Source: Tribonema minus
Taxonomy: Eukaryota > Sar > Xanthophyceae > Tribonematales > Tribonemataceae
Direction of reading: 5' to 3'
Length of the DNA: 64,000 nt
NCBI GenBank assembly: GCA_017506865.1
Contig: JAFCMP010000539.1
Coordinates: 372,001-436,000, forward strand
A program made the translations under genes and the position numbers. The stretch's first letter is position 1, and every line of letters begins with the position of its first letter. The notes beneath the pieces were generated by a model, which saw only the letters and a list, made by a program, of their open reading frames with translations, was not told the DNA's origin and searched no databases. Positions 1 through 64,000 of the stretch are shown here, piece after piece.

Positions 1-967
1 CGTGACAGTTGATGTTAAACTTCAACTTGAAGTTGTACTTCAATTACAGTAGCGTCTCGAGTCAAGTTTGTCCAATTTGAAGTTTGAAGATTGCACCATC
101 ATCCGCAGAGCGAGCTGAAGCGAACTGTTGATGTTCGGCCAAATGGTTGTGCAATCTTCAACTTGATCATTGCATTAATGTCCTGTGGTGCCTTTTAGTA
201 TCCAGGGATTGCCCCAAATAATTCTCTCCTGGTGCGTCTACAATCATGCCTTGGCCGTAACATCTGTGTTCTTCGAGGCATGCTGAAGTACATATAAATT
301 ACACGTGGTGGCACACTACATGAACGTCGAGGGCGACGAGCAGGAGACGCACGACTGCTCAGGTCAACGTGTATGTTCAGTTCTGTCTCTGCGGCATACA
401 TCATGTAAACTTGAAGCATATACTTTGATGTACTTAAATCGTTACCTCGAGCGCATACCTCTCGCCCCTCCTTCCCCCCCTGTGGAGCTCCTGGACGTGT
501 GTAAAGTGGGGTTTTCAGGGGACAACCAAGAGCATGCTTTGAAGTGGTTCAGAGATAGCGCCACACAAAGCCTCTGAGGCACTCCTGACGTTGAGCGATA
601 ATGTTTTCATGCGTCTTGCAGGTCCTCCCTATCTTGCAAAACCATGGGCCTACAGTATGCGTGAACGACAGCCCAGTACGCACCTCGGGCTGTGCAGAGT
701 TTTGAATTTATTGAGGAAGTCAAGCATCTCTGAGGTCTGTTGCACCCTCTGTCACATTGGATCGCAGATTCTGATGGCGCACGGCATTCACCCCTCTAGA
801 CTACTAGGCTGCTCAATTTGTCAGCCGACGCCGAAGTTTACCATATATGCTGTGCACTGGAGGCTTCTTTGTTGAGTCCAGTTTGAGCTGTAGAATTTCA
901 TGTGGCTGCTTGAGACGATGACCTTCTGTGCCGCCTCCCCCCTCTTCTGTGCTGAGCGCTGCTGCAG
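1..967. other. Unassigned 5' flank or upstream intron of the HHIP-like gene
   Basis: No exon could be recognised here. The HHIP family has roughly 200 residues before the block found at 968, so the missing 5' exons lie either upstream of the window or here in unrecognised form. The segment has a palindromic ACTTCAACTTGAAGT at about 21-36 and several related TTGAAGTT and ACTTCAA words, the same motif that borders exon copies elsewhere in the window. Confidence 0.4.
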
Positions 968-3900
968 CTCTTGACGTTCCAGCAGCCTTTCCTGAACCAC
1001 AATGCGGGTCAGCTTCTGTTCTCTCCAGCCGACAAGGCCAAGCCCGACAACCAGCCCTACTATGACCTCTTCATAGCCACAGGTACGCCTCTACTTGATT
1101 TGAAATGATGTCTTCAACTTCTTTGTGAATCACTTCCAGCGCATCAATTACCGAACTGCGTCGTTTTCGCAGCAGGCATGTATGCACGCCTTGACTTGGT
1201 TCCTGAACCTCATTATTAATCACTTCAAGTACCCCGATTTCTCAACTGCTACCTTGTCGCAGCTGCAGGTACATGTGCACGCCTCTACTTGTTGTCCTCA
1301 TGCCTTTCTGCTATACTTGACTGCAATGGCATGCACTGCAGATATGTGACTTGAACCATATTTAGTTCACCCTGCAAACTGTGAAAACCCTGCACACAGG
1401 TGTGTGAGTGACATCACAACAGCACCAACGTGAATCTGCACTCAGTACTTGCAAAACTGCTCCGCACATCACCTAGCGCGCCAGTGAGGGCAAGCTGTGT
1501 GCTACCGAAGCGATGGTCTGCAGATGGTGGCTGTGCTATTCATGATTGCGCAAAGCCCTGAAGGTATTGAGGGTTCAAGCGCAAACGAGCCATTACCTAC
1601 TCTTATCACAAGCATCACAAAACAGCACTTCGCAGGCCAAGTGCAACGCTCACATTCCGTGCAACACATCACCTCACCTCACCGCATAGTGATTCTTCAA
1701 ACTAGCACTTGCACGGTTCGCAGGCGATGGTGGCAGTTTCAGTGACCCGGACGGAAATGCTCAGAACAAGGGGTCGCTGCTGGGAAAGATTCTGCGGATT
1801 CGTCTCTCCACAGACCCCAAGGCCAAGGGCTACACACTCCCCCCCGACAACATCAAAGTGAAGAAGGATGGAAAGGAACAGCTCACAGAGGTGTGCGGGA
1901 ACGTAATACTTCAAGCATGAAGCCTGTGTAGGCCTTACTATTTCAATCTGTCCGTGCAGTGCACGGTGCCGGGTACTGAGCAATAGGCCAACACCGCTTT
2001 TGAGTTGTTGAAGTTCCGGAACTGTTTGAACACACAACAGGCCAAACCGCTTTTGAGTTGTTGAAGTTCCGGAACTGTTTGAACACACACCATTGCTGGC
2101 TGAGCAAAAGTGCGGTGTGTGCAAGCGGCAGCTCACCGCACCCCACCAAGTCCATGCAAGCGGCTATTTTATTGGTTGCAAGTGCAGGGCAGTGACGCTC
2201 CAGCTTCCGCCACCTGCTCAGCAAGTCCTCAGCATGGAGCACGCACGATGGTATCGCAAAGCTTCCTGTGTGATGACTCGAGGAACATGTGCTCATGGGA
2301 CTGTTGGCTTCACCGACACAGGATGCAGTCGCTCACCATTTGCTCAGCATTATCACATCTTCTAGTGCGCAATCGAGTCGTGTTGTATACACAACGTGTG
2401 GTGCCTGGTAGACAATGAGGCGGGGCGCGGTGGTCCAGTATCGTGCGATGTTGAACCCTCAACTGCAAAGGACACGCAAAGTTTGCAGGCGCAGAAATGT
2501 GGAATGTCAAAATCAGAAACTGCGCAGGAGCAACTTCCGCCGCAACACTCGCTGCGTACAGCTACTGCTCAGCTGTTGCACTCCGCCTGTCGCCGCACTA
2601 GTTGTGTTGACCAAGTTGTTTCGGCTATGTGCAATGTGATGGCGGGTCGCCTGTGTGCAGGCTTAGGGTTACGACTAGGGTTAGGGCTGGTGGTGTGCGG
2701 CATCACAAACATTGCACATTGAGCATTGCTGCAGGCAGCCGGCGTTTTGTAACTTCACGGAAAAGTACCCACTTTGCACAAAACCGTTGTCAGTGACAAC
2801 AGCTGGAGCGCCGCCGCCAACTTCAGGCCCAAGCTCAACCACTTGCAGTGTGCTCGATATGATATCTGTCCGTCCCGTGGCAGCTGCATTGATCCCATGC
2901 ATGGGTAATGGCCACTGAACTGACCTCTCTGCTGCGTAACTTCAACTTGAACTGCTTCCTTCCCAGGCTTACGCAACCAGCGCGCTTGACATGCCATTGG
3001 CCCCTGCAGTGCCAGTTGCAATGCCTCGTCGATGTTGCTAAACCCTTACTACCGCCTCTGCGCTGGCTCCCTGTTCCGCAACTTCAACTGCTCCTCACAG
3101 GCGTACGCATACGGCCTCAGAAATCCCTGGCGCTGCTCGTTCGACAGTAAGAGCCTGGACAAGCTCGACCTCTGGTGTGCTGACGTCGGCCAAGACAGAA
3201 TTGAGCGAGTGAGTGTCCATTAGAAGTTAAGTTAACTAGAATATGAAGTACTACGCAGCAATGTGTGCAGGACACAGGCAGTGGTGCGCCGGCGTACAAA
3301 AGTTCATGGTAGTCGGTGAAAGTTTATGCTTCATACCCTGAGAGCGTATCGCTCACAACGTGCCAGAGATGGGCAACCGAGGGACCGAAGCAGATACAAG
3401 ACTTGCGGCTAGTGCGTGTGTTGCTACATAGCAGTGATCACGCAGAGCATGAACAGTGCCCAACAGGGCCCACTTTTGCATGAGCTGCGCTGTACGCTGT
3501 CAGTGCGAAACCATACAACGCAAGTGGTCAATCCCGGGTAGTACATGTGATACGGCTCTTTGCATTTTGCTATGGTTGGCGGCTGTCAAAACAACCCTTA
3601 AAAATACTGACACCTGCATGCACTCTGTGTACAATCGCTGTCACTTGCAGATTGTGAGGGTCAAGGCGGGCGGCAACTATGGCTGGAGGAAGTACGAGGG
3701 AACCAGGTCAGCAAACTTCAACTAACTTCAACGCCACCTGAGGATCAATCCCAGAAATGGCGCAGCTTGAATGTGCCCGCTGCAGTGCTGCTTGCGCCGC
3801 CTGCAACGCTGCGCCTAGCGCGCTTGAAGTGTGACCTGCCAAGCGCAAATGCCTCACAGATGACTCATTGGGTGCGCGCAGCTGACTGGTCCTATGTAGC

Positions 3901-6900
3901 GCATAGAGAGCAGCGGACGTGTGTCATGGTGTGGTGGACTGAGCGTTGAGTACTAAAAAAATCGTGTACCATGTGTACAAGGTATAAGCACATGTGTGGA
4001 TAATACACCGCGTATATTTGTCTACATACTTCGAAGCATGTCCATCTACTCGAGGCATACGCACATGTGTGTGGATAATACACCGTCTTTATCACATACT
4101 TCGAAGTATGTAGTTCATTTTGCTCTGTTGACGGACACGCTCTGTTGACTGACACAGCACGCGTGACTGACACAGCACGCGTGTGCTGCAATTGCCACCT
4201 GCCGCATTCAGAAAAGCAGTGCACGTCCGATGCGCGCCTGTAATCACACCTCAACTTCAACTTGAATGCGAGCCCTGCCAGCCATGTCCCATGACAGAGT
4301 ACAGAGAAATGACGTGTATGCGTCCCATGGTGCGCCTTTGATCAGGGACGATGTGCCGGATGACGATGCGTTTTTCTTCAACTTCAATGCCAGTCGTGCC
4401 AGCAACACGTCCCCTCAGAAAGCACAGAAAACCATGTATGTGTTCACCGCGTGCCTTTGATCAGGGACAACATGCCGGGTGACGACGCATTCAACTTCAA
4501 CTTCAATGTGTTCGTTCTGTGCTTTCTTTTGATCAGAGACAACATTCCGGACGATGACGCCTTCAACTTCACACCGCCAGTCTATCAGTACTGCCACCAG
4601 GGCGAAGCGGGCGAAGACGACGACCCCATCTGCAAGGACAAGCCGTTCACCGGCGAGTGCATCACGGGAGGGTACGTAGGTATCGCGCATATATGGCTTG
4701 CGCGATACGGCATTGGAGCATACTTACCTGTGCCACAACACTGCAAGTGCGACCGCAACTGTAATGCATGCGGCCCCACCCACACAACGGCTTGCGCACC
4801 CGCAATGAGTGCACAATCTTCAAGGGCCAGCAAGCCGTATTGTGTGGCCGGGACGCAATACATTGCGCTTGCGCATGTGGGTTTGCAGCCAAATTTTAAG
4901 ATGCTCTTAGGGCAGGGGTTGCTTGCGTATATGCCAGAGCGTGCTTGTGTCAGCTGTGCAGCGTCAGGGGCCGGTTCAGGGGCGCAACCTGTTGAAGTAT
5001 ACTTTGAAGTACACATGGCGACTTGTGCTCGCGGCACACGCAGAGAGACGATGCATGCACCAGACAAAGTGCCTCATGAAGGCGCGATTCATACGCTTGT
5101 GGCGCGAGAACGCAAGCGCAGCCCCACTCTGCATGTATGTTCACATATTCATGGCCGCGCGCTGCACTAGATTTGTAGGCCTGAGACTCCACTGCCATAC
5201 TCCTTGCATGTCCGCTTGAGTGCTGTGACTCTAAGCATGACGCCTACCCTAAGTCCTAACGCTGCGTCCCTCTTGCTGCTGCAGCTTTGTCTACCGTGGC
5301 GCCAAGCAGTCCGACGTGTATGGCGGGCAGTACATCTTTGCAGGTAAGACTAAGCATCCCACAACATGTAGTGTTCTGCGGCCCTTGGTGTGCAGGTTAG
5401 GGTAAGGCTTAGGGTTAGGGTCAGGCAGTACATTATGCGAGTAAGACCTAGCATCGCACAAGAGTTGTCTTGCCTGTCTGCAATTCTTACCTTGCCTACT
5501 TACGTATCTTACCTTAGCTGCGCTGCGCTATCCCGGCTCCATCAGAACTCTGTATCTGGACCGCAATGCTCCACAAAATCAGGGTGAGAGTGTGATGAAG
5601 TTAACATTTGAAGTAGCCATGGAGTCACAAAGGCTAAATCTGACTTGAGTCGATCTTTAGAATTAGGTTAGGGGTAGGGTTAGGGTTATCGCAAACAACT
5701 TGAGAGGCTTGCCAGCCCTCCTCAAAGACGTGTTTGCAGGCAGATGTAGCCGCTGAGGCACCTGTCGGCAAGGCAAGGCATGTATGTATGTAGTGTGCTT
5801 CCACATGACCCCCCCCCCGCCCCCCCCCAGACTGGCAGGCGCACCGTCTGCTGCGCCTGATCCGCGCGGCCGACAGCGGCTGGCACCGCAACATCACGCT
5901 TTCATCTCTACTTGCAACTTGAACTTGGCAGCTGACACATCGGCGCCATCGGTTCAATTTCAACTTGAATCCCCCCCCCCCCCCCAGACTGGCAGGCGCA
6001 CCGCCTGCTGCGCCTCATCCGCCAGCCCGACGGCGGCTGGCGCGGCGACGTCATCATCACCATGTTCATCCAACTTTGACTTGAACCTTTTTGCACTCCG
6101 CCCTTTCCCTCCTTTAACTTCAACTTGAAACTTGCTGGCAGGCGCACCGCCTGCTGCGCCTCATTCGCCAGCGCGACGGCGGCTGGCGCGGCGACGTCAT
6201 CGTGGACGAGCTCGGCTGGACGGTCTCCTCGCTCGCGGAGGACGACGACGGCGAGCTCTACGTCCTGCGCTACGACTCATCGGGCAGCGCCGCCAACGTC
6301 TACGCGCTGCCGAGCACTGACGTCGCCGCCGCCGCTGCCACCAGCAAATCTGCCGCTCAGACGCCGCAGTACAAGCCCAGCACGGGCAACATGATCGCGC
6401 CCGGCGCGCCGCCGACGCCGCCGCCGCCTGTGGCTGGGGGCACTGGCGTTGTACCCCCGAGCATTCAGTCGACGCAGCCCCCTACCGGTGACGCTCCGGT
6501 GGTGGCGGGGACGGTGCCCCCTGCAGCAGGGGGTGGTGGCGGGTTTGTGCTCCCGCAGCTCGCAAATGCGGCGCCCGTGGACAACAACCCGGTGTCGACG
6601 GTGGGGCGGCCGGTACTGGTGCCGGGGGCGTTTACGGGGGCTTCGGTGAGCGCTGATGCACGATTGCTTATTCGTGGGTTTTCGGCTTCATGTATGGAAA
6701 TTACGGTTAGAGCCAGAAGCTCGATTCTTGTGACTGCGTTGTGGCGCGAGGGGGAATGCTCAACACACATTGAATGGCGATCTGGCGCATCATCTGAGGT
6801 ATGCATGCTGCACGTTGCAGACGGTCTAGCTACCCTTACCCCAACCCTAACCTTTCTTACCCCGAACCGTTGCCCTAACCCTACTTTTATTCTGTGCTGA

Positions 6901-9900
6901 GCGCTGCAGACGGTCTACCTACCCTTACCCAAGCCCCAACCCTAAACCCTCCTACCCCCACCCCTATCCCCTAACCCTAATCTTTCCCTGTGTTGAGCGC
7001 TGCAGACGGTCTCGCCAAAGGACATCATCGCATTATCCGAGGCATGTATGCAGACGGTCTAGCTACACTGACCCCAACCCTGACCCCATTATTCTTTACC
7101 CCAACCCTAGCTCCAACCGTAGTCTTCCCCTGCGTTGCGCACTGCAGATGGCCTCGCTACCCTTACCCAAGCCTTACCCCTACCGTTATTACCCCCAAAC
7201 CCTAGCCTAACCCTAATCTTCCCCTTTTCCTGAGCGCTGCAGACCGTCTCCCCCAACGACATCATCGGGCTGGAGCTGACAGGCAACCGCGGTCGCGTCA
7301 CCGGCATCATAGGCGCGATGGACCCCGGAGACTCAGTCGTCTACACGTTCGACGTGACAGAGTCGGGCACGTTCCCTGTGGTGTTCAGTGTGTCTGGGGC
7401 GCCGCCAGCCAAGCAGCCGCTGTCAATTGTGCTTCTCCCGGGCGCGTGCTCGCTTGTTGACTAGAGGTGCCAATACTTTCAAGTACTTCGAAGTATATGA
7501 TCCCCGAAGAACCTCTTTGCATTGTGAACTTCGAGCGCTACTTCAAAGTATTATCTGTGGGCGCCGCCAGCCAAGCAGCCGCTGTCCATGGTGCTTCCCG
7601 CTTTAAGGGTGCGTGCTCGCTTGCCAACCACGTCGTAAACATGTGATTTTCTCAGCCTCATTTTGCATTGCACACTACAGATGTTAGTTGCGAGTATGTG
7701 CTACATCATACAGACATGCCTACTATCCCCACGTAGGCCACGTCCCCTGCGCCCGGTGCCATGTCCGATGCCCGGAGGGCTCTCAACTTCAACTTCAACA
7801 CAGTGTCCGATGGCCGAATGCCCCTAAACTTCATTGCATGAAATGTCATCGTTCATGGGCCGCAGCGTGTGCTTTTCTTGCTTACTGCGCAACACAGTCA
7901 GCCCCCCCCACCCCCACTGCCCCCCTTACGTCCCCCCGCAGATCGCGCCCCCTGCGTCGCCAGCATTGTGCCCGACGGCCCGGGGTCCCTCAACTTCGAC
8001 GTGCATGAAACGTCAACATTTATTGTCTGCAAAGCTTTTGCCTGTGCTCTCACTCACGCCGTAACACGTCCCATCCCCCCCCCCGCCGCCCCCTGCATCC
8101 CCTCACAGGGCGTGTCCCCTGCGCCGCTAATGTTGTGCCCGACGGCCCGGGGTCCCTCAACTTCTACTGTAACACTGCGCCAGAGGGCAGAAGTTCCATC
8201 AACTTCAACGCTTGAAACGGCAACATTCACGGGCTGCAGCGTGTGCTCTTACTTAGTGCATGCTCAGCTCCTCCCCCCCCCCCCTCGCCCCCCCCAATCT
8301 TCCCCCATTATGTCCCGCCGCAGGCCGCGTCCCCTGCGCCGCCGGCACCGTGCCCGGCGGCCCGGGGTCCCTCAACTTCAACGTATGAAATGCCAACATT
8401 CATGGTCTGCACCGCTTCTTGCCTGTGCTCTCACTCACGCCGCACCCCCCCCTAACCCCCCCAACCCCCCCCTGCCCCCCCTTGACTTCGCCCCCGCAGG
8501 CCGCGTCCCCTGCGCCGCCGGCACCATACCCGACGGCCCGGGGTCCCTCAACTTCGACGCGTTCTACACCAACAACGAGGAGGGCGCGTTCCGCGCACGC
8601 GACGTGACGCTCGTTGCCGGGCGCGCGCAGCCCTACACGCTGTGCTTCGCGCGCGGCGCCTACGCCGACTTCCGCTCCACCTGCATCGGCTTCCAGTGCA
8701 AGTACGACCAGGATCTGCGGCCCGCGGCCGACAAGGGGGGTGACGCTCCGCTGGTGAGCGCTGCCACGGGGACGGGCGGCGTGCAGGAGGCCGTGGCGGC
8801 GGCGGCGGCGGCGGCGCAGCCCGCGGTGATGGCGGCGGCGGGGGAGGCGGTGGCGCTACCGGCAACGTTCAAGGCTGGCGCAGTAAGTGTGCAAGGCAGT
8901 GCTCAGCATAGTAGACAGGCCAGCTTGTGAGGTGAAGGGCGTATGCGCGAAAGGCGCGGCCAGTCAGTTGCGACCTTCGGGGGGCAGCATGAAAGCTGAA
9001 TACTTCGAAGTACATATTTCTGAGTTGTCTGGCGCGTGTGCCGCCCTACGCTGGCATACTGTAGTGCTGCGAGTGCAAGTTTATGCAGTCACGCAGTTCA
9101 GCGGGTCTTGTGACCTATGTAACTGCCGTAACTGCCAAAGTGGACTTGTGCGGCGCACGTGCAGATGTGGGCACGAATGAACCCAGCACCCTTACATCCC
9201 TTGCCCCTGGGTGTGTTTTGCAGCTGGCCCGACGGCAGCGTTGCAGGGTTGCAATGCTACCTTACGTATATATCACAGGCACCATTGCTTCAGGCTGCAG
9301 CAGTCCACACAGGCATGCACAGAACACGTGAAAGCATCATACACTCATCCTGCCCCCCCCCCGCCCCCCCCTCCGCCTTCCCCCTCAACAGGTGGTCAAC
9401 GCCGCCACCGATTTGCGAGGCGTGGAGGTCGACGCTAAGGACCAGTCGCTCGGCTACATTGACGATGGCGACTCTGTCGTCTACACGTTCGATGTTGCGG
9501 AGCCCGGCACGTACGCAGTCGTTTATGGGGTGTACGGCAAGCCGCCTACCAAGCAGCCCCTCTCCTTCTCCCTGCACGAGGGTGAGCCTCAGATGCTGTG
9601 ATAGTCAACTTAAATACTTCATTTCAAGTGGACGTGAGCAACGCTGAGAGGTATCGAAATTCCTGATTTTGAGTGTGAGGACAAGAAGTGACAACATGGC
9701 CCACCCACCCTCCAGCTTGATTCAGATTTATGGTGTGATTGCTTTGATGTTTCACAAGCTGTGGCACCCTAACCCTAACCATAGCACCAACTTTGAAGCT
9801 GACCCTTGCCGTAGCTTTGACTTTAATAAGCTGAAGAAGCATGGCGTATCGAATTTGAGTGAGCCCTTTGACAGCTTGAGCTGCAGATGCCAGAAAACGC

Positions 9901-10314
9901 AGGCGAGTGTGGGTAGCTGCAGCGCTCCACCGTTTCTGTACACAGAGCTGAAACAACAAAGCCGCAGGCATCATGAGATGGCTGGGGAATCATGAACTGT
10001 GTCAGGCTTGCTTGCTTGACTTTGGTTTGGGAACAACTTGGTGTGCGCGCAGCTGCTCTGACTTGCTGCTGCTGCTGCTGCTGCGCGCTTGCACATGCAT
10101 CAGGTCGCGTTCCCTGCGCTGCTGCCGCCGCCGCCGCGGCGCCGTAGAGTTGGAGTTAGGCGTGTCCACGCACTTGTCGACCATGGCTTTAACGTATCGC
10201 ATCACTCACCTGCTGCTGCTGTGTGTATAGGATTAGGGCTAGGGCTAGGATTAGGGTTACATTAGGCGTGTCCACGCACATGTCGGTCATGGCCTTACCC
10301 TGTCGTGCCACTCA

Positions 10315-10406
<92 letters not shown>

Positions 10407-11256
10407 GCACATGTCAGGCCGCGTCCCCTGCACCGCCACCGCCGCGGCGCCCGAGGGCGGCGGCGCCATGCACGTGGCCGCCTTCTATACCAACAACAAC
10501 GTGCTCAACTATCGCGCCAACGACATCGCACTGGCGGAGGGCAAGGGGCAGGAGTACACGCTGTGCTTCGTGCAGGGGCAGTTTGTCAACCACGTGTCGA
10601 CGTGCATTGGCGCCGACTGCCGGTTTGAAGTTGACGCCAGGGTGCCCGCTGCCAGTGGTGAGTCACCGATCATTACATATGTTGAATTTGAAGTTGATGA
10701 TTGATGCGAGCGCACCTTAGGACATGGCTTGGGGCAGGGGCCAGACCATCATTAGCAATTGGCGGATTTTGCCAGTGTGGCAAACTTATCCAGGAGCATC
10801 CGCCCTTTATGTGTGTCCGTGTGCAAAACTCTGCTCTTCAGTCGTGCCCGAGAGCTGCCTCATTCTTTAAGATTCGAGCACAGCATCTTCAGAAGCACTG
10901 GTACTGGATATAGATTGGGTAGGCAAATCGACAGATGTGACAGGCAAGCGCGACCTGGCGGAAAACGAGACAACGCTCAGCACCATACTCGCACACAACT
11001 TCACTTGAAGTTCCAACCACCGACCCTCACAGTGCAGACCGTGACGCTCCTGCCTCCTGCTGTTAAAGGCAAGCGCGACTTGGCAGGTAGCGAGTCAACG
11101 CTCAGCACCGTCGCCGTCACCGTAAGCGCCGACGGCTCCAGCAACACATCCGTACTGTGCACTGGCAGGAGGTGCGGCGGCGCCAATGGAAGCGCTCCGC
11201 AACGGAAGGGGCAGCTCAGGGCCAGCAGAGCCAATGCCAGGGACGCGCAGATTTGA
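968..11256 (+). CDS. HHIP-like glucose/sorbosone dehydrogenase-type protein with two CBM6-like modules, 5' incomplete
   Basis: Twelve exons are proposed: 968-1082, 1724-1890, 3101-3208, 3651-3706, 4537-4671, 5285-5343, 6134-6645, 7243-7441, 8500-8882, 9392-9581, 10418-10657 and 11069-11256; together 783 codons plus stop in one frame. Exons 1-7 follow the six-bladed propeller of HHIP-like/PQQ sugar dehydrogenases: QPFLNHNAGQLLF, GDGGSFSDPDGNAQN, GSLLGKILRI, AYGLRNPWRCSFD, LWCADVGQDR, AGGNYGWRKYEGT, GFVYRGAKQSDVYGGQYIF and EDDDGELYVLRYD. A proline/glycine-rich linker follows. Exon pairs 8+9 and 10+11 encode two related modules with CBM6-type DSVVYTFDV and GTYAVVYGV strands, then YTLCF and STCIG. 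An extracellular, possibly sugar-binding protein is inferred. Enzyme activity is not shown, because the start and part of the active site lie outside the model. Oddities: exon 7 lacks an aligned AG acceptor, and exon 8 seems to use a GC donor. The 3' end after exon 12 is the least certain part. Confidence 0.82.
1990..2098. repeat. Two-copy 53-bp tandem repeat in an intron
   Basis: A block beginning ACCGCTTTTGAGTTGTTGAA at about 1993 recurs at about 2046, giving a 53-bp period with almost no differences. Each unit contains TTGTTGAAGTTCC, a relative of the window-wide TTGAAGTT motif. It lies in the intron between exons 2 and 3 of the HHIP-like gene. Confidence 0.85.
4270..4536 (+). repeat. Two truncated copies of the 5' edge of HHIP-like exon 5
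   Basis: The true exon 5 begins after TTTGATCAG at 4537 and encodes RDNIPDDDAFNFTPPV. Just upstream, acceptor plus exon start occur twice more, at about 4331-4395 (RDDVPDDDAFFFNFN) and 4451-4510 (RDNMPGDDAFNFNFN). Both diverge where the exon reads AACTTC, running instead into CTTCAACTTCAA. The order is decoy, decoy, true exon, and each decoy keeps a usable-looking AG. Confidence 0.85.
5812..6133 (+). repeat. Two truncated copies of the 5' edge of HHIP-like exon 7
   Basis: A poly-C tract, CAG and the start of the DWQAHRLLRLIR block occur at 5831 and 5988. Both copies run about 75-80 bp into exon sequence, then pass into ACTTGCAACTTGAAC or CAACTTTGACTTGAACC and meet an in-frame stop. The third, full-length copy (from 6134) continues into the propeller exon but has lost the aligned AG: CTTGCTGG stands where the others have CCCAGACTGG. 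Confidence 0.85.
6800..7242 (+). repeat. Array of exon 8 acceptor-edge copies separated by CCCTAA telomere-type repeats
   Basis: The exon 8 start (GCAG then ACCGTCTC) is echoed upstream at about 6823, 6908, 7003, 7050 and 7145 as GCAGACGGTCT or GCAGATGGCCT. The units are joined by degenerate runs of CCCTAACCCTAA/CTACCCTTACCC and a shared CTGTGCTGAGCGCT lead-in. The copy at 7003 reaches furthest, through an AAGGACATCATCG-like exon sequence. True exon 8 begins at 7243. Confidence 0.8.
7442..7640 (+). repeat. Downstream copy of the 3' edge of HHIP-like exon 8
   Basis: About 120 bp after exon 8, at 7556-7625, the exon's last 40 or so bases (GCCGCCAGCCAAGCAGCCGC onward) recur with the following intron sequence. 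In the copy the splice position reads GTGCGTGCTCGC, a normal GT donor; the main copy reads GCGCGTGCTCGC. A palindromic TACTTCGAAGTA lies between the two. Confidence 0.75.
7730..8499 (+). repeat. Four truncated copies of the 5' edge of HHIP-like exon 9
   Basis: The exon 9 start (CGCGTCCCCTGCGCC through GGTCCCTCAACTTC) is echoed at about 7738-7800, 7943-8010, 8108-8175 and 8320-8385, ahead of the true exon at 8500. All copies stop resembling the exon at or just after CTCAACTTC, where the exon itself carries the motif that borders echoes elsewhere. They then run into unrelated intron with tails such as CAACTTCAACGTATG. Long poly-C tracts precede the copies, with AG at several of them. Confidence 0.87.
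10062..10417 (+). repeat. (CTG)30 tract and partial copies of the exon 11 acceptor region
   Basis: Positions 10316-10406 are about 30 uninterrupted CTG units ending 11 bp before the exon 11 acceptor. Shorter relatives of the same acceptor region occur upstream: (CTG)5-6 at about 10066-10083 followed by an exon-like CAGGTCGCGTTCCCTGCGC, and a (CTG)4 at about 10209. The CTG tract occupies the polypyrimidine-tract position, so its length could affect acceptor use. Confidence 0.9.
10925..11010 (+). repeat. Truncated copy of the 5' edge of HHIP-like exon 12
   Basis: GACAG followed by GCAAGCGCGACCTGGCGG and CAACGCTCAGCACC matches the exon 12 start at 11069, then breaks into ACAACTTCACTTGAAGTTCC. 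The copy is useful because it fixes the exon 12 acceptor directly before GCAAGCGCGAC, which gives the correct phase. Confidence 0.8.
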
Positions 11257-13615
11257 AGTCTGTGAGGGTTGTTCAAGTGGCGACTCTCCGTGACTGCGGT
11301 GTTGGGCAGACACGTGTGGCGCTGCCGCGTCCTTCGCCCCAGAGCCAAAGCGACGGACAACAGAGACAAGAGGGGTGCTCTGGATGCCCACCGGGATGCC
11401 CCCCCCTTACTCCCCCAATTCTGCGCCAACGTGGCAAGGCGGGATGTAGACTACCAGTACAACGCTTCGAAAACTTCGTGGTTCGATGTCGTGCAGCAGG
11501 TGTCAGGATTACTGCAGTGCATTTGAAGATGGTTATTAGGGTTAGGCCAGTGGGCCCGCCTTCTTGGGAGTGTGCGCGTATTGCACTCCTTTCTCCGTTT
11601 ATCACTCACAGTCATGTCTTTCATGTGCCATTTATGTATGAGCGCGGTCAGTACTTGGCGCGCCGCGTGTGTACCAGTTGAAGTTTGCGTGAGAGCGCAG
11701 TGCGTGCGACAGGGCGCACTGTCAGGCTTCAAATTGATGACGATGCTCAACACACACACACACCTGTCTGTGACATAGGCGGTGACCGGCCGTTTTGGTG
11801 GACGTTTCAAGTGGTGCATTTTGTGACAAGCACAGGTCCCCCTGCGCCGTGTGGTGGGATAGGGGTTAGGGCGAAGTTGACGTGGACGTAGGTCACGTCG
11901 TCTGACGATGCACAAGGCACAAGGGTCAGGGTTAGAGCTGGTGCTAACCCTAAGCCGGCATCTTTGGGCGCGCCATTTCATGTTGTGGTAGGTATTAGGA
12001 ATGGATGTTGATTTACATTACTGCTCAAATGTGTCCGTGAGTCATCATGCTGTTGTCTGGTATGTCGACTTACTTGTGAGTGGATGTGTGCCACAGGTGT
12101 GATCGGTACAATGCCTGCTCAACACTTACTATTGTCAAACAAGTTTCTAAATGCATGCATTGTATTGAATTGACAACCCCTGAACGCATACTTCGAAGTA
12201 GTTGGTGTGCATTTGCAGAGGTTGTGTCCTCTGACAGCTTGAAGTCCCTCCCGTGTGCTGTCCTCCAATGAGAAGCGTATGCGCATGCTGCACCTTTCAC
12301 CGCACATCGTGTTTAAAAAAGCAATAAAGGTATGATTTGGGAGATCATGCTTTGAATGTGTCCATGCTAATAATGCTCATCCCTAGGCATGCAATTGCCC
12401 TGTAGAGCTGCTGAGGCCCAAATGATGGTGGCATGCATTCAGCTACCAATAGCTTCACATCATCAGCATGCCATCTTGCTGCAAACTACTGTAGACGAAA
12501 GCACTTCAACAGTGACCATCCACCTTAATGTTGACACGCTTCAACCACTTGAATGACGGATACTGTCACCATGACAATCTCTCCCAGCTACTGTTCGGGT
12601 GCACGGCTACAACCAGGCACTTGGCTGTAATAATGTTGACCACCATCACGCTCTGCCAGCAATCACCATTTGCGCCACGACAACAGTCACAATGAAAAAA
12701 GAACACACAAATGCAGATGCAAACCGTCTGCATCGCGCTGCGCAAAGTGAACCGTCATTTATTTGATGCCATTGCTGTGCTGTGCAAGGAAAAAGAGCAT
12801 GTGGTGTCTCCTCTCTCACGCAGCGGGGCAGCAAGAGCCTCGCGCGCAGTGCATCTACTATGGTAACAAGTCTCAAACTCCGCTCTCTCTGTGTGTGCGC
12901 TGCTGTGTGCATCCGGTGCATGTGTATGCGCTCTGTCTGTTTCGATACCCCTAAAAGCCTGTACAAGGAAGAGCTTCTATAGCAGTAGCAGCCCCCCCTG
13001 ACCCCCCCTTCCCCCCCCCAAAATACCCTCCCCGCGCCCACCCCCATTCCGTCACGTCTGCTCCTGGCCTTGCCCCCACTGCTTAAGGCAGTTGGGCTAG
13101 TGTCACCACCTGTCCCTGATCACGACCGCCGCCGACGTATGGAACACCACCAACAAACAACAACCACCGGTGCTCTCCAACACCACCACTAATACCCCCC
13201 TACTGGTACAGCCCCTTTCCCACTGCCCCTCCCCCCCACCCACCAATGCCACACAGCGGCGCGAGAACGCGCCATTTGCTAACACACTGGCCCCCCTCCC
13301 ACTCCCCCCCCTCCCTCCCCGCCGCTTCACGCCATGGACGCCTACCCCCCCCTGAACGCCCCCCAAGTGGGGGGGCAACATTCCAGGGGGGTAGGCGCCA
13401 TGTTGGCATGTGAGCAGCGCTCAGCACGTGTCGCCTCCGCAGCAGCGCTCCGCGGCATCCCTCGCCGCCGCCGCTGCAGCACACGCGCACTCCACTGCGC
13501 TGCGGCAACGCTTCCCCCGCGCGCGCGCGCACATGCAGGCGGCGCGTGAAGGCAAGCCCCCCCCCCCCCGCCCCGCCCCGGGAGAGAGGCAACCCCCCCC
13601 CCCCCCACGCGTCCC
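11257..13615. other. Intergenic region between convergent genes
   Basis: No supported gene is seen in these 2.4 kb between the HHIP-like stop and the DUF2993 stop. The left part is unremarkable with scattered TTAGGG-like words. The right part (about 12985-13615) is extremely C-rich with many runs of seven or more C. Open frames there are short, mutually overlapping and low complexity, so none is called. Confidence 0.6.
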
Positions 13616-15954
13616 CTAGCCCCAGAACTTGACGGTGCGCCACGTGAGCGCGTTGTCGAGGACGTCCGAGACGATGGCGGAGATGCGCTCGCCGACGTCG
13701 TAGCGCACCATGCCGCGCTTGCCGACGTCCGCGACGATGAGCGGCGGCGTGGGCGTGACGACGAAGCAGCCGCGCAGCGTCGCGCGCCCGTTGCGTATCG
13801 TCAGCGCCTCGATCCGCGTGTTGTCGCCCATGTCGCACGACACGAGGTCGCGCGGCAGCGTCGCCGCGAGCTGCCACGGCGTCTGGAAGAGGAACTCGCC
13901 CGCCTGGTTGCTGTAGCGCAGCGAGCGCAGCGAGACGACGTGGCCGTCGGACGACGTCGCGAGGTTCGCGGAGCACGAGAAGCGCTGGAGGACGCTCGAG
14001 CGCGCGTCGATGACGATGCGGTCGCCCTTGATGCTCACGCGCGTGACGCGCACCGCGCCCAGCGACAGCGCGTTGAACGACGCCGTGAGGATCGCCTGCA
14101 CCATGTTGCGGATCGCGTTGGAGGCGACAAAGTCGTTGGATGTGAAGACCTGCAGGGAACGGAAGGGGGGCGGATTGGGGGATGGGAGGGGGGGGGGTCA
14201 GACGGACTTCAGAGGATTATGGAAGAGTTGTTGGGGAGGGGCTGACAGGGGCGAAAGGAGGGGGGGAGGGGGGTTGAAGGTAACGCGGACAGGTCAGAGC
14301 GGCGGGGCGGAAGCAAGCGGAGCTCCTGCAAGTGCTGAGGTATGAGTTGGTCCTGCGCTGACAAAGTGCGACTGAGGGGCGCCCTGCGTGTATGCAGGCA
14401 AAGAGACTGCGCACTGCGTTGGGCTACCGGACAGGTACCATTTGCGGATGCGCATGCTGAACACAAAAGGTGCACGTGGCAGCAACTCAACCTCACAGCG
14501 GAAGGGGTGCTGATGCATTTGACCACACCGCACACCATCAAGTGAAATTTGAGTTCAGCGTGCTAGCACACGGCACTGGTACTTCGTCACTTGCAGCTCA
14601 GGCAGACAGACTTGGCATGAGACTTGCTTCACTGCCGAGCTGCACCTGGGTGTGGATGCAAAAACTGGCAGTTGAGCAACATCCTGAGTGGATGTTTGCT
14701 ATGAGTGCATCAGTACCATGAGCTTAAAGCTGTGAATGAGGCAAGCTTGACGCAAAGGCAAGCAGTAGCCGAATGCTGATGGTGGCACAATACTCCAATG
14801 TGGAATGCTCAGTGCAGATTGCTACTGTAGCACAACCTGCACAGATGAGGCCTACCGCCAACATGACAACGACTGCAAGGTTGTTCTGCACGTATCACGC
14901 CTAACATAACCCATCAGCATTGCATGACAATGCATGAATATGAGATAAGGTGCCCTAATGTCTGGCGACAGAGTATGAAACGACATTCGAACTTTTGAAA
15001 AATGGCACACGCACTCACCCATTCTCCCCGGACCTGGAACGGCTTCTTGAACGCCCCCAATCTCCTGTGCATGAGCAGGAGCATTTTCAAGTCCACCCCA
15101 GTCACCACCATGTTCGCCCCCCCTGTGATCTGTATCGCTGGCAGCGCCAGAGTCCGGAACTTGCACCACACTGTCTTCAAGTTGCCGCTGAGGGCTTTCC
15201 TGTTGCTGGCCGCCTGGACCAGCAAATCCAGCCCCTCCACCCGCAGCGCTCGCTTGTAGATGATCTGCGCAAGCATCCAGCTTAGGGCCTTGCCCGTAAC
15301 GGGAATCGGCGCGTCGTCAGATGGCCTCTCGTCGAGCTTGGGTCCCGCCTCCTCGATGAGGTCAGCCTTGTACAGGCCTGCTGTGCTGCGCATGGGGGCG
15401 GGCACTAGTCGCGGAGCCACCCTGGGCCTCGCCCGCGACACATATGGCGCAGCTGGAATGCGAGTTGCCTTCGGGCGTCCCCCGCCGCCCCCGGCTAGTG
15501 ATGGCGTCCTTCTGACCCAGGGAGTGAGCCAGCGAAACAGGAAGAGCAGGCTGTTGAGCAGGCGTGAGCCTAGCCACACCCTGTCCGGTTCGTACAGGCC
15601 AGATGCCATGCCCAGCGGGGGCACCAGCGCCCGAGGAGCAGGCGGAGGGAAGGCGTCGCGGGCCTCACGATGTAAGTTGTACGCGCCTGGGCTGCGAGGG
15701 CGCTTAAGGGATGGCCGTTGGTAGCTCCTGGCAATGCTTATTGGTGCTCGTCCTGCAGGAGCAGCACAGTCCGAATGCCTCCCGCCGCTGCTGTGTGCTA
15801 CGCGACAGAAGTTGGCGAAGGCAGGCACGCGGCCGCTGTTGACAGCAACTGCTGCCGCGGGTGAGGCTGTGACGACCTTGCTGCGCAGCCATAGCAGCGC
15901 CACAGTCAGCAGCGCCATGATACGCCATTCTCCCCATTGCCGCATCGTCTTCAC
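13616..15954 (-). CDS. DUF2993-like (LmeA-type) lipid-binding protein
   Basis: Two minus-strand exons, 15954-15019 and 14149-13616, join in phase 0 across GT...AG to give 489 aa. The shared segment runs from about residue 205 to 400: ALSGNLKTVWCKFRTLALP, GGANMVVTGVDLKML, then FTSNDFVASNAIRNMVQAIL and VRVTRVSIKGDRIVIDA. This order (repeated amphipathic strands, an 'f.s..dl..al' block, a late 'vsi.gd.ivi.a') is that of DUF2993 proteins of cyanobacteria and plastid-bearing eukaryotes, related to bacterial LmeA. The N-terminus has a hydrophobic stretch (MALLTVALLWLRSKVV) followed by VPAFANF, which could be a signal peptide plus an F-containing plastid motif; that is inference. Residues 60-200 are Pro/Arg-rich and poorly conserved. 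A start at MALL, 12 codons in, is equally possible. The intron shows no exon-edge copies. Confidence 0.72.
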
Positions 15955-17930
15955 AGGGTGTGGGCTGCACCTCTGCTTTTGAGTTTTTTTTCAAAAGTGT
16001 CAGCAGAGCGAGCGTCATGTCTACTTTTTTTTTAGTCACCCGGGACACGTGGCATTCGCTGTGAGAAGAAACCACTTGCGTCGAGCTAGCCCAACGACAA
16101 TAGTATCCAGACATGAATACGCTCATGGCCATCATGGCATTGTGCTGAAGCGGTAACACGCTTGCTGCTTCGAAGAGACCTCCCTTTGGCGAAACCACGC
16201 GTGCGTGGTCATGCTCGATGCAACATGACACAGAAGTTTGTATGTGGTACGTCTGCACTGTCGCAGGCACTTTGCAGCGTGGGTGCCGGTCTACATGCTT
16301 CGCGCGGACCGCTGGATAACATAGGTGACACCCGGAATGCAGGGCAGGCGGCGAGAGAGCTGCCCAGCCCGCGTTGAAGGTCAACGTGGTCACGCTTATC
16401 TGCGCGGCATGCTGCCGCGCGTCATCATTCAGCGAGAAACTCCATGTCACTGATTCCAGCCATGGTATATATTGCCGCACATGATGCCGCAGCAAGCCAG
16501 TCACCTCTTCTGTACGCTGGTGATTATGTTCAGACCCGGGTCAGAGTTCAAACGTGTGATTGCAAAGAGGAGCGATCTTCTGAGTGCTTTGACCAATCCT
16601 CTGTATGTCCTACCTGTTTGACCAATCCTCTGTATGTCCTACCTGTATGTTGCTCATGGCCATGGATGGCGCAATGAGCGGAAACAAAACGGACTCACCA
16701 ACATGCAGTCTCAAGTGCAGATGTCTCTTCACATCTTCCCCTGCTGCGCGAAGAAGCCTTAGGCAGTGCAGACCAAGTGTCTCTGTGCGCTTCATCAAAT
16801 TTCACTTTTTGTAATTGATATCGCAATGGCAAATAATGCACATCTTCACATGTCATTCAGGATCAAAATATCGTATGCCTGGCATTGTACCAATTGTTTC
16901 TGATGGCCATGGTAGTTCCCAGGTGCTTTTGTGTTCATGACAATTTGAGAATCAGCTCCTAGGACGCCAACACATGCATGCACATGTTTTCGCCCAGAGG
17001 AGCACAGCAATGGCCGCTGCCGTGACAATTCGTTATTTGCTGCTGCAACCATGCCCTGGATCTAGTCAACGCAAGTAGGCTCTTTGTGTTGTGGCGCGTC
17101 ATGCCAAAATGCTGAGCACTGCGAGCAGGAGTGGTGCCTCAAACAGCACTGACTGTAAGATCCCCGGTGCACGTAAGAGACATGCTGACGCGTGCAGCGG
17201 GAGATTTGCATTAGTGCATGCAGTGCAGGTTGCAGTGCTGTGCCCCAAAGCCAACACTATTGCATGTTGGCGGGCGTGGGCGTCCAGCAGGTGATTTGGG
17301 TTGCTGACACCAGTCACAGATGTTCTAATCACTGTGAAAGTGGCTGATACATTCAGCACTAACATAGCTGCAGTCTAAGGGCTCATTCAAGTTGTAAAGT
17401 GCTCAATTTTGTTACAAGGCGGCATCGCAGCAGAGGGTGACATGGCAACTTCTTCCTTGGCAAATGAGGCTTGAGACTCATTTGCATGATTTGAAGCTTC
17501 CACCACAGCTCTAGTGTCACGGCCGCTTGCGTTGCATGTGTGAACACTCACAAAAGTGGCACGAGAGGAACCGTTTTGTATGCGACTCCAGTTATTTGGT
17601 TAGTGTGGTGCCAGTCACGCTGTGTATCATGAGCATCACATCTCCAGAGTTTATGAACAGAGCTATCTTAATCCTAGTAGACGCGCATTTTGTGTGCAGG
17701 TGCAAGGACATGGCTCAACGAAAGTTTGTGCTGCTAAAGCCACGTCAATTCATGCCCACATGCCAAGGCACAAACAAGATAGCTGTATATATCATCGATA
17801 GCTGTATATATATCATCTTGCAGTGACACTGTGCTGTCATCTGCTGCAGTACGTATGGACTTGTATTTATAAAGGCCCAAGGGAGGCCGGGTTGCCTATG
17901 CAATCGAAAAGCTTGCGTCAACGCAGCAGC
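15955..17930. other. Intergenic region
   Basis: No gene is supported. A GACCAATCCTCTGTATGTCCTACCTGT block is directly repeated at about 16588-16645. The last 100 bp include an AT-rich TATATATCATC pair at 17785-17820. Open frames here are short and show no family resemblance. Confidence 0.5.
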
Positions 17931-19349
17931 CTAGTCTGCGCTGTGCCCTAGGAGTTTGGATACCGGCGCCGCAACACAGCCCAGCATTCGCGCTCCACGT
18001 GTGTATGCCATGACGCGCTCCGCCAACTCCCGCGCCAGCGATATGCTCAGCTCAATGTGGATCTGACGCTTAGCTAACCCGGCCTTGCGTAACACATCTG
18101 CCTTCCCCCCCCCTGAGCACAGTGCTGAGTGCATTGCCAACTCCTTAACAAAAAGGCTTGTCTGCTTGCCCAGCCGTCCGTACGACTCCTGCACGAATGG
18201 CACAAAAGCCCAAGATGACGTCAAGGTGCCGGTGTGGTGCTTGACCTTCGCGTCCTCCCCCACCCCAGCAGCATAGCCGTCCGTGTTCGAGGCATTTGTT
18301 TTGCCTGTCAGGTACGAGCTCGCTGTGGGTGCGCGCACACTTGTGTCTAGCACTATTCCCTTGTTACGGTATGCACTGCTAAAGTGCAGACACCCTGGGT
18401 CAATGACTGTGTCCGCCCGATACCCCGGTACCTTGAAGACGCTAGCGTCCTCATTGCGGACAATAGAGACATGGTGCTGTCTCAAGATGCGCTGTAGGCA
18501 CCGCTTTTGGGCAGTGTGTGTCGCGTTGTGCCCCCGTATGTGCTGGCTGGGGCAGCTGATCGCATGCGTGGAGGTGGGGCTCACGTCACTGCACCGCCAT
18601 GGGCACACCTCGCCCTGTATGCCCCACCCGTCTATAAAGATCGCAACCATAATCATCGTGGCTGCTGCCATACTGGACATGGGCGCCGCACCCGGGCGGT
18701 CATTGGCAGCGGGTGGCACGCTCATCCACGCCATTGCCCCGGACGCACGCTGGCTGCGCAGCTGCGCCAGGACCCGCGCGCTAGCCTGTTGGCGGCGGCG
18801 GCTGGTGTCACGCAAGTCACCAATAAGTGTAGCCTGCGTCGGCTTGCCCACGGCACCAGCCGAGGCAGCCTCTAGGTCCTCCACCAGGCAGTCCTCGTAT
18901 TGACGTCGAAGAACATTTGAAAGGCCGGCTTGTAGTCCGTGCGTGAAGTGACCGCGCCGGCGGCGGGGCACTACCTTTCTGCAGATCTCGTCAGCATAGG
19001 CCTCCCAGTCGTCGTCGTCGTCCTCCTGCCCGCCGCTGCAGCTGCTTTCTTCCGCGCTAGTTTGTGTTTTAGCGGGCGTGGAAGAGGCAGCCGCGGCAGC
19101 GGCTTGAGGGCCAGGTACGGTCGCCGCCGCAGCGGCCGCCTCGGCGCCAGGCACAATGCCGTGGGTGTGTGGGGCTGGCTCAGTGGTCCCCGTCTCCGTG
19201 ACGAGTACACCATGTGAGAGATAACTGTGACAGCATTTTTGGTAAAGAATTGGGATTGCCTCAGTGAACACAGAGCTCAAGAGGATGACGAGCAGATGAT
19301 CGCACTCTGATTGCAGTCTGCCAAGAGTCGGCCAGCACATGATCAACAC
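17931..19349 (-). mobile_element. Orphan C-terminal region of a reverse-transcriptase-type polyprotein
   Basis: A 472-codon open frame on the minus strand has three recognisable parts: an acidic/Arg-rich segment (EDDDDDWEAY), a segment ARVLAQLRSQRASGAMAWM leading to a CPWRC...HAISC...H zinc-binding-like cluster, and a distal block with YRADTVID, IVLDTSVRAP and WAFVPFVQESYGRLG. This order is what I recall for the region downstream of the polymerase in non-LTR-type elements of protists, where a PD-(D/E)XK-like nuclease follows a CCHC cluster. No polymerase motif (such as YADD) is present, so it is a fragment or a domesticated piece. The fragment at 52160-52860 resembles it in the D-[TV]-[ST]-[VI]-R motif and the FGAM/YGRLG segment. 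Family assignment is from memory and moderate. Confidence 0.5.
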
Positions 19350-20292
19350 CCGTGCAACATTTACAGGGCAGTCTCAGTGGCAGCGGGGTACAAGACAGCC
19401 CTCTCTGAAGGCTTCCGATGATTCATTTATTGGAGTGCATTCATCCAGCACATGTGATAATAAAGCTGGTAGGAAGAGGGGAGAGAAGGAGCCTTCACCT
19501 CAGCCGTCATGCGCCTAGCGGCTGCAATTTATGCAGCCGGCCACAAAACTTACACACAAGGGGTGTGTGCAGCAACCGCATTTGAGCCCGCAACCGTGCC
19601 GTCCTTTACGCAACCCGCGGTGCTTGAACATTACAATCACAAGCCCCCGCCCCCCACAGAACTTCCTTTGTGGGGTGTTACGTGCCATTGACACGACAGT
19701 GCTCAGTCGTAGGAGAGCACTCGTTGCGGCGACGTCCACTAGCAGTGCGCGAAGTGGTGCGCGCACTTCTGTTCTGCAGTCACCGGCAGGCTCCGCTGCC
19801 GCCCGCCACGGCGTATGCGCCAACAGCGCTTGCAGCAATGCTCAGCAGTCGCAACCGCAGGCAACAAAGCGCGCCGCCGGCTCCAGCGCAGCATCAGCTG
19901 TCGGCACCAGGGCTCTCGGCGCCTTTGCGGTGATGCCCTATAGAAGCGCGCTCGCGCATTAAGATATGCAGGCACGGCCGCCACCTCAGCTGGCAGGTGG
20001 CAGCAGCGCGACGCACCGCGCAGCAACGCTGTCAGAAGTCCAGGACAGCGTGCTTGGCAGCCGCCGCCTACGCTGCTGCGAGCTTTGCCGTCAGCTTTGC
20101 CAGCGGTGGCTGCAGCTTGAGGCGTCTTACAAAGCCACCCACGCTGCTGCCCTCGCCAATGATGCCCGAGGGCCCTCTAAAACGACCTGTGCTGCCAGGC
20201 TTGCCGTCACCTGTGCCAGCAGCAGTGCCAGCACCCTGAGGCGCCGCTCACAGCCGGTGGCGACCACCCCCCTACCTAACTACCCACCTAAC
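19350..20292 (-). repeat. 3' flank of TTC27 with copies of its terminal exon
   Basis: Read on the minus strand this is downstream of the TTC27 stop at 20293. The exon 10 end and the bases after the stop (plus strand CCTACGCTGCCGGCTTGGCC, then CTGCAGCTTGAGG) recur at about 20069-20127 and 20190-20250 in diverged form, for example CCTACGCTGCTGCGAGCTTT and GGCTGCAGCTTGAGGCG. These copies lie outside any intron. The part 19350-20040 shows no recognisable gene. Confidence 0.6.
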
Positions 20293-21961
20293 CTACGCTG
20301 CCGGCTTGGCCGTGACCTCCGCCAGCAACGCCTGCAGCTTGAGGTGCCCCTCGCATTCCACCGCGTCGCGCCCCGCCTGCACCTTGCTGCAGCACGACTT
20401 GAGGTGCATCTTGGCCTGGTAGAGCGCCGCGGGCGTGCCCTGCGCGCGGTAGGCAGCGCTCAGCTTCTCGCTCGCGTCCGCCACCTGAGCGATCGCCTCG
20501 GGGTTCCTCTCCCAGCCGGAACGCGCCAGCAGCGCTCGACACTGCGGAGCAATGCCACATGATGCATATCAGTGATCAGAATTTCGGTTTAAGATACTCA
20601 GCAAGGTGATCAAAATTGAAGGGCGGCGCCATATTGATGCATGAGAAGATGAGTGACAATACAACCGCCATGCTGAAAGATCATGAAGTGAAGTCTCGTC
20701 TACATGCCAGTGCAGCATGCGACCTTCTGCTTGTGCTGGGCGCAAATGGGTCTAGAGTTGGGGTTACGGTTCACTGACATGTGCTCCTGACGGTACTCGC
20801 AATGCTCACATTATGCAGGCAGGGCCAGGGCACCCCTGCCTCTTACCCTGACACGACCTGTGCATGAAGTGCATAGGCTTTGGTTTCTTGCTTGCAGCCA
20901 CTATTTATGCAAAAATTGACGACGTCGTGCAGCTTGTGCTGGTGTCTGTTGTCCGTCCCCCTCGCATACACGCCTACATACCATACCTACCGATAACCAC
21001 ACACAGCAGCGCTCACGTTGCTTGGCGCGGCAGTCCGCGACCTTGAGCCAGTCTCTCATTGAAATATAGCATACGATACCTACCCATACCCACGCACGGG
21101 GCAGTGCTCACCTGCTTAGCGCAGCAGTCCGTGGCCTTGAGCCAGTCTCTCATTGACATATAGCATACAATGCCTCCCCATACTGTGCCCGCGCACGGGG
21201 CAGCGCTACTTGCTTGCCGCGGCAATTGGCGACCTCGTCCGCACCGCGCGACAGCCTCTCATTGACATATATGCCCCGATTTAGCATGCGATACCTACCC
21301 ATACCCACGCACGGGGCCGCAGTCACCTGCTTGGCGCCGCAGTCGGCTACCTTGTCCGCGCCCCGCGCCAGCCCGTCTCTCAAGGTTTGCCCTAACCTAA
21401 CCCTAACTGCAACCCTAACCCGTCATAACCTACCTACCCCATACTTGCGCGCTAAGGCAGCGCTCACCTGCTTGGCGCGGCAGTCCGCCACCTTGTCCGC
21501 ACCCCGCGCCGGCCTCTCATTGACATGTGAGCTTCCATCTAGCAGGCGATACCTACCCATATGTACCCACACACACAGCAGCGCTCACCTGCTTGGCGCG
21601 GCAGTCCGCGACGTTGTCCGCACCGCGGGACAGCCTCTCATTGACTATGACATACGATACCTACCCATACCCGCGCACGCGGCAGCGCTCACCTGCTTGG
21701 CGCGGCAGTCCGCGACCTTGTCCGCGCCGCGCGCCAGCCTCTCGTTGAACACAGCGTACACCTCCCACGCCTGCGCATCGCTCTTGATGCTCGCTGCCAC
21801 GCGCCCCAGCAGCTCCGCCACCGCCTTCACCAGCGGCACATCCGCAGCAGCAGCAGCGCCGCCGCTGCCGCCGTCCACGCCGCTCTCTACGCCACCGCTG
21901 CTGCCGCCGACCCCGCCGCTGCTGCCGCCGCCGCTGCCGCCGCCGCTGCCGCCAGCGTCTT

Positions 21962-21996
<35 letters not shown>

Positions 21997-24900
21997 GCAG
22001 CGTCACTGCTGCTGGCGCTGCCGCCGGCATCGGCGCTGCTGCTGCTGCGCTGCTGTTGCTGCGCGGCTTCCTGTGCGGCGACGGCAGCTTGCGCGAGGAT
22101 CGCGAGCGCGCCGGTATCGGGCGGCTGCTGGTGCTTGTCGCGCAAATCCAGGAAGCGGTGCATGGCGTATACGGCCTCGTCCCAGCGCTCGAGGTGCAGT
22201 AGCGCCGTGATCTGACATAAGCGAGGGGAAGGGGGATATGCGTCACGGGGGGGGGTGCTGGTGCTTGTTACGCAGGTTCGGGAAGCGGTGCATGGCGTGT
22301 ATGGCCTTGTGCAGAAGCACCGTCGTCTGAAAAGAACGAGGGGAGCGTGGGTACACATCAGCGGCTCGCGCTGTACCCTGCACCCCCCTCTACATACCCC
22401 CCCATATTCAGGGGTTGAAAGAGATAGGGGAGAGGACGGGGGACAAGCGCTGAAACCCGCGGAGAGCACCACATGACACGTATTTACACCAAAAAATGGA
22501 TCAGGTCCAGATCGCTGTCCTGCCTTGCCTACAAACCAGCCAGGGTATGTACGTATGCTGCAGCCGTGTGCTGAGTGTTGTTGGCGCAAGCCAAACAGTA
22601 ATGGTCCACTGCACCACTGTGCATCGTCTCTGTCAAGACTTCACCTGCTACTGCTACAGCACAAGTTGGTCGTAACCCCCTCGTCCAGTCCACCTGGTCA
22701 TCCCACATGCGCCAGCTGGCGCGGTGCTGGCGCAGCGCCTGCGCGAGCGCCGCGCTCGCGCGCTTTGTACTTCAACTACAAACTTGAAGTACATGCGCGC
22801 CCCCTTCACCTGGTTGTCCCACATGCGCCAGCTGGCGCGGTTCTGCCGCAGCGCCTGCGCGAGCGCGGCGCTCGCGCGCTCGTACTCCCCCGCGCGCAGG
22901 TGTATCGCGCCGCAGTTCCCCCACGCCTCGCCATCGTCCGGCTCCTGCGCAACGACGCGCGTAAACGCCGCTAGCGCCTCCGGCCAGCGCTCCAGCCGCA
23001 TGAGCGCTGCCCCCAGGGTGAACCACGCACGCGGCAGCAGTGGCTTGACGGCGACCGCCGCCTGGAAGTGCGCCACGGCCGTCTCGTAGTCGCCCTGGGG
23101 GGGGGGGGTGGGGGGGTAGGTGAGTATGCGCATGTGGTGCAGGTCAGAGGTGCTGAAAGTAAGTGAGTGTGGGACAAACGTGCATGTTCATGCGCGTGAC
23201 ATGGACGTTGCGGGGTGCTGTAAGTACAAGCGGCTGTCTCATAGTTGCCCTGCGGGTGGACAGGTGGGTATGTAATAAGGCGTGCATGTGTGCGGCGCAG
23301 GCCAGAGGTGCTGTGATGTGAGTAAGTGCGGGACAGGTAGGACCTACACCCGCGTGCTCGGTCAGGCGCACCGCGCACACAGCTCTTGCACGCCATGGAC
23401 ACCTGCGCAACCGTCGCACCGCCGGTACGGTGCCGCTGCAGCCCCCCGATGCGCTGGTGTGCGCGGCTGCTGCGTCCGACGGGCAGCGTACCTTGCACTC
23501 CGTCAGCTCCGCCAAAAGCGGCGTTGCGCTGCACCCAGTGCTCATCCTAACCTTATCCTCAACCCTTACTTGAAGTAACTTCACCACCTCAACCCTTACT
23601 TGAAGTAACTTCATCCCCTTTGAAGAAAAGTAGCGCCCTTGCGCCGTGTCAGCACACGCAAGCCCCCCCCCCCCAAACCCTGCATCAGTGCTCATCCTAC
23701 CTCTAGCCTGCATCAGTGCTCATCCTAACCCTAACATCAACCCTAACCCTAACCCTGACTTCACCCCACCTTCCTCAACCCTGACTTGAAGTAACTTCAC
23801 CCACCTTGAAGAAGAAGTAGAGCCCGAGCGCCGTCTTGGCGCGCGCGAGCCGCCCCCCGCTGAGCCTCCACGCCCTGCACCAGCGCTCAATCCTAACCCT
23901 ATCTTCAACCCTAACTTGACGCAACTTCCCCTTGAAGAAGAAGCAGCGCCCCAGCGCCATCTTGGCACGCGCGAGGCAACCCTGCTGCCACGCCCTGCAC
24001 CAGTGCTAATCCTCAACCCTAACCTTAACCCTAACTTGAAGTAAATTGGCCCCGACCCTAACTGGAGATGGAGGAAGTCAAGAATCCATTCTTCTGCTTT
24101 CAGCGCACCTTGAAGAAGAAATACCGCCCCAGCGCCGTTTTGGCGCGCGCGAGCCGCCCCCCGCTGAGCCGCCACGCTCTCTCGTAGTGCTGCGGGTCCT
24201 GCGTCAGATCGCCCAGCGCGCAGCGCATCTGCGGCGTCTCGGCCTCCGCCAGGCGCGCGCGCACTATCTTCTCCGCAGCGCCCTCGAGCTGCATGGCCGC
24301 GTAGCATTCGACCGCCTCGTCCCAGAGCTCCAGCTCCACAAATATCTCCGCCGCGCTGCCGTAGACGCCCAGCTGCAGAGGGCGGCGAGAGGGGTGCAAC
24401 GGAAGGGCGAACAGCGAGGGGGTTGAGGCTGCCTGCTGCAAGTCCAACTTCAACTTGTGCACGCATGGCCGCGTAGCACTCCACGGTTTCGTCCCACAGC
24501 TCCAGCTCTACGTACATCTCCGCCGCGCTGCCGTAGACGCCCAGCTGCGAGAGGTGGTGCGACCAAAGGGAGGGTGAGGTCATGGGTACTTCAAGTGCGA
24601 CTTCAACCTATGCACGCATGGCCGCGTAGCACTCAAGAGCCTCGTCCCACAGCTCCAGCTCTGCAAAAAAAAAAAAAAGCGCTGCTGCAGACGCGGAGCT
24701 GCGGCCTGCGGCGGAAGGGGGTGCAACAGAAGGGGTAAAAGCCCCTGAGGGAGGGTGCACAGTTACTTCAACTTCAACTTCTGCATGGCCGCGTAGCACT
24801 CGACAGCCTCGCACCACAACACCAGATCCGCAAACACCTGTGCGACGCTGCCATAGGCAACGAGCCTTGCCTTGAAAACTTCAATTGCGCATCGAAGCAC

Positions 24901-27900
24901 GGACTCCGATAATGAGCGTGCACACTACCAAGCGCCGTGGTAGTGCAGCAGCGATGTGACCAGTGGTATTTAAATGTGATGCGCGGTAGACCATACGGAG
25001 CATTCATGCATCGCGTGACATGGCGCTGTGCCAACAAGAGTATACATACATACCTTGGCGTAGCGCTGCGCCATGTCCCTCTTCAGCTCCCAGCGAGGCG
25101 GATACGTGATGGAGTGGATGTATGCGAGGCGTTCCGGAACCTTTGCGGACTCCTCAACCGATTGCACAGAGGCCTGGAATATCAACATAGCAGCGCAGGC
25201 GCAGTTGAAGTTTTCGTAATTGCAGTGACAGCGCGTCATTCGCAGTTGGAAGCAGCTATTGAGGTTTCCAGGCAATTCAGCTGTTCCTGGCAGCAGCCTG
25301 TGCACACGCACAGAGGGCGAGTTCTGAACATGTATCTGCCTCACGAACCTGACTTGCACCGCATGCGCTAGTGGTGTTGGCAGACTGCACGAATCCTGTG
25401 GTATGGGTGAGCCGCAGAACTAGGGCTGAAGCCCTAGTTGTTGAGCGAACTGCACGAAATCTGTGGTATGGGTGAGCCGCAGACCTAGAAAGGAAGTAGG
25501 GATGAGCGTTATGCAAACAGTGCACGGCGCTAGTTGCCACATCTGCTGCTGCTGCTGAACAAGGGTTGAAGTATGGGAACAAGGGTTCAAGTATGTGTTA
25601 GGGTCATGCAGTGCACAACGCTTGCTGCCACATTTCCTAGATGGATGACGTTGTGTCACCTGGCTCCAACAGTTGTTCAACTTGAAGTTCTCCGGAAGTT
25701 GAAATGCTGATTGTGGGAAGAGGGGCGGGCGGTGCTGCGGCTGGTGATAGGACAGTCAACCGCAAAAGCCTTGCGCGCACGTTGCAATCGCCCAAATGAG
25801 TGTTTGAAGCAGCAGCACTGACTCCATGAACGTTTGTTGTAGTTGTAGTGCGGCATGCTCCGCCAAAACTCCATGTAGCTCCAAATCATGAGCGCTGTAC
25901 ATTCACAGACACTTGCTGGCGGCAGGTGTGCGTGTCCTGTTTTCCCTAAGCCTACCCCTAAGTGTGTGTGTGCCCAAGCCACCTAACCCTATTTCTAGCC
26001 ATGTAACGCAAACTAGTGTCACCGAACGTTAACGCGTCTGCCGTTCGATCCAGAGGCCACCGCCCCTACAACAGCGCCCTTCCGCTGCCGTCAGGGATCA
26101 CATGTGGCAGGTATGTAATGTTGGTGGCTAGCGCAAGGTACAACCTGCGTGATGGTGAGCCGTGTCATGTGCTGGTCGAACCACCCGCTACGCTCGTTGG
26201 GGTATAGGTATAGGTTCATATATGGGTAGGTATCCGAGGTGAGGGTAGGGGTACATACATACCCACATGAGCTGTGTGGTGTGCTGATTGAGCAGCGCCT
26301 GCAGCTGAAGCGCGCTGCCAGTGCTCAGAGGATTCATATACGGGTAGGTATCGTTGGTGAGGGTAGGGTACATATGTACTGTACCTGCATTAAGGTAAGC
26401 CGTGTGGTGTGCTAATCGAGCAGCGCCTGCAGCTGAAGCGCGCTGCGCTCGCTGGAATATGGGTTTATATACGGGTAGGTATGTAAGCGAGGGTAGCGTA
26501 TGTACCTGCGTAATGGTGAGCCGTGTGGTGTGCTGGTCGAGTAATGCTTCATACGGGCAGGTATTGTAGGTGAGGGTAGGGTATATACCTGCGTGATGGT
26601 GAGCCGTGTCGTGTGCTGGTCAAGCAGCGCCTGCAGCTGAAGCGCGCTGCGTTCGGCCAGGTGGGGCCGCTCAAACTCGATCCACGCGCGCTGCAGCAGC
26701 GCCGTGCTGCAAGTTCAACAACAAGTTCAACCACATCACATCAGCAACACGATCAACATGGAAGTCGTGACAAGTATCAAACACATATCTGAGTATTTGC
26801 ACAAAAGGTGCCACACTTTGACACAAACATGAAGAAAAAAGGGTGTACAATAGTGCTTCAGTCGACAAGCGGCTGGGTAGTACTGTGCCAGTACATTCAC
26901 CAGCGCATCCAGTTGCTGGACGTGCGCAGCACCCTGTGAATGCTCACTTGAGCTCGCATATAGTACGCCAAGTACAGTTTCAACGTGTACATCAAAGTGT
27001 AGAGTACAAGTGTACAGCACACTGTACCTGTAGTACAGCATCATCAAAGTGTACAGTGTGTGTGTCCCATATAGTTTCATCAAAGTGTACAGTAAAGTGC
27101 ACCTGTAGATCATCCAGTTGCTGGGCGTACGCAGCACCCTGTCAATGTAGGGGCTCATCTGCTCATTGGTGAGGCCGTCGCGCGGATTGCTGTTAGCGAC
27201 GTCCAGGCACAGCGCCAGCACCGTGCACAGATCGATCGCCGACAGAGTCGATGGGGCCTGCACACGAGAGGTACGGATGACAGAATTACTCATGAAGTTC
27301 AAGTTGCAGTGTGCGGATAGCTGTTGGCAACGTCCAGGCACAGCGCCAGCACCGTGCACGGATCAATTGACGACAGAGTGGATGGGGCCTGCACACGAGA
27401 GTTGCGGACAAGGTGATTTAATTCAAGTTGAAGTGAGGTATTGCTGCTGGCAACGTCCAGGCACAGCGCCAGCACCATGCACAAATCGATCGCCGACAGA
27501 GTGGATGGGGCCTGCAAACACGAGATACAGATGAGAAGTCTCTGGATCAGAGGATGACCTTCAGTGCACTCAAGTTGTCAAATGCACAGCGCCAACACCA
27601 TGCACAGGTCATTGCCGACAGTGGAGGCTGGGCCTGCACTCAAAAGTTGTGGACGAGGGGATATCCGGGAAGTGCAAGTTGAAGTATGTGGAAGCGGTTG
27701 ACGCCGTCCAGGCACAGTGCCAGCGTGCACAAATCAATCGCCGGCAGAGTACATGGGGCCTAGATATGAGAGATACAGCACAGAAGAGCTTCGTCACAGG
27801 ACAATCTTCATCAACAAACTCAAACTCAAACTCAAGTTGAAGCACAGCAAGTGCTGATGCCAGGCACAGCGCCGGCACCGCGCACAGATCAACTGCCGAC

Positions 27901-30900
27901 AGATCAAATGAGGTCTGAACACAACAGATAGAAGAGTCAAGAGTTTTTGAATCAGGATGATCCTCCGGAGACTGAAGTTGAAGTATGCTGATTGGTGTCG
28001 GCACCATCCAGCACAGCACCAGCACTGTGCACAGATCAATCGCCGACAGAGAGCGGTAAACTTTGATAACCTCAAGTTGAAGTATGAAATGATGGGCTCG
28101 GGATGCCGATGCTCAGGTGTGCCGCGGTGATCATGAGGTGGATGAATGAACGCACGGATGATTGGATGAACACGATGAAAAATTATCATTTCACCTCTGC
28201 CGTATCCTCCGAGAACTGTACCGACTCCAGCATGATGAGTGAATGAAAGCATGAGTGAACGCATGGCTGATTGAATGAAGTAGATGAAATTTGATCTCAC
28301 CTCTGCAGCATCCTCCGAGAACTGCACCGCCTCCAGTAGGTGGCTGTCGCCATCATGCACCGCTGTCCGTATTGCTGCCAGCTCGCCCTCCTGCCCTCCC
28401 ACTGTCATTGAGGAGCCCAGTTCGCCCCTGAACGACTGCGCCTGGCCGCCTTCGCTGTCGCCGTTGGCTGATGCTAGAGCACTGCCATTGCTGCTGCCTT
28501 GCTCCTCTGCTTCCTGCTGCAGAAGGTGAATCAGCATGAGTGTCGCTTACACCACTTGAGCCACAGTGTGCATCCGAATAGCAACAAGCGAGCGAAACCA
28601 CTGCGAAAGCAGGCCACCAAATGCTGTGCAACCGATGCAAACTGTGCCTCTGCATGCCGCAGTACATAGTTGCTGAGACGTGATGCAGCCAAGCAATATG
28701 TCCTGTACCTGCCTAGTCACCCCACAGTGGTCCACTTCACGTACACATGACACCAGCCAAGCTTGCGGAATGCCAGCGAGGCAACGGTTCACAAGTCCAG
28801 CGTGAGCTTTACTCAAGATCACAGGCACCATAAAAATACCGTGGCATTAAACATGTACATCAATGTGACAACAAGGGATGGTAGGCGCAGGGCTGGGTCC
28901 AGTGAGACAATATGAGTAACACCATGCAATAACACACTTGTTGAAGTTGAACTTTGTAAGACCTCAGTGACTGCACATCAGCCGTTGCTCAGCAGACAGC
29001 TGGTGATGAGACGGGCTTGCGGGAAAGCACACTCTTCAAAATATTACAAAGCACTGATTCCCTTCACGCACCCTGATCAACACTGAGACCCGTTCTGCGC
29101 AGCCAGTTTGCGCCGTGAATCCAAGCGTGAATCTAAAACCGCGTTCTGTACAGCGCCCTAGTTTTCACATACGTGGCCAACGCGACGTCACTCGCAGCGC
29201 TAGCGACCAGCGCAGGTACAGCCCTTCAGCACAACGCTCGTGGCGCAGGTAGCAGCGGCTCGGTATCTAGTGGTCATGGCGCAGCACAGCCACTCTCGCC
29301 ATGCCTGGGCGTGCTAAGTGACGCACGGCCAGCGACCCTCATCAGGACCTGGGCGCGATCTGATTGGCTGGTTTCCTATTCATACACTTAATTGTTCTTC
29401 ACGGCCCTCCAAACGGCGATGGGAATCCATCTGCAATATGCCACAACATTCACGTGTTTTTCTTTTCATCCATATTCACGCAAAAGCCTCAGCGCAGAAC
29501 GGCCCTGAGACTACTTGTGCTTCGCGCTGACTTCAGGCCACGACGACAGCACAATCACCCCAACTACTTCGGCAGTAACACCTCGCTTGTAAGCAAATGT
29601 GCTCCAGTGCACGTTGCAGACCGCCATAGTGATGGCTGACAGCAGTCAATCGCACAGCTTTTAGGAACTGACAACGTTGAAACTCTGATTGCATGCATTT
29701 ACGGCGATCCGTGCGGTCCTCGTGAAACAGTTTCAATAGAAATTGTGCTCGTGACTGAACAAGACCACGGTTTTAGAATCCTTCTACTTCAAGTACAACG
29801 TTCAACTGCAGCAACGCTCACCGCCGGCTCCTCTGCAGCGGGCACTGCTGACTCCGCCAGCAGCACAATCTGAGCCAGCTCGCGCTGCTGGTATTTTGTA
29901 CGCTTCCCCAGTGCTCCGCTCACGGTCGCGCGCAGGCCCGACGCTGCCTGCAGCACGTTGTCACAAGCGGTGCAACAAACATGAGACATGGACGCATTGG
30001 TGGATAGCAGGCATGTGGCGACAATGCGGTGGTGCTGGCCGATTGGACTTCGGCTGCACAAGCCGCTGCGTAGACAACCATGATGAGCACAGATCAGGAA
30101 AAACTTGGTCACCAGTGCTCCGCTGGCATCTGATGTGGTCAAACATCCAGGTGCAGAAACTGTTCAGGCATTTTTATGGCACTAGAAGCAACTGCTGGCG
30201 TTGCAGCCGGCAGCAGGGTTCAAACGGAGCAGCCGCCCCAAGGGCCGCGCCCTCACCTGCGCGCGGCCGAACGCCTGCTTCCCCTTGGACACATCCTCGA
30301 AGTGATGCTCAGCAAGGCCCCACTCCTGCCACGCGCGCGCCGCGAGCTGAGCCGCTGCACCCCCATCGCCCCCCCCGACACCCCCGAACTTGCCGATCAC
30401 GTCCCCGAAGCCGCGCTGCGCCGCGTCCCACAGCGTGCGACAGCGCTCGGGCGCGAGCAGCAGGCGCGCATGCGCCACCGTCGCGCGGGCATTCCACCAC
30501 ATTGCCATCGATAGCTGCTGCTGCTGCCGCTGCTGCTGCGCGTTCGCTGTGGTGCCAGCGCTGGCGGCATCAGAGCCGTCGTCCGCTGCTGCTGCCACTG
30601 ACCATAATGGCTGATTAGGCTCGGCGATCGCGGAGAGCATCATTCGGGCAAGCAGCAGGGCCACAGGCAGCGTGCTGCGTGGATACGGCAACTCGCCATC
30701 AACGCTGAGGAAAGTGTTGGCAGCGGCAGTAGGGGTTTCAACGCCCAGGGCGCTTGAGAACCATGCTTCCAGACGCTCGATAGTTGGATCGCTGAGCTCT
30801 GGCCCGGTGTAGTTCGCCTGCAAAAACAGATTGAGTGCGGCCGCTGCCACCCAAACGAGCTCGGCCGATCGCCAGCCCAGCATTTCGTCATCCACTATCT

Positions 30901-31363
30901 GGTGCTGCCCTGGCTGCTGGCCAAGATAGGAGTGAATGCGGGTAACGATATCTGCCTGAAGGTCGCCAAGCGTACGACAGGGTCGTGAAGCCGGCTTGCT
31001 AAAGGCCGGGCAGGCCGTGAGCACGGCTTCGTACTCTCCCGAGGCCAGAGCCACAGCTGATGCGAGCGCATGAGCTGCGGCTGCAGGAAGGGCAGAATCC
31101 TCTTGCAATTGCCTTAATGCAGCCTCATCTGTTTCTAAGACTAGCCTCTCTGCCTTGTATAAGACCTTGACGTACGCGTTCGTGGAATCATGCTCCTCCG
31201 GAAGATCCCTGCTGCTGGGCTCCGTCTGGACAGCAGAGCTGTCGCTGTGGAGTGGCTGAGGGTCGTATGCTGCCTCTGGAGTCTTTGAAGCGACAACCTG
31301 GGGCCGCGACAGGCTAGCCGTCTGGTCAGAAGCTGCCATGGCGACACACAACCGAGCATCCAT
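20293..31363 (-). CDS. TTC27: Tetratricopeptide repeat protein 27 (TTC27) homologue
   Basis: Ten minus-strand exons: 31363-30257, 29947-29822, 28516-28301, 27257-27103, 26706-26589, 25173-25054, 24372-24109, 23094-22810, 22211-21693 and 20541-20293. Phases agree throughout and give 1052 aa. Family landmarks appear in order: ALNLFLQANYTGPELSD and LEAWF (N-terminal half), WGLAEHHFED, ALGKRTKYQQRELAQIV, NPRDGLTNEQMSPYIDRVL with NWMIY, ERSALQLQALLDQ, YPPRWELKRDMAQRYAK, ELELWDEAVECYAAM, GDLTQDPQHYERAW, then TPRs (AWFTLGAALMRLERWPEAL, GEAWGNCGAIHLRAGEYERA) and WDEAVYAMHRFLDLRDKHQ. TTC27/Emw1 is a conserved, mainly cytosolic TPR protein whose loss affects cell growth or wall integrity in model organisms; its molecular role is poorly defined. 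It is longer than animal TTC27 (about 840 aa) largely because of a Ser/Gly/Ala-rich insert in exon 9. The start could be MAASDQ, eight codons in. It is divergent to TCP11. Confidence 0.9.
20990..21692 (-). repeat. Six copies of the 3' edge of TTC27 exon 9 in the following intron
   Basis: The exon 9 donor end (plus strand GCTCACCTGCTTGGCGCGGC through GCCTCTCATTGA) recurs at about 21010-21053, 21108-21155, 21200-21262, 21325-21385, 21464-21520 and 21585-21645. Each unit keeps the donor-like CTCACCTGCTTGG and is spaced by an intron unit of the type ATATAGCATACGATACCTACCCATACC. The copies are about 50-60 bp of exon plus intron, and they stop just past NERLARGADKVA. TTAGGG-type sequence (CCTAACCCTAACTGC) interrupts the array at about 21395. 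Confidence 0.88.
22236..22809 (-). repeat. Copies of TTC27 exon 9 (5' part) and exon 8 (3' edge)
   Basis: At 22252-22330 an approximately 80-bp copy of exon 9 (plus strand GTGCTGGTGCTTGTTACGCA, matching LRDKHQ and the preceding helix) lies just upstream of the exon in transcript order. At about 22686-22770 the end of exon 8 with its donor (matching LRQNRASWRMWDNQ) is repeated. It is separated from the true exon end at 22810 by GTACTTCAACTACAAACTTGAAGTAC, an imperfect inverted motif. Confidence 0.85.
23220..24108 (-). repeat. Copies of the TTC27 exon 7 donor edge and one of the exon 8 acceptor edge
   Basis: Exon 7 ends (plus strand) CACCTTGAAGAAGAAATACCGCCCC and continues into GCGCGCGAGCCGCCCCCCGC. 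Close relatives occur at about 23610-23660, 23797-23880 and 23930-23990, with a shorter one at 23580. They are separated by ACTTGAAGTAACTTCA and by CCTAACCCTAACCC runs. A single copy of the exon 8 start (matching GNYETA after CCCGCAG) sits at about 23228-23255. Confidence 0.85.
24373..24860 (-). repeat. Three copies of the 5' edge of TTC27 exon 7
   Basis: Exon 7 starts LGVYGSAAEIFVELELWDE. The same stretch occurs upstream in transcript order at about 24463-24550 (LGVYGSAAEMYVELELWDE, nearly identical), 24612-24695 and 24782-24855, increasingly diverged. All three break at the same place, after CYAAM, where the plus strand reads CATGGCCGCGTAGCA and is joined to CAACTTCAACTTGTGCACG-like sequence. 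An A14 run lies inside the middle copy. Confidence 0.88.
26140..26588 (-). repeat. Four copies of the 3' edge of TTC27 exon 5
   Basis: The end of exon 5 with its donor (plus strand ACCTGCGTGATGGTGAGCCG then GTGTGCTGGTCAAGCAGCGC) recurs at about 26145-26190, 26268-26330, 26385-26455 and 26505-26550. The spacer is a repeated GGGTAGGTAT...GTGAGGGTAGGGTA unit. Two copies extend to GCCTGCAGCTGAAGCGCGCTGC, nearly 60 bp into the exon; the others stop earlier. Confidence 0.88.
27258..28080 (-). repeat. Six copies of the 5' edge of TTC27 exon 4, each ended by a CAAGTTGAAG motif
   Basis: The exon 4 start with acceptor (plus strand ACGTCCAGGCACAGCGCCAG through GACAGAGTGGATGGGGCCTGC) is repeated at about 27315-27395, 27450-27520, 27588-27640, 27700-27765, 27862-27915 and 28005-28055. 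The exon-side edge of nearly every copy abuts the same short motif: TTCAAGTTGCAG, TTCAAGTTGAAG, GCAAGTTGAAG, CTCAAGTTGAAG, CTGAAGTTGAAG, CTCAAGTTGAAG. Units are about 130-140 bp. Copies further from the exon are more diverged. One more copy, of the exon 4 donor edge, lies at about 26893-26940 on the other side. Confidence 0.9.
28180..28240 (-). repeat. Copy of the 3' edge of TTC27 exon 3
   Basis: Plus strand TTTCACCTCTGCCGTATCCTCCGAGAACTGTACCGACTCCAG closely matches the true exon 3 end at 28296-28340. It keeps the donor-like TCACCTC and is followed by the same GATGAGTGAATG... spacer. Confidence 0.85.
28517..29821 (-). other. TTC27 intron 2, without recognised content
   Basis: This 1.3-kb intron separates exons 2 and 3. 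No exon-edge copy, ORF of interest or repeat array was recognised, apart from isolated TTGAAGTTGAAC (about 28940) and ACTTCAAGTAC (about 29786) words. It is the longest echo-free intron of this gene. Confidence 0.55.
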
Positions 31364-31873
31364 TCGCGGCTCTGAAGTTGCCCCCCCCAGTTCATGAAGT
31401 TGAAGTTGTGGACATGATGATGTTGAAGTTGCGCAAGGTGTCTCTCTGACTGTGAACTATCAGACTGCCAATGAGGTATGTTTCCAGCTCCTCAGCATTT
31501 GCAAAGCACCATGCCGTGTAGCATTACCGGTCGAATGATATCACCACACATTTGCCATCCACGCTTCTTAATGTCAGGTGTCAAGCATGAGTGCTCTGTG
31601 CACATGCTCTTGGTGCATTGTGCGCAGCATGTCGTATCCATTTTCTGATTGCCATGAGGGCGACATTCATGGTGGTGGCCAGTAAATAGGAATTTTGCAT
31701 ATTATCAAATTAGCCGAAAAGTGCCGAACGTGTGCCGATTCTTTTATTGACTGAAGCTTATCTTGTGTCCAAAGGCAAAATCGGCTGCACAACCCCAGCG
31801 CCGCCAGCCTGCTCCTGCTGCCATTGCCGGCGCGCGGTGGCCATTCCTGTCGCGTCGTCGGCTCATCGCTGCC
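31364..31873. promoter_or_regulatory. Shared divergent promoter region of TTC27 and TCP11
   Basis: The two start codons (31363 on minus, 31874 on plus) are 510 bp apart, so this interval must contain both 5' leaders and probably a bidirectional promoter. It has TTGAAGTTGAAGTTG-type motifs at 31395-31435. No TATA box or other core element is evident on either strand. Confidence 0.5.
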
Positions 31874-34800
31874 ATGGCTCTCAGCGAATCGGGCGACGAG
31901 CATAGCAATGGCACCAGCGCCGCGCATGGTGACGCCAACCCATTATTTCGGCCCACCACCTTCCTGGAGAGGGAGGTGGCCAGGTCAGGAGTGCAGGAAG
32001 GGCACGTCTGCAGCTATGTGGCGGAGCAGATGCAGGCGAGGCAGGAGGGGGCGGAGCAGGAGGACATGCGACACAGGTCCAGTTCAAACACAGACAGGGT
32101 GAGTTGACACACAGCGACAGGATAGCACAAATGCGTATAGCACAACGCATCGCCCGCATTCATTAAGATAGAGTACGCAATGGCCGCCGCAGACCGTGCG
32201 CGAAAGTGGACACTCAGCTCATGACGGGTAATTTGTGGCGGGATCCGTTGATAAAACCAGGGCGCTCACATGGTTGACATGTTTGTGCAAGACTGGCGGT
32301 GCATATGATAGATTCTGACGCTTCTTGCAAGTGTGATCATTACTGCGACACACAGTGAAAGGCGTGTCGTTGGCGTTGCGCTGGCGTCAGCGCGCCATGG
32401 CTGGCCAATCGGCTCATCAAGATGACTGACCCCAGCATGAGCGGTGACAGTGCGGTTGAGCCGAAGCTGGCGCTGCCCTGCGCACTTCTCCAGCTTGTTT
32501 TTGTCTGGCAGTTTGGCAGTTGATGGACTCGAAACAGGCGCTGTCGCAGATTGTGGGTCTTGCGTGCATTACTGCTTGCAGTGCGTCATGTCGAAGTCAT
32601 TGCAAACCGTGCCTGCCACTTCGTTGCCCATGACATCAATCTAAACTGTGGAAACGAGGCCAGGTGAATTCCTCATGGGGCAGTAGCCGCAGGTTTTCGT
32701 GCATGCACGTCATTCAACACACTCAACACGCACGCGCTGTTTCGCCTGCGCTCAGTTGAAGCGGGTCGCGGAGGCCAGGCGGGCGGTGAAGGCCAACAAT
32801 GAAGACAGCACCAAGGCTGTCCTCAAGAGCCGTCACACGGAGCGGCTGGGGGCCGCCATCCTGCGGCGGAAGCGCTCGCTCGACAACATCAAGGCGGCGC
32901 GCCAGCTCTACCACAGGCGCGTCGCCAAAGCGCGCATGGACGCGGAACTCGCCGCCGCAGGGTTTCACGAGGAGTGCAGGAGGCCGCGCGACAGCCGCCG
33001 CCGCAGGTGCTCGCTGTCGGCGGAGCGCTTCGAGCGCGCGCGCGCGCACCTCGCCTCGCGCCAGCAGCAGCGGCAGCGGCAGCAGCAGCAGCGCAGCGGC
33101 GGCAGCGGCGCGGAGGCGAACGACGACGAGGAGGGCGCGCTGTCGCAGCACGCGCGCGTCATCCAGGCGTGGTGGCGCTACGTGCGCTGCTGCGGCGGCG
33201 GCGGCGGCAGCGGCGGCAGCCGCTCGGCGTCGCCTGTCCCCGGCCCGCGCGCGCTGCTGCTGCTGCGCGACCTGTCCTCGCCGGGGTCCACCGCAACCGC
33301 AGCGTCGCTCAACGCGGATGAGCGCTGCTGTCACATGGACTACGGCGCCTTCTTCCCGGAGGATATGGAATCGCCGGCGGCGGCGGCGGCGGGGCTGCTG
33401 AGCGGTGCTGCGGAGGCGGCGGCGGGCGCGCGCATCGTGGCGTTTGCGCGGCGGCGGCTGCACGACCTGCGCGTGCGGCGCGGGCTGCTGGCGTGCCGCG
33501 GCCAGATCCTGCAGGTGCGGCCGGCGCGGCGGCGGCCCGTGAGCGCTGTGGCAGGCTGACAAATCCATCGTATAGTGTACTGCTTCAGTATACTTCTTGA
33601 GATATCAAAGTGTGTATATTGGCTTGCGTTGAGAGTTGCATACATACAGGTATATAAGCTTGCATTGCGCGCATGCGCGGCTGAGCACTAGGGCAGCTGA
33701 GCACACAGAGAGCGCGTCGCGCGCAGCGAGTTCGCTGCCGTGCGTGCGTTTCTGCTGGTTGCAATGGCAGCGGCAGTGCGGGCGCCTCTGGAGCGGCGCT
33801 CTGCGTGTCGTGAGCTGGCAACATACCTGTGCCCATGTGCACACTAGTCTAGGCTCGATGAGCACTGCTGTCAAGTGACTTGTTGTTCTGTACGACGCCA
33901 GCACGCGCATCGTGTGGCCGATTTGATCTTCGCTGTCTGAAGCATTTCACGTCTGGGTGCTGGCGTGTTGTTGCCCGGCCCCCCACCCCTCAGGGCCAGC
34001 ACACTACGCCCCGGTATGCGCGCAGACGCCACACAGCACCCCGCTGCGATCCGCACCCCTCACGCCACAACCCCCTCCCCTCCTACACTCACACACGCAA
34101 CCCTCCCCAACCCCCCCTCCCCTCCGCACGGCATCGCCGAGAGGCCGCGTGCAATACCTACCTACCATGACCCCCCACAAACAAACTCACATGACCCCCC
34201 CCCCCCCCCCAAACTCACGACACAGTCGCGCGCGGAGTGCCTCAGCCCATGCTTCAGAAACGACACAATGGCAGGACTGCCCTCTTGTCAAAGGCACTCA
34301 CATTACCCCCCCCCCTTCCCCCGTGTGGCAACGCTCAGGTAGCGGAGGCGCTGCGCGCGCGATGCCTACACTCTGCGCAGTACCATCACTACCCCCCCCC
34401 CACCAAGCTCACCTCACCCCCCCCACAAACTGAAACGTGTGACCACCCCCCCCCCCCTCCCCCGTGGCAATGCTCAGGTAGCGGAGGCCCTGCGCGCGAT
34501 GACAGCGCGCCACCCCGCCACCGGCGCGCCGCCCACCTTCGCCTCCGCCTCCGCGGCGCTGCGCGCGCCCGGCCTCGCCGCCGCCGCCGACGCGCTGCTG
34601 CGCGCTCTGCGCATGGGGCGCGCGATGCGCGGCGTGCCGCCGTGCGCGCGCAACGCGCGCGCGTTCCTCACGGCGCTGCTGATCCACGCCACGCCCGCGG
34701 AGGCGCTCGACGCGCCGCCGCCGCCGGAGATCGTCACGCGCGATGGGGCAGGTGCGGAGGGGTTGAAGTTTGTGAAAGTTTTGGAAAGTTGAAGTAGGTT

Positions 34801-37800
34801 CCTCACGGCGCTGCTGATCCGACGTGCCTCCGCCGCCGGAGATCGTCACGCGCAATGGGGCAGGTGCGGAGGGGCTGAAGAGGGGTTTGAAGTTTGACGG
34901 TTGCGTTGGAAACTTGAAGTAGTTGCTGACCGCGCATGGCCAGTGAGGCTTGTGGAGTTGATTGAAGCGCTGCCGCCGCCGGATATGGTCACGTGCGACG
35001 GGGCAGGTGCATGCGTAGCGTCGCTGTTGATATTTTGTTAACAACCTCAAGGTTCTGTTGGGCGCGCCTCATTATACTCGTGCCCGCGCAGTCCATTGAA
35101 GCGCCGCCGCCGCTGGAGATCGCTTGCATGCGGCGGCTCGGGTGCGGATTGGGTTGAAGTTGTGAACGTCAGCGCTTCTTCAAGTAGGCTCAGCGAAGGG
35201 GGTTTGCGGTGCCACCGCCGCCATGCACCATGAAAGCAGGCCCCCACACCGTGTGCCTTACTTCATCACAGGTGCAGGCCGCCGGCGGAGAGCGGCTGCT
35301 CATGCCTACGTGGCACATGTGCACCGCGCATGATCGCAACATCACCCCACGTCTCTGTGGACACACATGTCTACTTGCACTGCCTTGGCCCCTGACCACT
35401 TGCTGCCCCTCTTTCCCCCCCCCCTCATCCCCCCCCGCGCACCCTACACCTAGTCGTACCTGCGACGCAGCCCGTCAACGCGGAGCTCCAAGCGCAGCTG
35501 CGGCTGGAGCGTGCAGCGCTGCTGCGCGTGGCGGACGCCGTCGCGTCGGCGGTGCTGGAGCTGGCGGCAGCAGCGGAGACGGCGGCAGCGGCGGCAGCGG
35601 CGGGGCGCGCTGCGCTGGCGGCGGCGGCGGCGCGGCTGGCGCGCTCGCGCGTCGCGTTCTGCGCACGTCTTGAGGTATGTATGTATGTATGTTGGCTGCG
35701 TGCGTGATGGGCAAGCCCGCTTGTCGCTTGTAGATGTGCGGCATTGCGGCTACGCGATCAGCGCCTCGTAAGTACATGTGTGCAGAAGTCGGGCGCGTGT
35801 GTGACAGCGGTGTGATGCGTGAGCACACAGTGGCGGCGGCGGCGGCGGACGGCTGTGGTTTGGTGGAATGCGGTACGCCTGCGCTCAGAGATACGTGTGC
35901 GCAAAGAACTTGGCGGGGCGCATGCCTCGCTGTCAGCAGTGCCACGTGCTGCGCACCCCCGCCTCGCTCTGCAAAGTTCACATCTGAAGTTCGTCCCCTA
36001 CTCAGAAACCTCACACACCCGCGCCTCTCCGGCCTGCCATCCTTGCTGAGAGCTGCTGCAGTTCCAGAAACATTACGCCTGTGTCGACAGACACGTGCAC
36101 AATGGCGCACATGCATTGCCATCGCACTACTGCTCAATTTTCAATCACGAGGCTGTGTGCCCATGTCATGTGCAGTCCTGGAAGCGTCTCGACGAACGCC
36201 TTGCATAACTTCAAGTTTGAAGTGCGGCTTTCTCAGAAACCTTGCACCTCCCTGTCAATCACACCCTTGCTGAACGCTGCTGCAGTCCTGGAAGCGCCTG
36301 GACGCAGAGCGCCTAGCAGAAGAGATGGAGGCGGCGATGTTCTGCCGTGTAATAACGCCTAGGTCTACAGACAAGTGCACAATGGCGCAAACATGCATGG
36401 CTGTCGTACTACTCCTCATTTCTCACCCCGCTGACCGCTACACACTCATCCTTACTGGACATTGCTGCAGTCCTGGAAGCGACTCGATGCGGAGCGCCTC
36501 GCGGAAGAGATGGAGGCGGCGATGGTCGACATCCTGCTGGTGCAGCTGCGCGCGGAGCGGGACCTGAGCGTTGCTGCACGGCGGCTGGGACTTGATGCTG
36601 ACGCCGCCTACGCTGCCGCTGCCGCCGGAAGCGATGGCTCTGAGCGTGAGTAGAGTCACTTGAAGTCAGTATGAGTAGATTCTTGGAGCGATATGGGCGC
36701 CGCAGACGCCGCCGCTGCCGCTGGGGGCAACGGCTCGGAGAGTGACTAGAGTCACTTGAAGCCAGTATGAGTAGAGTCTTAGAGTGATGCAAACGCCGCG
36801 TCACCGCCGCGGCCGCCGTGGGCGACGCCTCTGAGCGTGAGTAGAGTCACTCGGAGTCCCGAAGTGTAGAGACGTGGAGTCGTGTTGAGTTGCAATGCAT
36901 CTGATAATTCGACGCGTTTTGACGTCGAAACCCAAATTTCCAAATGTTGGAAAAAATGTCTCGCTTTGGCGTCATCTGAGGTGATGTTCGCCATGGCCAG
37001 GGAGTAAGGGCTAATGCCAGATCCGCAAAGGCACCGCGCGCCACATTATTAGCAACTGCCATTGATAACCACTCCTCCCCCTTCCCCTGTTTTTTCGCTA
37101 AAGAAGTTGCTGACCGCAGCCCCCCCCCCCCCCCAGACCTGACAGCCGAGCCCATGCTCGCCACGGGCTACCGCCAGATCCGCAAGGGCGCCGCGCGTCA
37201 CGTATTTATCAACTGCCCTTGAACCCCCCCCCCCCCTTTCCACTATCATCAGCTAAAGAAGTTGCTGACCGCAAACCCCCCCACCCCCACCCCCACCCCC
37301 AACCCCCCCGCAGCCGAGCCCGTGCTCGCCACGGGCTACCGCCAGATCCGCGAGGGCGCCGCGCGCCACGTCGCGCGCATGGCCTCCGCGCTGCTGCGCC
37401 TCATTGGCCCCCACGCCGCGCACGCGCGCGTCGAGCGCGCCGCCGCCGCCGCCGCCGCCGCCTTCGCCGCCGCCGCCGCCCCCGCGCCGCCGTCCGCCGC
37501 CGCTGCCGCCACCGCCGTCGCCGCCGCCGCTGCCGGCGGCGGCGGCAGCGGCGGCGGAGAGGTGCGCTGCGATGGCGGCGGCAGCGGCTGCGGCAGCGGC
37601 ATGGTGGAAGTGGCGGAACCGGCGGAGGTGACGATGCACGCGGCGCAGCAGCCGGCGGCGGTGGCGCGGCCGCTGTCTGCGGGGGACCTGCTGGGGAATG
37701 ACTGGCTCGTGCACGAGATCATGGTGGCGGAGGGCATGGTGCAGGTGCTTAACAGCTTTAACCCTAACCCTAAAACCTAACCCTAAACCCAAAACCTAAC

Positions 37801-40800
37801 CTTAGCCCTGGCTCTAACCCTTGCTGCTTGAATGAGTGGATGTTTGATGGTGTACTACACCTGTATTTGTGATACAAGTGTCTATGGTGCAGGAGCGGAC
37901 ACTGGTGCTTTTGATAATGAGCGCATGTTTGATGGTGCAGTGCTTGAGGCATGCATGCCTTGCAGGTGTGTATGGTGCAGGTGCGGACATCGCTGCTGGA
38001 ATGAATGGGTGTTTGATGGTCTATGTAGTACATAAAATATGTACTTTGCAGGAAGTGTTCCAAGTGCATGTGCTGTGTAGCTGCCGTACACATGGCTGGC
38101 CCACGAGTACGTGTGCGAAGGCACAGAGCCCAGGCTGCTCGACCAGCATGCAATGTGCTTTTGTGTCTTGCACTGCATTGCTCGTTTATTGTCATTTTTT
38201 TTCCACAGGTGCCTGTGTCGACCAGAATGCATGAACTTGTGTTTGCAAGGACGAAGGTGCTGGCGCGCCAACAGTCACGAACCCTAACTTAGCCCTCATT
38301 AACAGCCCACCATGCAGCCTGCTGCGTGCAAGCGACTGCTCGCAAGTACACGCCCCCCCCCCCCCCCCTCGCTGCAGTGCCACGTGCATTGAGTATGAGT
38401 AACACCACCTCACGCACAAGTCCTAGGTAGGGGGTCGGCGTTAGGTCGGTGTCATATACCAACGCAATCATTGCAGTTTCTTATTTTACCTGCGCACGCG
38501 CCCCGACGCTCCCCACTCCCCCGCCAGGTCGCCCTGGACGACGCGCTGGAGAACGGTCTTCTGGACCGGTCCATCGCCGGTACCTCGGCGCCGTTCCGCG
38601 GCGGCGCGAGCACGCGCATCGAATCACCATCCTACACGCGCATGTCCTACGAGCAGACACTGATGCAGTTTCTCAGAGCTTCTGACATCTGTAATGTCAC
38701 GCCTTGCACTCCCCATCACCCGCCAGGTCACCCTGGACGAAGCGCTGGAGAACGGTCTTCTGGACCATTCCATCGCCGGTACCTCGGCGCTGTTCCGCGG
38801 CGGCGCCAGCGCGTTCTGGGCGCGCGCCGGCGCCGCCTTTGAGCGCGGCGACTTCACGCCGCTGTTTGGCATTGTGGCAGCGCTCCGCGACCGCATCACG
38901 GGGCTCACGCCGCGCAGGGGGGACCTGGCCGAGGAGACTGCGGGGGTGAGCACGAATGTACTTCAAAGTTGAAGTAGATGGGGTTGAAGTGATAGGGTCG
39001 GGGGTTGAGGTTAGGATTAAGGTCTTTGAGCACGGCGACTTCACGCCGCTGTTTGGCATCGTGGCAGCGCTCCGCGACCGCATCACGGGGCTGACTGCGC
39101 GCCGGGGCGACCTGGCAGAGGAGACCGCGGGGGTGAGCGCGTAACGTAGTTTAAAATTGAAGTAGATGGGGGTTCTTGAAGCGGAGAAGACTGTCACGAT
39201 CATAACAATTGTTGAGGGGGGTTGGGATTAGGGATGACTCTGTGCGCAGGGGAAGCTGGCCGAGGGAAACCGCGGGTGTGAGCGCGAAATGTAGTTCAAA
39301 TTTGAAGTAGTGTGTGGCCTTTTTGAGTGGAGCAGACTTAGAGTGATGGTTTGGGGTAAGGCTTAGGGCTAGGGCTAATTGTGAGCGCGGCAAATGTATG
39401 CTGTTGGGTATAGAAATGCCACTAACTGCTATTGCATACAGTAGTCTTGTTCTGCACTACGCGCGTTATCATTGAGAGCACTTTCTCATGCCATCCTGAT
39501 GATGGGGGCTGACAGAAACCTGACTCTGCCGCGCATGGAACAGGCTATGGACGTGGAACTGCTGGCTCACATCGCAGCACACCAGGCAGCTCCCATTGAG
39601 CTGCTAAGCGTACTTGGTCAAGCACCACTAACTGCCAATACATAGTCTTGTCCGCCACATTGCACGATACGGGTGCTGACAGCAGGCTTGCTTCACTGCG
39701 CACCGAACAGGCTATGGATGTGGAACTGCTGGCTCAGATGGCAGCACACCAGGCACTAGATCCTTCCGCCCTGTTCCGCCTCATTGGCTTTGCGGGCAAC
39801 CGCGTGCTGGAGTTGGAGGCGCCTGTGCACAACGCCGGCACGGAGGCCACTCTCAGGTGAGCAGCTGCTGTCAGCATGAACTTCAACCATCAACGATCAA
39901 TCACTTCAAGTATCACTCTAAGTATCACTCTTGATGTATGTGTGCTGTGCATAAAGAATGCTGGCATGGAGGCTACTCTCAGGCGAGCAGCGCTGCCTGC
40001 CAGCATGAGGTATGAATTGACTGCTTCAGTGATTTCTTGAAGCGTGCAGAAAGCACGGAGGCCACTCTCAGGTGAGCAGCACTGCCTGCCGGCATGAACT
40101 TCAACTAACAACCGAATTGAATAATGAACTTCAATTTGTGCAGGGAGTGGGCGGCTACGGCGGCGGCAGTGGAGGCGGGGCAGCGCTCCGTTGACGTGAC
40201 GTTCGTGCAATAAACCTTGAATCACATTGAATTTTGTGCATAAACTGAAGTTTAAACTTCACCTTGACGACCCTTTTGGGCAATCTCAAACCTCATCTTG
40301 AACCTTCAATCTTACAGGGGGTGGGCGGCAACAGCGGCGGCGGTGGAGGAGGGGCAGCGCTCCGTTGACGTGGCGTTCGTGCGGTCCGCTCTCGAGTACT
40401 TGCTGGCCAAGACGGACGAGATTCACGTGGACATCATCAATGCGCACCTGCAGTACGTCGTGCCGTTCCTGCGCCAGCACGGTGAGACAGCGGAAGCGCA
40501 CCTGTGAGCAGCGGAGGGGCACCTTGTTGTCGTGGTTTTACTTTTGCCTGGATAACTTGTCGCACTTGTCCTCGTTGTCGTAGTTGTATGTCCTCGTTGA
40601 AGTTGTCCTCATTGCCGTTGTCGGTGTGTCCTTAATATAGTTTTCCTGGCAGTTGTCGGTGTTGGCAGTTACAGCACTGCAGTGGTGAGCGTTGCTGCGA
40701 CGGCTCTGCAGGAGGAGCTATGCCTGCAGGGCGGCCAGCAATAGCACGGCCTTTTATAACAACACGGGCTTGTAGGGCCTTATAATTTGTAAACCTGAAG

Positions 40801-43705
40801 TATACCCTGAAGCATGCGCGCAGGCCCCTGGAAGTTAGGTGTTTAATGTGTTTCCGTTGTCATGACACATGCAGCAGTTCTGCACCCCGGGAGCATGCGA
40901 CAATTCCGCGTTGCAGACGCACCGGTGTTACATGCAAACCCTCATACCCCTCCCCTCAGCCAAATTGCTCAGGCGTCGAGCGCGAGCGCCACCGCTTTGC
41001 AAACGCGCATTGTAACATACCAGGTGCAAACCCTCACATCTACCCCTCCCCGTCCCCCCTCCCCCCTCCTCCTCCACCCCTCACCCCTTACAAAGAATAT
41101 TGTCAGGCGTCGAGCACGAGCGCGACCGCTTTGCAAACACGCATCGCAACATACCAGGTGCAAACCCTCAAACTTATCCCCCTCCCCCCCACCCCCACCC
41201 CCACCCCCACCCCCCACAAAAATCACCTTTGCAGGCGTCGAGCACCAGCGCGACCGCTTCGCGGAGCGCCTCGAGGAGGACGAGGTCACGCTCATACTTA
41301 CCCCCCCCCAACCCCCCCCCCCCCCCCCCCCCGCCGCCCCAATTAAACGTTAGGCGTTGAGCACGAGCGCAACCGCTTTGCAGACCCTCATACCCCCACC
41401 CCCACCCCCCACAAAAATATCTTCAGGCATCGAGCACGAGCGCGACCGCTTTGCGGAACGCTTGGAGGAGGACGAGGTCACGCTCACACCTTACCCCCTG
41501 ACACCCCCCCCCCCCCCCCCCCCCCCCCCCCGGCTGCTCCAATTCAACGTTTAGGCGTTGAGCACGAGCGCGTCCGCTTAGCGGAACATGCACTGAAACA
41601 TACCAGGTGCAACCCCTCAAACTTACCCCTACCACCCCCTTCACCCCCTACCCCCCACAACTGCATTTTTTCTTCAGGCGTCGAGCACGAGCGCGACCGC
41701 TTTGCGGAGCGCCTCGAGGAGGACGAGGTCACCCTCTCGCGCACGCACCACTGGCTCGAGCGCGCCATCCAGCGCGTGCGGCGCGAGGCAAGCAGCAGCG
41801 CTCCGGAGGCGCCCGCGGCGGCCGCGCTGCTGGCGGGCCTCGCGGCTGCGCACGGCGGCGCATACCTCGAGCTGCTGCGGCGCGGCATGGTGGATGACTT
41901 GCTGGGGGTCATCGTGCGCGCCGACGCCGCGACGCAGGTACGCGCTCGTGGTGCGCTGCGCGACTGTTACCCCATGTATTCATTCATGTAGATGCGAGTC
42001 CCGCACTGGCATTGTATGTGACACGGCATGGTGGACGATTTTGGGCGTCATCGTGCGCGCTGATGGCGCAGGTGCGTGCTCTTGTTGCGGTGCGAGAATG
42101 CTATCTATGTGCATCTGAATGTATGCAGTAGGTACATATGTATGTAGGCTTGCACACTTCATCACCCCCCCCCTCACACCACACATATACCTAACCTGAC
42201 CTCCCCCCCCTCTCCCCTCTAGGGCGACACCGCGTTCGACGGCTTCGTCCCTGCCCCTCGAGTTGCACATTGCACTGGAGGGTATGTACCCTCACATTCT
42301 ACCTCATGCACTCACCTGCCCCCCCCCCCCCCCCCATCTCATCGCGCCCCAGGGCGACGCCGCGTTCGACGGCTTTGTCCCCGTCCCCGAGTGCGCAGGC
42401 ACATTGCAGTACGTAGAGGGTGTGTAGGTTGCACACTCCATTACACACCTACCCCACCTCACACACATACCTAACCTACCCCCCCCCCCTCCCCCAGGGC
42501 GACGCCGCGTTCGACGGCTTCGTCCCCGTCCCCGAGACCCTCGAGCAGGACCAGGCGCGCCTCGTGGACATTGCCGCAGGCATCGAGCAGGCGGCGTATG
42601 TGGCAGCGCTCAGCGCCATTGCCAAGCAGCTGCTCGGCGCATCGCGCGTCGCGGTGGCGGCGGCAGACGAGGAGGCGCTGCGCGACGCTCTCGGCGCGCT
42701 GCTTGCGGCGTCGGACGCGTCGAGCGCTGACATTGCTGCGCAGGTGCGTCACCCGCGGCATTTCTCTGTGTGACTTGAAGTAGAGGCGCTGTGCGACGCT
42801 CTTGGCGCGCTGTTTGCGGCGTCGGACGCGTCGAGCGCTGACATTGCTGCGCAGGTGCGCCACCCTCTTCCGTTCTGTGCAACTTCACAAGTAGAGGCGC
42901 TGCGGTGCGCGCTGGTGGCGGCGTCGCGCCTGCTATCGCCAACGACTCTGGGTTGAATTTGAATATCTTCATTTTGTGCAGCACTCGCATGCGCTGTAGA
43001 CGTCCAAAGGGGCCTATGCCACATGTGCCGGCTGCCGGCCTGAGCAACACCTCTGCCCGCCCCGTCTTGCACAGCGCCAGTCTAAGGCAGCGAGCCCCGT
43101 CTTCAACTGCGCTTGACTTGACCCCGCTGACGCCGCATCACGCGCACCCGCTTCACCGCGCTACGCTGCAGCCGTCCATAGTAAATGCTGACAGCGCACA
43201 CTCCCTCCCCCCCTCCCCCCCCAACCCCCCCTTTCCTCCCCCCCTTCCCCCCCCGCCCCAGGTGCTGCAGAGCTGCCGCGCCGTCGCCGCGCGCGTCGGC
43301 CGCCCGCTGTGCCCGCAGCACTGCGCGCTGCTCTCCTCGCGCGCCGCGGCGGTGCTCGGCGGCGCGTGCCCCGTCTACCGCCTGTACCTGCGGCGCGCGC
43401 TCGCGGCGCTGCGCGAGCTGCTGGTCGCAGGCGGCGCGACGGACGCCGCGGCGTTCGCCGCCGCGCTGGCGCGACGCGGCCTCGGCGCGCAGGCACCGCT
43501 GCTCACGCAGCGCGTCGCGCGCCCGTTGCTGCGCATCCAGCGCCACAGCGAGGCCGTCTTTGCGCCGTACTACAACGAGATGGTGCCGCTCGCGCTCGGC
43601 GGCAGCGCCGCTGCCGCCGCTGCTGCTGCCGCCGGCGGCGCTGCTGCCGGCGGCGGCAGTGGGCCGCAGCTGTTGAGCGCGGGCGTGGCGATGATCTTGG
43701 ATTGA
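31874..43705 (+). CDS. T-complex protein 11 (TCP11/SOK1) family protein
   Basis: Twelve exons: 31874-32098, 32756-33514, 34478-34751, 35454-35674, 36471-36645, 37314-37744, 38727-38945, 39711-39856, 40318-40481, 41678-41937, 42498-42743 and 43262-43705. All phases agree: 1187 aa. An N-terminal coiled, Arg-rich region (LKRVAEARRAVKA, ARQLYHRR) with an IQ-like ARVIQAWWRYV precedes the TCP11 core. The core shows ARAFLTALLIHATPAEAL, SWKRLDAERLAEEMEAAMVD, NDWLVHEIMVAEGM, ASAFWARAGAAFERGDFTPL, LRDRITGLTPRRGDLAEE, MDVELLAQMAAH with LIGFAGNRVLELEAPVHN, DEIHVDIINAHLQYVVPFL and VEHERDRFAERLEED. The end resembles the plant/fungal tail (CPVYRLYLRRALAALREL). Family members act in cAMP-linked signalling (yeast SOK1) and, in mammals, sperm function; the role in this organism is unknown. 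Exon 4's acceptor (CACCTAG at 35453) was chosen for phase. Poly-Ala/Gly inserts occur in exons 2, 4 and 6. Confidence 0.88.
33515..34477 (+). repeat. TCP11 intron 2 with a copy of the exon 3 acceptor edge
   Basis: GTGGCAACGCTCAGGTAGCGGAGGCGCTGCGCGCG at about 34324-34360 duplicates the exon 3 junction (GTGGCAATGCTCAG then GTAGCGGAGGCC). It includes a poly-C tract and AG, breaking after about 24 exon bases. The rest of the intron is C-rich toward its 3' end, and nothing else is recognised in it. Confidence 0.8.
34752..35453 (+). repeat. Three copies of the 3' edge of TCP11 exon 3
   Basis: Exon 3 ends CCGCCGCCGGAGATCGTCACG...GGGGCAG then GTGCGG. Relatives with the same donor occur at about 34800-34870, 34935-35015 and 35085-35150. 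Each is followed by GGTTGAAGTTTG, GCTGAAGAGGGGTTTGAAG or GGGTTGAAGTTG. The copies begin near TTCCTCACGGCGCTGCTGATCC, again about 60-80 bp from the donor. Confidence 0.85.
36050..36470 (+). repeat. Copies of the 5' edge of TCP11 exon 5
   Basis: TGCTGCAG followed by TCCTGGAAGCG...GACGCAGAGCGCC precedes the true exon at 36471. One copy, at about 36283-36345, runs 60 bp into exon sequence through GAGATGGAGGCGGCGATG before diverging. An earlier one at 36173-36215 breaks at CATAACTTCAAGTTTGAAG. A trace (CTGCTGCAGTTCCAGAAAC) is seen near 36053. Each is followed by the same ACAGACA-GTGCACAATGGCGCA intron unit. Confidence 0.85.
36646..37313 (+). repeat. Copies of the exon 5 donor edge and the exon 6 acceptor edge of TCP11
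   Basis: Downstream of exon 5, the GCCGCTGCCGCC...TCTGAGCGTGAGTAGAGTCAC junction is repeated in diverged form at about 36700-36760 and 36790-36855, with ACTTGAAG between. Upstream of exon 6, GCCGAGCCCATGCTCGCCAC through GGCGCCGCGCGTCACGT at about 37145-37205 copies about 60 bp of the exon start behind a poly-C tract and CAG. Confidence 0.85.
37745..38726 (+). repeat. TCP11 intron 6: donor-edge copies of exon 6 and an acceptor-edge copy of exon 7
   Basis: After the exon 6 donor, CCTAACCCTAAA repeats (about 37758-37805) are followed by several short relatives of GGCATGGTGCAGGTG, for example at about 37883, 37935 and 37970. At about 38518-38605 a poly-C tract, CCAG and GTCGCCCTGGACGACGCGCT duplicate about 80 bp of the exon 7 start; the copy reads DDALENGLLDRSIAGT against DEALENGLLDHSIAGT in the true exon. 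Confidence 0.82.
38946..40317 (+). repeat. Edge copies of TCP11 exons 7, 8 and 9
   Basis: The exon 7 3' edge (GGCGACTTCACGCCGCTGTT to the GTGAGCGCG donor) is repeated almost perfectly at 39030-39140 and in shorter form at about 39248-39290; each is followed by GTACTTCAAAGTTGAAGTAG-like sequence. The exon 8 5' edge (GAACAGGCTATGGACGTGG) occurs at about 39535-39580. Exon 8 3' edge traces (GAGGCCACTCTCAGGTGAGC) are at about 39965-39990 and 40055-40082. The exon 9 5' edge (GGGAGTGGGCGGCTACGGC) is at about 40141-40205, followed by a frame-closing TAAACC. Confidence 0.87.
40482..41677 (+). repeat. Six copies of the 5' edge of TCP11 exon 10
   Basis: The exon 10 start (GCGTCGAGCACGAGCGCGACCGC) is echoed at about 40974, 41106, 41235, 41353, 41427 and 41556, before the true exon at 41678. 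Copies at 41235 and 41427 reach about 60 bp into the exon, through GAGGACGAGGTCACGCTC. Those at 40974, 41106 and 41556 switch early into AACATACCAGGTGCAAACCC. All are separated by very long poly-C tracts, up to about 30 C with few interruptions, so each copy looks like a complete acceptor. Confidence 0.9.
41938..43261 (+). repeat. Edge copies of TCP11 exons 10 and 11
   Basis: At about 42029-42080, CATGGTGGACGATTTTGGGC to GCGCAGGTGCGTGCTC repeats the exon 10 donor edge. At about 42222-42260 and 42353-42395, GGCGACACCGCGTTCGACGG and GGCGACGCCGCGTTCGACGG repeat the exon 11 start. After exon 11, GAGGCGCTGTGCGACGCTCT to GCTGCGCAGGTGCGCC at 42783-42860 is a nearly exact donor-edge copy introduced by ACTTGAAGTA. 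A fragment follows at about 42893. Confidence 0.88.
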
Positions 43706-45335
43706 AGTTGGAAAAAGGGGGAGGTGGGGGCTGCGGGTTTGGAACGGTCTGATACCGTTCCCCTGCGCTCTTCTTGCGCCCTTCGGGTTGTGAGACAGGT
43801 GGGGCAGCCAGTGCCGCTGTGTCTTGCAGGCGGTCTGGGATCATGGCTGCAACTCTGGCGCAATCGCCAGTTGGGCGCGATGCACGCGCGCCTGTCACAC
43901 TGTAGCATAGCGCCTTTACAGCAGTGCTCAGCATCCAGCTTTTACCCGCACTCGCCTAGCTTGTCCCCAGTCGCATGCACCCTACTCCCGGTCTTAGAGG
44001 GCCGATGCCGCCACGTGTAACCTAGTAGCCTTAGCAGCCCATCCACCCAATCAATACAATTGTACATGGTGGTACCTGGGGGGCCCGGGGCCCCCGCCCT
44101 GCGGCCTGTACTTTGACGATAATTAATTAGTAATCCTTGGCGGGGTGGGGTTGGGGGTTTGGGGGGGGGGGGGGGGGGGGGGGGGGGAGGTTTAGCTTGG
44201 GCCGACGTTACACGGGCACGCATGCTCCGCAGCATGCCCCATCAAGGCAGGACTCTCTTGCCAATTCGCACTTTTCTCGCAACACACTCCCATCGCATCA
44301 TCAAGAAGATCTACTCTACTGGCCAACTTGCGCTTTTCAGCTCATATGTGCTGTTGCGGACTCTCTTGTTGCTGTCAGCACGGGACACTCTGATAAATGC
44401 ATGCTCCCCAATCATGCTCAATGCTCTGATAAAGGCATGCTTCCCAATCTCGCCTAGATGTCTGGTGTCAAGCTTGCTACATGATGGCACCTGCAAGCAC
44501 ACTCTGGATCAGGCACCTCTGGCGGCCCTGCAACGACAGAGCAATGACATCAAGTACAGTACACCATCATAACATTAAAGCACAACATCCACATACAGCA
44601 CCTGCAGCTCCGGTGCCGCTGCCTGCTTGCTGCTGCTGCTGGAGCTGGCGAGGGGTCACCGGGTACTGCTCGGCGGTTGCACTGGCAGTGCAGGGGAGAA
44701 TGACGGTGCCACTGGCGGGCGGCGGCTGCTGTACAGGTGCCACAGTGACTGCTGCTGCTGCTGCACCGGCGAAAAGGTTGCCACACTGTGGCACGCAGGG
44801 AGGCGACAGCTGTGGCAGCCGTCTGCATGATGGGCAGGCGCGCCATCTCTTACGCTGCTGCGCCTTGTAACGTTGTTGGGGCAGATCATCAACACCAGCG
44901 TCAAAGGCTCAGCTGCCGGTGCTGCAGCCTGAGGCGCTGGAGCAGCGGCTGCGGCGCCTGCTGGTGGTGCTGCCGCCGGGGCAGTTGAGGCGCCTACCAC
45001 ATCGGCCGTTGCCGCCACAGTTGCCGCCACTGCCGTCACTGCGGCCGCGGCGCTGTCTGCTGCTACTGTCCCTCAGGCTGTTACAGCAGCTGCAGCTGGA
45101 GCAGCTGTGTTGCCTGCTAGCGCTGTCGGGGCAGCTGCGCCATGTGCTCCCACTGCTGCTGCCCGTCTCACTGGAACAGCGCACGCGCCGCCGGAGTAGC
45201 TGCGCTGTTGTGCTACTGCTGCTGCTGGTGCCGCTGCCGCTGCCCAGGCGCAGCTGCGCCGCGTGTCGCCAGAATTATCTGCACCATAAAACGACCGGCG
45301 CGGCGGATCCCATTCTTCAACCATATCCGAAACAG
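43706..45335. other. Intergenic or unresolved region with a G27 run and Ala-rich open frames
   Basis: A pure G run of 27 lies at 44161-44187. From about 44600 to 45300 both strands are open and rich in GCN/CTG codons. The minus strand could encode an Ala-rich protein starting MAFDVSPVSDMVEEWDPP near 45354 and going left; plus frames are Leu/Ala-rich. There is no family resemblance, so I do not call a gene. Upstream exons of the EGF-like gene may also lie here. Confidence 0.4.
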
Positions 45336-45933
45336 GGCTCACATCGAAGGCCACACTGTCAGGCGCCTACACCAAGGTGTGCTGCGCGAAGGACGAGTTC
45401 TGCAAGCACACGGCTCTGGGCATGAATGGGTATGGTACGTACTGCCACCCAGTGTGCAACCCCAAAGAGTGCAACCGCCACGGCAAGTGCGACCCCGCCT
45501 TCCTCACCTCCAAGTCCGAGTACTACCATTACTACTCCGTTGGCCCGTGCGAGTGCGACGTTGCCGATGATAACTGCGAGGTCAGGGTTGCATGCCTCAA
45601 TCCTGCGCGCGCCAGCTATTCGCGTTCAGTGAGTGCTCCGGGAACGGAGCATGTACGCAGACGCGCACGGGGGTCTGGCGCTGCGTCTGCAAGCAAGCAG
45701 GGCACAGCCAGGCGATACTGCGCCAGGCAGGCATGCGTGCCACTCACGCCTAGAAACGCTGGAAGTACTTCAGGATGTAGCTCGCTCTGGCACCCTGCAG
45801 TGTCTGCGCCGGCCATGGTAAGTGCGGCTACTACAATGGTCTTTCCCGTTGCAAGTGCGATTTTTTGGATTGGTGCTGTAGCGCCACACACACATGCAGC
45901 CAAATAACAAGGGCGTTCTTTCCTCTGGCATGA
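45336..45933 (+). CDS. EGF-like cysteine-rich protein, 5' incomplete
   Basis: Three plus-strand pieces carry EGF-type cysteine spacing. Piece one (about 45336-45580) has CCAKDEFCKHT, then CHPVCNPKECNRHGKCDP and PCECDVADDNCE. Piece two (from about 45616) has FSECSGNGACTQTRTGVWRC followed by VCK. Piece three (45801-45933) has VCAGHGKCGYYNGLSRCKCD, DWCCS and a TGA stop. The C-x-GHGKC and C-SGNGAC blocks are typical of EGF domains in secreted or cell-surface proteins. The exon limits are uncertain: keeping phase between the first two pieces needs a 35-bp intron (GTCAGG...GCCAG), and the donor of piece two was not found. The protein's N-terminus is not identified. Confidence 0.55.
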
Positions 45934-46284
45934 AAGCGATTGTTATTGCATGCATACCCTGTCTCTTGCCTTTCTGACTGGAGGCAATGTTGGTTATGGC
46001 TTCACTGTACACATGCGATCGTGAGTGATCCCTCTGTGCGCATGCAATGTACATTTGGTCCAATGGAGAGTCGAGCGCCCATCGCACGTCAGTCAACTGT
46101 CCATTCGATGTATGCAAGCATGGTCCTGATCATTACCTGGGGCATTTCTGTGCATTGTTGTGACTCTGGCTTCATCAATGAGCTAAAGAACCTGCACATG
46201 TGCACACTTGCTAGGGCAGCCTCCCCTCTTGGGGTGCCACGTCACCATCATGTTCTTGAGGGGCCAAGCCAATGTTCAGACGTT

Positions 46285-46565
46285 AGAGGGGGGGGGGGGC
46301 GGATGTGGTGACGTCTTGACATGAACGACACAACTCGCCGACGGTGAGATCAAGGCCCCCACCTCCACCTCCACTGGCAGAAACTTCAGAGGGCAGGTGC
46401 TTTCATTCTGGGGGTCTCATTCTGTCAGTCTCAGACTGGACGGTAGAGGGAGGGGGGGAATATGGTGACATCTTGACATGAACATGAAAGACACAACTCT
46501 GTGACTCAAGACCCCCACCTCCACCTCCACTGACAGAAACCCCAGGGGCCAGGGGCCTCCATCAA
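46285..46565. repeat. Two-copy diverged tandem repeat of about 140 bp
   Basis: A unit with GTTAGAGG(G)n, GGTGACGTCTTGACATGAAC and CCCCCACCTCCACCTCCACT occurs at about 46285-46400. It occurs again at about 46440-46560 (GGTAGAGGGAGGGGG, GGTGACATCTTGACATGAAC, the same C-rich block). Confidence 0.8.
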
Positions 46566-48515
46566 GCGGGTCTCAGACTGCCAGACATGTCTGCAGTCTC
46601 AGAGTGGACTGGCATCGCAGCGCCTTCGTCATCTCGCGCAGCGCGTTGTCCGACCCCACCTCAGGGAGTCGGATTCTTGACTGCCCTTTGCCTACAACCT
46701 CCGCCCATGAGCCTGACCGCCTTTTGCCTTCAACCTCCGCAATCCGTAGCATTCCCTAGCAATGCTAGTACATGTACTGAACATCACAGTCACCGTTGAC
46801 AGCTGTGGCATTCTGTTGGGCGGCGATGGTACTGGTCAGGCGCCTGACCTTGCTGAACCCATTGGCCTGCACGGATGACCTCGAAGGGCAAGTGCATGTG
46901 CACTGCACGCCGTACAGTGTCTAGGCGCTGCCACTGTGCTGTTGCCATTGGGGCCAATTGTTGTGAGCAAAAGAAACACCAGGCCTGTAGCTGAGAAGCT
47001 CTCAGGCACGTGTCTGAGCAGTGCATTCATTGAAGTTGACTAATACACGTGCTGGAAACGCCGTTGTTATGTGTGTGGTCGCTGCCCTGTCTCGCAACGT
47101 CCTTGCACATGGCTCTAAGTAAAGCACAACGAGGGTGCGCCATGCATGCAGTGAGCAACAGAAGCTTTTTCAGTGGTTCGTTGCGATGTGTCTGTACAGG
47201 GCAGGTACTGGTCAATAAAGAGGACATGCCTGCCCACACAGGAACAACCAAGTGTGCTTTGCACATGCAGAGATCATGGCCCACATATAACAAGCAAATG
47301 CTGAGGCATTTTGCACTGTGACCAGGGTCAGCATATGACAAGCAAATGATACAGAGCGAAGCAAACAGATTTCAAGAGTTGCTTCCTGAAAGCGCACACG
47401 CTGAGTATATTGATCACTCATGGGATAGCTTATGACACCGGCCCCTGCTCCCTCACCGCCAGTGCATTCGCTCAGGCTGTGTGTAGCCTTCGTTACCACG
47501 CCTAACGCTGCGTCTAAGCGGTCCGACAAGAAATTGGGCTGAATCCAACGCTTTCATGATGACGGTACAAGCGGGCAACTCAGTGCCTTTTGTTGAACCC
47601 TTCCATTTGCCGCAGGCTGTGCGCAAGGCAGCCGCCACGGTATTCCTAAGCTACTTGTCCGGGCATTCGCAGCAACCGTTGCGCACTGAGGGCTGAAACG
47701 GAGCCAGAATCCCCTTCCCCAGGTCTGAAGATTTGATTCGGTTCTGGCATTGCTTGGTTGAAAAGAGTACGAGAACTGGTCTATGCTACTATATGGGGGT
47801 GGCTTCGCAAGCCCAGAGGATCTGTGAAGTGAACCCCCCCTGTGCGTGGTGGTTAAGGTTGGAAAGCGCCATTGGCCCGAGCCTTTGCCCAGTAGGACTC
47901 ATCGATGCCACCTCCTGCAGCCATTTGACAGATGAGAATTGCGAAGTAGGATTATTTGTGAGCTGTCATTGGAGTGAGACAAATGCGCCATCAAACGTGC
48001 ACGAAGGCGAAGGTGCACGTAAGAGGAGAAGTGGTCGGCAGGGGCAGCGCAGCGCGCCTGGTGTCTGCAGTATCGCCCACGCATAGATCGCTCACACGCG
48101 TGCCAGATGGCTTTCGTCACAAGCTTTCTGGATCGGTGCAATGGTGTTGCGAGGCTTAAGCAATGGCACCACCAACAAGAGCACCAGTGCACGTTGGTCT
48201 GTCAATGGCTTCGTGCAACAGATACTTCGCAGTATGACATACCGGTGGGTCCTGTGATCTTGGATACGTCCTGGTAGGTCTCGAAGCCATTGAATTCCTG
48301 CAGCAGCACATAGCATGAAGCGAGGGGACATGCACTTCAATGCGCACCAACTTGAACATGGCTGACACCTGTCATCAAGTACTGATATGGATAGGGGGCC
48401 CAAGCCCTAGGTGCAAGCTCCCAAGTTCAAGCCCGACATGGAGTGTCACCTCCTCAGCTCCAACTGTAAACATACACTTCAGTCTCTCAGTCCCTGCCAC
48501 AGCAAGCACTGCTGT

Positions 48516-49205
48516 TGTGGCCCCCACCATTACCCAATTAAGCAGTGTCCGCCTTTCTGCTGCTCTGCTGTTCGCCTGCGACCCCCAGCCACGTCAGTAC
48601 CATGCAGCAGACATGTGACGTCCAGCTCATGCTGAAGCAGAGCGTTCTGCTTCACTTTCTTCTGCTCCAGGGCATACACCCTATGAATCATTCAAATTAC
48701 ACAGCTAGAATGCCTTGATGCAACCCTACTATAGTATGATCCATACAAATTGCATGTACACAGCTAGAATGCCTTGATGCGCGCTGTCGCGGTGGCACTC
48801 TGCACCCAGATGCACTCATGCCTCGACTCTTGAGTCAGTAGCGCTGGACTCATGCACTATTGTGGCCCCCACCACTACCCAATTAAGCAGTGTCCGCCTT
48901 TCTGCTGCTCTGCTGTTCGCCTGCGACCCCCAACCACGTCAGTACCATGCAGCAGACATGTGACGTCCAGCTCATGCTGAAGCAGAGCGTTCTGCTTCAC
49001 TTTCTCCTGCTCCAGGGCATACACCCTATGAATCATTCAAATTACACAGCTAGAATGCCTTGATGCAACCCTACTATAGTATGATCCATACAAATTGCAT
49101 GTACACAGCTAGAATGCCTTGATGCGCGCTGTCGCGGTGGCACTCTGCACCCAGATGCACTCATGCCTCGACTCTTGAGTCAGTAGCGCTGGACTCATGC
49201 ACTAG
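48516..49205. repeat. Recent 345-bp tandem duplication
   Basis: Positions 48516-48860 and 48861-49205 are head-to-tail copies starting TGTGGCCCCCACCA. I see about three substitutions between them. Each unit also holds an internal repeat of TACACAGCTAGAATGCCTTGATGC. The corresponding part of segmental copy B (around 60600-60770) has a single, more diverged unit, so the tandem event is specific to copy A. Confidence 0.93.
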
Positions 49206-50163
49206 TGCACCACGGTCATGGCGGTCCATAGCACTGCAGTTTTGGGCTTCTCATCAGTCCGGCTTACCAAGTAGTACGTGAGCCCCATGTAAGCAGCGTT
49301 CATGCATGTTTGGGCGCAATGGCTGCAAGATTGGGTGACAACTGTCATTCACGCATGATTTTTGAGGCACAGCCTGTGCACAGCTACCTACTAGCATGCT
49401 GTATGGCGCCTAGGTTTTGGCTAGAAACACTTGATAACAAAACATGTAACCTGGGCCAATTAATGAAACATGTGATAACAAAACATTTAACCTGGCACAA
49501 TTAATTGCAGCAACGGTGAAGCACCGACGGGAGGCACACACCAACCTCAGGCTAAGTCTATGTGCATGCTGTGCTAAATGCTCTGTACCATCTCTGTGCT
49601 TGTGTAGACATCGGCAATTCCGACAAGCAAAATTACGACACTTAGGCTCCATTGATGTACGTACCTGGCGCAGCGCCACGGTGTTGTACACTGGCTGATG
49701 CCGCAGACTGCAAAGAAAAAAAGAGCCCGGAATGCCAATCAACAGAAAGCATGCATACACATGGTCTCAGCTCGCATTTCGCACACGGCGGCAGCACCAC
49801 GAGAGATGAGGACTCGAAGCCACAATCAGCCTCAGCTGAGCCAGTCAAGTGCCAGTCAATTCATGTGCTGTGCGTGCTGAGAGCCGGTCAAGTTGTCGAT
49901 CCTGATGGCATCAGCGCATGTTCAACAGAGCAGTTGCAAGCAATTGATGGTGCGTCAGGAGCAGGACTGTCGGTGGAAATTTAGCAGTGCTCACAAAAAA
50001 AATGAAACCTCGCAGCTACTCAGGCTGGTAGTACCACTACAGAGCAAATGTGGGATTCACACCAGCTGAATGAACCAATGTAGCAGGTTGCTTTATGCTT
50101 ACACGTGACATGCAGCTTCACTGATGACAACTGGTGCCAAAACACTTTTCAAGAGGCATGCAC

Positions 50164-50577
50164 TTACTTCAGGTCCTGAAGGTAGCCAGTCTTCTTGTCT
50201 GATTGCACGGCATATGTTTCCTCTACAATGCTCTGCACGAGAGCAGGGTCAACGGCACCAAGTGTAGATCCACTTGGATAGCCATACGCAGCCAAGAGGT
50301 TGGTCTGAGATGTAAGGGTAGCCTTCACGGTGTCAGTGTTGGCTGGGTCGGCTATGAACGCCTGCCGTCGCGCATTCACAGAGCACACAGAACAGAGCAG
50401 AGCAATTTGAAACAGGTAGATGAACCTGGTTAGCAGGCTAATATGCACATTCCGCTTCATTCCAGCAAAACACACAAGCACGTGCGCGAATGCGAGCAAG
50501 AGCCCGGCTAGCAAAGACGAAGATATTGAAGTCAGCTGCTCAAAAGCATCCAAGTGCAATATTATGCTCTGCCAAAC

Positions 50578-50636
<59 letters not shown>

Positions 50637-53600
50637 ACACAAACTTACACACACAGAGAGCAGCAGCAGCGCTCAGGGAGATAGCTGGCTGACACTAACG
50701 TTAGGTAAACCTGTCGCATCACGGGTGTGTGCTGCTTGGCAACGTCGTCAAGCAATATTGCATGCGCTAGACGCCTGATGTGTAGTATCACAGTGTACAC
50801 TAAGCAACACACATGATTGCTTTTCACGTACCGCTGCCCTGCCCAAAGCACGCACAACTCCTGTTGCCGTGTCGCCGTTGGCGTCCAGCCAGCGGCGCGT
50901 GGTGGTAATGCTGCCGCCCTGTTGTGTCAGCGCGAGAAAATGTCAGACAATGCTTTGCACGTCAACTTGAACCCGCGTCAGAGAAAACGCACTGTGGTTG
51001 TGACACAACGTGGGCGTGCCACGGTGCAGTGCATGCCGCACAGAGTGTGTGCGATTCAAGATTGTAAACTCCACTGTGTGCAGTACGTTCATGCAAAGAC
51101 TCTGTCAACCAACTTGAACGCCAGTGCGCGCATGCACGCACACTGTGACACACAACATCTACACTTAGCAGTAGACACTCAACACAGCTGTGCTAACTCA
51201 CGACCAATTTGAAGACACGCAAGCTGGCTGGAGCAGCAATCACCCCCCCCCCCCCGGGGAAAGGGAGCTGGGACCGAATGCAGCCAAGACAAAGCCGTGT
51301 GATTTTAGCGTGAACAGACATTTGACAAGCCAATCGCACACGTAGTATGCATGGATTCACGTGCACCAATAACAAGGCATACCCACCGGCACACTGGCGC
51401 TTGTAGCATCCGATTAGGAAGAGCAGCGGGCCCCAGGAAGACAAGCGGACACCCGCCCACATACAAATGGATACACATGCGTTGACAACAGGGTTATACC
51501 CACACCAGCACTGGCGATTGGAGCATTGGTGGAGCAAGGGGGGTAAGCGGACACTGCCCTCAGCTCAGGTCCTCAGATTCTGTTTGTGCCAAAAATTGAG
51601 TGTTTCACCCAACAACTGGCCAGACACTTGAAACGCAACCAAGACGTGCACTCAATCGTAACACAAAGCTCACCTGGTAAGGGTAAGTGGCATCCTCAAA
51701 CCCTCCCACCACCGTCAGGCCCTGCTGAGCTGCAGCAATGGCCTGGTACCCCCCTATCATGGTCATCCTCTGGTCTGCCGGTGCGCAATTGCACAGTGCT
51801 GACGTTGGGCAGCCCATGTTGGTCTGGCATGGTGCAGTGGGGTTTATCAAGAGGTTGTAGCGGTTGACACTGTTGCCCACAGGTTGCTGCGGCAAGGGGG
51901 ACGCGCACAAGCAACAGAGGTGCTGAGTGAGGGAACTGCTGACACGCGCAAGCTATGCACGCATTATACAGTAGGTACTACTACTAGTGGGGGTGCTCTC
52001 TGCCCCACGAGCACCTCACCTCCACAGCATTGAAGGTGCCTTTATTGCGCCTGATCCACGTATGCGTCGCTCGTGCTGGTGGGTAACTGCCGCAGTGCTG
52101 CAGGGTCGATACTTGCGAAGTGGGGCCTGATGGGCAGGTTTCTTCATCATAGCAAATCACATCAGTAACTGTTGCTGGCACTTGATTATCACTTGTAAGC
52201 CTGATGGCTACAGCCAACTTCTCGACCGGGACACCCTTGCCCCCTTCCGCCGCTACGCGGCGCGCCACGGGTTCAACAAGTTCATGGACATCGTCTTTGG
52301 CAGCAACCAGGTCTGCCTTCCAGTCCCTAAAGTGCAGCCGAGCGCCGACGCGGTAGCAGCAGGCCGGTGCACTAAACTGCGCGGCGGCTTTGAAGTAGCT
52401 TGTTGCATAGACGTCACCATACGTGACAGCTCATGCCCCTCCCGCCTCCGTCAGGCTCAGGGGGGCGCGCGCGATGTGCAGCGCGTGCTTGAATCGGCTT
52501 CGCAGGAAAAGATAGACACATACGTAGTCTCAGGGGCCCTGGACCCCACTACACACACCCTATTTTCCGCAGCCTTTGACCACTTCGGCGCTATGTCACG
52601 CGACACCCAAGCGCTGCTACACGCACTCGCCGAGCAGAGCTCGCAGGGCAGCTACAATCTCGCGCAGCGCGTTGCCTTCTGGCGCCGCCGCACCTCCCTC
52701 GCGCTACAGCGCGCGCTCACACGTGTCGTGATCGACAACTGGAACGCAGTCATTGCCCCTGATGGCGACGTCAGCGCTTACCGCCGCATCGCACTGTTGC
52801 AAGTGCCGCGGCCCTCGCCGGCCAGCGCCGAACCGCCGGCTCCTCCGTAGATTTAGTTATTGCAAGCCCGATTTATCGTGCGCGCAGCCCATGCGGTCCA
52901 GGACATAATATACAACTTCAAGCAGATGTAATTGAAGTTGGACTTCAGCAACAACATCAAAATTGTGTTGTAATGCGTGGTGTGTGGTGACCAGGCGTGT
53001 GGTGGCACTCAGCACCCTCGCGCTGCATGCTGCTGTATACAGCAGCATGACATTGTCTGCCAAAAGCAACAGTGAGGGCAGTTTCTGGCATGAGTACAGT
53101 ACACCGTGAGCATCGCCGCTGCTGAGCCAGGCGTGAAGAAGACTTGCTGGGAGTGCAAGTCATGTGCAGGACCTTACACAGTGTCACACTTTAATGTGTG
53201 TGGCGTTCAACTTGTTGCATCATCCAACAGCCCTACTGAGGGGCAACATTTTTGCGCTGAACAATGCAAGACACGAGACACTGGTTGAGCGAGGGGACCA
53301 CTGTGGCACACTGGAGTGCATTTGGAGGACTACAGCCTGAGGCCGCCCTCAGACTAAAAATAGGACCTGTGAGTCAACTGCATCCATACATACACACTCC
53401 TGTGGTGCCATGAGGAACGTACGGGTCACTTCATGACAAATTGTCTCAATGCACAATGACAATTACCTCTAAATGGCATTGCCAAATGTCATGCGATTTT
53501 AGTCTCAACAATTTTACTTTTATTTATTTTGCTTCGCTAGGGGCGCGATTGTACTACTGAGAGCGAGGGGCCTTTGTGTGCCCAGGTGTTGCCGATGCAA

Positions 53601-56600
53601 CGCATCTCGGTACCCGTACAAACATGAGTGTTCAACGCGTCTCCGAGTCGGTACCTCTACGAACACTATTATAGTGTTCACTAGTGTTTGTACTTGTTCA
53701 GTCTGAGAGTTCACTAGTGTTCGTATAGGTACCGAGATGTGTTGTTTCGACAACACCTGGGGCGCACGGCTTTCACCATACATTGCGGTGGCACCTGCTA
53801 AGTTAACGTCATATACCCGTGAGTAATTACTCACCACCACTTTGTAGTCGACGTCCTTGACCAGGCCGTACTTGTGCTTCAGAATGCCGTAGGCCAGGAA
53901 TGCCTGGCCAGAGTTGGGCGAGTCCACAATCAGCGTCAGGCCTCTGATGGCGTCCCCAATGTTGTTGGCGTTGCTGATCCGTTCAGGTGCAATCAGTGCC
54001 AGGCTATTGCCGAGGTCCATGCCAGCGATGGCGACCGGGTCAAACAGCTCGTTGATTGGGTTGTGCGGGTTGTACCTGTCGCGTACGTGCACATGAGACA
54101 GGGCGACAGCTGTGAGTGTTGTAGTACAACAAACCAATGGCTGAACGTGTGATGCGGGACCAAATTGACTGAGGTGATTAGCAGGAGCTGTAATATCATC
54201 ATGTACTTGAAGTACACATATTGCGCACTCAAAGGCTGTCAATTTTGGCTAATATATATATTTAATGATTAAAATCTAGAACTGCTATTTTGGCCATAAC
54301 TTTTGTAAAGCAGGCACAGAAGTCAAATACTTCGAGGTACATAGATACGAGCCAACTCCAGGCTGCCTGCCCAAGAGCTGCAGATATGACAATTGCACTC
54401 TTGTCAGTGAATGGCAACTGCATGCATCACATCACACATACATTAGTAAAGGCGAATGAGAAGTCTCGGGTCAAGGTGTTCCATAACGAGTTGGATTGAC
54501 AAGGCATCCTGAGACAGAAGTATATACACTGGGCCATCAAGCACAGTGACTGCAGGGTACAGCATGTCCAACACACACTAGATATATACACTGGGACGAT
54601 GGTCACAGATTAAAAGCAATTGTGGTGACTCTGAATACTTGTGAGATGGGAGCTGCATAACAAGGCTGTTCCTGAAGCCACAGCAGAACATCCCTGGAAC
54701 TCTCCTTTTAGTGGAGCGCCATCAGAGAGCCTCTAGATTGAACTAGGCACATACACCCACACAGCGGAGCTACTGTTGACAAGGCGGCAAGCCCAGCCGC
54801 CGGAGTAGCATCTCCAGCCCCCAAGGCAACCTCCTGCACCGAGCCCTCAACTCTGGTCAGCTAATGTGAGTGTTACACACCATACATTCTGGCCTCTGCT
54901 TTCTGAATGTTGCTCTGCCGTACAAAGCTCGCTATGGCCTGTACCACCCGGACCCTGGCACGCCTGCTTTGTGTCCATAGTGCCTAGGGCCACGCTATCA
55001 CTTGCTCACTTGGAGTAATCACAGGCGCTGAACAAGAAATTCATTGCTCAACTGCTGAAATGTAGGCCCCACACTGATGATGACGCAAAAGGCAGCTGGA
55101 CTAGAGTCACTAAAGTCTTTTAAGAGATTTCAGCCTTGAAGAACTTAGAGAGGGGCTTTTCAGTGCAGATGTACTATAGTATACAGGAAAGCTGCTGATA
55201 CTGGTGCCGAACAACATGTGGTCCCACTCTCCTTGCCAGCCTGGGCTGATCATAGTATCAATATAGATTCTGAATCAGAAGGAGGATATTGCTGATATGT
55301 AAACAAATAATACATCATGTTGTGAACTATGCACTACTAGAATTTGCCACTGAGCATGTGCCTTGTCGCGGAAGCTTTGGCGACAACGGTTACCCAGCCA
55401 AGCCAGCTGTCTCAACATTTCGAAAGATTTGATAATTCTATGTGTACTGCTGCAGTTACTATAGTATCTCTATATTTATGAAAATTAATACTCTAGTAGT
55501 ATCAGGCGCCAGCTGAGCCTGAACACCAAGCACCTTATTGGAATGATTTCTTTCATATCTTGCACATGACCAGCAGATCCGGCTTGAGTGTCGTCAACCT
55601 GAGTTCTATTTATTGTGTTGTCGCTGCTGCTGCTGCTCACGCTCGAGCTGCAGCTGCAGCAAGATTAGCATAGCCTTCAAACTGCCAGCCTGAGTGTGCT
55701 GCTTCATTGTGTAAATTAAATGACGTCCTGCGAAGATTGACATGGTGCCACAGCCTGAGCCTCTGAGTGTATATAATACTGTGGACCACATACTTGAAGT
55801 TGGTGCAGCTTCAAGTTCAGCAATCACTCACAGCAATCACTCACTTAGCAAGTCAATCACGGTGATGACCATGCAACTGGAAGAGCCACTAAGGCTGTAC
55901 ACCAAATGTACACTGGCACAACAGGCGCGCAGCCATATGGCATTATGATTTGGCACGTCATCAAGCAACGTTATGAATAAAAAATTATGATACAAATTAA
56001 ATGTCATTATGTTACCTCTCAAGTACTACTGCAATAGTCAACAGCCTGAACTTCTTGAAGTCGAGTGTGCACAAGGGGCGCCGCTTGGAACGAACATGCT
56101 TGAAGTACTACTAGTAGTTGTTCAACATGTTGTATTGAGGTTGCACTGCACTGCACCTGTAATTGAACAGATTGTCGATTACAGCGGTACAGACGTCAAG
56201 TCCTTGGCCGGGAGGACTGCGTGCAGGTGCGGGTGTGTATGCGCCGACGTCGGCAAAGGTGCCATCGACGTTGTTGAGCCAAGCGTACTGCAGCGGCAGG
56301 ACCAAAAGTTCACGCGCTGTCAGCTGCAATCATCATGAATATTGTTAACGAGTCTCAGAGTACAGTGGGTTTATGCATGCCATTGGGATGAATGCAAGTG
56401 GGAACTTTTGAAAGTCCACGACAAAGAGCTGGCATGCTGCAGGCAGTGCTGTCATGTAGCAGACTGACTCAGAGTAGCTAGAGAGCCCACGGAAGGAGAG
56501 CATTTGCGGCACTTCAATGGTTGGTCGGTTGATCACGATCTAAGGCAATTACTTAAGTTATTCGCGTTTTTTCTCAACAGCGGCTGCAACTGAAAGCGAA

Positions 56601-58334
56601 CATAGGGTTCATGTGTTCACAAGTCACTTGAAGTGCAATAACATTTTTGATAAATCGCACAAGGGCAATCTCCCACACCATTCATTTTGTCAATGACTTG
56701 ATGTAAGCTTTCTAGTATGACACATGATAGTCCTCAGGTACCGTTACGGTAGTAGGCTTGAAAAACTTACCAGTAGGTGACCGTGTCGGGCGGTCTTGGG
56801 GGCAAACCAATATATTGTATACGACTTGAAGTTGAAGGAACACAACTACTAGGTACGTTCCTCTGATGCCATCAATGATTGGGGCAAACCAGGCAGTGAG
56901 AGCAGGCGTGCCCGGGACCCTGGAGACTAAATACAAGTAGTAAGCCCATACGAGTGGCATAGATGAACCAAGATACGCGCCTACACAGCTATTAGTAGCG
57001 TGCCACGGAGGCACTCAGTGAGTGATCCGAGCGTCTGTGCACAGCCATGTCATTAATTATTTGGCCGTTCATCAGTAGGATGCAGCACGTGGTCAGCCCT
57101 TTATGACCCGATAACCGACAGTATGCGCTAAACCGCCGGGGAGAGTCCCACACACACCACAGCACACAACAGAATCCAAAGCAGCTGCTGCCTCAGGCCA
57201 CTGGCAGTAAGGCCTGCAGGCGTGCCAGTAGCAAGCTGAATCTGATTCATTATGATAAACTTTTGAATCATTACGCTCGTTCAACCTGCCAAAAAAGTTG
57301 AAAAACCTGGAATGTCATTTGCGCATTGAACCTTTTGCTGACGCGCCCCATATGGCATGCGGCAGCTTCAACTTGAATTTGGACGCACAGAATGCTTATA
57401 TACTTGAAGTATGACATCATCACAAGGCTTTGTCCAACCCGAATGACCAGCGCATGGCCGTTCAACAAGTTAATATCAAGGCTTCAAGAAGTTCACAAAG
57501 TTCCGACGGTCTGGTTCATTTAATTATGAAGCTATTCGCTTATTGAACTTCGGTGAAGCCAGCCTACTTGTAGTACTGAGACCCGCAGCGGCGCACACGA
57601 ACGAACTTCTTGAATGTGTGCGCTGCTGCGCCGCTGCCAAATTGAATGGCATTCATTTATTCACGGCGTATCCTATATACAATAATTAGGTAGTACTGTA
57701 GTACCATGACATCATGCATGATGCATTAACATTGTCAACCGGATACCCGACTGATACAATTTAAAGTATAACATTGAACTCCAGTAAATGCTAACTTGAA
57801 GTTAATGGATAACACCATAATTATTGCCACCTCCCTGTACTTACGAGAAACTCAACAGTCGAGACTCAGTCTGCTATTTATAATAATTTGATCATCTCTA
57901 TCCGAGTCGTATACATACTGCAGTTACTGTACTACAAGTAGCCTAAGTATCACAATGTGTCATATACTGATGGCACTGATGCACATTGTGTCAGGACTGA
58001 GTCTAGCCTACTAGTAGTAGGTCATCATGATGGTGCCGCAGTGCCACAGTGTTATAGAGCGACATCGCTTATACAAAAAGTAAACCTTAAACTTTGAAGG
58101 AGCGCTTTTATAGTAGCAGTAACTTAAGTAGCTCACCGCTGCTGTCGACGATGGCACACTGAAGGCAGCATCACCGCTTAGCTGGATCCCTTCAGCAGCG
58201 AAATACCCCTGCTGGAGGGCTGTCGTGATCTGAAGTGAAGCGCCAAAGCTGCCCATGCGGATTTCGACGCCAGATGCAGGTGTCATAGCCAGCAGCGCAG
58301 CAGCAAGGACTCGGAGGCGACTCGTGCGCATCAT
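50164..58334 (-). CDS. ABC-transporter substrate-binding protein, SsuA/THI5/NMT1-like, with introns
   Basis: Six minus-strand exons: 58334-58137, 56287-56157, 54075-53835, 51886-51674, 50918-50832 and 50361-50164. Phases match at every junction and give 355 aa, the usual size of this family. A signal peptide (MMRTSRLRVLAAALLAMTPA) is followed by VEIRMGSFGASL and LQQGYFAAEGIQL (start of lobe 1). Then come GLDVCTAVIDNLFNY (the substrate-contacting D-x-x-x-T-A-x-D-N type segment), LTLIVDSPNSGQAFLAYGIL with GLVKDVDYKVV, QAIAAAQQGLTVVGG with DATYPYQ, TTTRRWLDANGDTATGVVRAL and a short C-terminal lobe. Bacterial relatives bind sulfonates, nitrate, thiamine precursors or similar ligands; the ligand here cannot be read. 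A four-cysteine insert (residues about 210-224) is unusual. The stop overlaps a possible donor (AAGTAAGT), so a further exon cannot be excluded. Confidence 0.85.
50580..50640. repeat. (CA)n microsatellite
   Basis: About 25 perfect AC units run to 50630, followed by ATACACACACA. The tract is in an intron of the substrate-binding-protein gene, between exons 5 and 6. The matching part of segmental copy B (about 62240-62345) is an interrupted CA-rich stretch. Confidence 0.95.
52160..52860 (+). mobile_element. Fragment of a reverse-transcriptase-type polyprotein C-terminus, inserted in copy A
   Basis: A plus-strand open frame at 52182-52850 encodes a C-terminal region like that at 17931-19349: a block GFEVACCIDVTIRDSSCPSR (nuclease-core-like D-V-T-I-R), then TLFSAAFDHFGAMSRDTQAL and an Arg-rich helix with WRRRTSLALQRALTR. 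It lies antisense in an intron of the substrate-binding-protein gene. Segmental copy B (around 63660-63740) has no such sequence, so it either inserted after the duplication or was lost from B. No polymerase part, terminal repeat or target-site duplication was identified. It is a 5'-truncated fragment; that it is non-LTR-type is inference. Confidence 0.5.
54076..58136 (-). other. AT-richer introns 1 and 2 of the substrate-binding-protein gene
   Basis: Two introns (about 1.8 and 2.1 kb) flank exon 2. They are visibly richer in A and T than the rest of the window, with TATATATATTTAATG near 54255 and many ACTAGTAGT-like words. They hold no poly-C acceptor tracts and no copies of the neighbouring exon edges. 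Short open frames inside show no family resemblance. Confidence 0.6.
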
Positions 58335-59029
58335 GCTGCCAGTCGATCCTGATCACAGCGGACGTAACGGTTGGAAAAGCGGCGCAATACTATTAGTTGG
58401 ACGCAGACGCAGCAGAGCCTCACAACGGTTGCCGAAAGACCCCAGAGCACAGACACTAGGTAATTTCCAACAACATCATCAAGGTTGCGAACGGACGAGC
58501 AGCTCTTTGACCTGCAGCGTTGCGCACTCCCTCCAGCAGGTACTTGTTCAGAACGGCAACGGCGCATCGGATGGCCGATCCAGCCACGCTAGTGACGCCG
58601 GTAACGCACTGGATTCTGAAGTACTAGTTCCAGGCTTCGCGAACCGGTAGCCAGCTGCTTAACTGCTGCGTGTCTACAGCGTACTGGTAGGGGCCGCCGG
58701 CGCCTGCAACAGAACAGATTTTGAAGCTTCGGTTTGTGCAGAACCTTTCTAGCAGAAAGACTGTCACGCCTCTCACCTGAGAGGTCACTGCTGGCACTGG
58801 GTGTGTAGGTGTAGTAAACTCACTCCCACCCACCTCTCCTCCGCGGCGAGTACTGCGTGCCGAGGTACTACTGTGTAAGATTCTACCGCCTTCCAACTTC
58901 AACGGGCAAATTTGAACAGTCAAACGGGGGCAATTTGTGACAAGTCAATAAATAATAAAGTGGTTGTGTACATAGGAAGAGGCTCTGAGGCATTAGTATG
59001 GGCAACTGCAATCAATAATTTGGAAACAA
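58335..59029. other. Spacer between the substrate-binding-protein gene and segmental copy B
   Basis: This should contain the promoter and leader of the minus-strand gene starting at 58334. No core promoter element is evident. A minus-strand open end (YQYAVDTQQLSSWLPVREAW, stopping near 58627) is noted but unsupported. Confidence 0.4.
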
Positions 59030-60374
59030 CATGCTGGCAGGCATGTAAAACTACGGTACCAGCTGCCCTGTCCAGCAACATCGCAACATTGCATAAGCTG
59101 TGCCCTTGTAGCGCTTGTGACATACAATGCAGGATGCGGCATGCAGTGAGCTACAGACGCTTGAGAAATTAACTGCCCAGTGGTTCATAGCGGTGTGTCT
59201 GCAAAGGGCAGGTACAGGTCATCAACGTGTTCGCACAAGATCCAATCAGGTGTGCTTTGCGCATATGCAGAGATCATGCCATCAGTGACCCACATGTGGC
59301 AAGCAAATGGCGATGCCTGTGCATTGACCGTGACGGTGGCCAGCAAATAGCAAGCAAATGGCACACAGAGCCACTTGAAAGCCAACAGATTTCAACAATC
59401 CGATTGCAGTAGCTACTGACAAAGCACACAAATTGTATATTGATCACTCACGGGAGAGCTTCTGACACTGGTCGCTGCTCCCTCGCCGCCAGTGCATTCG
59501 CTGTGTGTAGCCTTTGTTGCCACAATTAAAGCCTCATTCAAGAGGTCCGACAAGTCATTGGGCTGGAACGCTTTCGGGATGACGGTACAAGCCGGCAACT
59601 CAGCGAACTTTGTTGAACCCTTCCATTTGTGCACAAAGCAGCCGCCACGATATTCTTAAGAATTCAGCTACTTGTTCGCGCATTTGCAGTGACCGTTGTG
59701 CACTGAGTGCTGCAACGGAGCCAGAGTCCCCTTCCAGGTCAGATAGTGATTCGGTTCTAGCATTGCTTCATTGAAACGTGTACGAGTGCTGGTCTATTCT
59801 ACGACTCAGATGTGGGGATGGCTGCGTAGGCCCAGACGATCTGTGAGGTGAAATCCCCCCCTGTGCGTGGCTGTTAAGGTTGGAAAGCGCCGTTGGCCCG
59901 GGCCTTTGCCCAGTATGACTGGTCGATGCCACCTCCTGCAGCGATTTGACATATGAATCGCAAAGTAAGATTATCTGTGAGCTGTCATTGGAGTGAGACA
60001 AACGTGCCATTGGTCCAGGACCTGCATGAACTTGAAGGTGGAGGTGCGTGTACTCTAGTAAGAGGACAAGTGCTTGGCAGGGCAATGCAGCGCGCCTGGT
60101 GTCGGCAGCATTGCCCACGTTTGTGTCACTCACACGCATGACATATCGCTTTCATCATACTTCTATATGCTTGAGGCAAAGTTTATGGATCAGTGCAATG
60201 GTGTTGCAAGGCTTAAGCAATTGCAACACCAACAAGAGCACCAGCGCCTGTCGTCTGTCAATGACTTCATGCCACAGATACTTCAAGTACGACATACCGG
60301 TGGGCCCTGTGATCTTGGAGACGTCCTGGTAGGTCTCAAAGCCGTCGAACTCCTGCAGCAAGAAGCGAGGAAAC

Positions 60375-60510
60375 ATGCACTTCAGTTCGCACCAACATGG
60401 GGCCGACATTCAATTTGGTCAAGTACCATTCAGCAGACTTCAGTTCGCACCAACATGGGGCCGACATTGGTCAAGTACCATTCAGCAGACTTCAATGCGC
60501 ACTAACATGG
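60375..60510. repeat. Short tandem repeat in copy B
   Basis: The unit CAGTTCGCACCAACATGGGG, followed by CCGACATT and GTCAAGTACCATTCAGCAGACTT, occurs twice in full with a third, diverged start (CAATGCGCACTAACATGGGG). The period is about 57 bp. Copy A has a single version near 48335-48380. Confidence 0.8.
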
Positions 60511-61004
60511 GGTCAGCATCTGTCAAGTGACTCAAGTACCGGCGACCATACAGCAGATGTGTGACATGCAGCTCACAGAATACCATGCGTAAACGCGTGC
60601 AGGAGCAGCATGTTGTACTGCAATTACTTCTGCCCCAGGGCGTAAACCATATGAACCATGCAAAGTACACAGCTAGAGTGCTTTGTTGCGCGCTGCCATG
60701 GTGGCACTCTTGACCTGAGTGCTCTTATGCCTCAATCGTGAGTGAATAGTGCTGGACTCATGTGCTGCAACACGCCAATGGCGATTTGCATTCTTAGCAC
60801 TGCAGTTTTGGGCCTTTCATCAGCCCCTTTTTCATGAGCTCCATGTCAGCAGCATTCATGCATACACGGCTGCAAGATCCAGTGACGATGAATCTTCTTG
60901 CAGCACACCAGTTCGTGAGAAACACAATGCGTCGCTATGTTGGTGTTTGACCTGAAACGCTGCAAAAAAACATACAAGCTGGCACATCAATTAGAGCACC
61001 TGGT

Positions 61005-61318
61005 GAGCTGCGAGGGGAGACAAGTGGTCCACACAGACCAGCTATGTGTCAATGTGCACTGTGGTGTTTACCACATTGCTGTGCTTGGCATCGGAATTGG
61101 CAATTGTAGCACCTGGTGAGCTGCGAGGGGAGACAAGTGGTCCACACAGACCAGCTATGTAGTCAATGTGCACTGTGGTGTTTACCACATTGCTGTGCTT
61201 GGCATCGGAATTGGCAATTGTAACAGGCATTATGTAGTCAAAATCTAGTCAATGTGCACTGTGGTGTTCACCACATTGCTGTGCTTGGCATCGGAATTGG
61301 CAATTGTAACAGGCAAAA
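61005..61318. repeat. 113-bp tandem repeat with a partial third copy
   Basis: GAGCTGCGAGGGGAGACAAG starts at 61005 and again at 61118, giving a 113-bp period with near identity. A third, partial unit (GTCAATGTGCACTGTGGTGT onward) follows at about 61249-61312. It has no counterpart at the matching place in copy A. Confidence 0.88.
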
Positions 61319-61816
61319 TAATGATGGCGAGGCTGCGCTCAATCACGTACCTGACGCAGCGCCACGGTGTTGTACACTGGCTGATGCTGCAGACTGCACA
61401 GGAGCCCAGAATGGCAACGAAAGAGAAAGCATGCGTGCACATGGTCAAATTCCGCACATGACAGCAGCAACACAAGATGAGGGGAGCCGGGACCAGCCTA
61501 AGCTAAGCCAATTCGTTACCAGTCAACATATGTGCTGTGCGTGCTGAGGGCCGGCAAATGTGTCAAGCACCAACATTTATCTGTGAAACCAGGTGCACAT
61601 GATGGATGGTGCGTCAACAGCGGGACTGTCGGTGATTATTTAGCAGTGCTCATTCAAAATTCATCAACTTGCAGCATACCACAACCACAGAGCAGGCTTG
61701 GGGCTCACACCAGCTCAATGCGCCAATGAGCAGGTTGCCTTATGCTTACATGTGACATGCACTGGCAGCTTCACTGATGACAACTGGTGCCAAAACGCTT
61801 TTCGAGAGGCATGCAC

Positions 61817-63435
61817 TTACTTCAGGTCCTGAAGGTAGCCAGTCTTCTTGTCGGATTGCACGGCATATGTTTCCTCTACAATGCTCTGCACGAGAGCAGG
61901 GTCAACGGCACCAAGAGTAGATCCACTTGGATAGCCATACACAGCCAAGAGGTTTAGTCGAAAATGTCAGGGTAGCCTTCACGGTGTCAGCGTTGGCTGG
62001 GTCGGCTATGAACGCCTGCCGTCGCGCATTCACAGAGCACACAGAACAGAGCAGAGCAATTTGAAACAAGTATACTATAGATGAACTTGGTTAGCAGGCT
62101 TGCTTGCACATACCGCTTCATTCCAGCAAAACACACAAGCACGTGCGCGGGTACAAATGAATGCAAGAGTCACTGCATGGTAAATTGTGTGTACAGCTTC
62201 TCACAAGGGAGCACTCGCAATCATTATGCTCCGCAAACGCTCACACACACACGCTCACACATACTCTCACGCAAGCTGACTCATATACACCTGCGCGCGC
62301 ACACCGGAGTCGCTCACACACACGCATGCGCGTGCGCACACACGCAGAGAGCCGCAGCAGCAGCGCTCAGGGAGGTGGCTGCCAGTGGCCAACACTGACA
62401 TCAGCTGACACTACCGCGTGGTGTGAGGGTGCGGAGGTTGACAACCTCGTAAAGCAATGCCAGATGCCTGATGTGCCACAGTGCTCACACTTTGTGACAC
62501 ACACATGATACATGCAGTCGCGTTTCACGTACCGCTGCCCTGCCCAAAGCGCGCACAACTCCTGTGGCCGTGTCGCCGTTGGCGTCCAGCCAGCGGCGTG
62601 TGGAGGTGATGCTGCTGCCCTGTTTTATCAGTGCGAGAGAACATCAGCCAAAGCTTTATGCGTCAAGCCGTGTCAGGGAAATGCACAGCGGTGGTGGGTG
62701 GTGACACATAGCGGGCGCGAATGTGTGTGATTCAGGGTCATCAACTATTAGTAGTACAACCTGGTAGTGCATGTATGCACAAACAATACCAGTGCGCGCA
62801 TGCATGCCCGCTGTGACACACAGCATCTACACACATGGACCCTCACACAGCTGTGCTACACTCATAACCCGAATATGCAAGCTGGCTGGAGCAGCAATCA
62901 GGGGAGAGGAGGAGCTGGCACCAAGTTCAGCAAAGACATCCCGTTTTGTGTGCTGAGAACCGGCAAACTCGTCAAGCATAAACAGGCATTTGACATGCCA
63001 GCCGCACACATACACATGGATACACACGCACTGGAAAGAGGCATACACACCAGCACTGACAATTGGACCATTTAGTACAGCAGCGGGGGGAGGCAAGCGG
63101 ACACGACCTCAGCTCAGTTCATCCGCTGATTGTGCCAAAGCCACCAATTTCAACAGACAACTGGCCAGATGTTTAAAATGCAACCAACATGCACTAATTT
63201 GCAAACCAAATGAGCTCACCTGATAAGGGTAGGTGGCATCTTCAAACCCTCCCAGCACCGTCAGGCCCTGCTGAGCCGCAGCAACGGCCTGGTACCCCCC
63301 TATCACGGTCATCCTCTGGTCTGCCGGTACGCAGTCGCAGAGTGCTGTAGTAGTGGGGCAGCCCATGTTGGTCTGGCACGGCGCGGTGGGGTTGACCAAG
63401 AGGTTGTGGCGGTTGACGCTGTTGCCCACAGGTTG
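61817..63435 (-). pseudogene. Second, 3'-half copy of the substrate-binding-protein gene with a frame defect
   Basis: Exons matching 4, 5 and 6 of the gene at 50164-58334 lie at 63435-63220, 62619-62533 and 62015-61817. Exon 4' is open and one codon longer (CPTTTALCDC against CPTSALCNC) and ends DATYPYQ before the donor. Exon 5' is 87 bp with its GTACGT donor. Exon 6' is 199 bp instead of 198: near 61955-61970 (AGGTTTAGTCGAAAATGTC) one base has been gained, which shifts the frame in the last exon. The upstream exons are beyond the window. The copy is probably a pseudogene, or encodes a protein with a different C-terminus; an assembly error is also possible. Confidence 0.72.
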
Positions 63436-64000
63436 CTGCGGCGAGACGGGCGTGCACGAGCAACACTCTGAGGTGCTGTGTGAGGTAAGTGCTGAGTGCG
63501 CAAGCTCTGCACGCATCATACAGTAGGTAGGGGCGTCAGGTGCTCTCTGCCTCACAGCACTGACGGTGCGTTTGTTGCACCCACTGCACCGAAACCGTGT
63601 CGTGCGTCGCTCTCGCTGTGGGGCAAGTGCTGCGGGATCAAGAACTGCGCGGTGGAGCCTGATGGGGCAGAGCTGTTATCACACAGCTCATGAGCGCAGT
63701 TACTGAAGCTTGCTCACGTCCGTCGTCACTCCTGGTTATGCCCAACTTCAAGAAGTTCAAGCGGCAGCAGTTGAAGGCGTGCTTCAGCATGTTACAACCT
63801 CAACTTGCACTTTAACAGCGTGTGACAGTGTGTGTGTGTTGACCAGATGTACTTTGTAGTCACACTCAGCCCTTGCACTACAGCAGCATGTCTGCCAACT
63901 GCATCATGAGCAGTGTCTGGCACCGGGTACACCCTATTTGTGCATGTAGCCGCTGCTGAACCAGGCATGGAGCCTCTGAGAAGTGCTGGGAGTGCAACTC

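Follow-up and report, generated by a model that had tools for sequence, protein, structure and literature searches.

Local copies of exon edges in the introns of Tribonema minus genes

In a stretch of 64,000 nucleotides from Tribonema minus (the window, C536:372001-436000 in a genome of 158 Mb), the introns of three genes contain copies of the adjoining exon edge together with its splice site. This raises the question of how such copies arise and whether splice junctions are a preferred source of them. A copy of this kind is called an echo here: donor-side echoes consist of the exon end plus the donor, and acceptor-side echoes of the acceptor plus the exon start (Table 1). The three genes had been selected for their exon-edge copies by an earlier, sequence-only reading, which biases counts made in them. 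Exons were predicted ab initio with a small exon-chain gene finder trained on the same genome. Among the gene names given by that reading, TCP11 was confirmed (PF05794, E 1.2e-32), while for the gene named TTC27 TPR families were matched and the TPR identity alone is confirmed. The HHIP label is unconfirmed, the GSDH match (E 0.15) lying below the cut-off.

Table 1. Echoes in the window, by gene and source exon (window positions)
Feature	Source exon	Position	Strand	Alignments	Evidence	Remark
Acceptor-side echo	HHIP-like 7243-7445	6816..7030	+		self-comparison, alignment	
Donor-side echo	HHIP-like 7243-7445	7554..7623	+		alignment	
Acceptor-side array	HHIP-like 8500-8882	7728..8383	+	4	alignment	
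Donor-side array	TPR gene 21679-22211	20976..21644	-	6	alignment	
Acceptor-side echo	TPR gene 21679-22211	22249..22310	-		alignment	
Donor-side echo	TPR gene 22810-23094	22691..22764	-		alignment	93% identical
Acceptor-side echo	TPR gene 22810-23094	23231..23335	-		alignment	
Donor-side echoes	TPR gene 24109-24372	23620..23975	-	3	alignment	
Acceptor-side array	TPR gene 24109-24372	24463..24856	-	3	alignment	
Donor-side array	TPR gene 26589-26706	26106..26541	-	4	alignment	
Donor-side echo	TPR gene 27103-27257	26906..26942	-		alignment	match ends 8 bp before junction
Acceptor-side array	TPR gene 27103-27257	27313..28051	-	6	alignment	
Donor-side echo	TPR gene 28301-28516	28142..28230	-		alignment	
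Acceptor-side echo	TCP11 34478-34751	34306..34359	+		alignment	
Donor-side echoes	TCP11 34478-34751	34798..35169	+	4	alignment	one is a 23-bp exon-only match, junction not reached
Acceptor-side echo	TCP11 36470-36645	36262..36342	+		alignment	
Donor-side echoes	TCP11 36470-36645	36698..36880	+	2	alignment	
Acceptor-side echoes	TCP11 37314-37744	37008..37203	+	2	alignment	
Acceptor-side echo	TCP11 38727-38945	38509..38614	+		alignment	92%
Donor-side echoes	TCP11 38727-38945	39024..39310	+	2	alignment	
Acceptor-side echo	TCP11 39711-39856	39504..39588	+		alignment	
Donor-side echoes	TCP11 39711-39856	39957..40112	+	2	alignment	
Acceptor-side echo	TCP11 40318-40481	40125..40208	+		alignment	
Acceptor-side array	TCP11 41686-41937	40969..41585	+	6	alignment	
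Donor-side echo	TCP11 41686-41937	42024..42103	+		alignment	
Acceptor-side echoes	TCP11 42498-42743	42124..42391	+	2	alignment	
Donor-side echo	TCP11 42498-42743	42783..42926	+		alignment	

Exon-edge copies in the window and in sampled genes

Echoes were found at 27 of the 40 splice junctions examined in the three window genes. These comprised 60 alignments, 27 each in TCP11 and the TPR gene and 6 in the HHIP-like gene, whose upstream exons (968-5343) were left out of the counts; the sequence-only reading had estimated about fifty. Self-BLAST of the window yielded 88 direct and 5 inverted repeat pairs less than 2 kb apart, with one array contributing several pairs, and every one of the inverted pairs overlaps a self-palindrome or simple sequence. 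Three Markov-shuffled windows contained no local repeats, direct or inverted, and the exon-edge copies can be regarded as real. Local direct repeats were also present in 18 of twenty 10-kb stretches taken at arbitrary genome positions, which together held 153 direct and 9 inverted pairs at a density of 0 to 43 pairs per stretch. In the window and in these stretches, the repeats are thus local and in the same orientation, as in patch-type or tandem duplication. Among 91 repeat pairs from the random stretches, 65 have less than 10 bp inside any high-scoring predicted exon. Since so many duplications lie away from junctions, duplication is general, with junctions as favoured but not sole sites.

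Several repeats of other kinds were observed in the window. At 48512-49207, an intergenic full tandem repeat has a period of 345, an aligned length of 351 and 98.6% identity. It lies within a segment of about 5-6 kb (47144-53161) that recurs some 11-12 kb further on, at 59139-64000, with 70-80% identity. The 345-bp duplication appears to be confined to one copy of this segment, because its two units both match one and the same region, near 60598-60762; a 113-bp array (60988-61315) is found in the other copy. Positions 1-230 form a high-copy repeat, with about 40 scored genome places matching at 97-100%, many of them with a nearby inverted partner.

The curated set comprised 13 genes with 76 introns and 152 junctions. 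For RPN1 (L011), the exons match the solved 26S subunit over query residues 1-497; the alignment is split in two, and a segment of the subunit is absent between the two parts. Those of CCT3 (L030), picked by skipping the echoes, align to the solved CCT-gamma with a single one-residue gap, and all 31 CCT introns used are GT-AG. The sample carries its own biases, as RPN1, ABCB and ABC1K were taken from random stretches already known to be repeat-rich, and the CCT sample covers 6 of about 10 loci, three of which (C5, C51, C135) showed overlapping matches hinting at echoes beforehand. RPN1, ABCB, ABC1K, TCP11b, CCT1, CCT4 and CCT7 form the less biased gene set. A genome search with PF00504 gave 92 chlorophyll a/b-binding matches, as is likely for a photosynthetic alga; an LHC exon, in the frame tried, had no match to a solved structure at 1e-10. 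By eye, frames at L013:9200-9505 and L020:3774-6674 resemble a sliding clamp of the virus type and helicase-like proteins, and may have been inserted from a large DNA virus.

Across the 13 genes, at least one echo was found at 66 of 152 junctions, giving 133 alignments with a maximum of 8 at one junction. The load differed between genes, with echoes at 14/20 junctions in TCP11a, 8/10 in CCT8, 1/18 in TCP11b, 1/12 in CCT1 and 0/4 in CCT7. CCT subunits are co-expressed and yet unequally loaded, so expression level alone is unlikely to cause the differences between genes. Two CCT genes on the same contig (L033 and L034, both C279) have echoes at 1/12 and 6/18 junctions.

As the sequence-only reading had claimed, the copies carry the splice site. 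Of the 65 donor echoes aligned over this site, 60 have an intact GT, and of the 51 such acceptor echoes, 49 have an intact AG (131 alignments, 13 genes), which makes 109 of 116 overall; 15 alignments end short of the splice site. Exon parts measure 13 to 135 bp, with a 10-90% range of 21-72 bp and a median of 47 bp, in agreement with the 20-80 exon bases first described. The intron part has a median of 39 bp, with less than 10 bp of intron homology in 32 of the 133 alignments, and 123 alignments reach the junction to within 5 bp. Peeling of the arrays gave 128 events, 58 donor-side, 50 acceptor-side and 20 internal, so that the donor and acceptor sides are hit about equally.

The nearest echo lies 79-302 bp off (median 147, interquartile range 123-172), and successive echoes are spaced by 80-180 bp in 108 of 133 cases; local repeats of the random stretches outside the curated genes show a broader spacing (median 164, interquartile 104-265, n=60). 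Eleven pairs, at junctions or elsewhere, reach at least 92% identity; their copies measure 46-125 bp and are separated by 19-180 bp, and one of these pairs (61048) belongs to a three-copy array. Copies abut in 3 of 32 pairs, as well as in the 345-period repeat described above, and copy length is uncorrelated with spacing (Spearman -0.01, n=45). The separation of such similar copies and the missing correlation run counter to plain tandem duplication, and full-period tandem duplication followed by decay was rejected as hard to fit to these pairs. Whole-exon duplication was likewise rejected, as no alignment spans a complete exon and the copied parts (13-135 bp) come from a single edge; with queries of at most 150 bp of exon, the largest exon-covered share in the 133 alignments is 70 of 81 bp, in CCT5.

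Position of the duplications relative to splice junctions

Anchoring of the duplications at junctions above the random intragenic expectation is supported, with a strength that depends on the sample. In the random stretches, 22 of the 91 pairs cross a predicted exon edge, compared with 10.4±2.6 expected when each pair is shifted locally with its joint kept outside exons, an approximately two-fold excess reached in 0 of 500 placements. The same placement test in the window gave 27 of 54 pairs against 12.4±2.8. Independent events in the curated genes, counted after collapsing and once per junction side, fall at junctions in 64 of 83 cases (0.77; bootstrap over the 13 genes 0.67-0.85), the remaining 19 being internal. 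RPN1 intron 4 was excluded from these events because an exon is probably missing there, and was kept in the alignment counts and intron totals. The less biased gene set has 20 of its 30 events at junctions, with a p value of 0.007 under the analytic expectation and 0.06 under the simulation maximum of 0.51. Where nothing had hinted at echoes beforehand, in three of the CCT loci, the count was 7 of 12, which is not significant (p=0.21).

In eight genes, the last predicted exon was examined at its 3' end; not all of these ends are proven to be terminal or stop codons. Local duplication was seen at 0/8, for which the chance estimated from per-gene rates is about 0.01. Beyond the curated genes, a further 31 predicted exons have a repeat coverage of about 8% at the edge and 2-4% deeper in the exon, against 13% for non-coding sequence at large, a profile that counts against a uniform strong pattern. 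Some frames among these 31 exons resemble transposon or virus genes by eye. The sequence-only reading had proposed repeated, junction-anchored local duplication, to be checked by comparing junctions with other intragenic sites. The comparison showed the junction excess in the random stretches, a non-significant result in the CCT loci without a hint, and common duplications off junctions. The local, same-orientation character and the anchoring above random are supported; a dedicated junction-copying process stays hypothetical.

Exon edges might merely appear special if tandem duplication had no junction preference at all: hits within exons would be purged, and junction-crossing copies would persist, as the correct frame could still be read from the outer splice site. 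The geometry fits such a model, since nearly all alignments reach the junction (123/133) and exon-internal sources missing the junction are rare. It is also consistent with the 65 of 91 random-stretch pairs outside predicted exons, with the short exon part, which is obtained from random short sources, and with the CCT loci without a hint, where 7/12 is not significantly raised. The junction share, however, does not follow. Against the observed 0.77, forward simulation of random tandem duplication, run through the same pipeline, produced junction fractions of 0.43-0.51, and random copy-paste of short segments 0.21-0.36, although the latter reproduced the short exon parts. Unequal detection was gauged with implants in real echo-free introns, of which 98% of internal and 100% of junction ones were recovered at 9% ageing per copy, and 65% and 82%, respectively, at 15%; up to 12% ageing, internal duplications are detected nearly as well as junction ones. 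The excess in the random stretches and the absence of duplication at the eight gene 3' ends also speak against the model. Simulations and implants thus failed to give the observed share (64/83; 22 vs 10.4), the prediction of random duplication under purifying selection was not borne out, and we consider this explanation doubtful.

Decay of the copies and growth of introns

In arrays with at least two echoes, changes confined to a single echo number 25/31/39 over codon positions 1/2/3. As this distribution is near even, the copies are read as dead. Changes confined to the exon in the same arrays number 1/0/7, and 24 further changes could not be assigned; for these counts 39 of the 91 exons qualified, each having just one stop-free frame. 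When all pairs from such exons are taken together, the differences between echo and exon number 93/66/161, the pattern expected if one of the two sequences is an exon under constraint. The echo copies thus look dead and appear to decay near-neutrally. Divergence with distance, which the sequence-only reading had described as increasing, shows no significant trend, since identity falls in 38 cases, rises in 27 and ties in 1 (p=0.21).

Where 25 bp or more of intron is aligned (84 pairs), exon parts are about 90% identical and intron parts about 82%. Gaps number 0.56 per 100 in exon parts and 3.53 in intron parts, a difference beyond the simple neutral expectation to which alignment ends and low-complexity introns may contribute without explaining it in full. 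This low gap rate would favour a function for the echoes, retained as decoy or alternative splice sites or as alternative exons. The splice dinucleotides point the same way, being intact in 109/116 when, by our own estimate, roughly 83% would be expected at about 9% divergence, but the 15 alignments that stop short of the splice site include possible losses that would cancel this excess. The even spread of echo-lineage changes over codon positions shows no clear bias, and the exons of CCT3, chosen without echoes, fit CCT-gamma apart from one residue. Of 66 nearest-echo distances, 26 are divisible by three, close to one third. In-frame alternative use was set aside, as the distribution of these distances modulo 3 (26/23/17) is uninformative. 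A functional role for the echoes is, on this evidence, unlikely.

The growth of introns through local duplication, which had been suggested for the window, is supported. Affected introns (55 of 76) have a median length of 751 bp, which drops to 407 bp once the duplications are collapsed, compared with 411 bp in unaffected introns. Intron lengthening without transposons is an open question, and here local duplications supply 37% of the sequence of the 76 introns. A TCP11 paralogue lies on another contig (L029); its exon stretches share 70-83% identity with the window gene where the match is stronger. Of its 18 junctions, 1 has an echo. The gene models pair nine of the ten TCP11 introns of the window with introns of this echo-poor paralogue. 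Summed over the nine, these introns measure 3881 bp in the paralogue and 6816 bp in the window, or 3199 bp after collapsing, and the window intron is the longer one in 8 of the 9. The window TCP11 intron 35674-36470 is missing from the paralogue, where the exon is continuous, which may reflect either a gain or a loss.

Origin of the copies and known systems

A family of mobile elements or introners that carry or capture splice sites could in principle scatter such copies, and one spacer offers a hint of this kind. The 42 bp between the echo at 22691..22764 and its exon 22810-23094 hold a hairpin, GTACTTCAA...TTGAAGTAC (22767-22792), and the pattern GTACTTCAA(N3-20)TTGAAGTAC has 33 occurrences in the genome, compared with 0 for a reversed control. 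The hairpin word is present in some joints only. The spacers, however, seem mutually unrelated by eye, and the echoes are copies of the adjoining exon edge. When one array (27160-28100) was searched against the genome, its sole match was itself. Introners, as outlined in PMC9860276, belong to families defined by a sequence of their own, and target duplications of 3-9 bp accompany some of them; similar copies across genes were not found for this array, and no dispersed family stands behind it, in line with the initial view that the echoes are not introners. A mobile origin is therefore very improbable. An assembly artefact is still harder to maintain and can be given next to no weight, as the pattern recurs across many contigs and the copies differ by about 10% in the exon part and about 17% in the intron part (84 pairs), with indels besides, differences that assembly errors do not create.

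The joints were also searched for a common key. GAAGTT-type words occur at 26 of 121 joints against 16.6±3.4 in the control, a weak enrichment, and telomere words at 12 against 9.6±2.6, no clear excess. A key made of CTTCAA/GAAGTT palindromes and telomere-like CCCTAA was rejected, as the controls leave a modest GAAGTT enrichment only. The telomere repeat is TTAGGG, a unit that would also suit some Chlamydomonadales and was seen at 2 of 10 contig ends examined, and AACTTC is the second commonest tandem unit of 5-8 bases in the sample, behind the telomere unit.

Our preferred explanation, with a probability of about 55%, is that the echoes are scars of recurrent small local duplications that prefer junctions and most likely stem from nick or break repair. 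Nicks or breaks in an intron would be repaired by patch synthesis and end joining, yielding a local duplication, tandem or partly so, that includes filler, and such duplications would form preferentially across exon-intron junctions. Each event would copy a short segment, often with about 50-125 bp still recognisable and typically including 20-80 bp of exon, and would place it about 147 bp off inside the intron in unchanged orientation. The original outer splice site would remain in use, as only that site preserves the reading frame, the copied edge would decay neutrally, and repeated events would lengthen introns from their ends. What the data show are junction-crossing local copies in one orientation, their near-neutral decay, the growth of introns, recurrence on many contigs and more junction events than random placement gives; no event was seen to be polymorphic. 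We infer the cause in nick or break repair, the splice site that is used, and the mutational, non-selective nature of the junction preference; this preference may reflect a mutational hot spot or an unrecognised selective filter.

More tentatively, splice junctions might themselves be mutational origins, each repeatedly seeding copies of itself some 147 bp inside the intron. The seed, present at both the 5' and the 3' splice site, could be a positioned nucleosome, a paused polymerase with an RNA hybrid, or a nascent RNA template protected by the spliceosome; introns would grow inward from both ends, and dead splice sites would accumulate. This possibility draws on the near-equal donor and acceptor events (58, 50), the median distance of 147 bp and the 0/8 at gene 3' ends. 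A mutational preference would mean that splicing or exon chromatin leaves its mark on the DNA itself. The echoes also constitute a natural test of splice-site choice, in which the spliceosome must pass over many close copies of the correct site.

A search of open-licence literature by titles and abstracts found no description of exon-edge copies with their splice site, which does not prove their absence from print. Repair of the patch type, proposed above as the likely source, has its closest counterpart in the patch-mediated tandem duplications of rice (Vaughn and Bennetzen 2014), as described in a review (PMC7407515). According to the section of that review drawn on here, they are local, tandem or partly tandem, 10-1000 bp long, in some cases from within 200 bp of the break, and are ascribed to paired nicks and end joining. 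Such repair gives local duplications of the right size. The rice description, in the same section, leaves exon-intron anchoring unmentioned, whereas in T. minus junctions are favoured and splice sites are copied.

In Chlamydomonas and Volvox, tandem repeats are concentrated near intron-exon junctions (PMC3887541), and the echoes resemble them in the excess toward intron ends, reported as strongest in green algae. The account given there, in the portion relevant here, counts tandem-repeat motifs and does not state copies of exon edges with the splice site. Intron gain by tandem genomic duplication (PMC3296678, in its outline) is similar in that locally duplicated gene segments interact with splicing; there the duplication makes a new intron, while echoes lengthen existing introns and carry an existing site. 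With introners, found in green algae among others (PMC9860276, in the part used here), the echoes share the presence of many splice-site copies within genes, but introners form dispersed families with a sequence of their own, and echoes are local copies of each exon edge.
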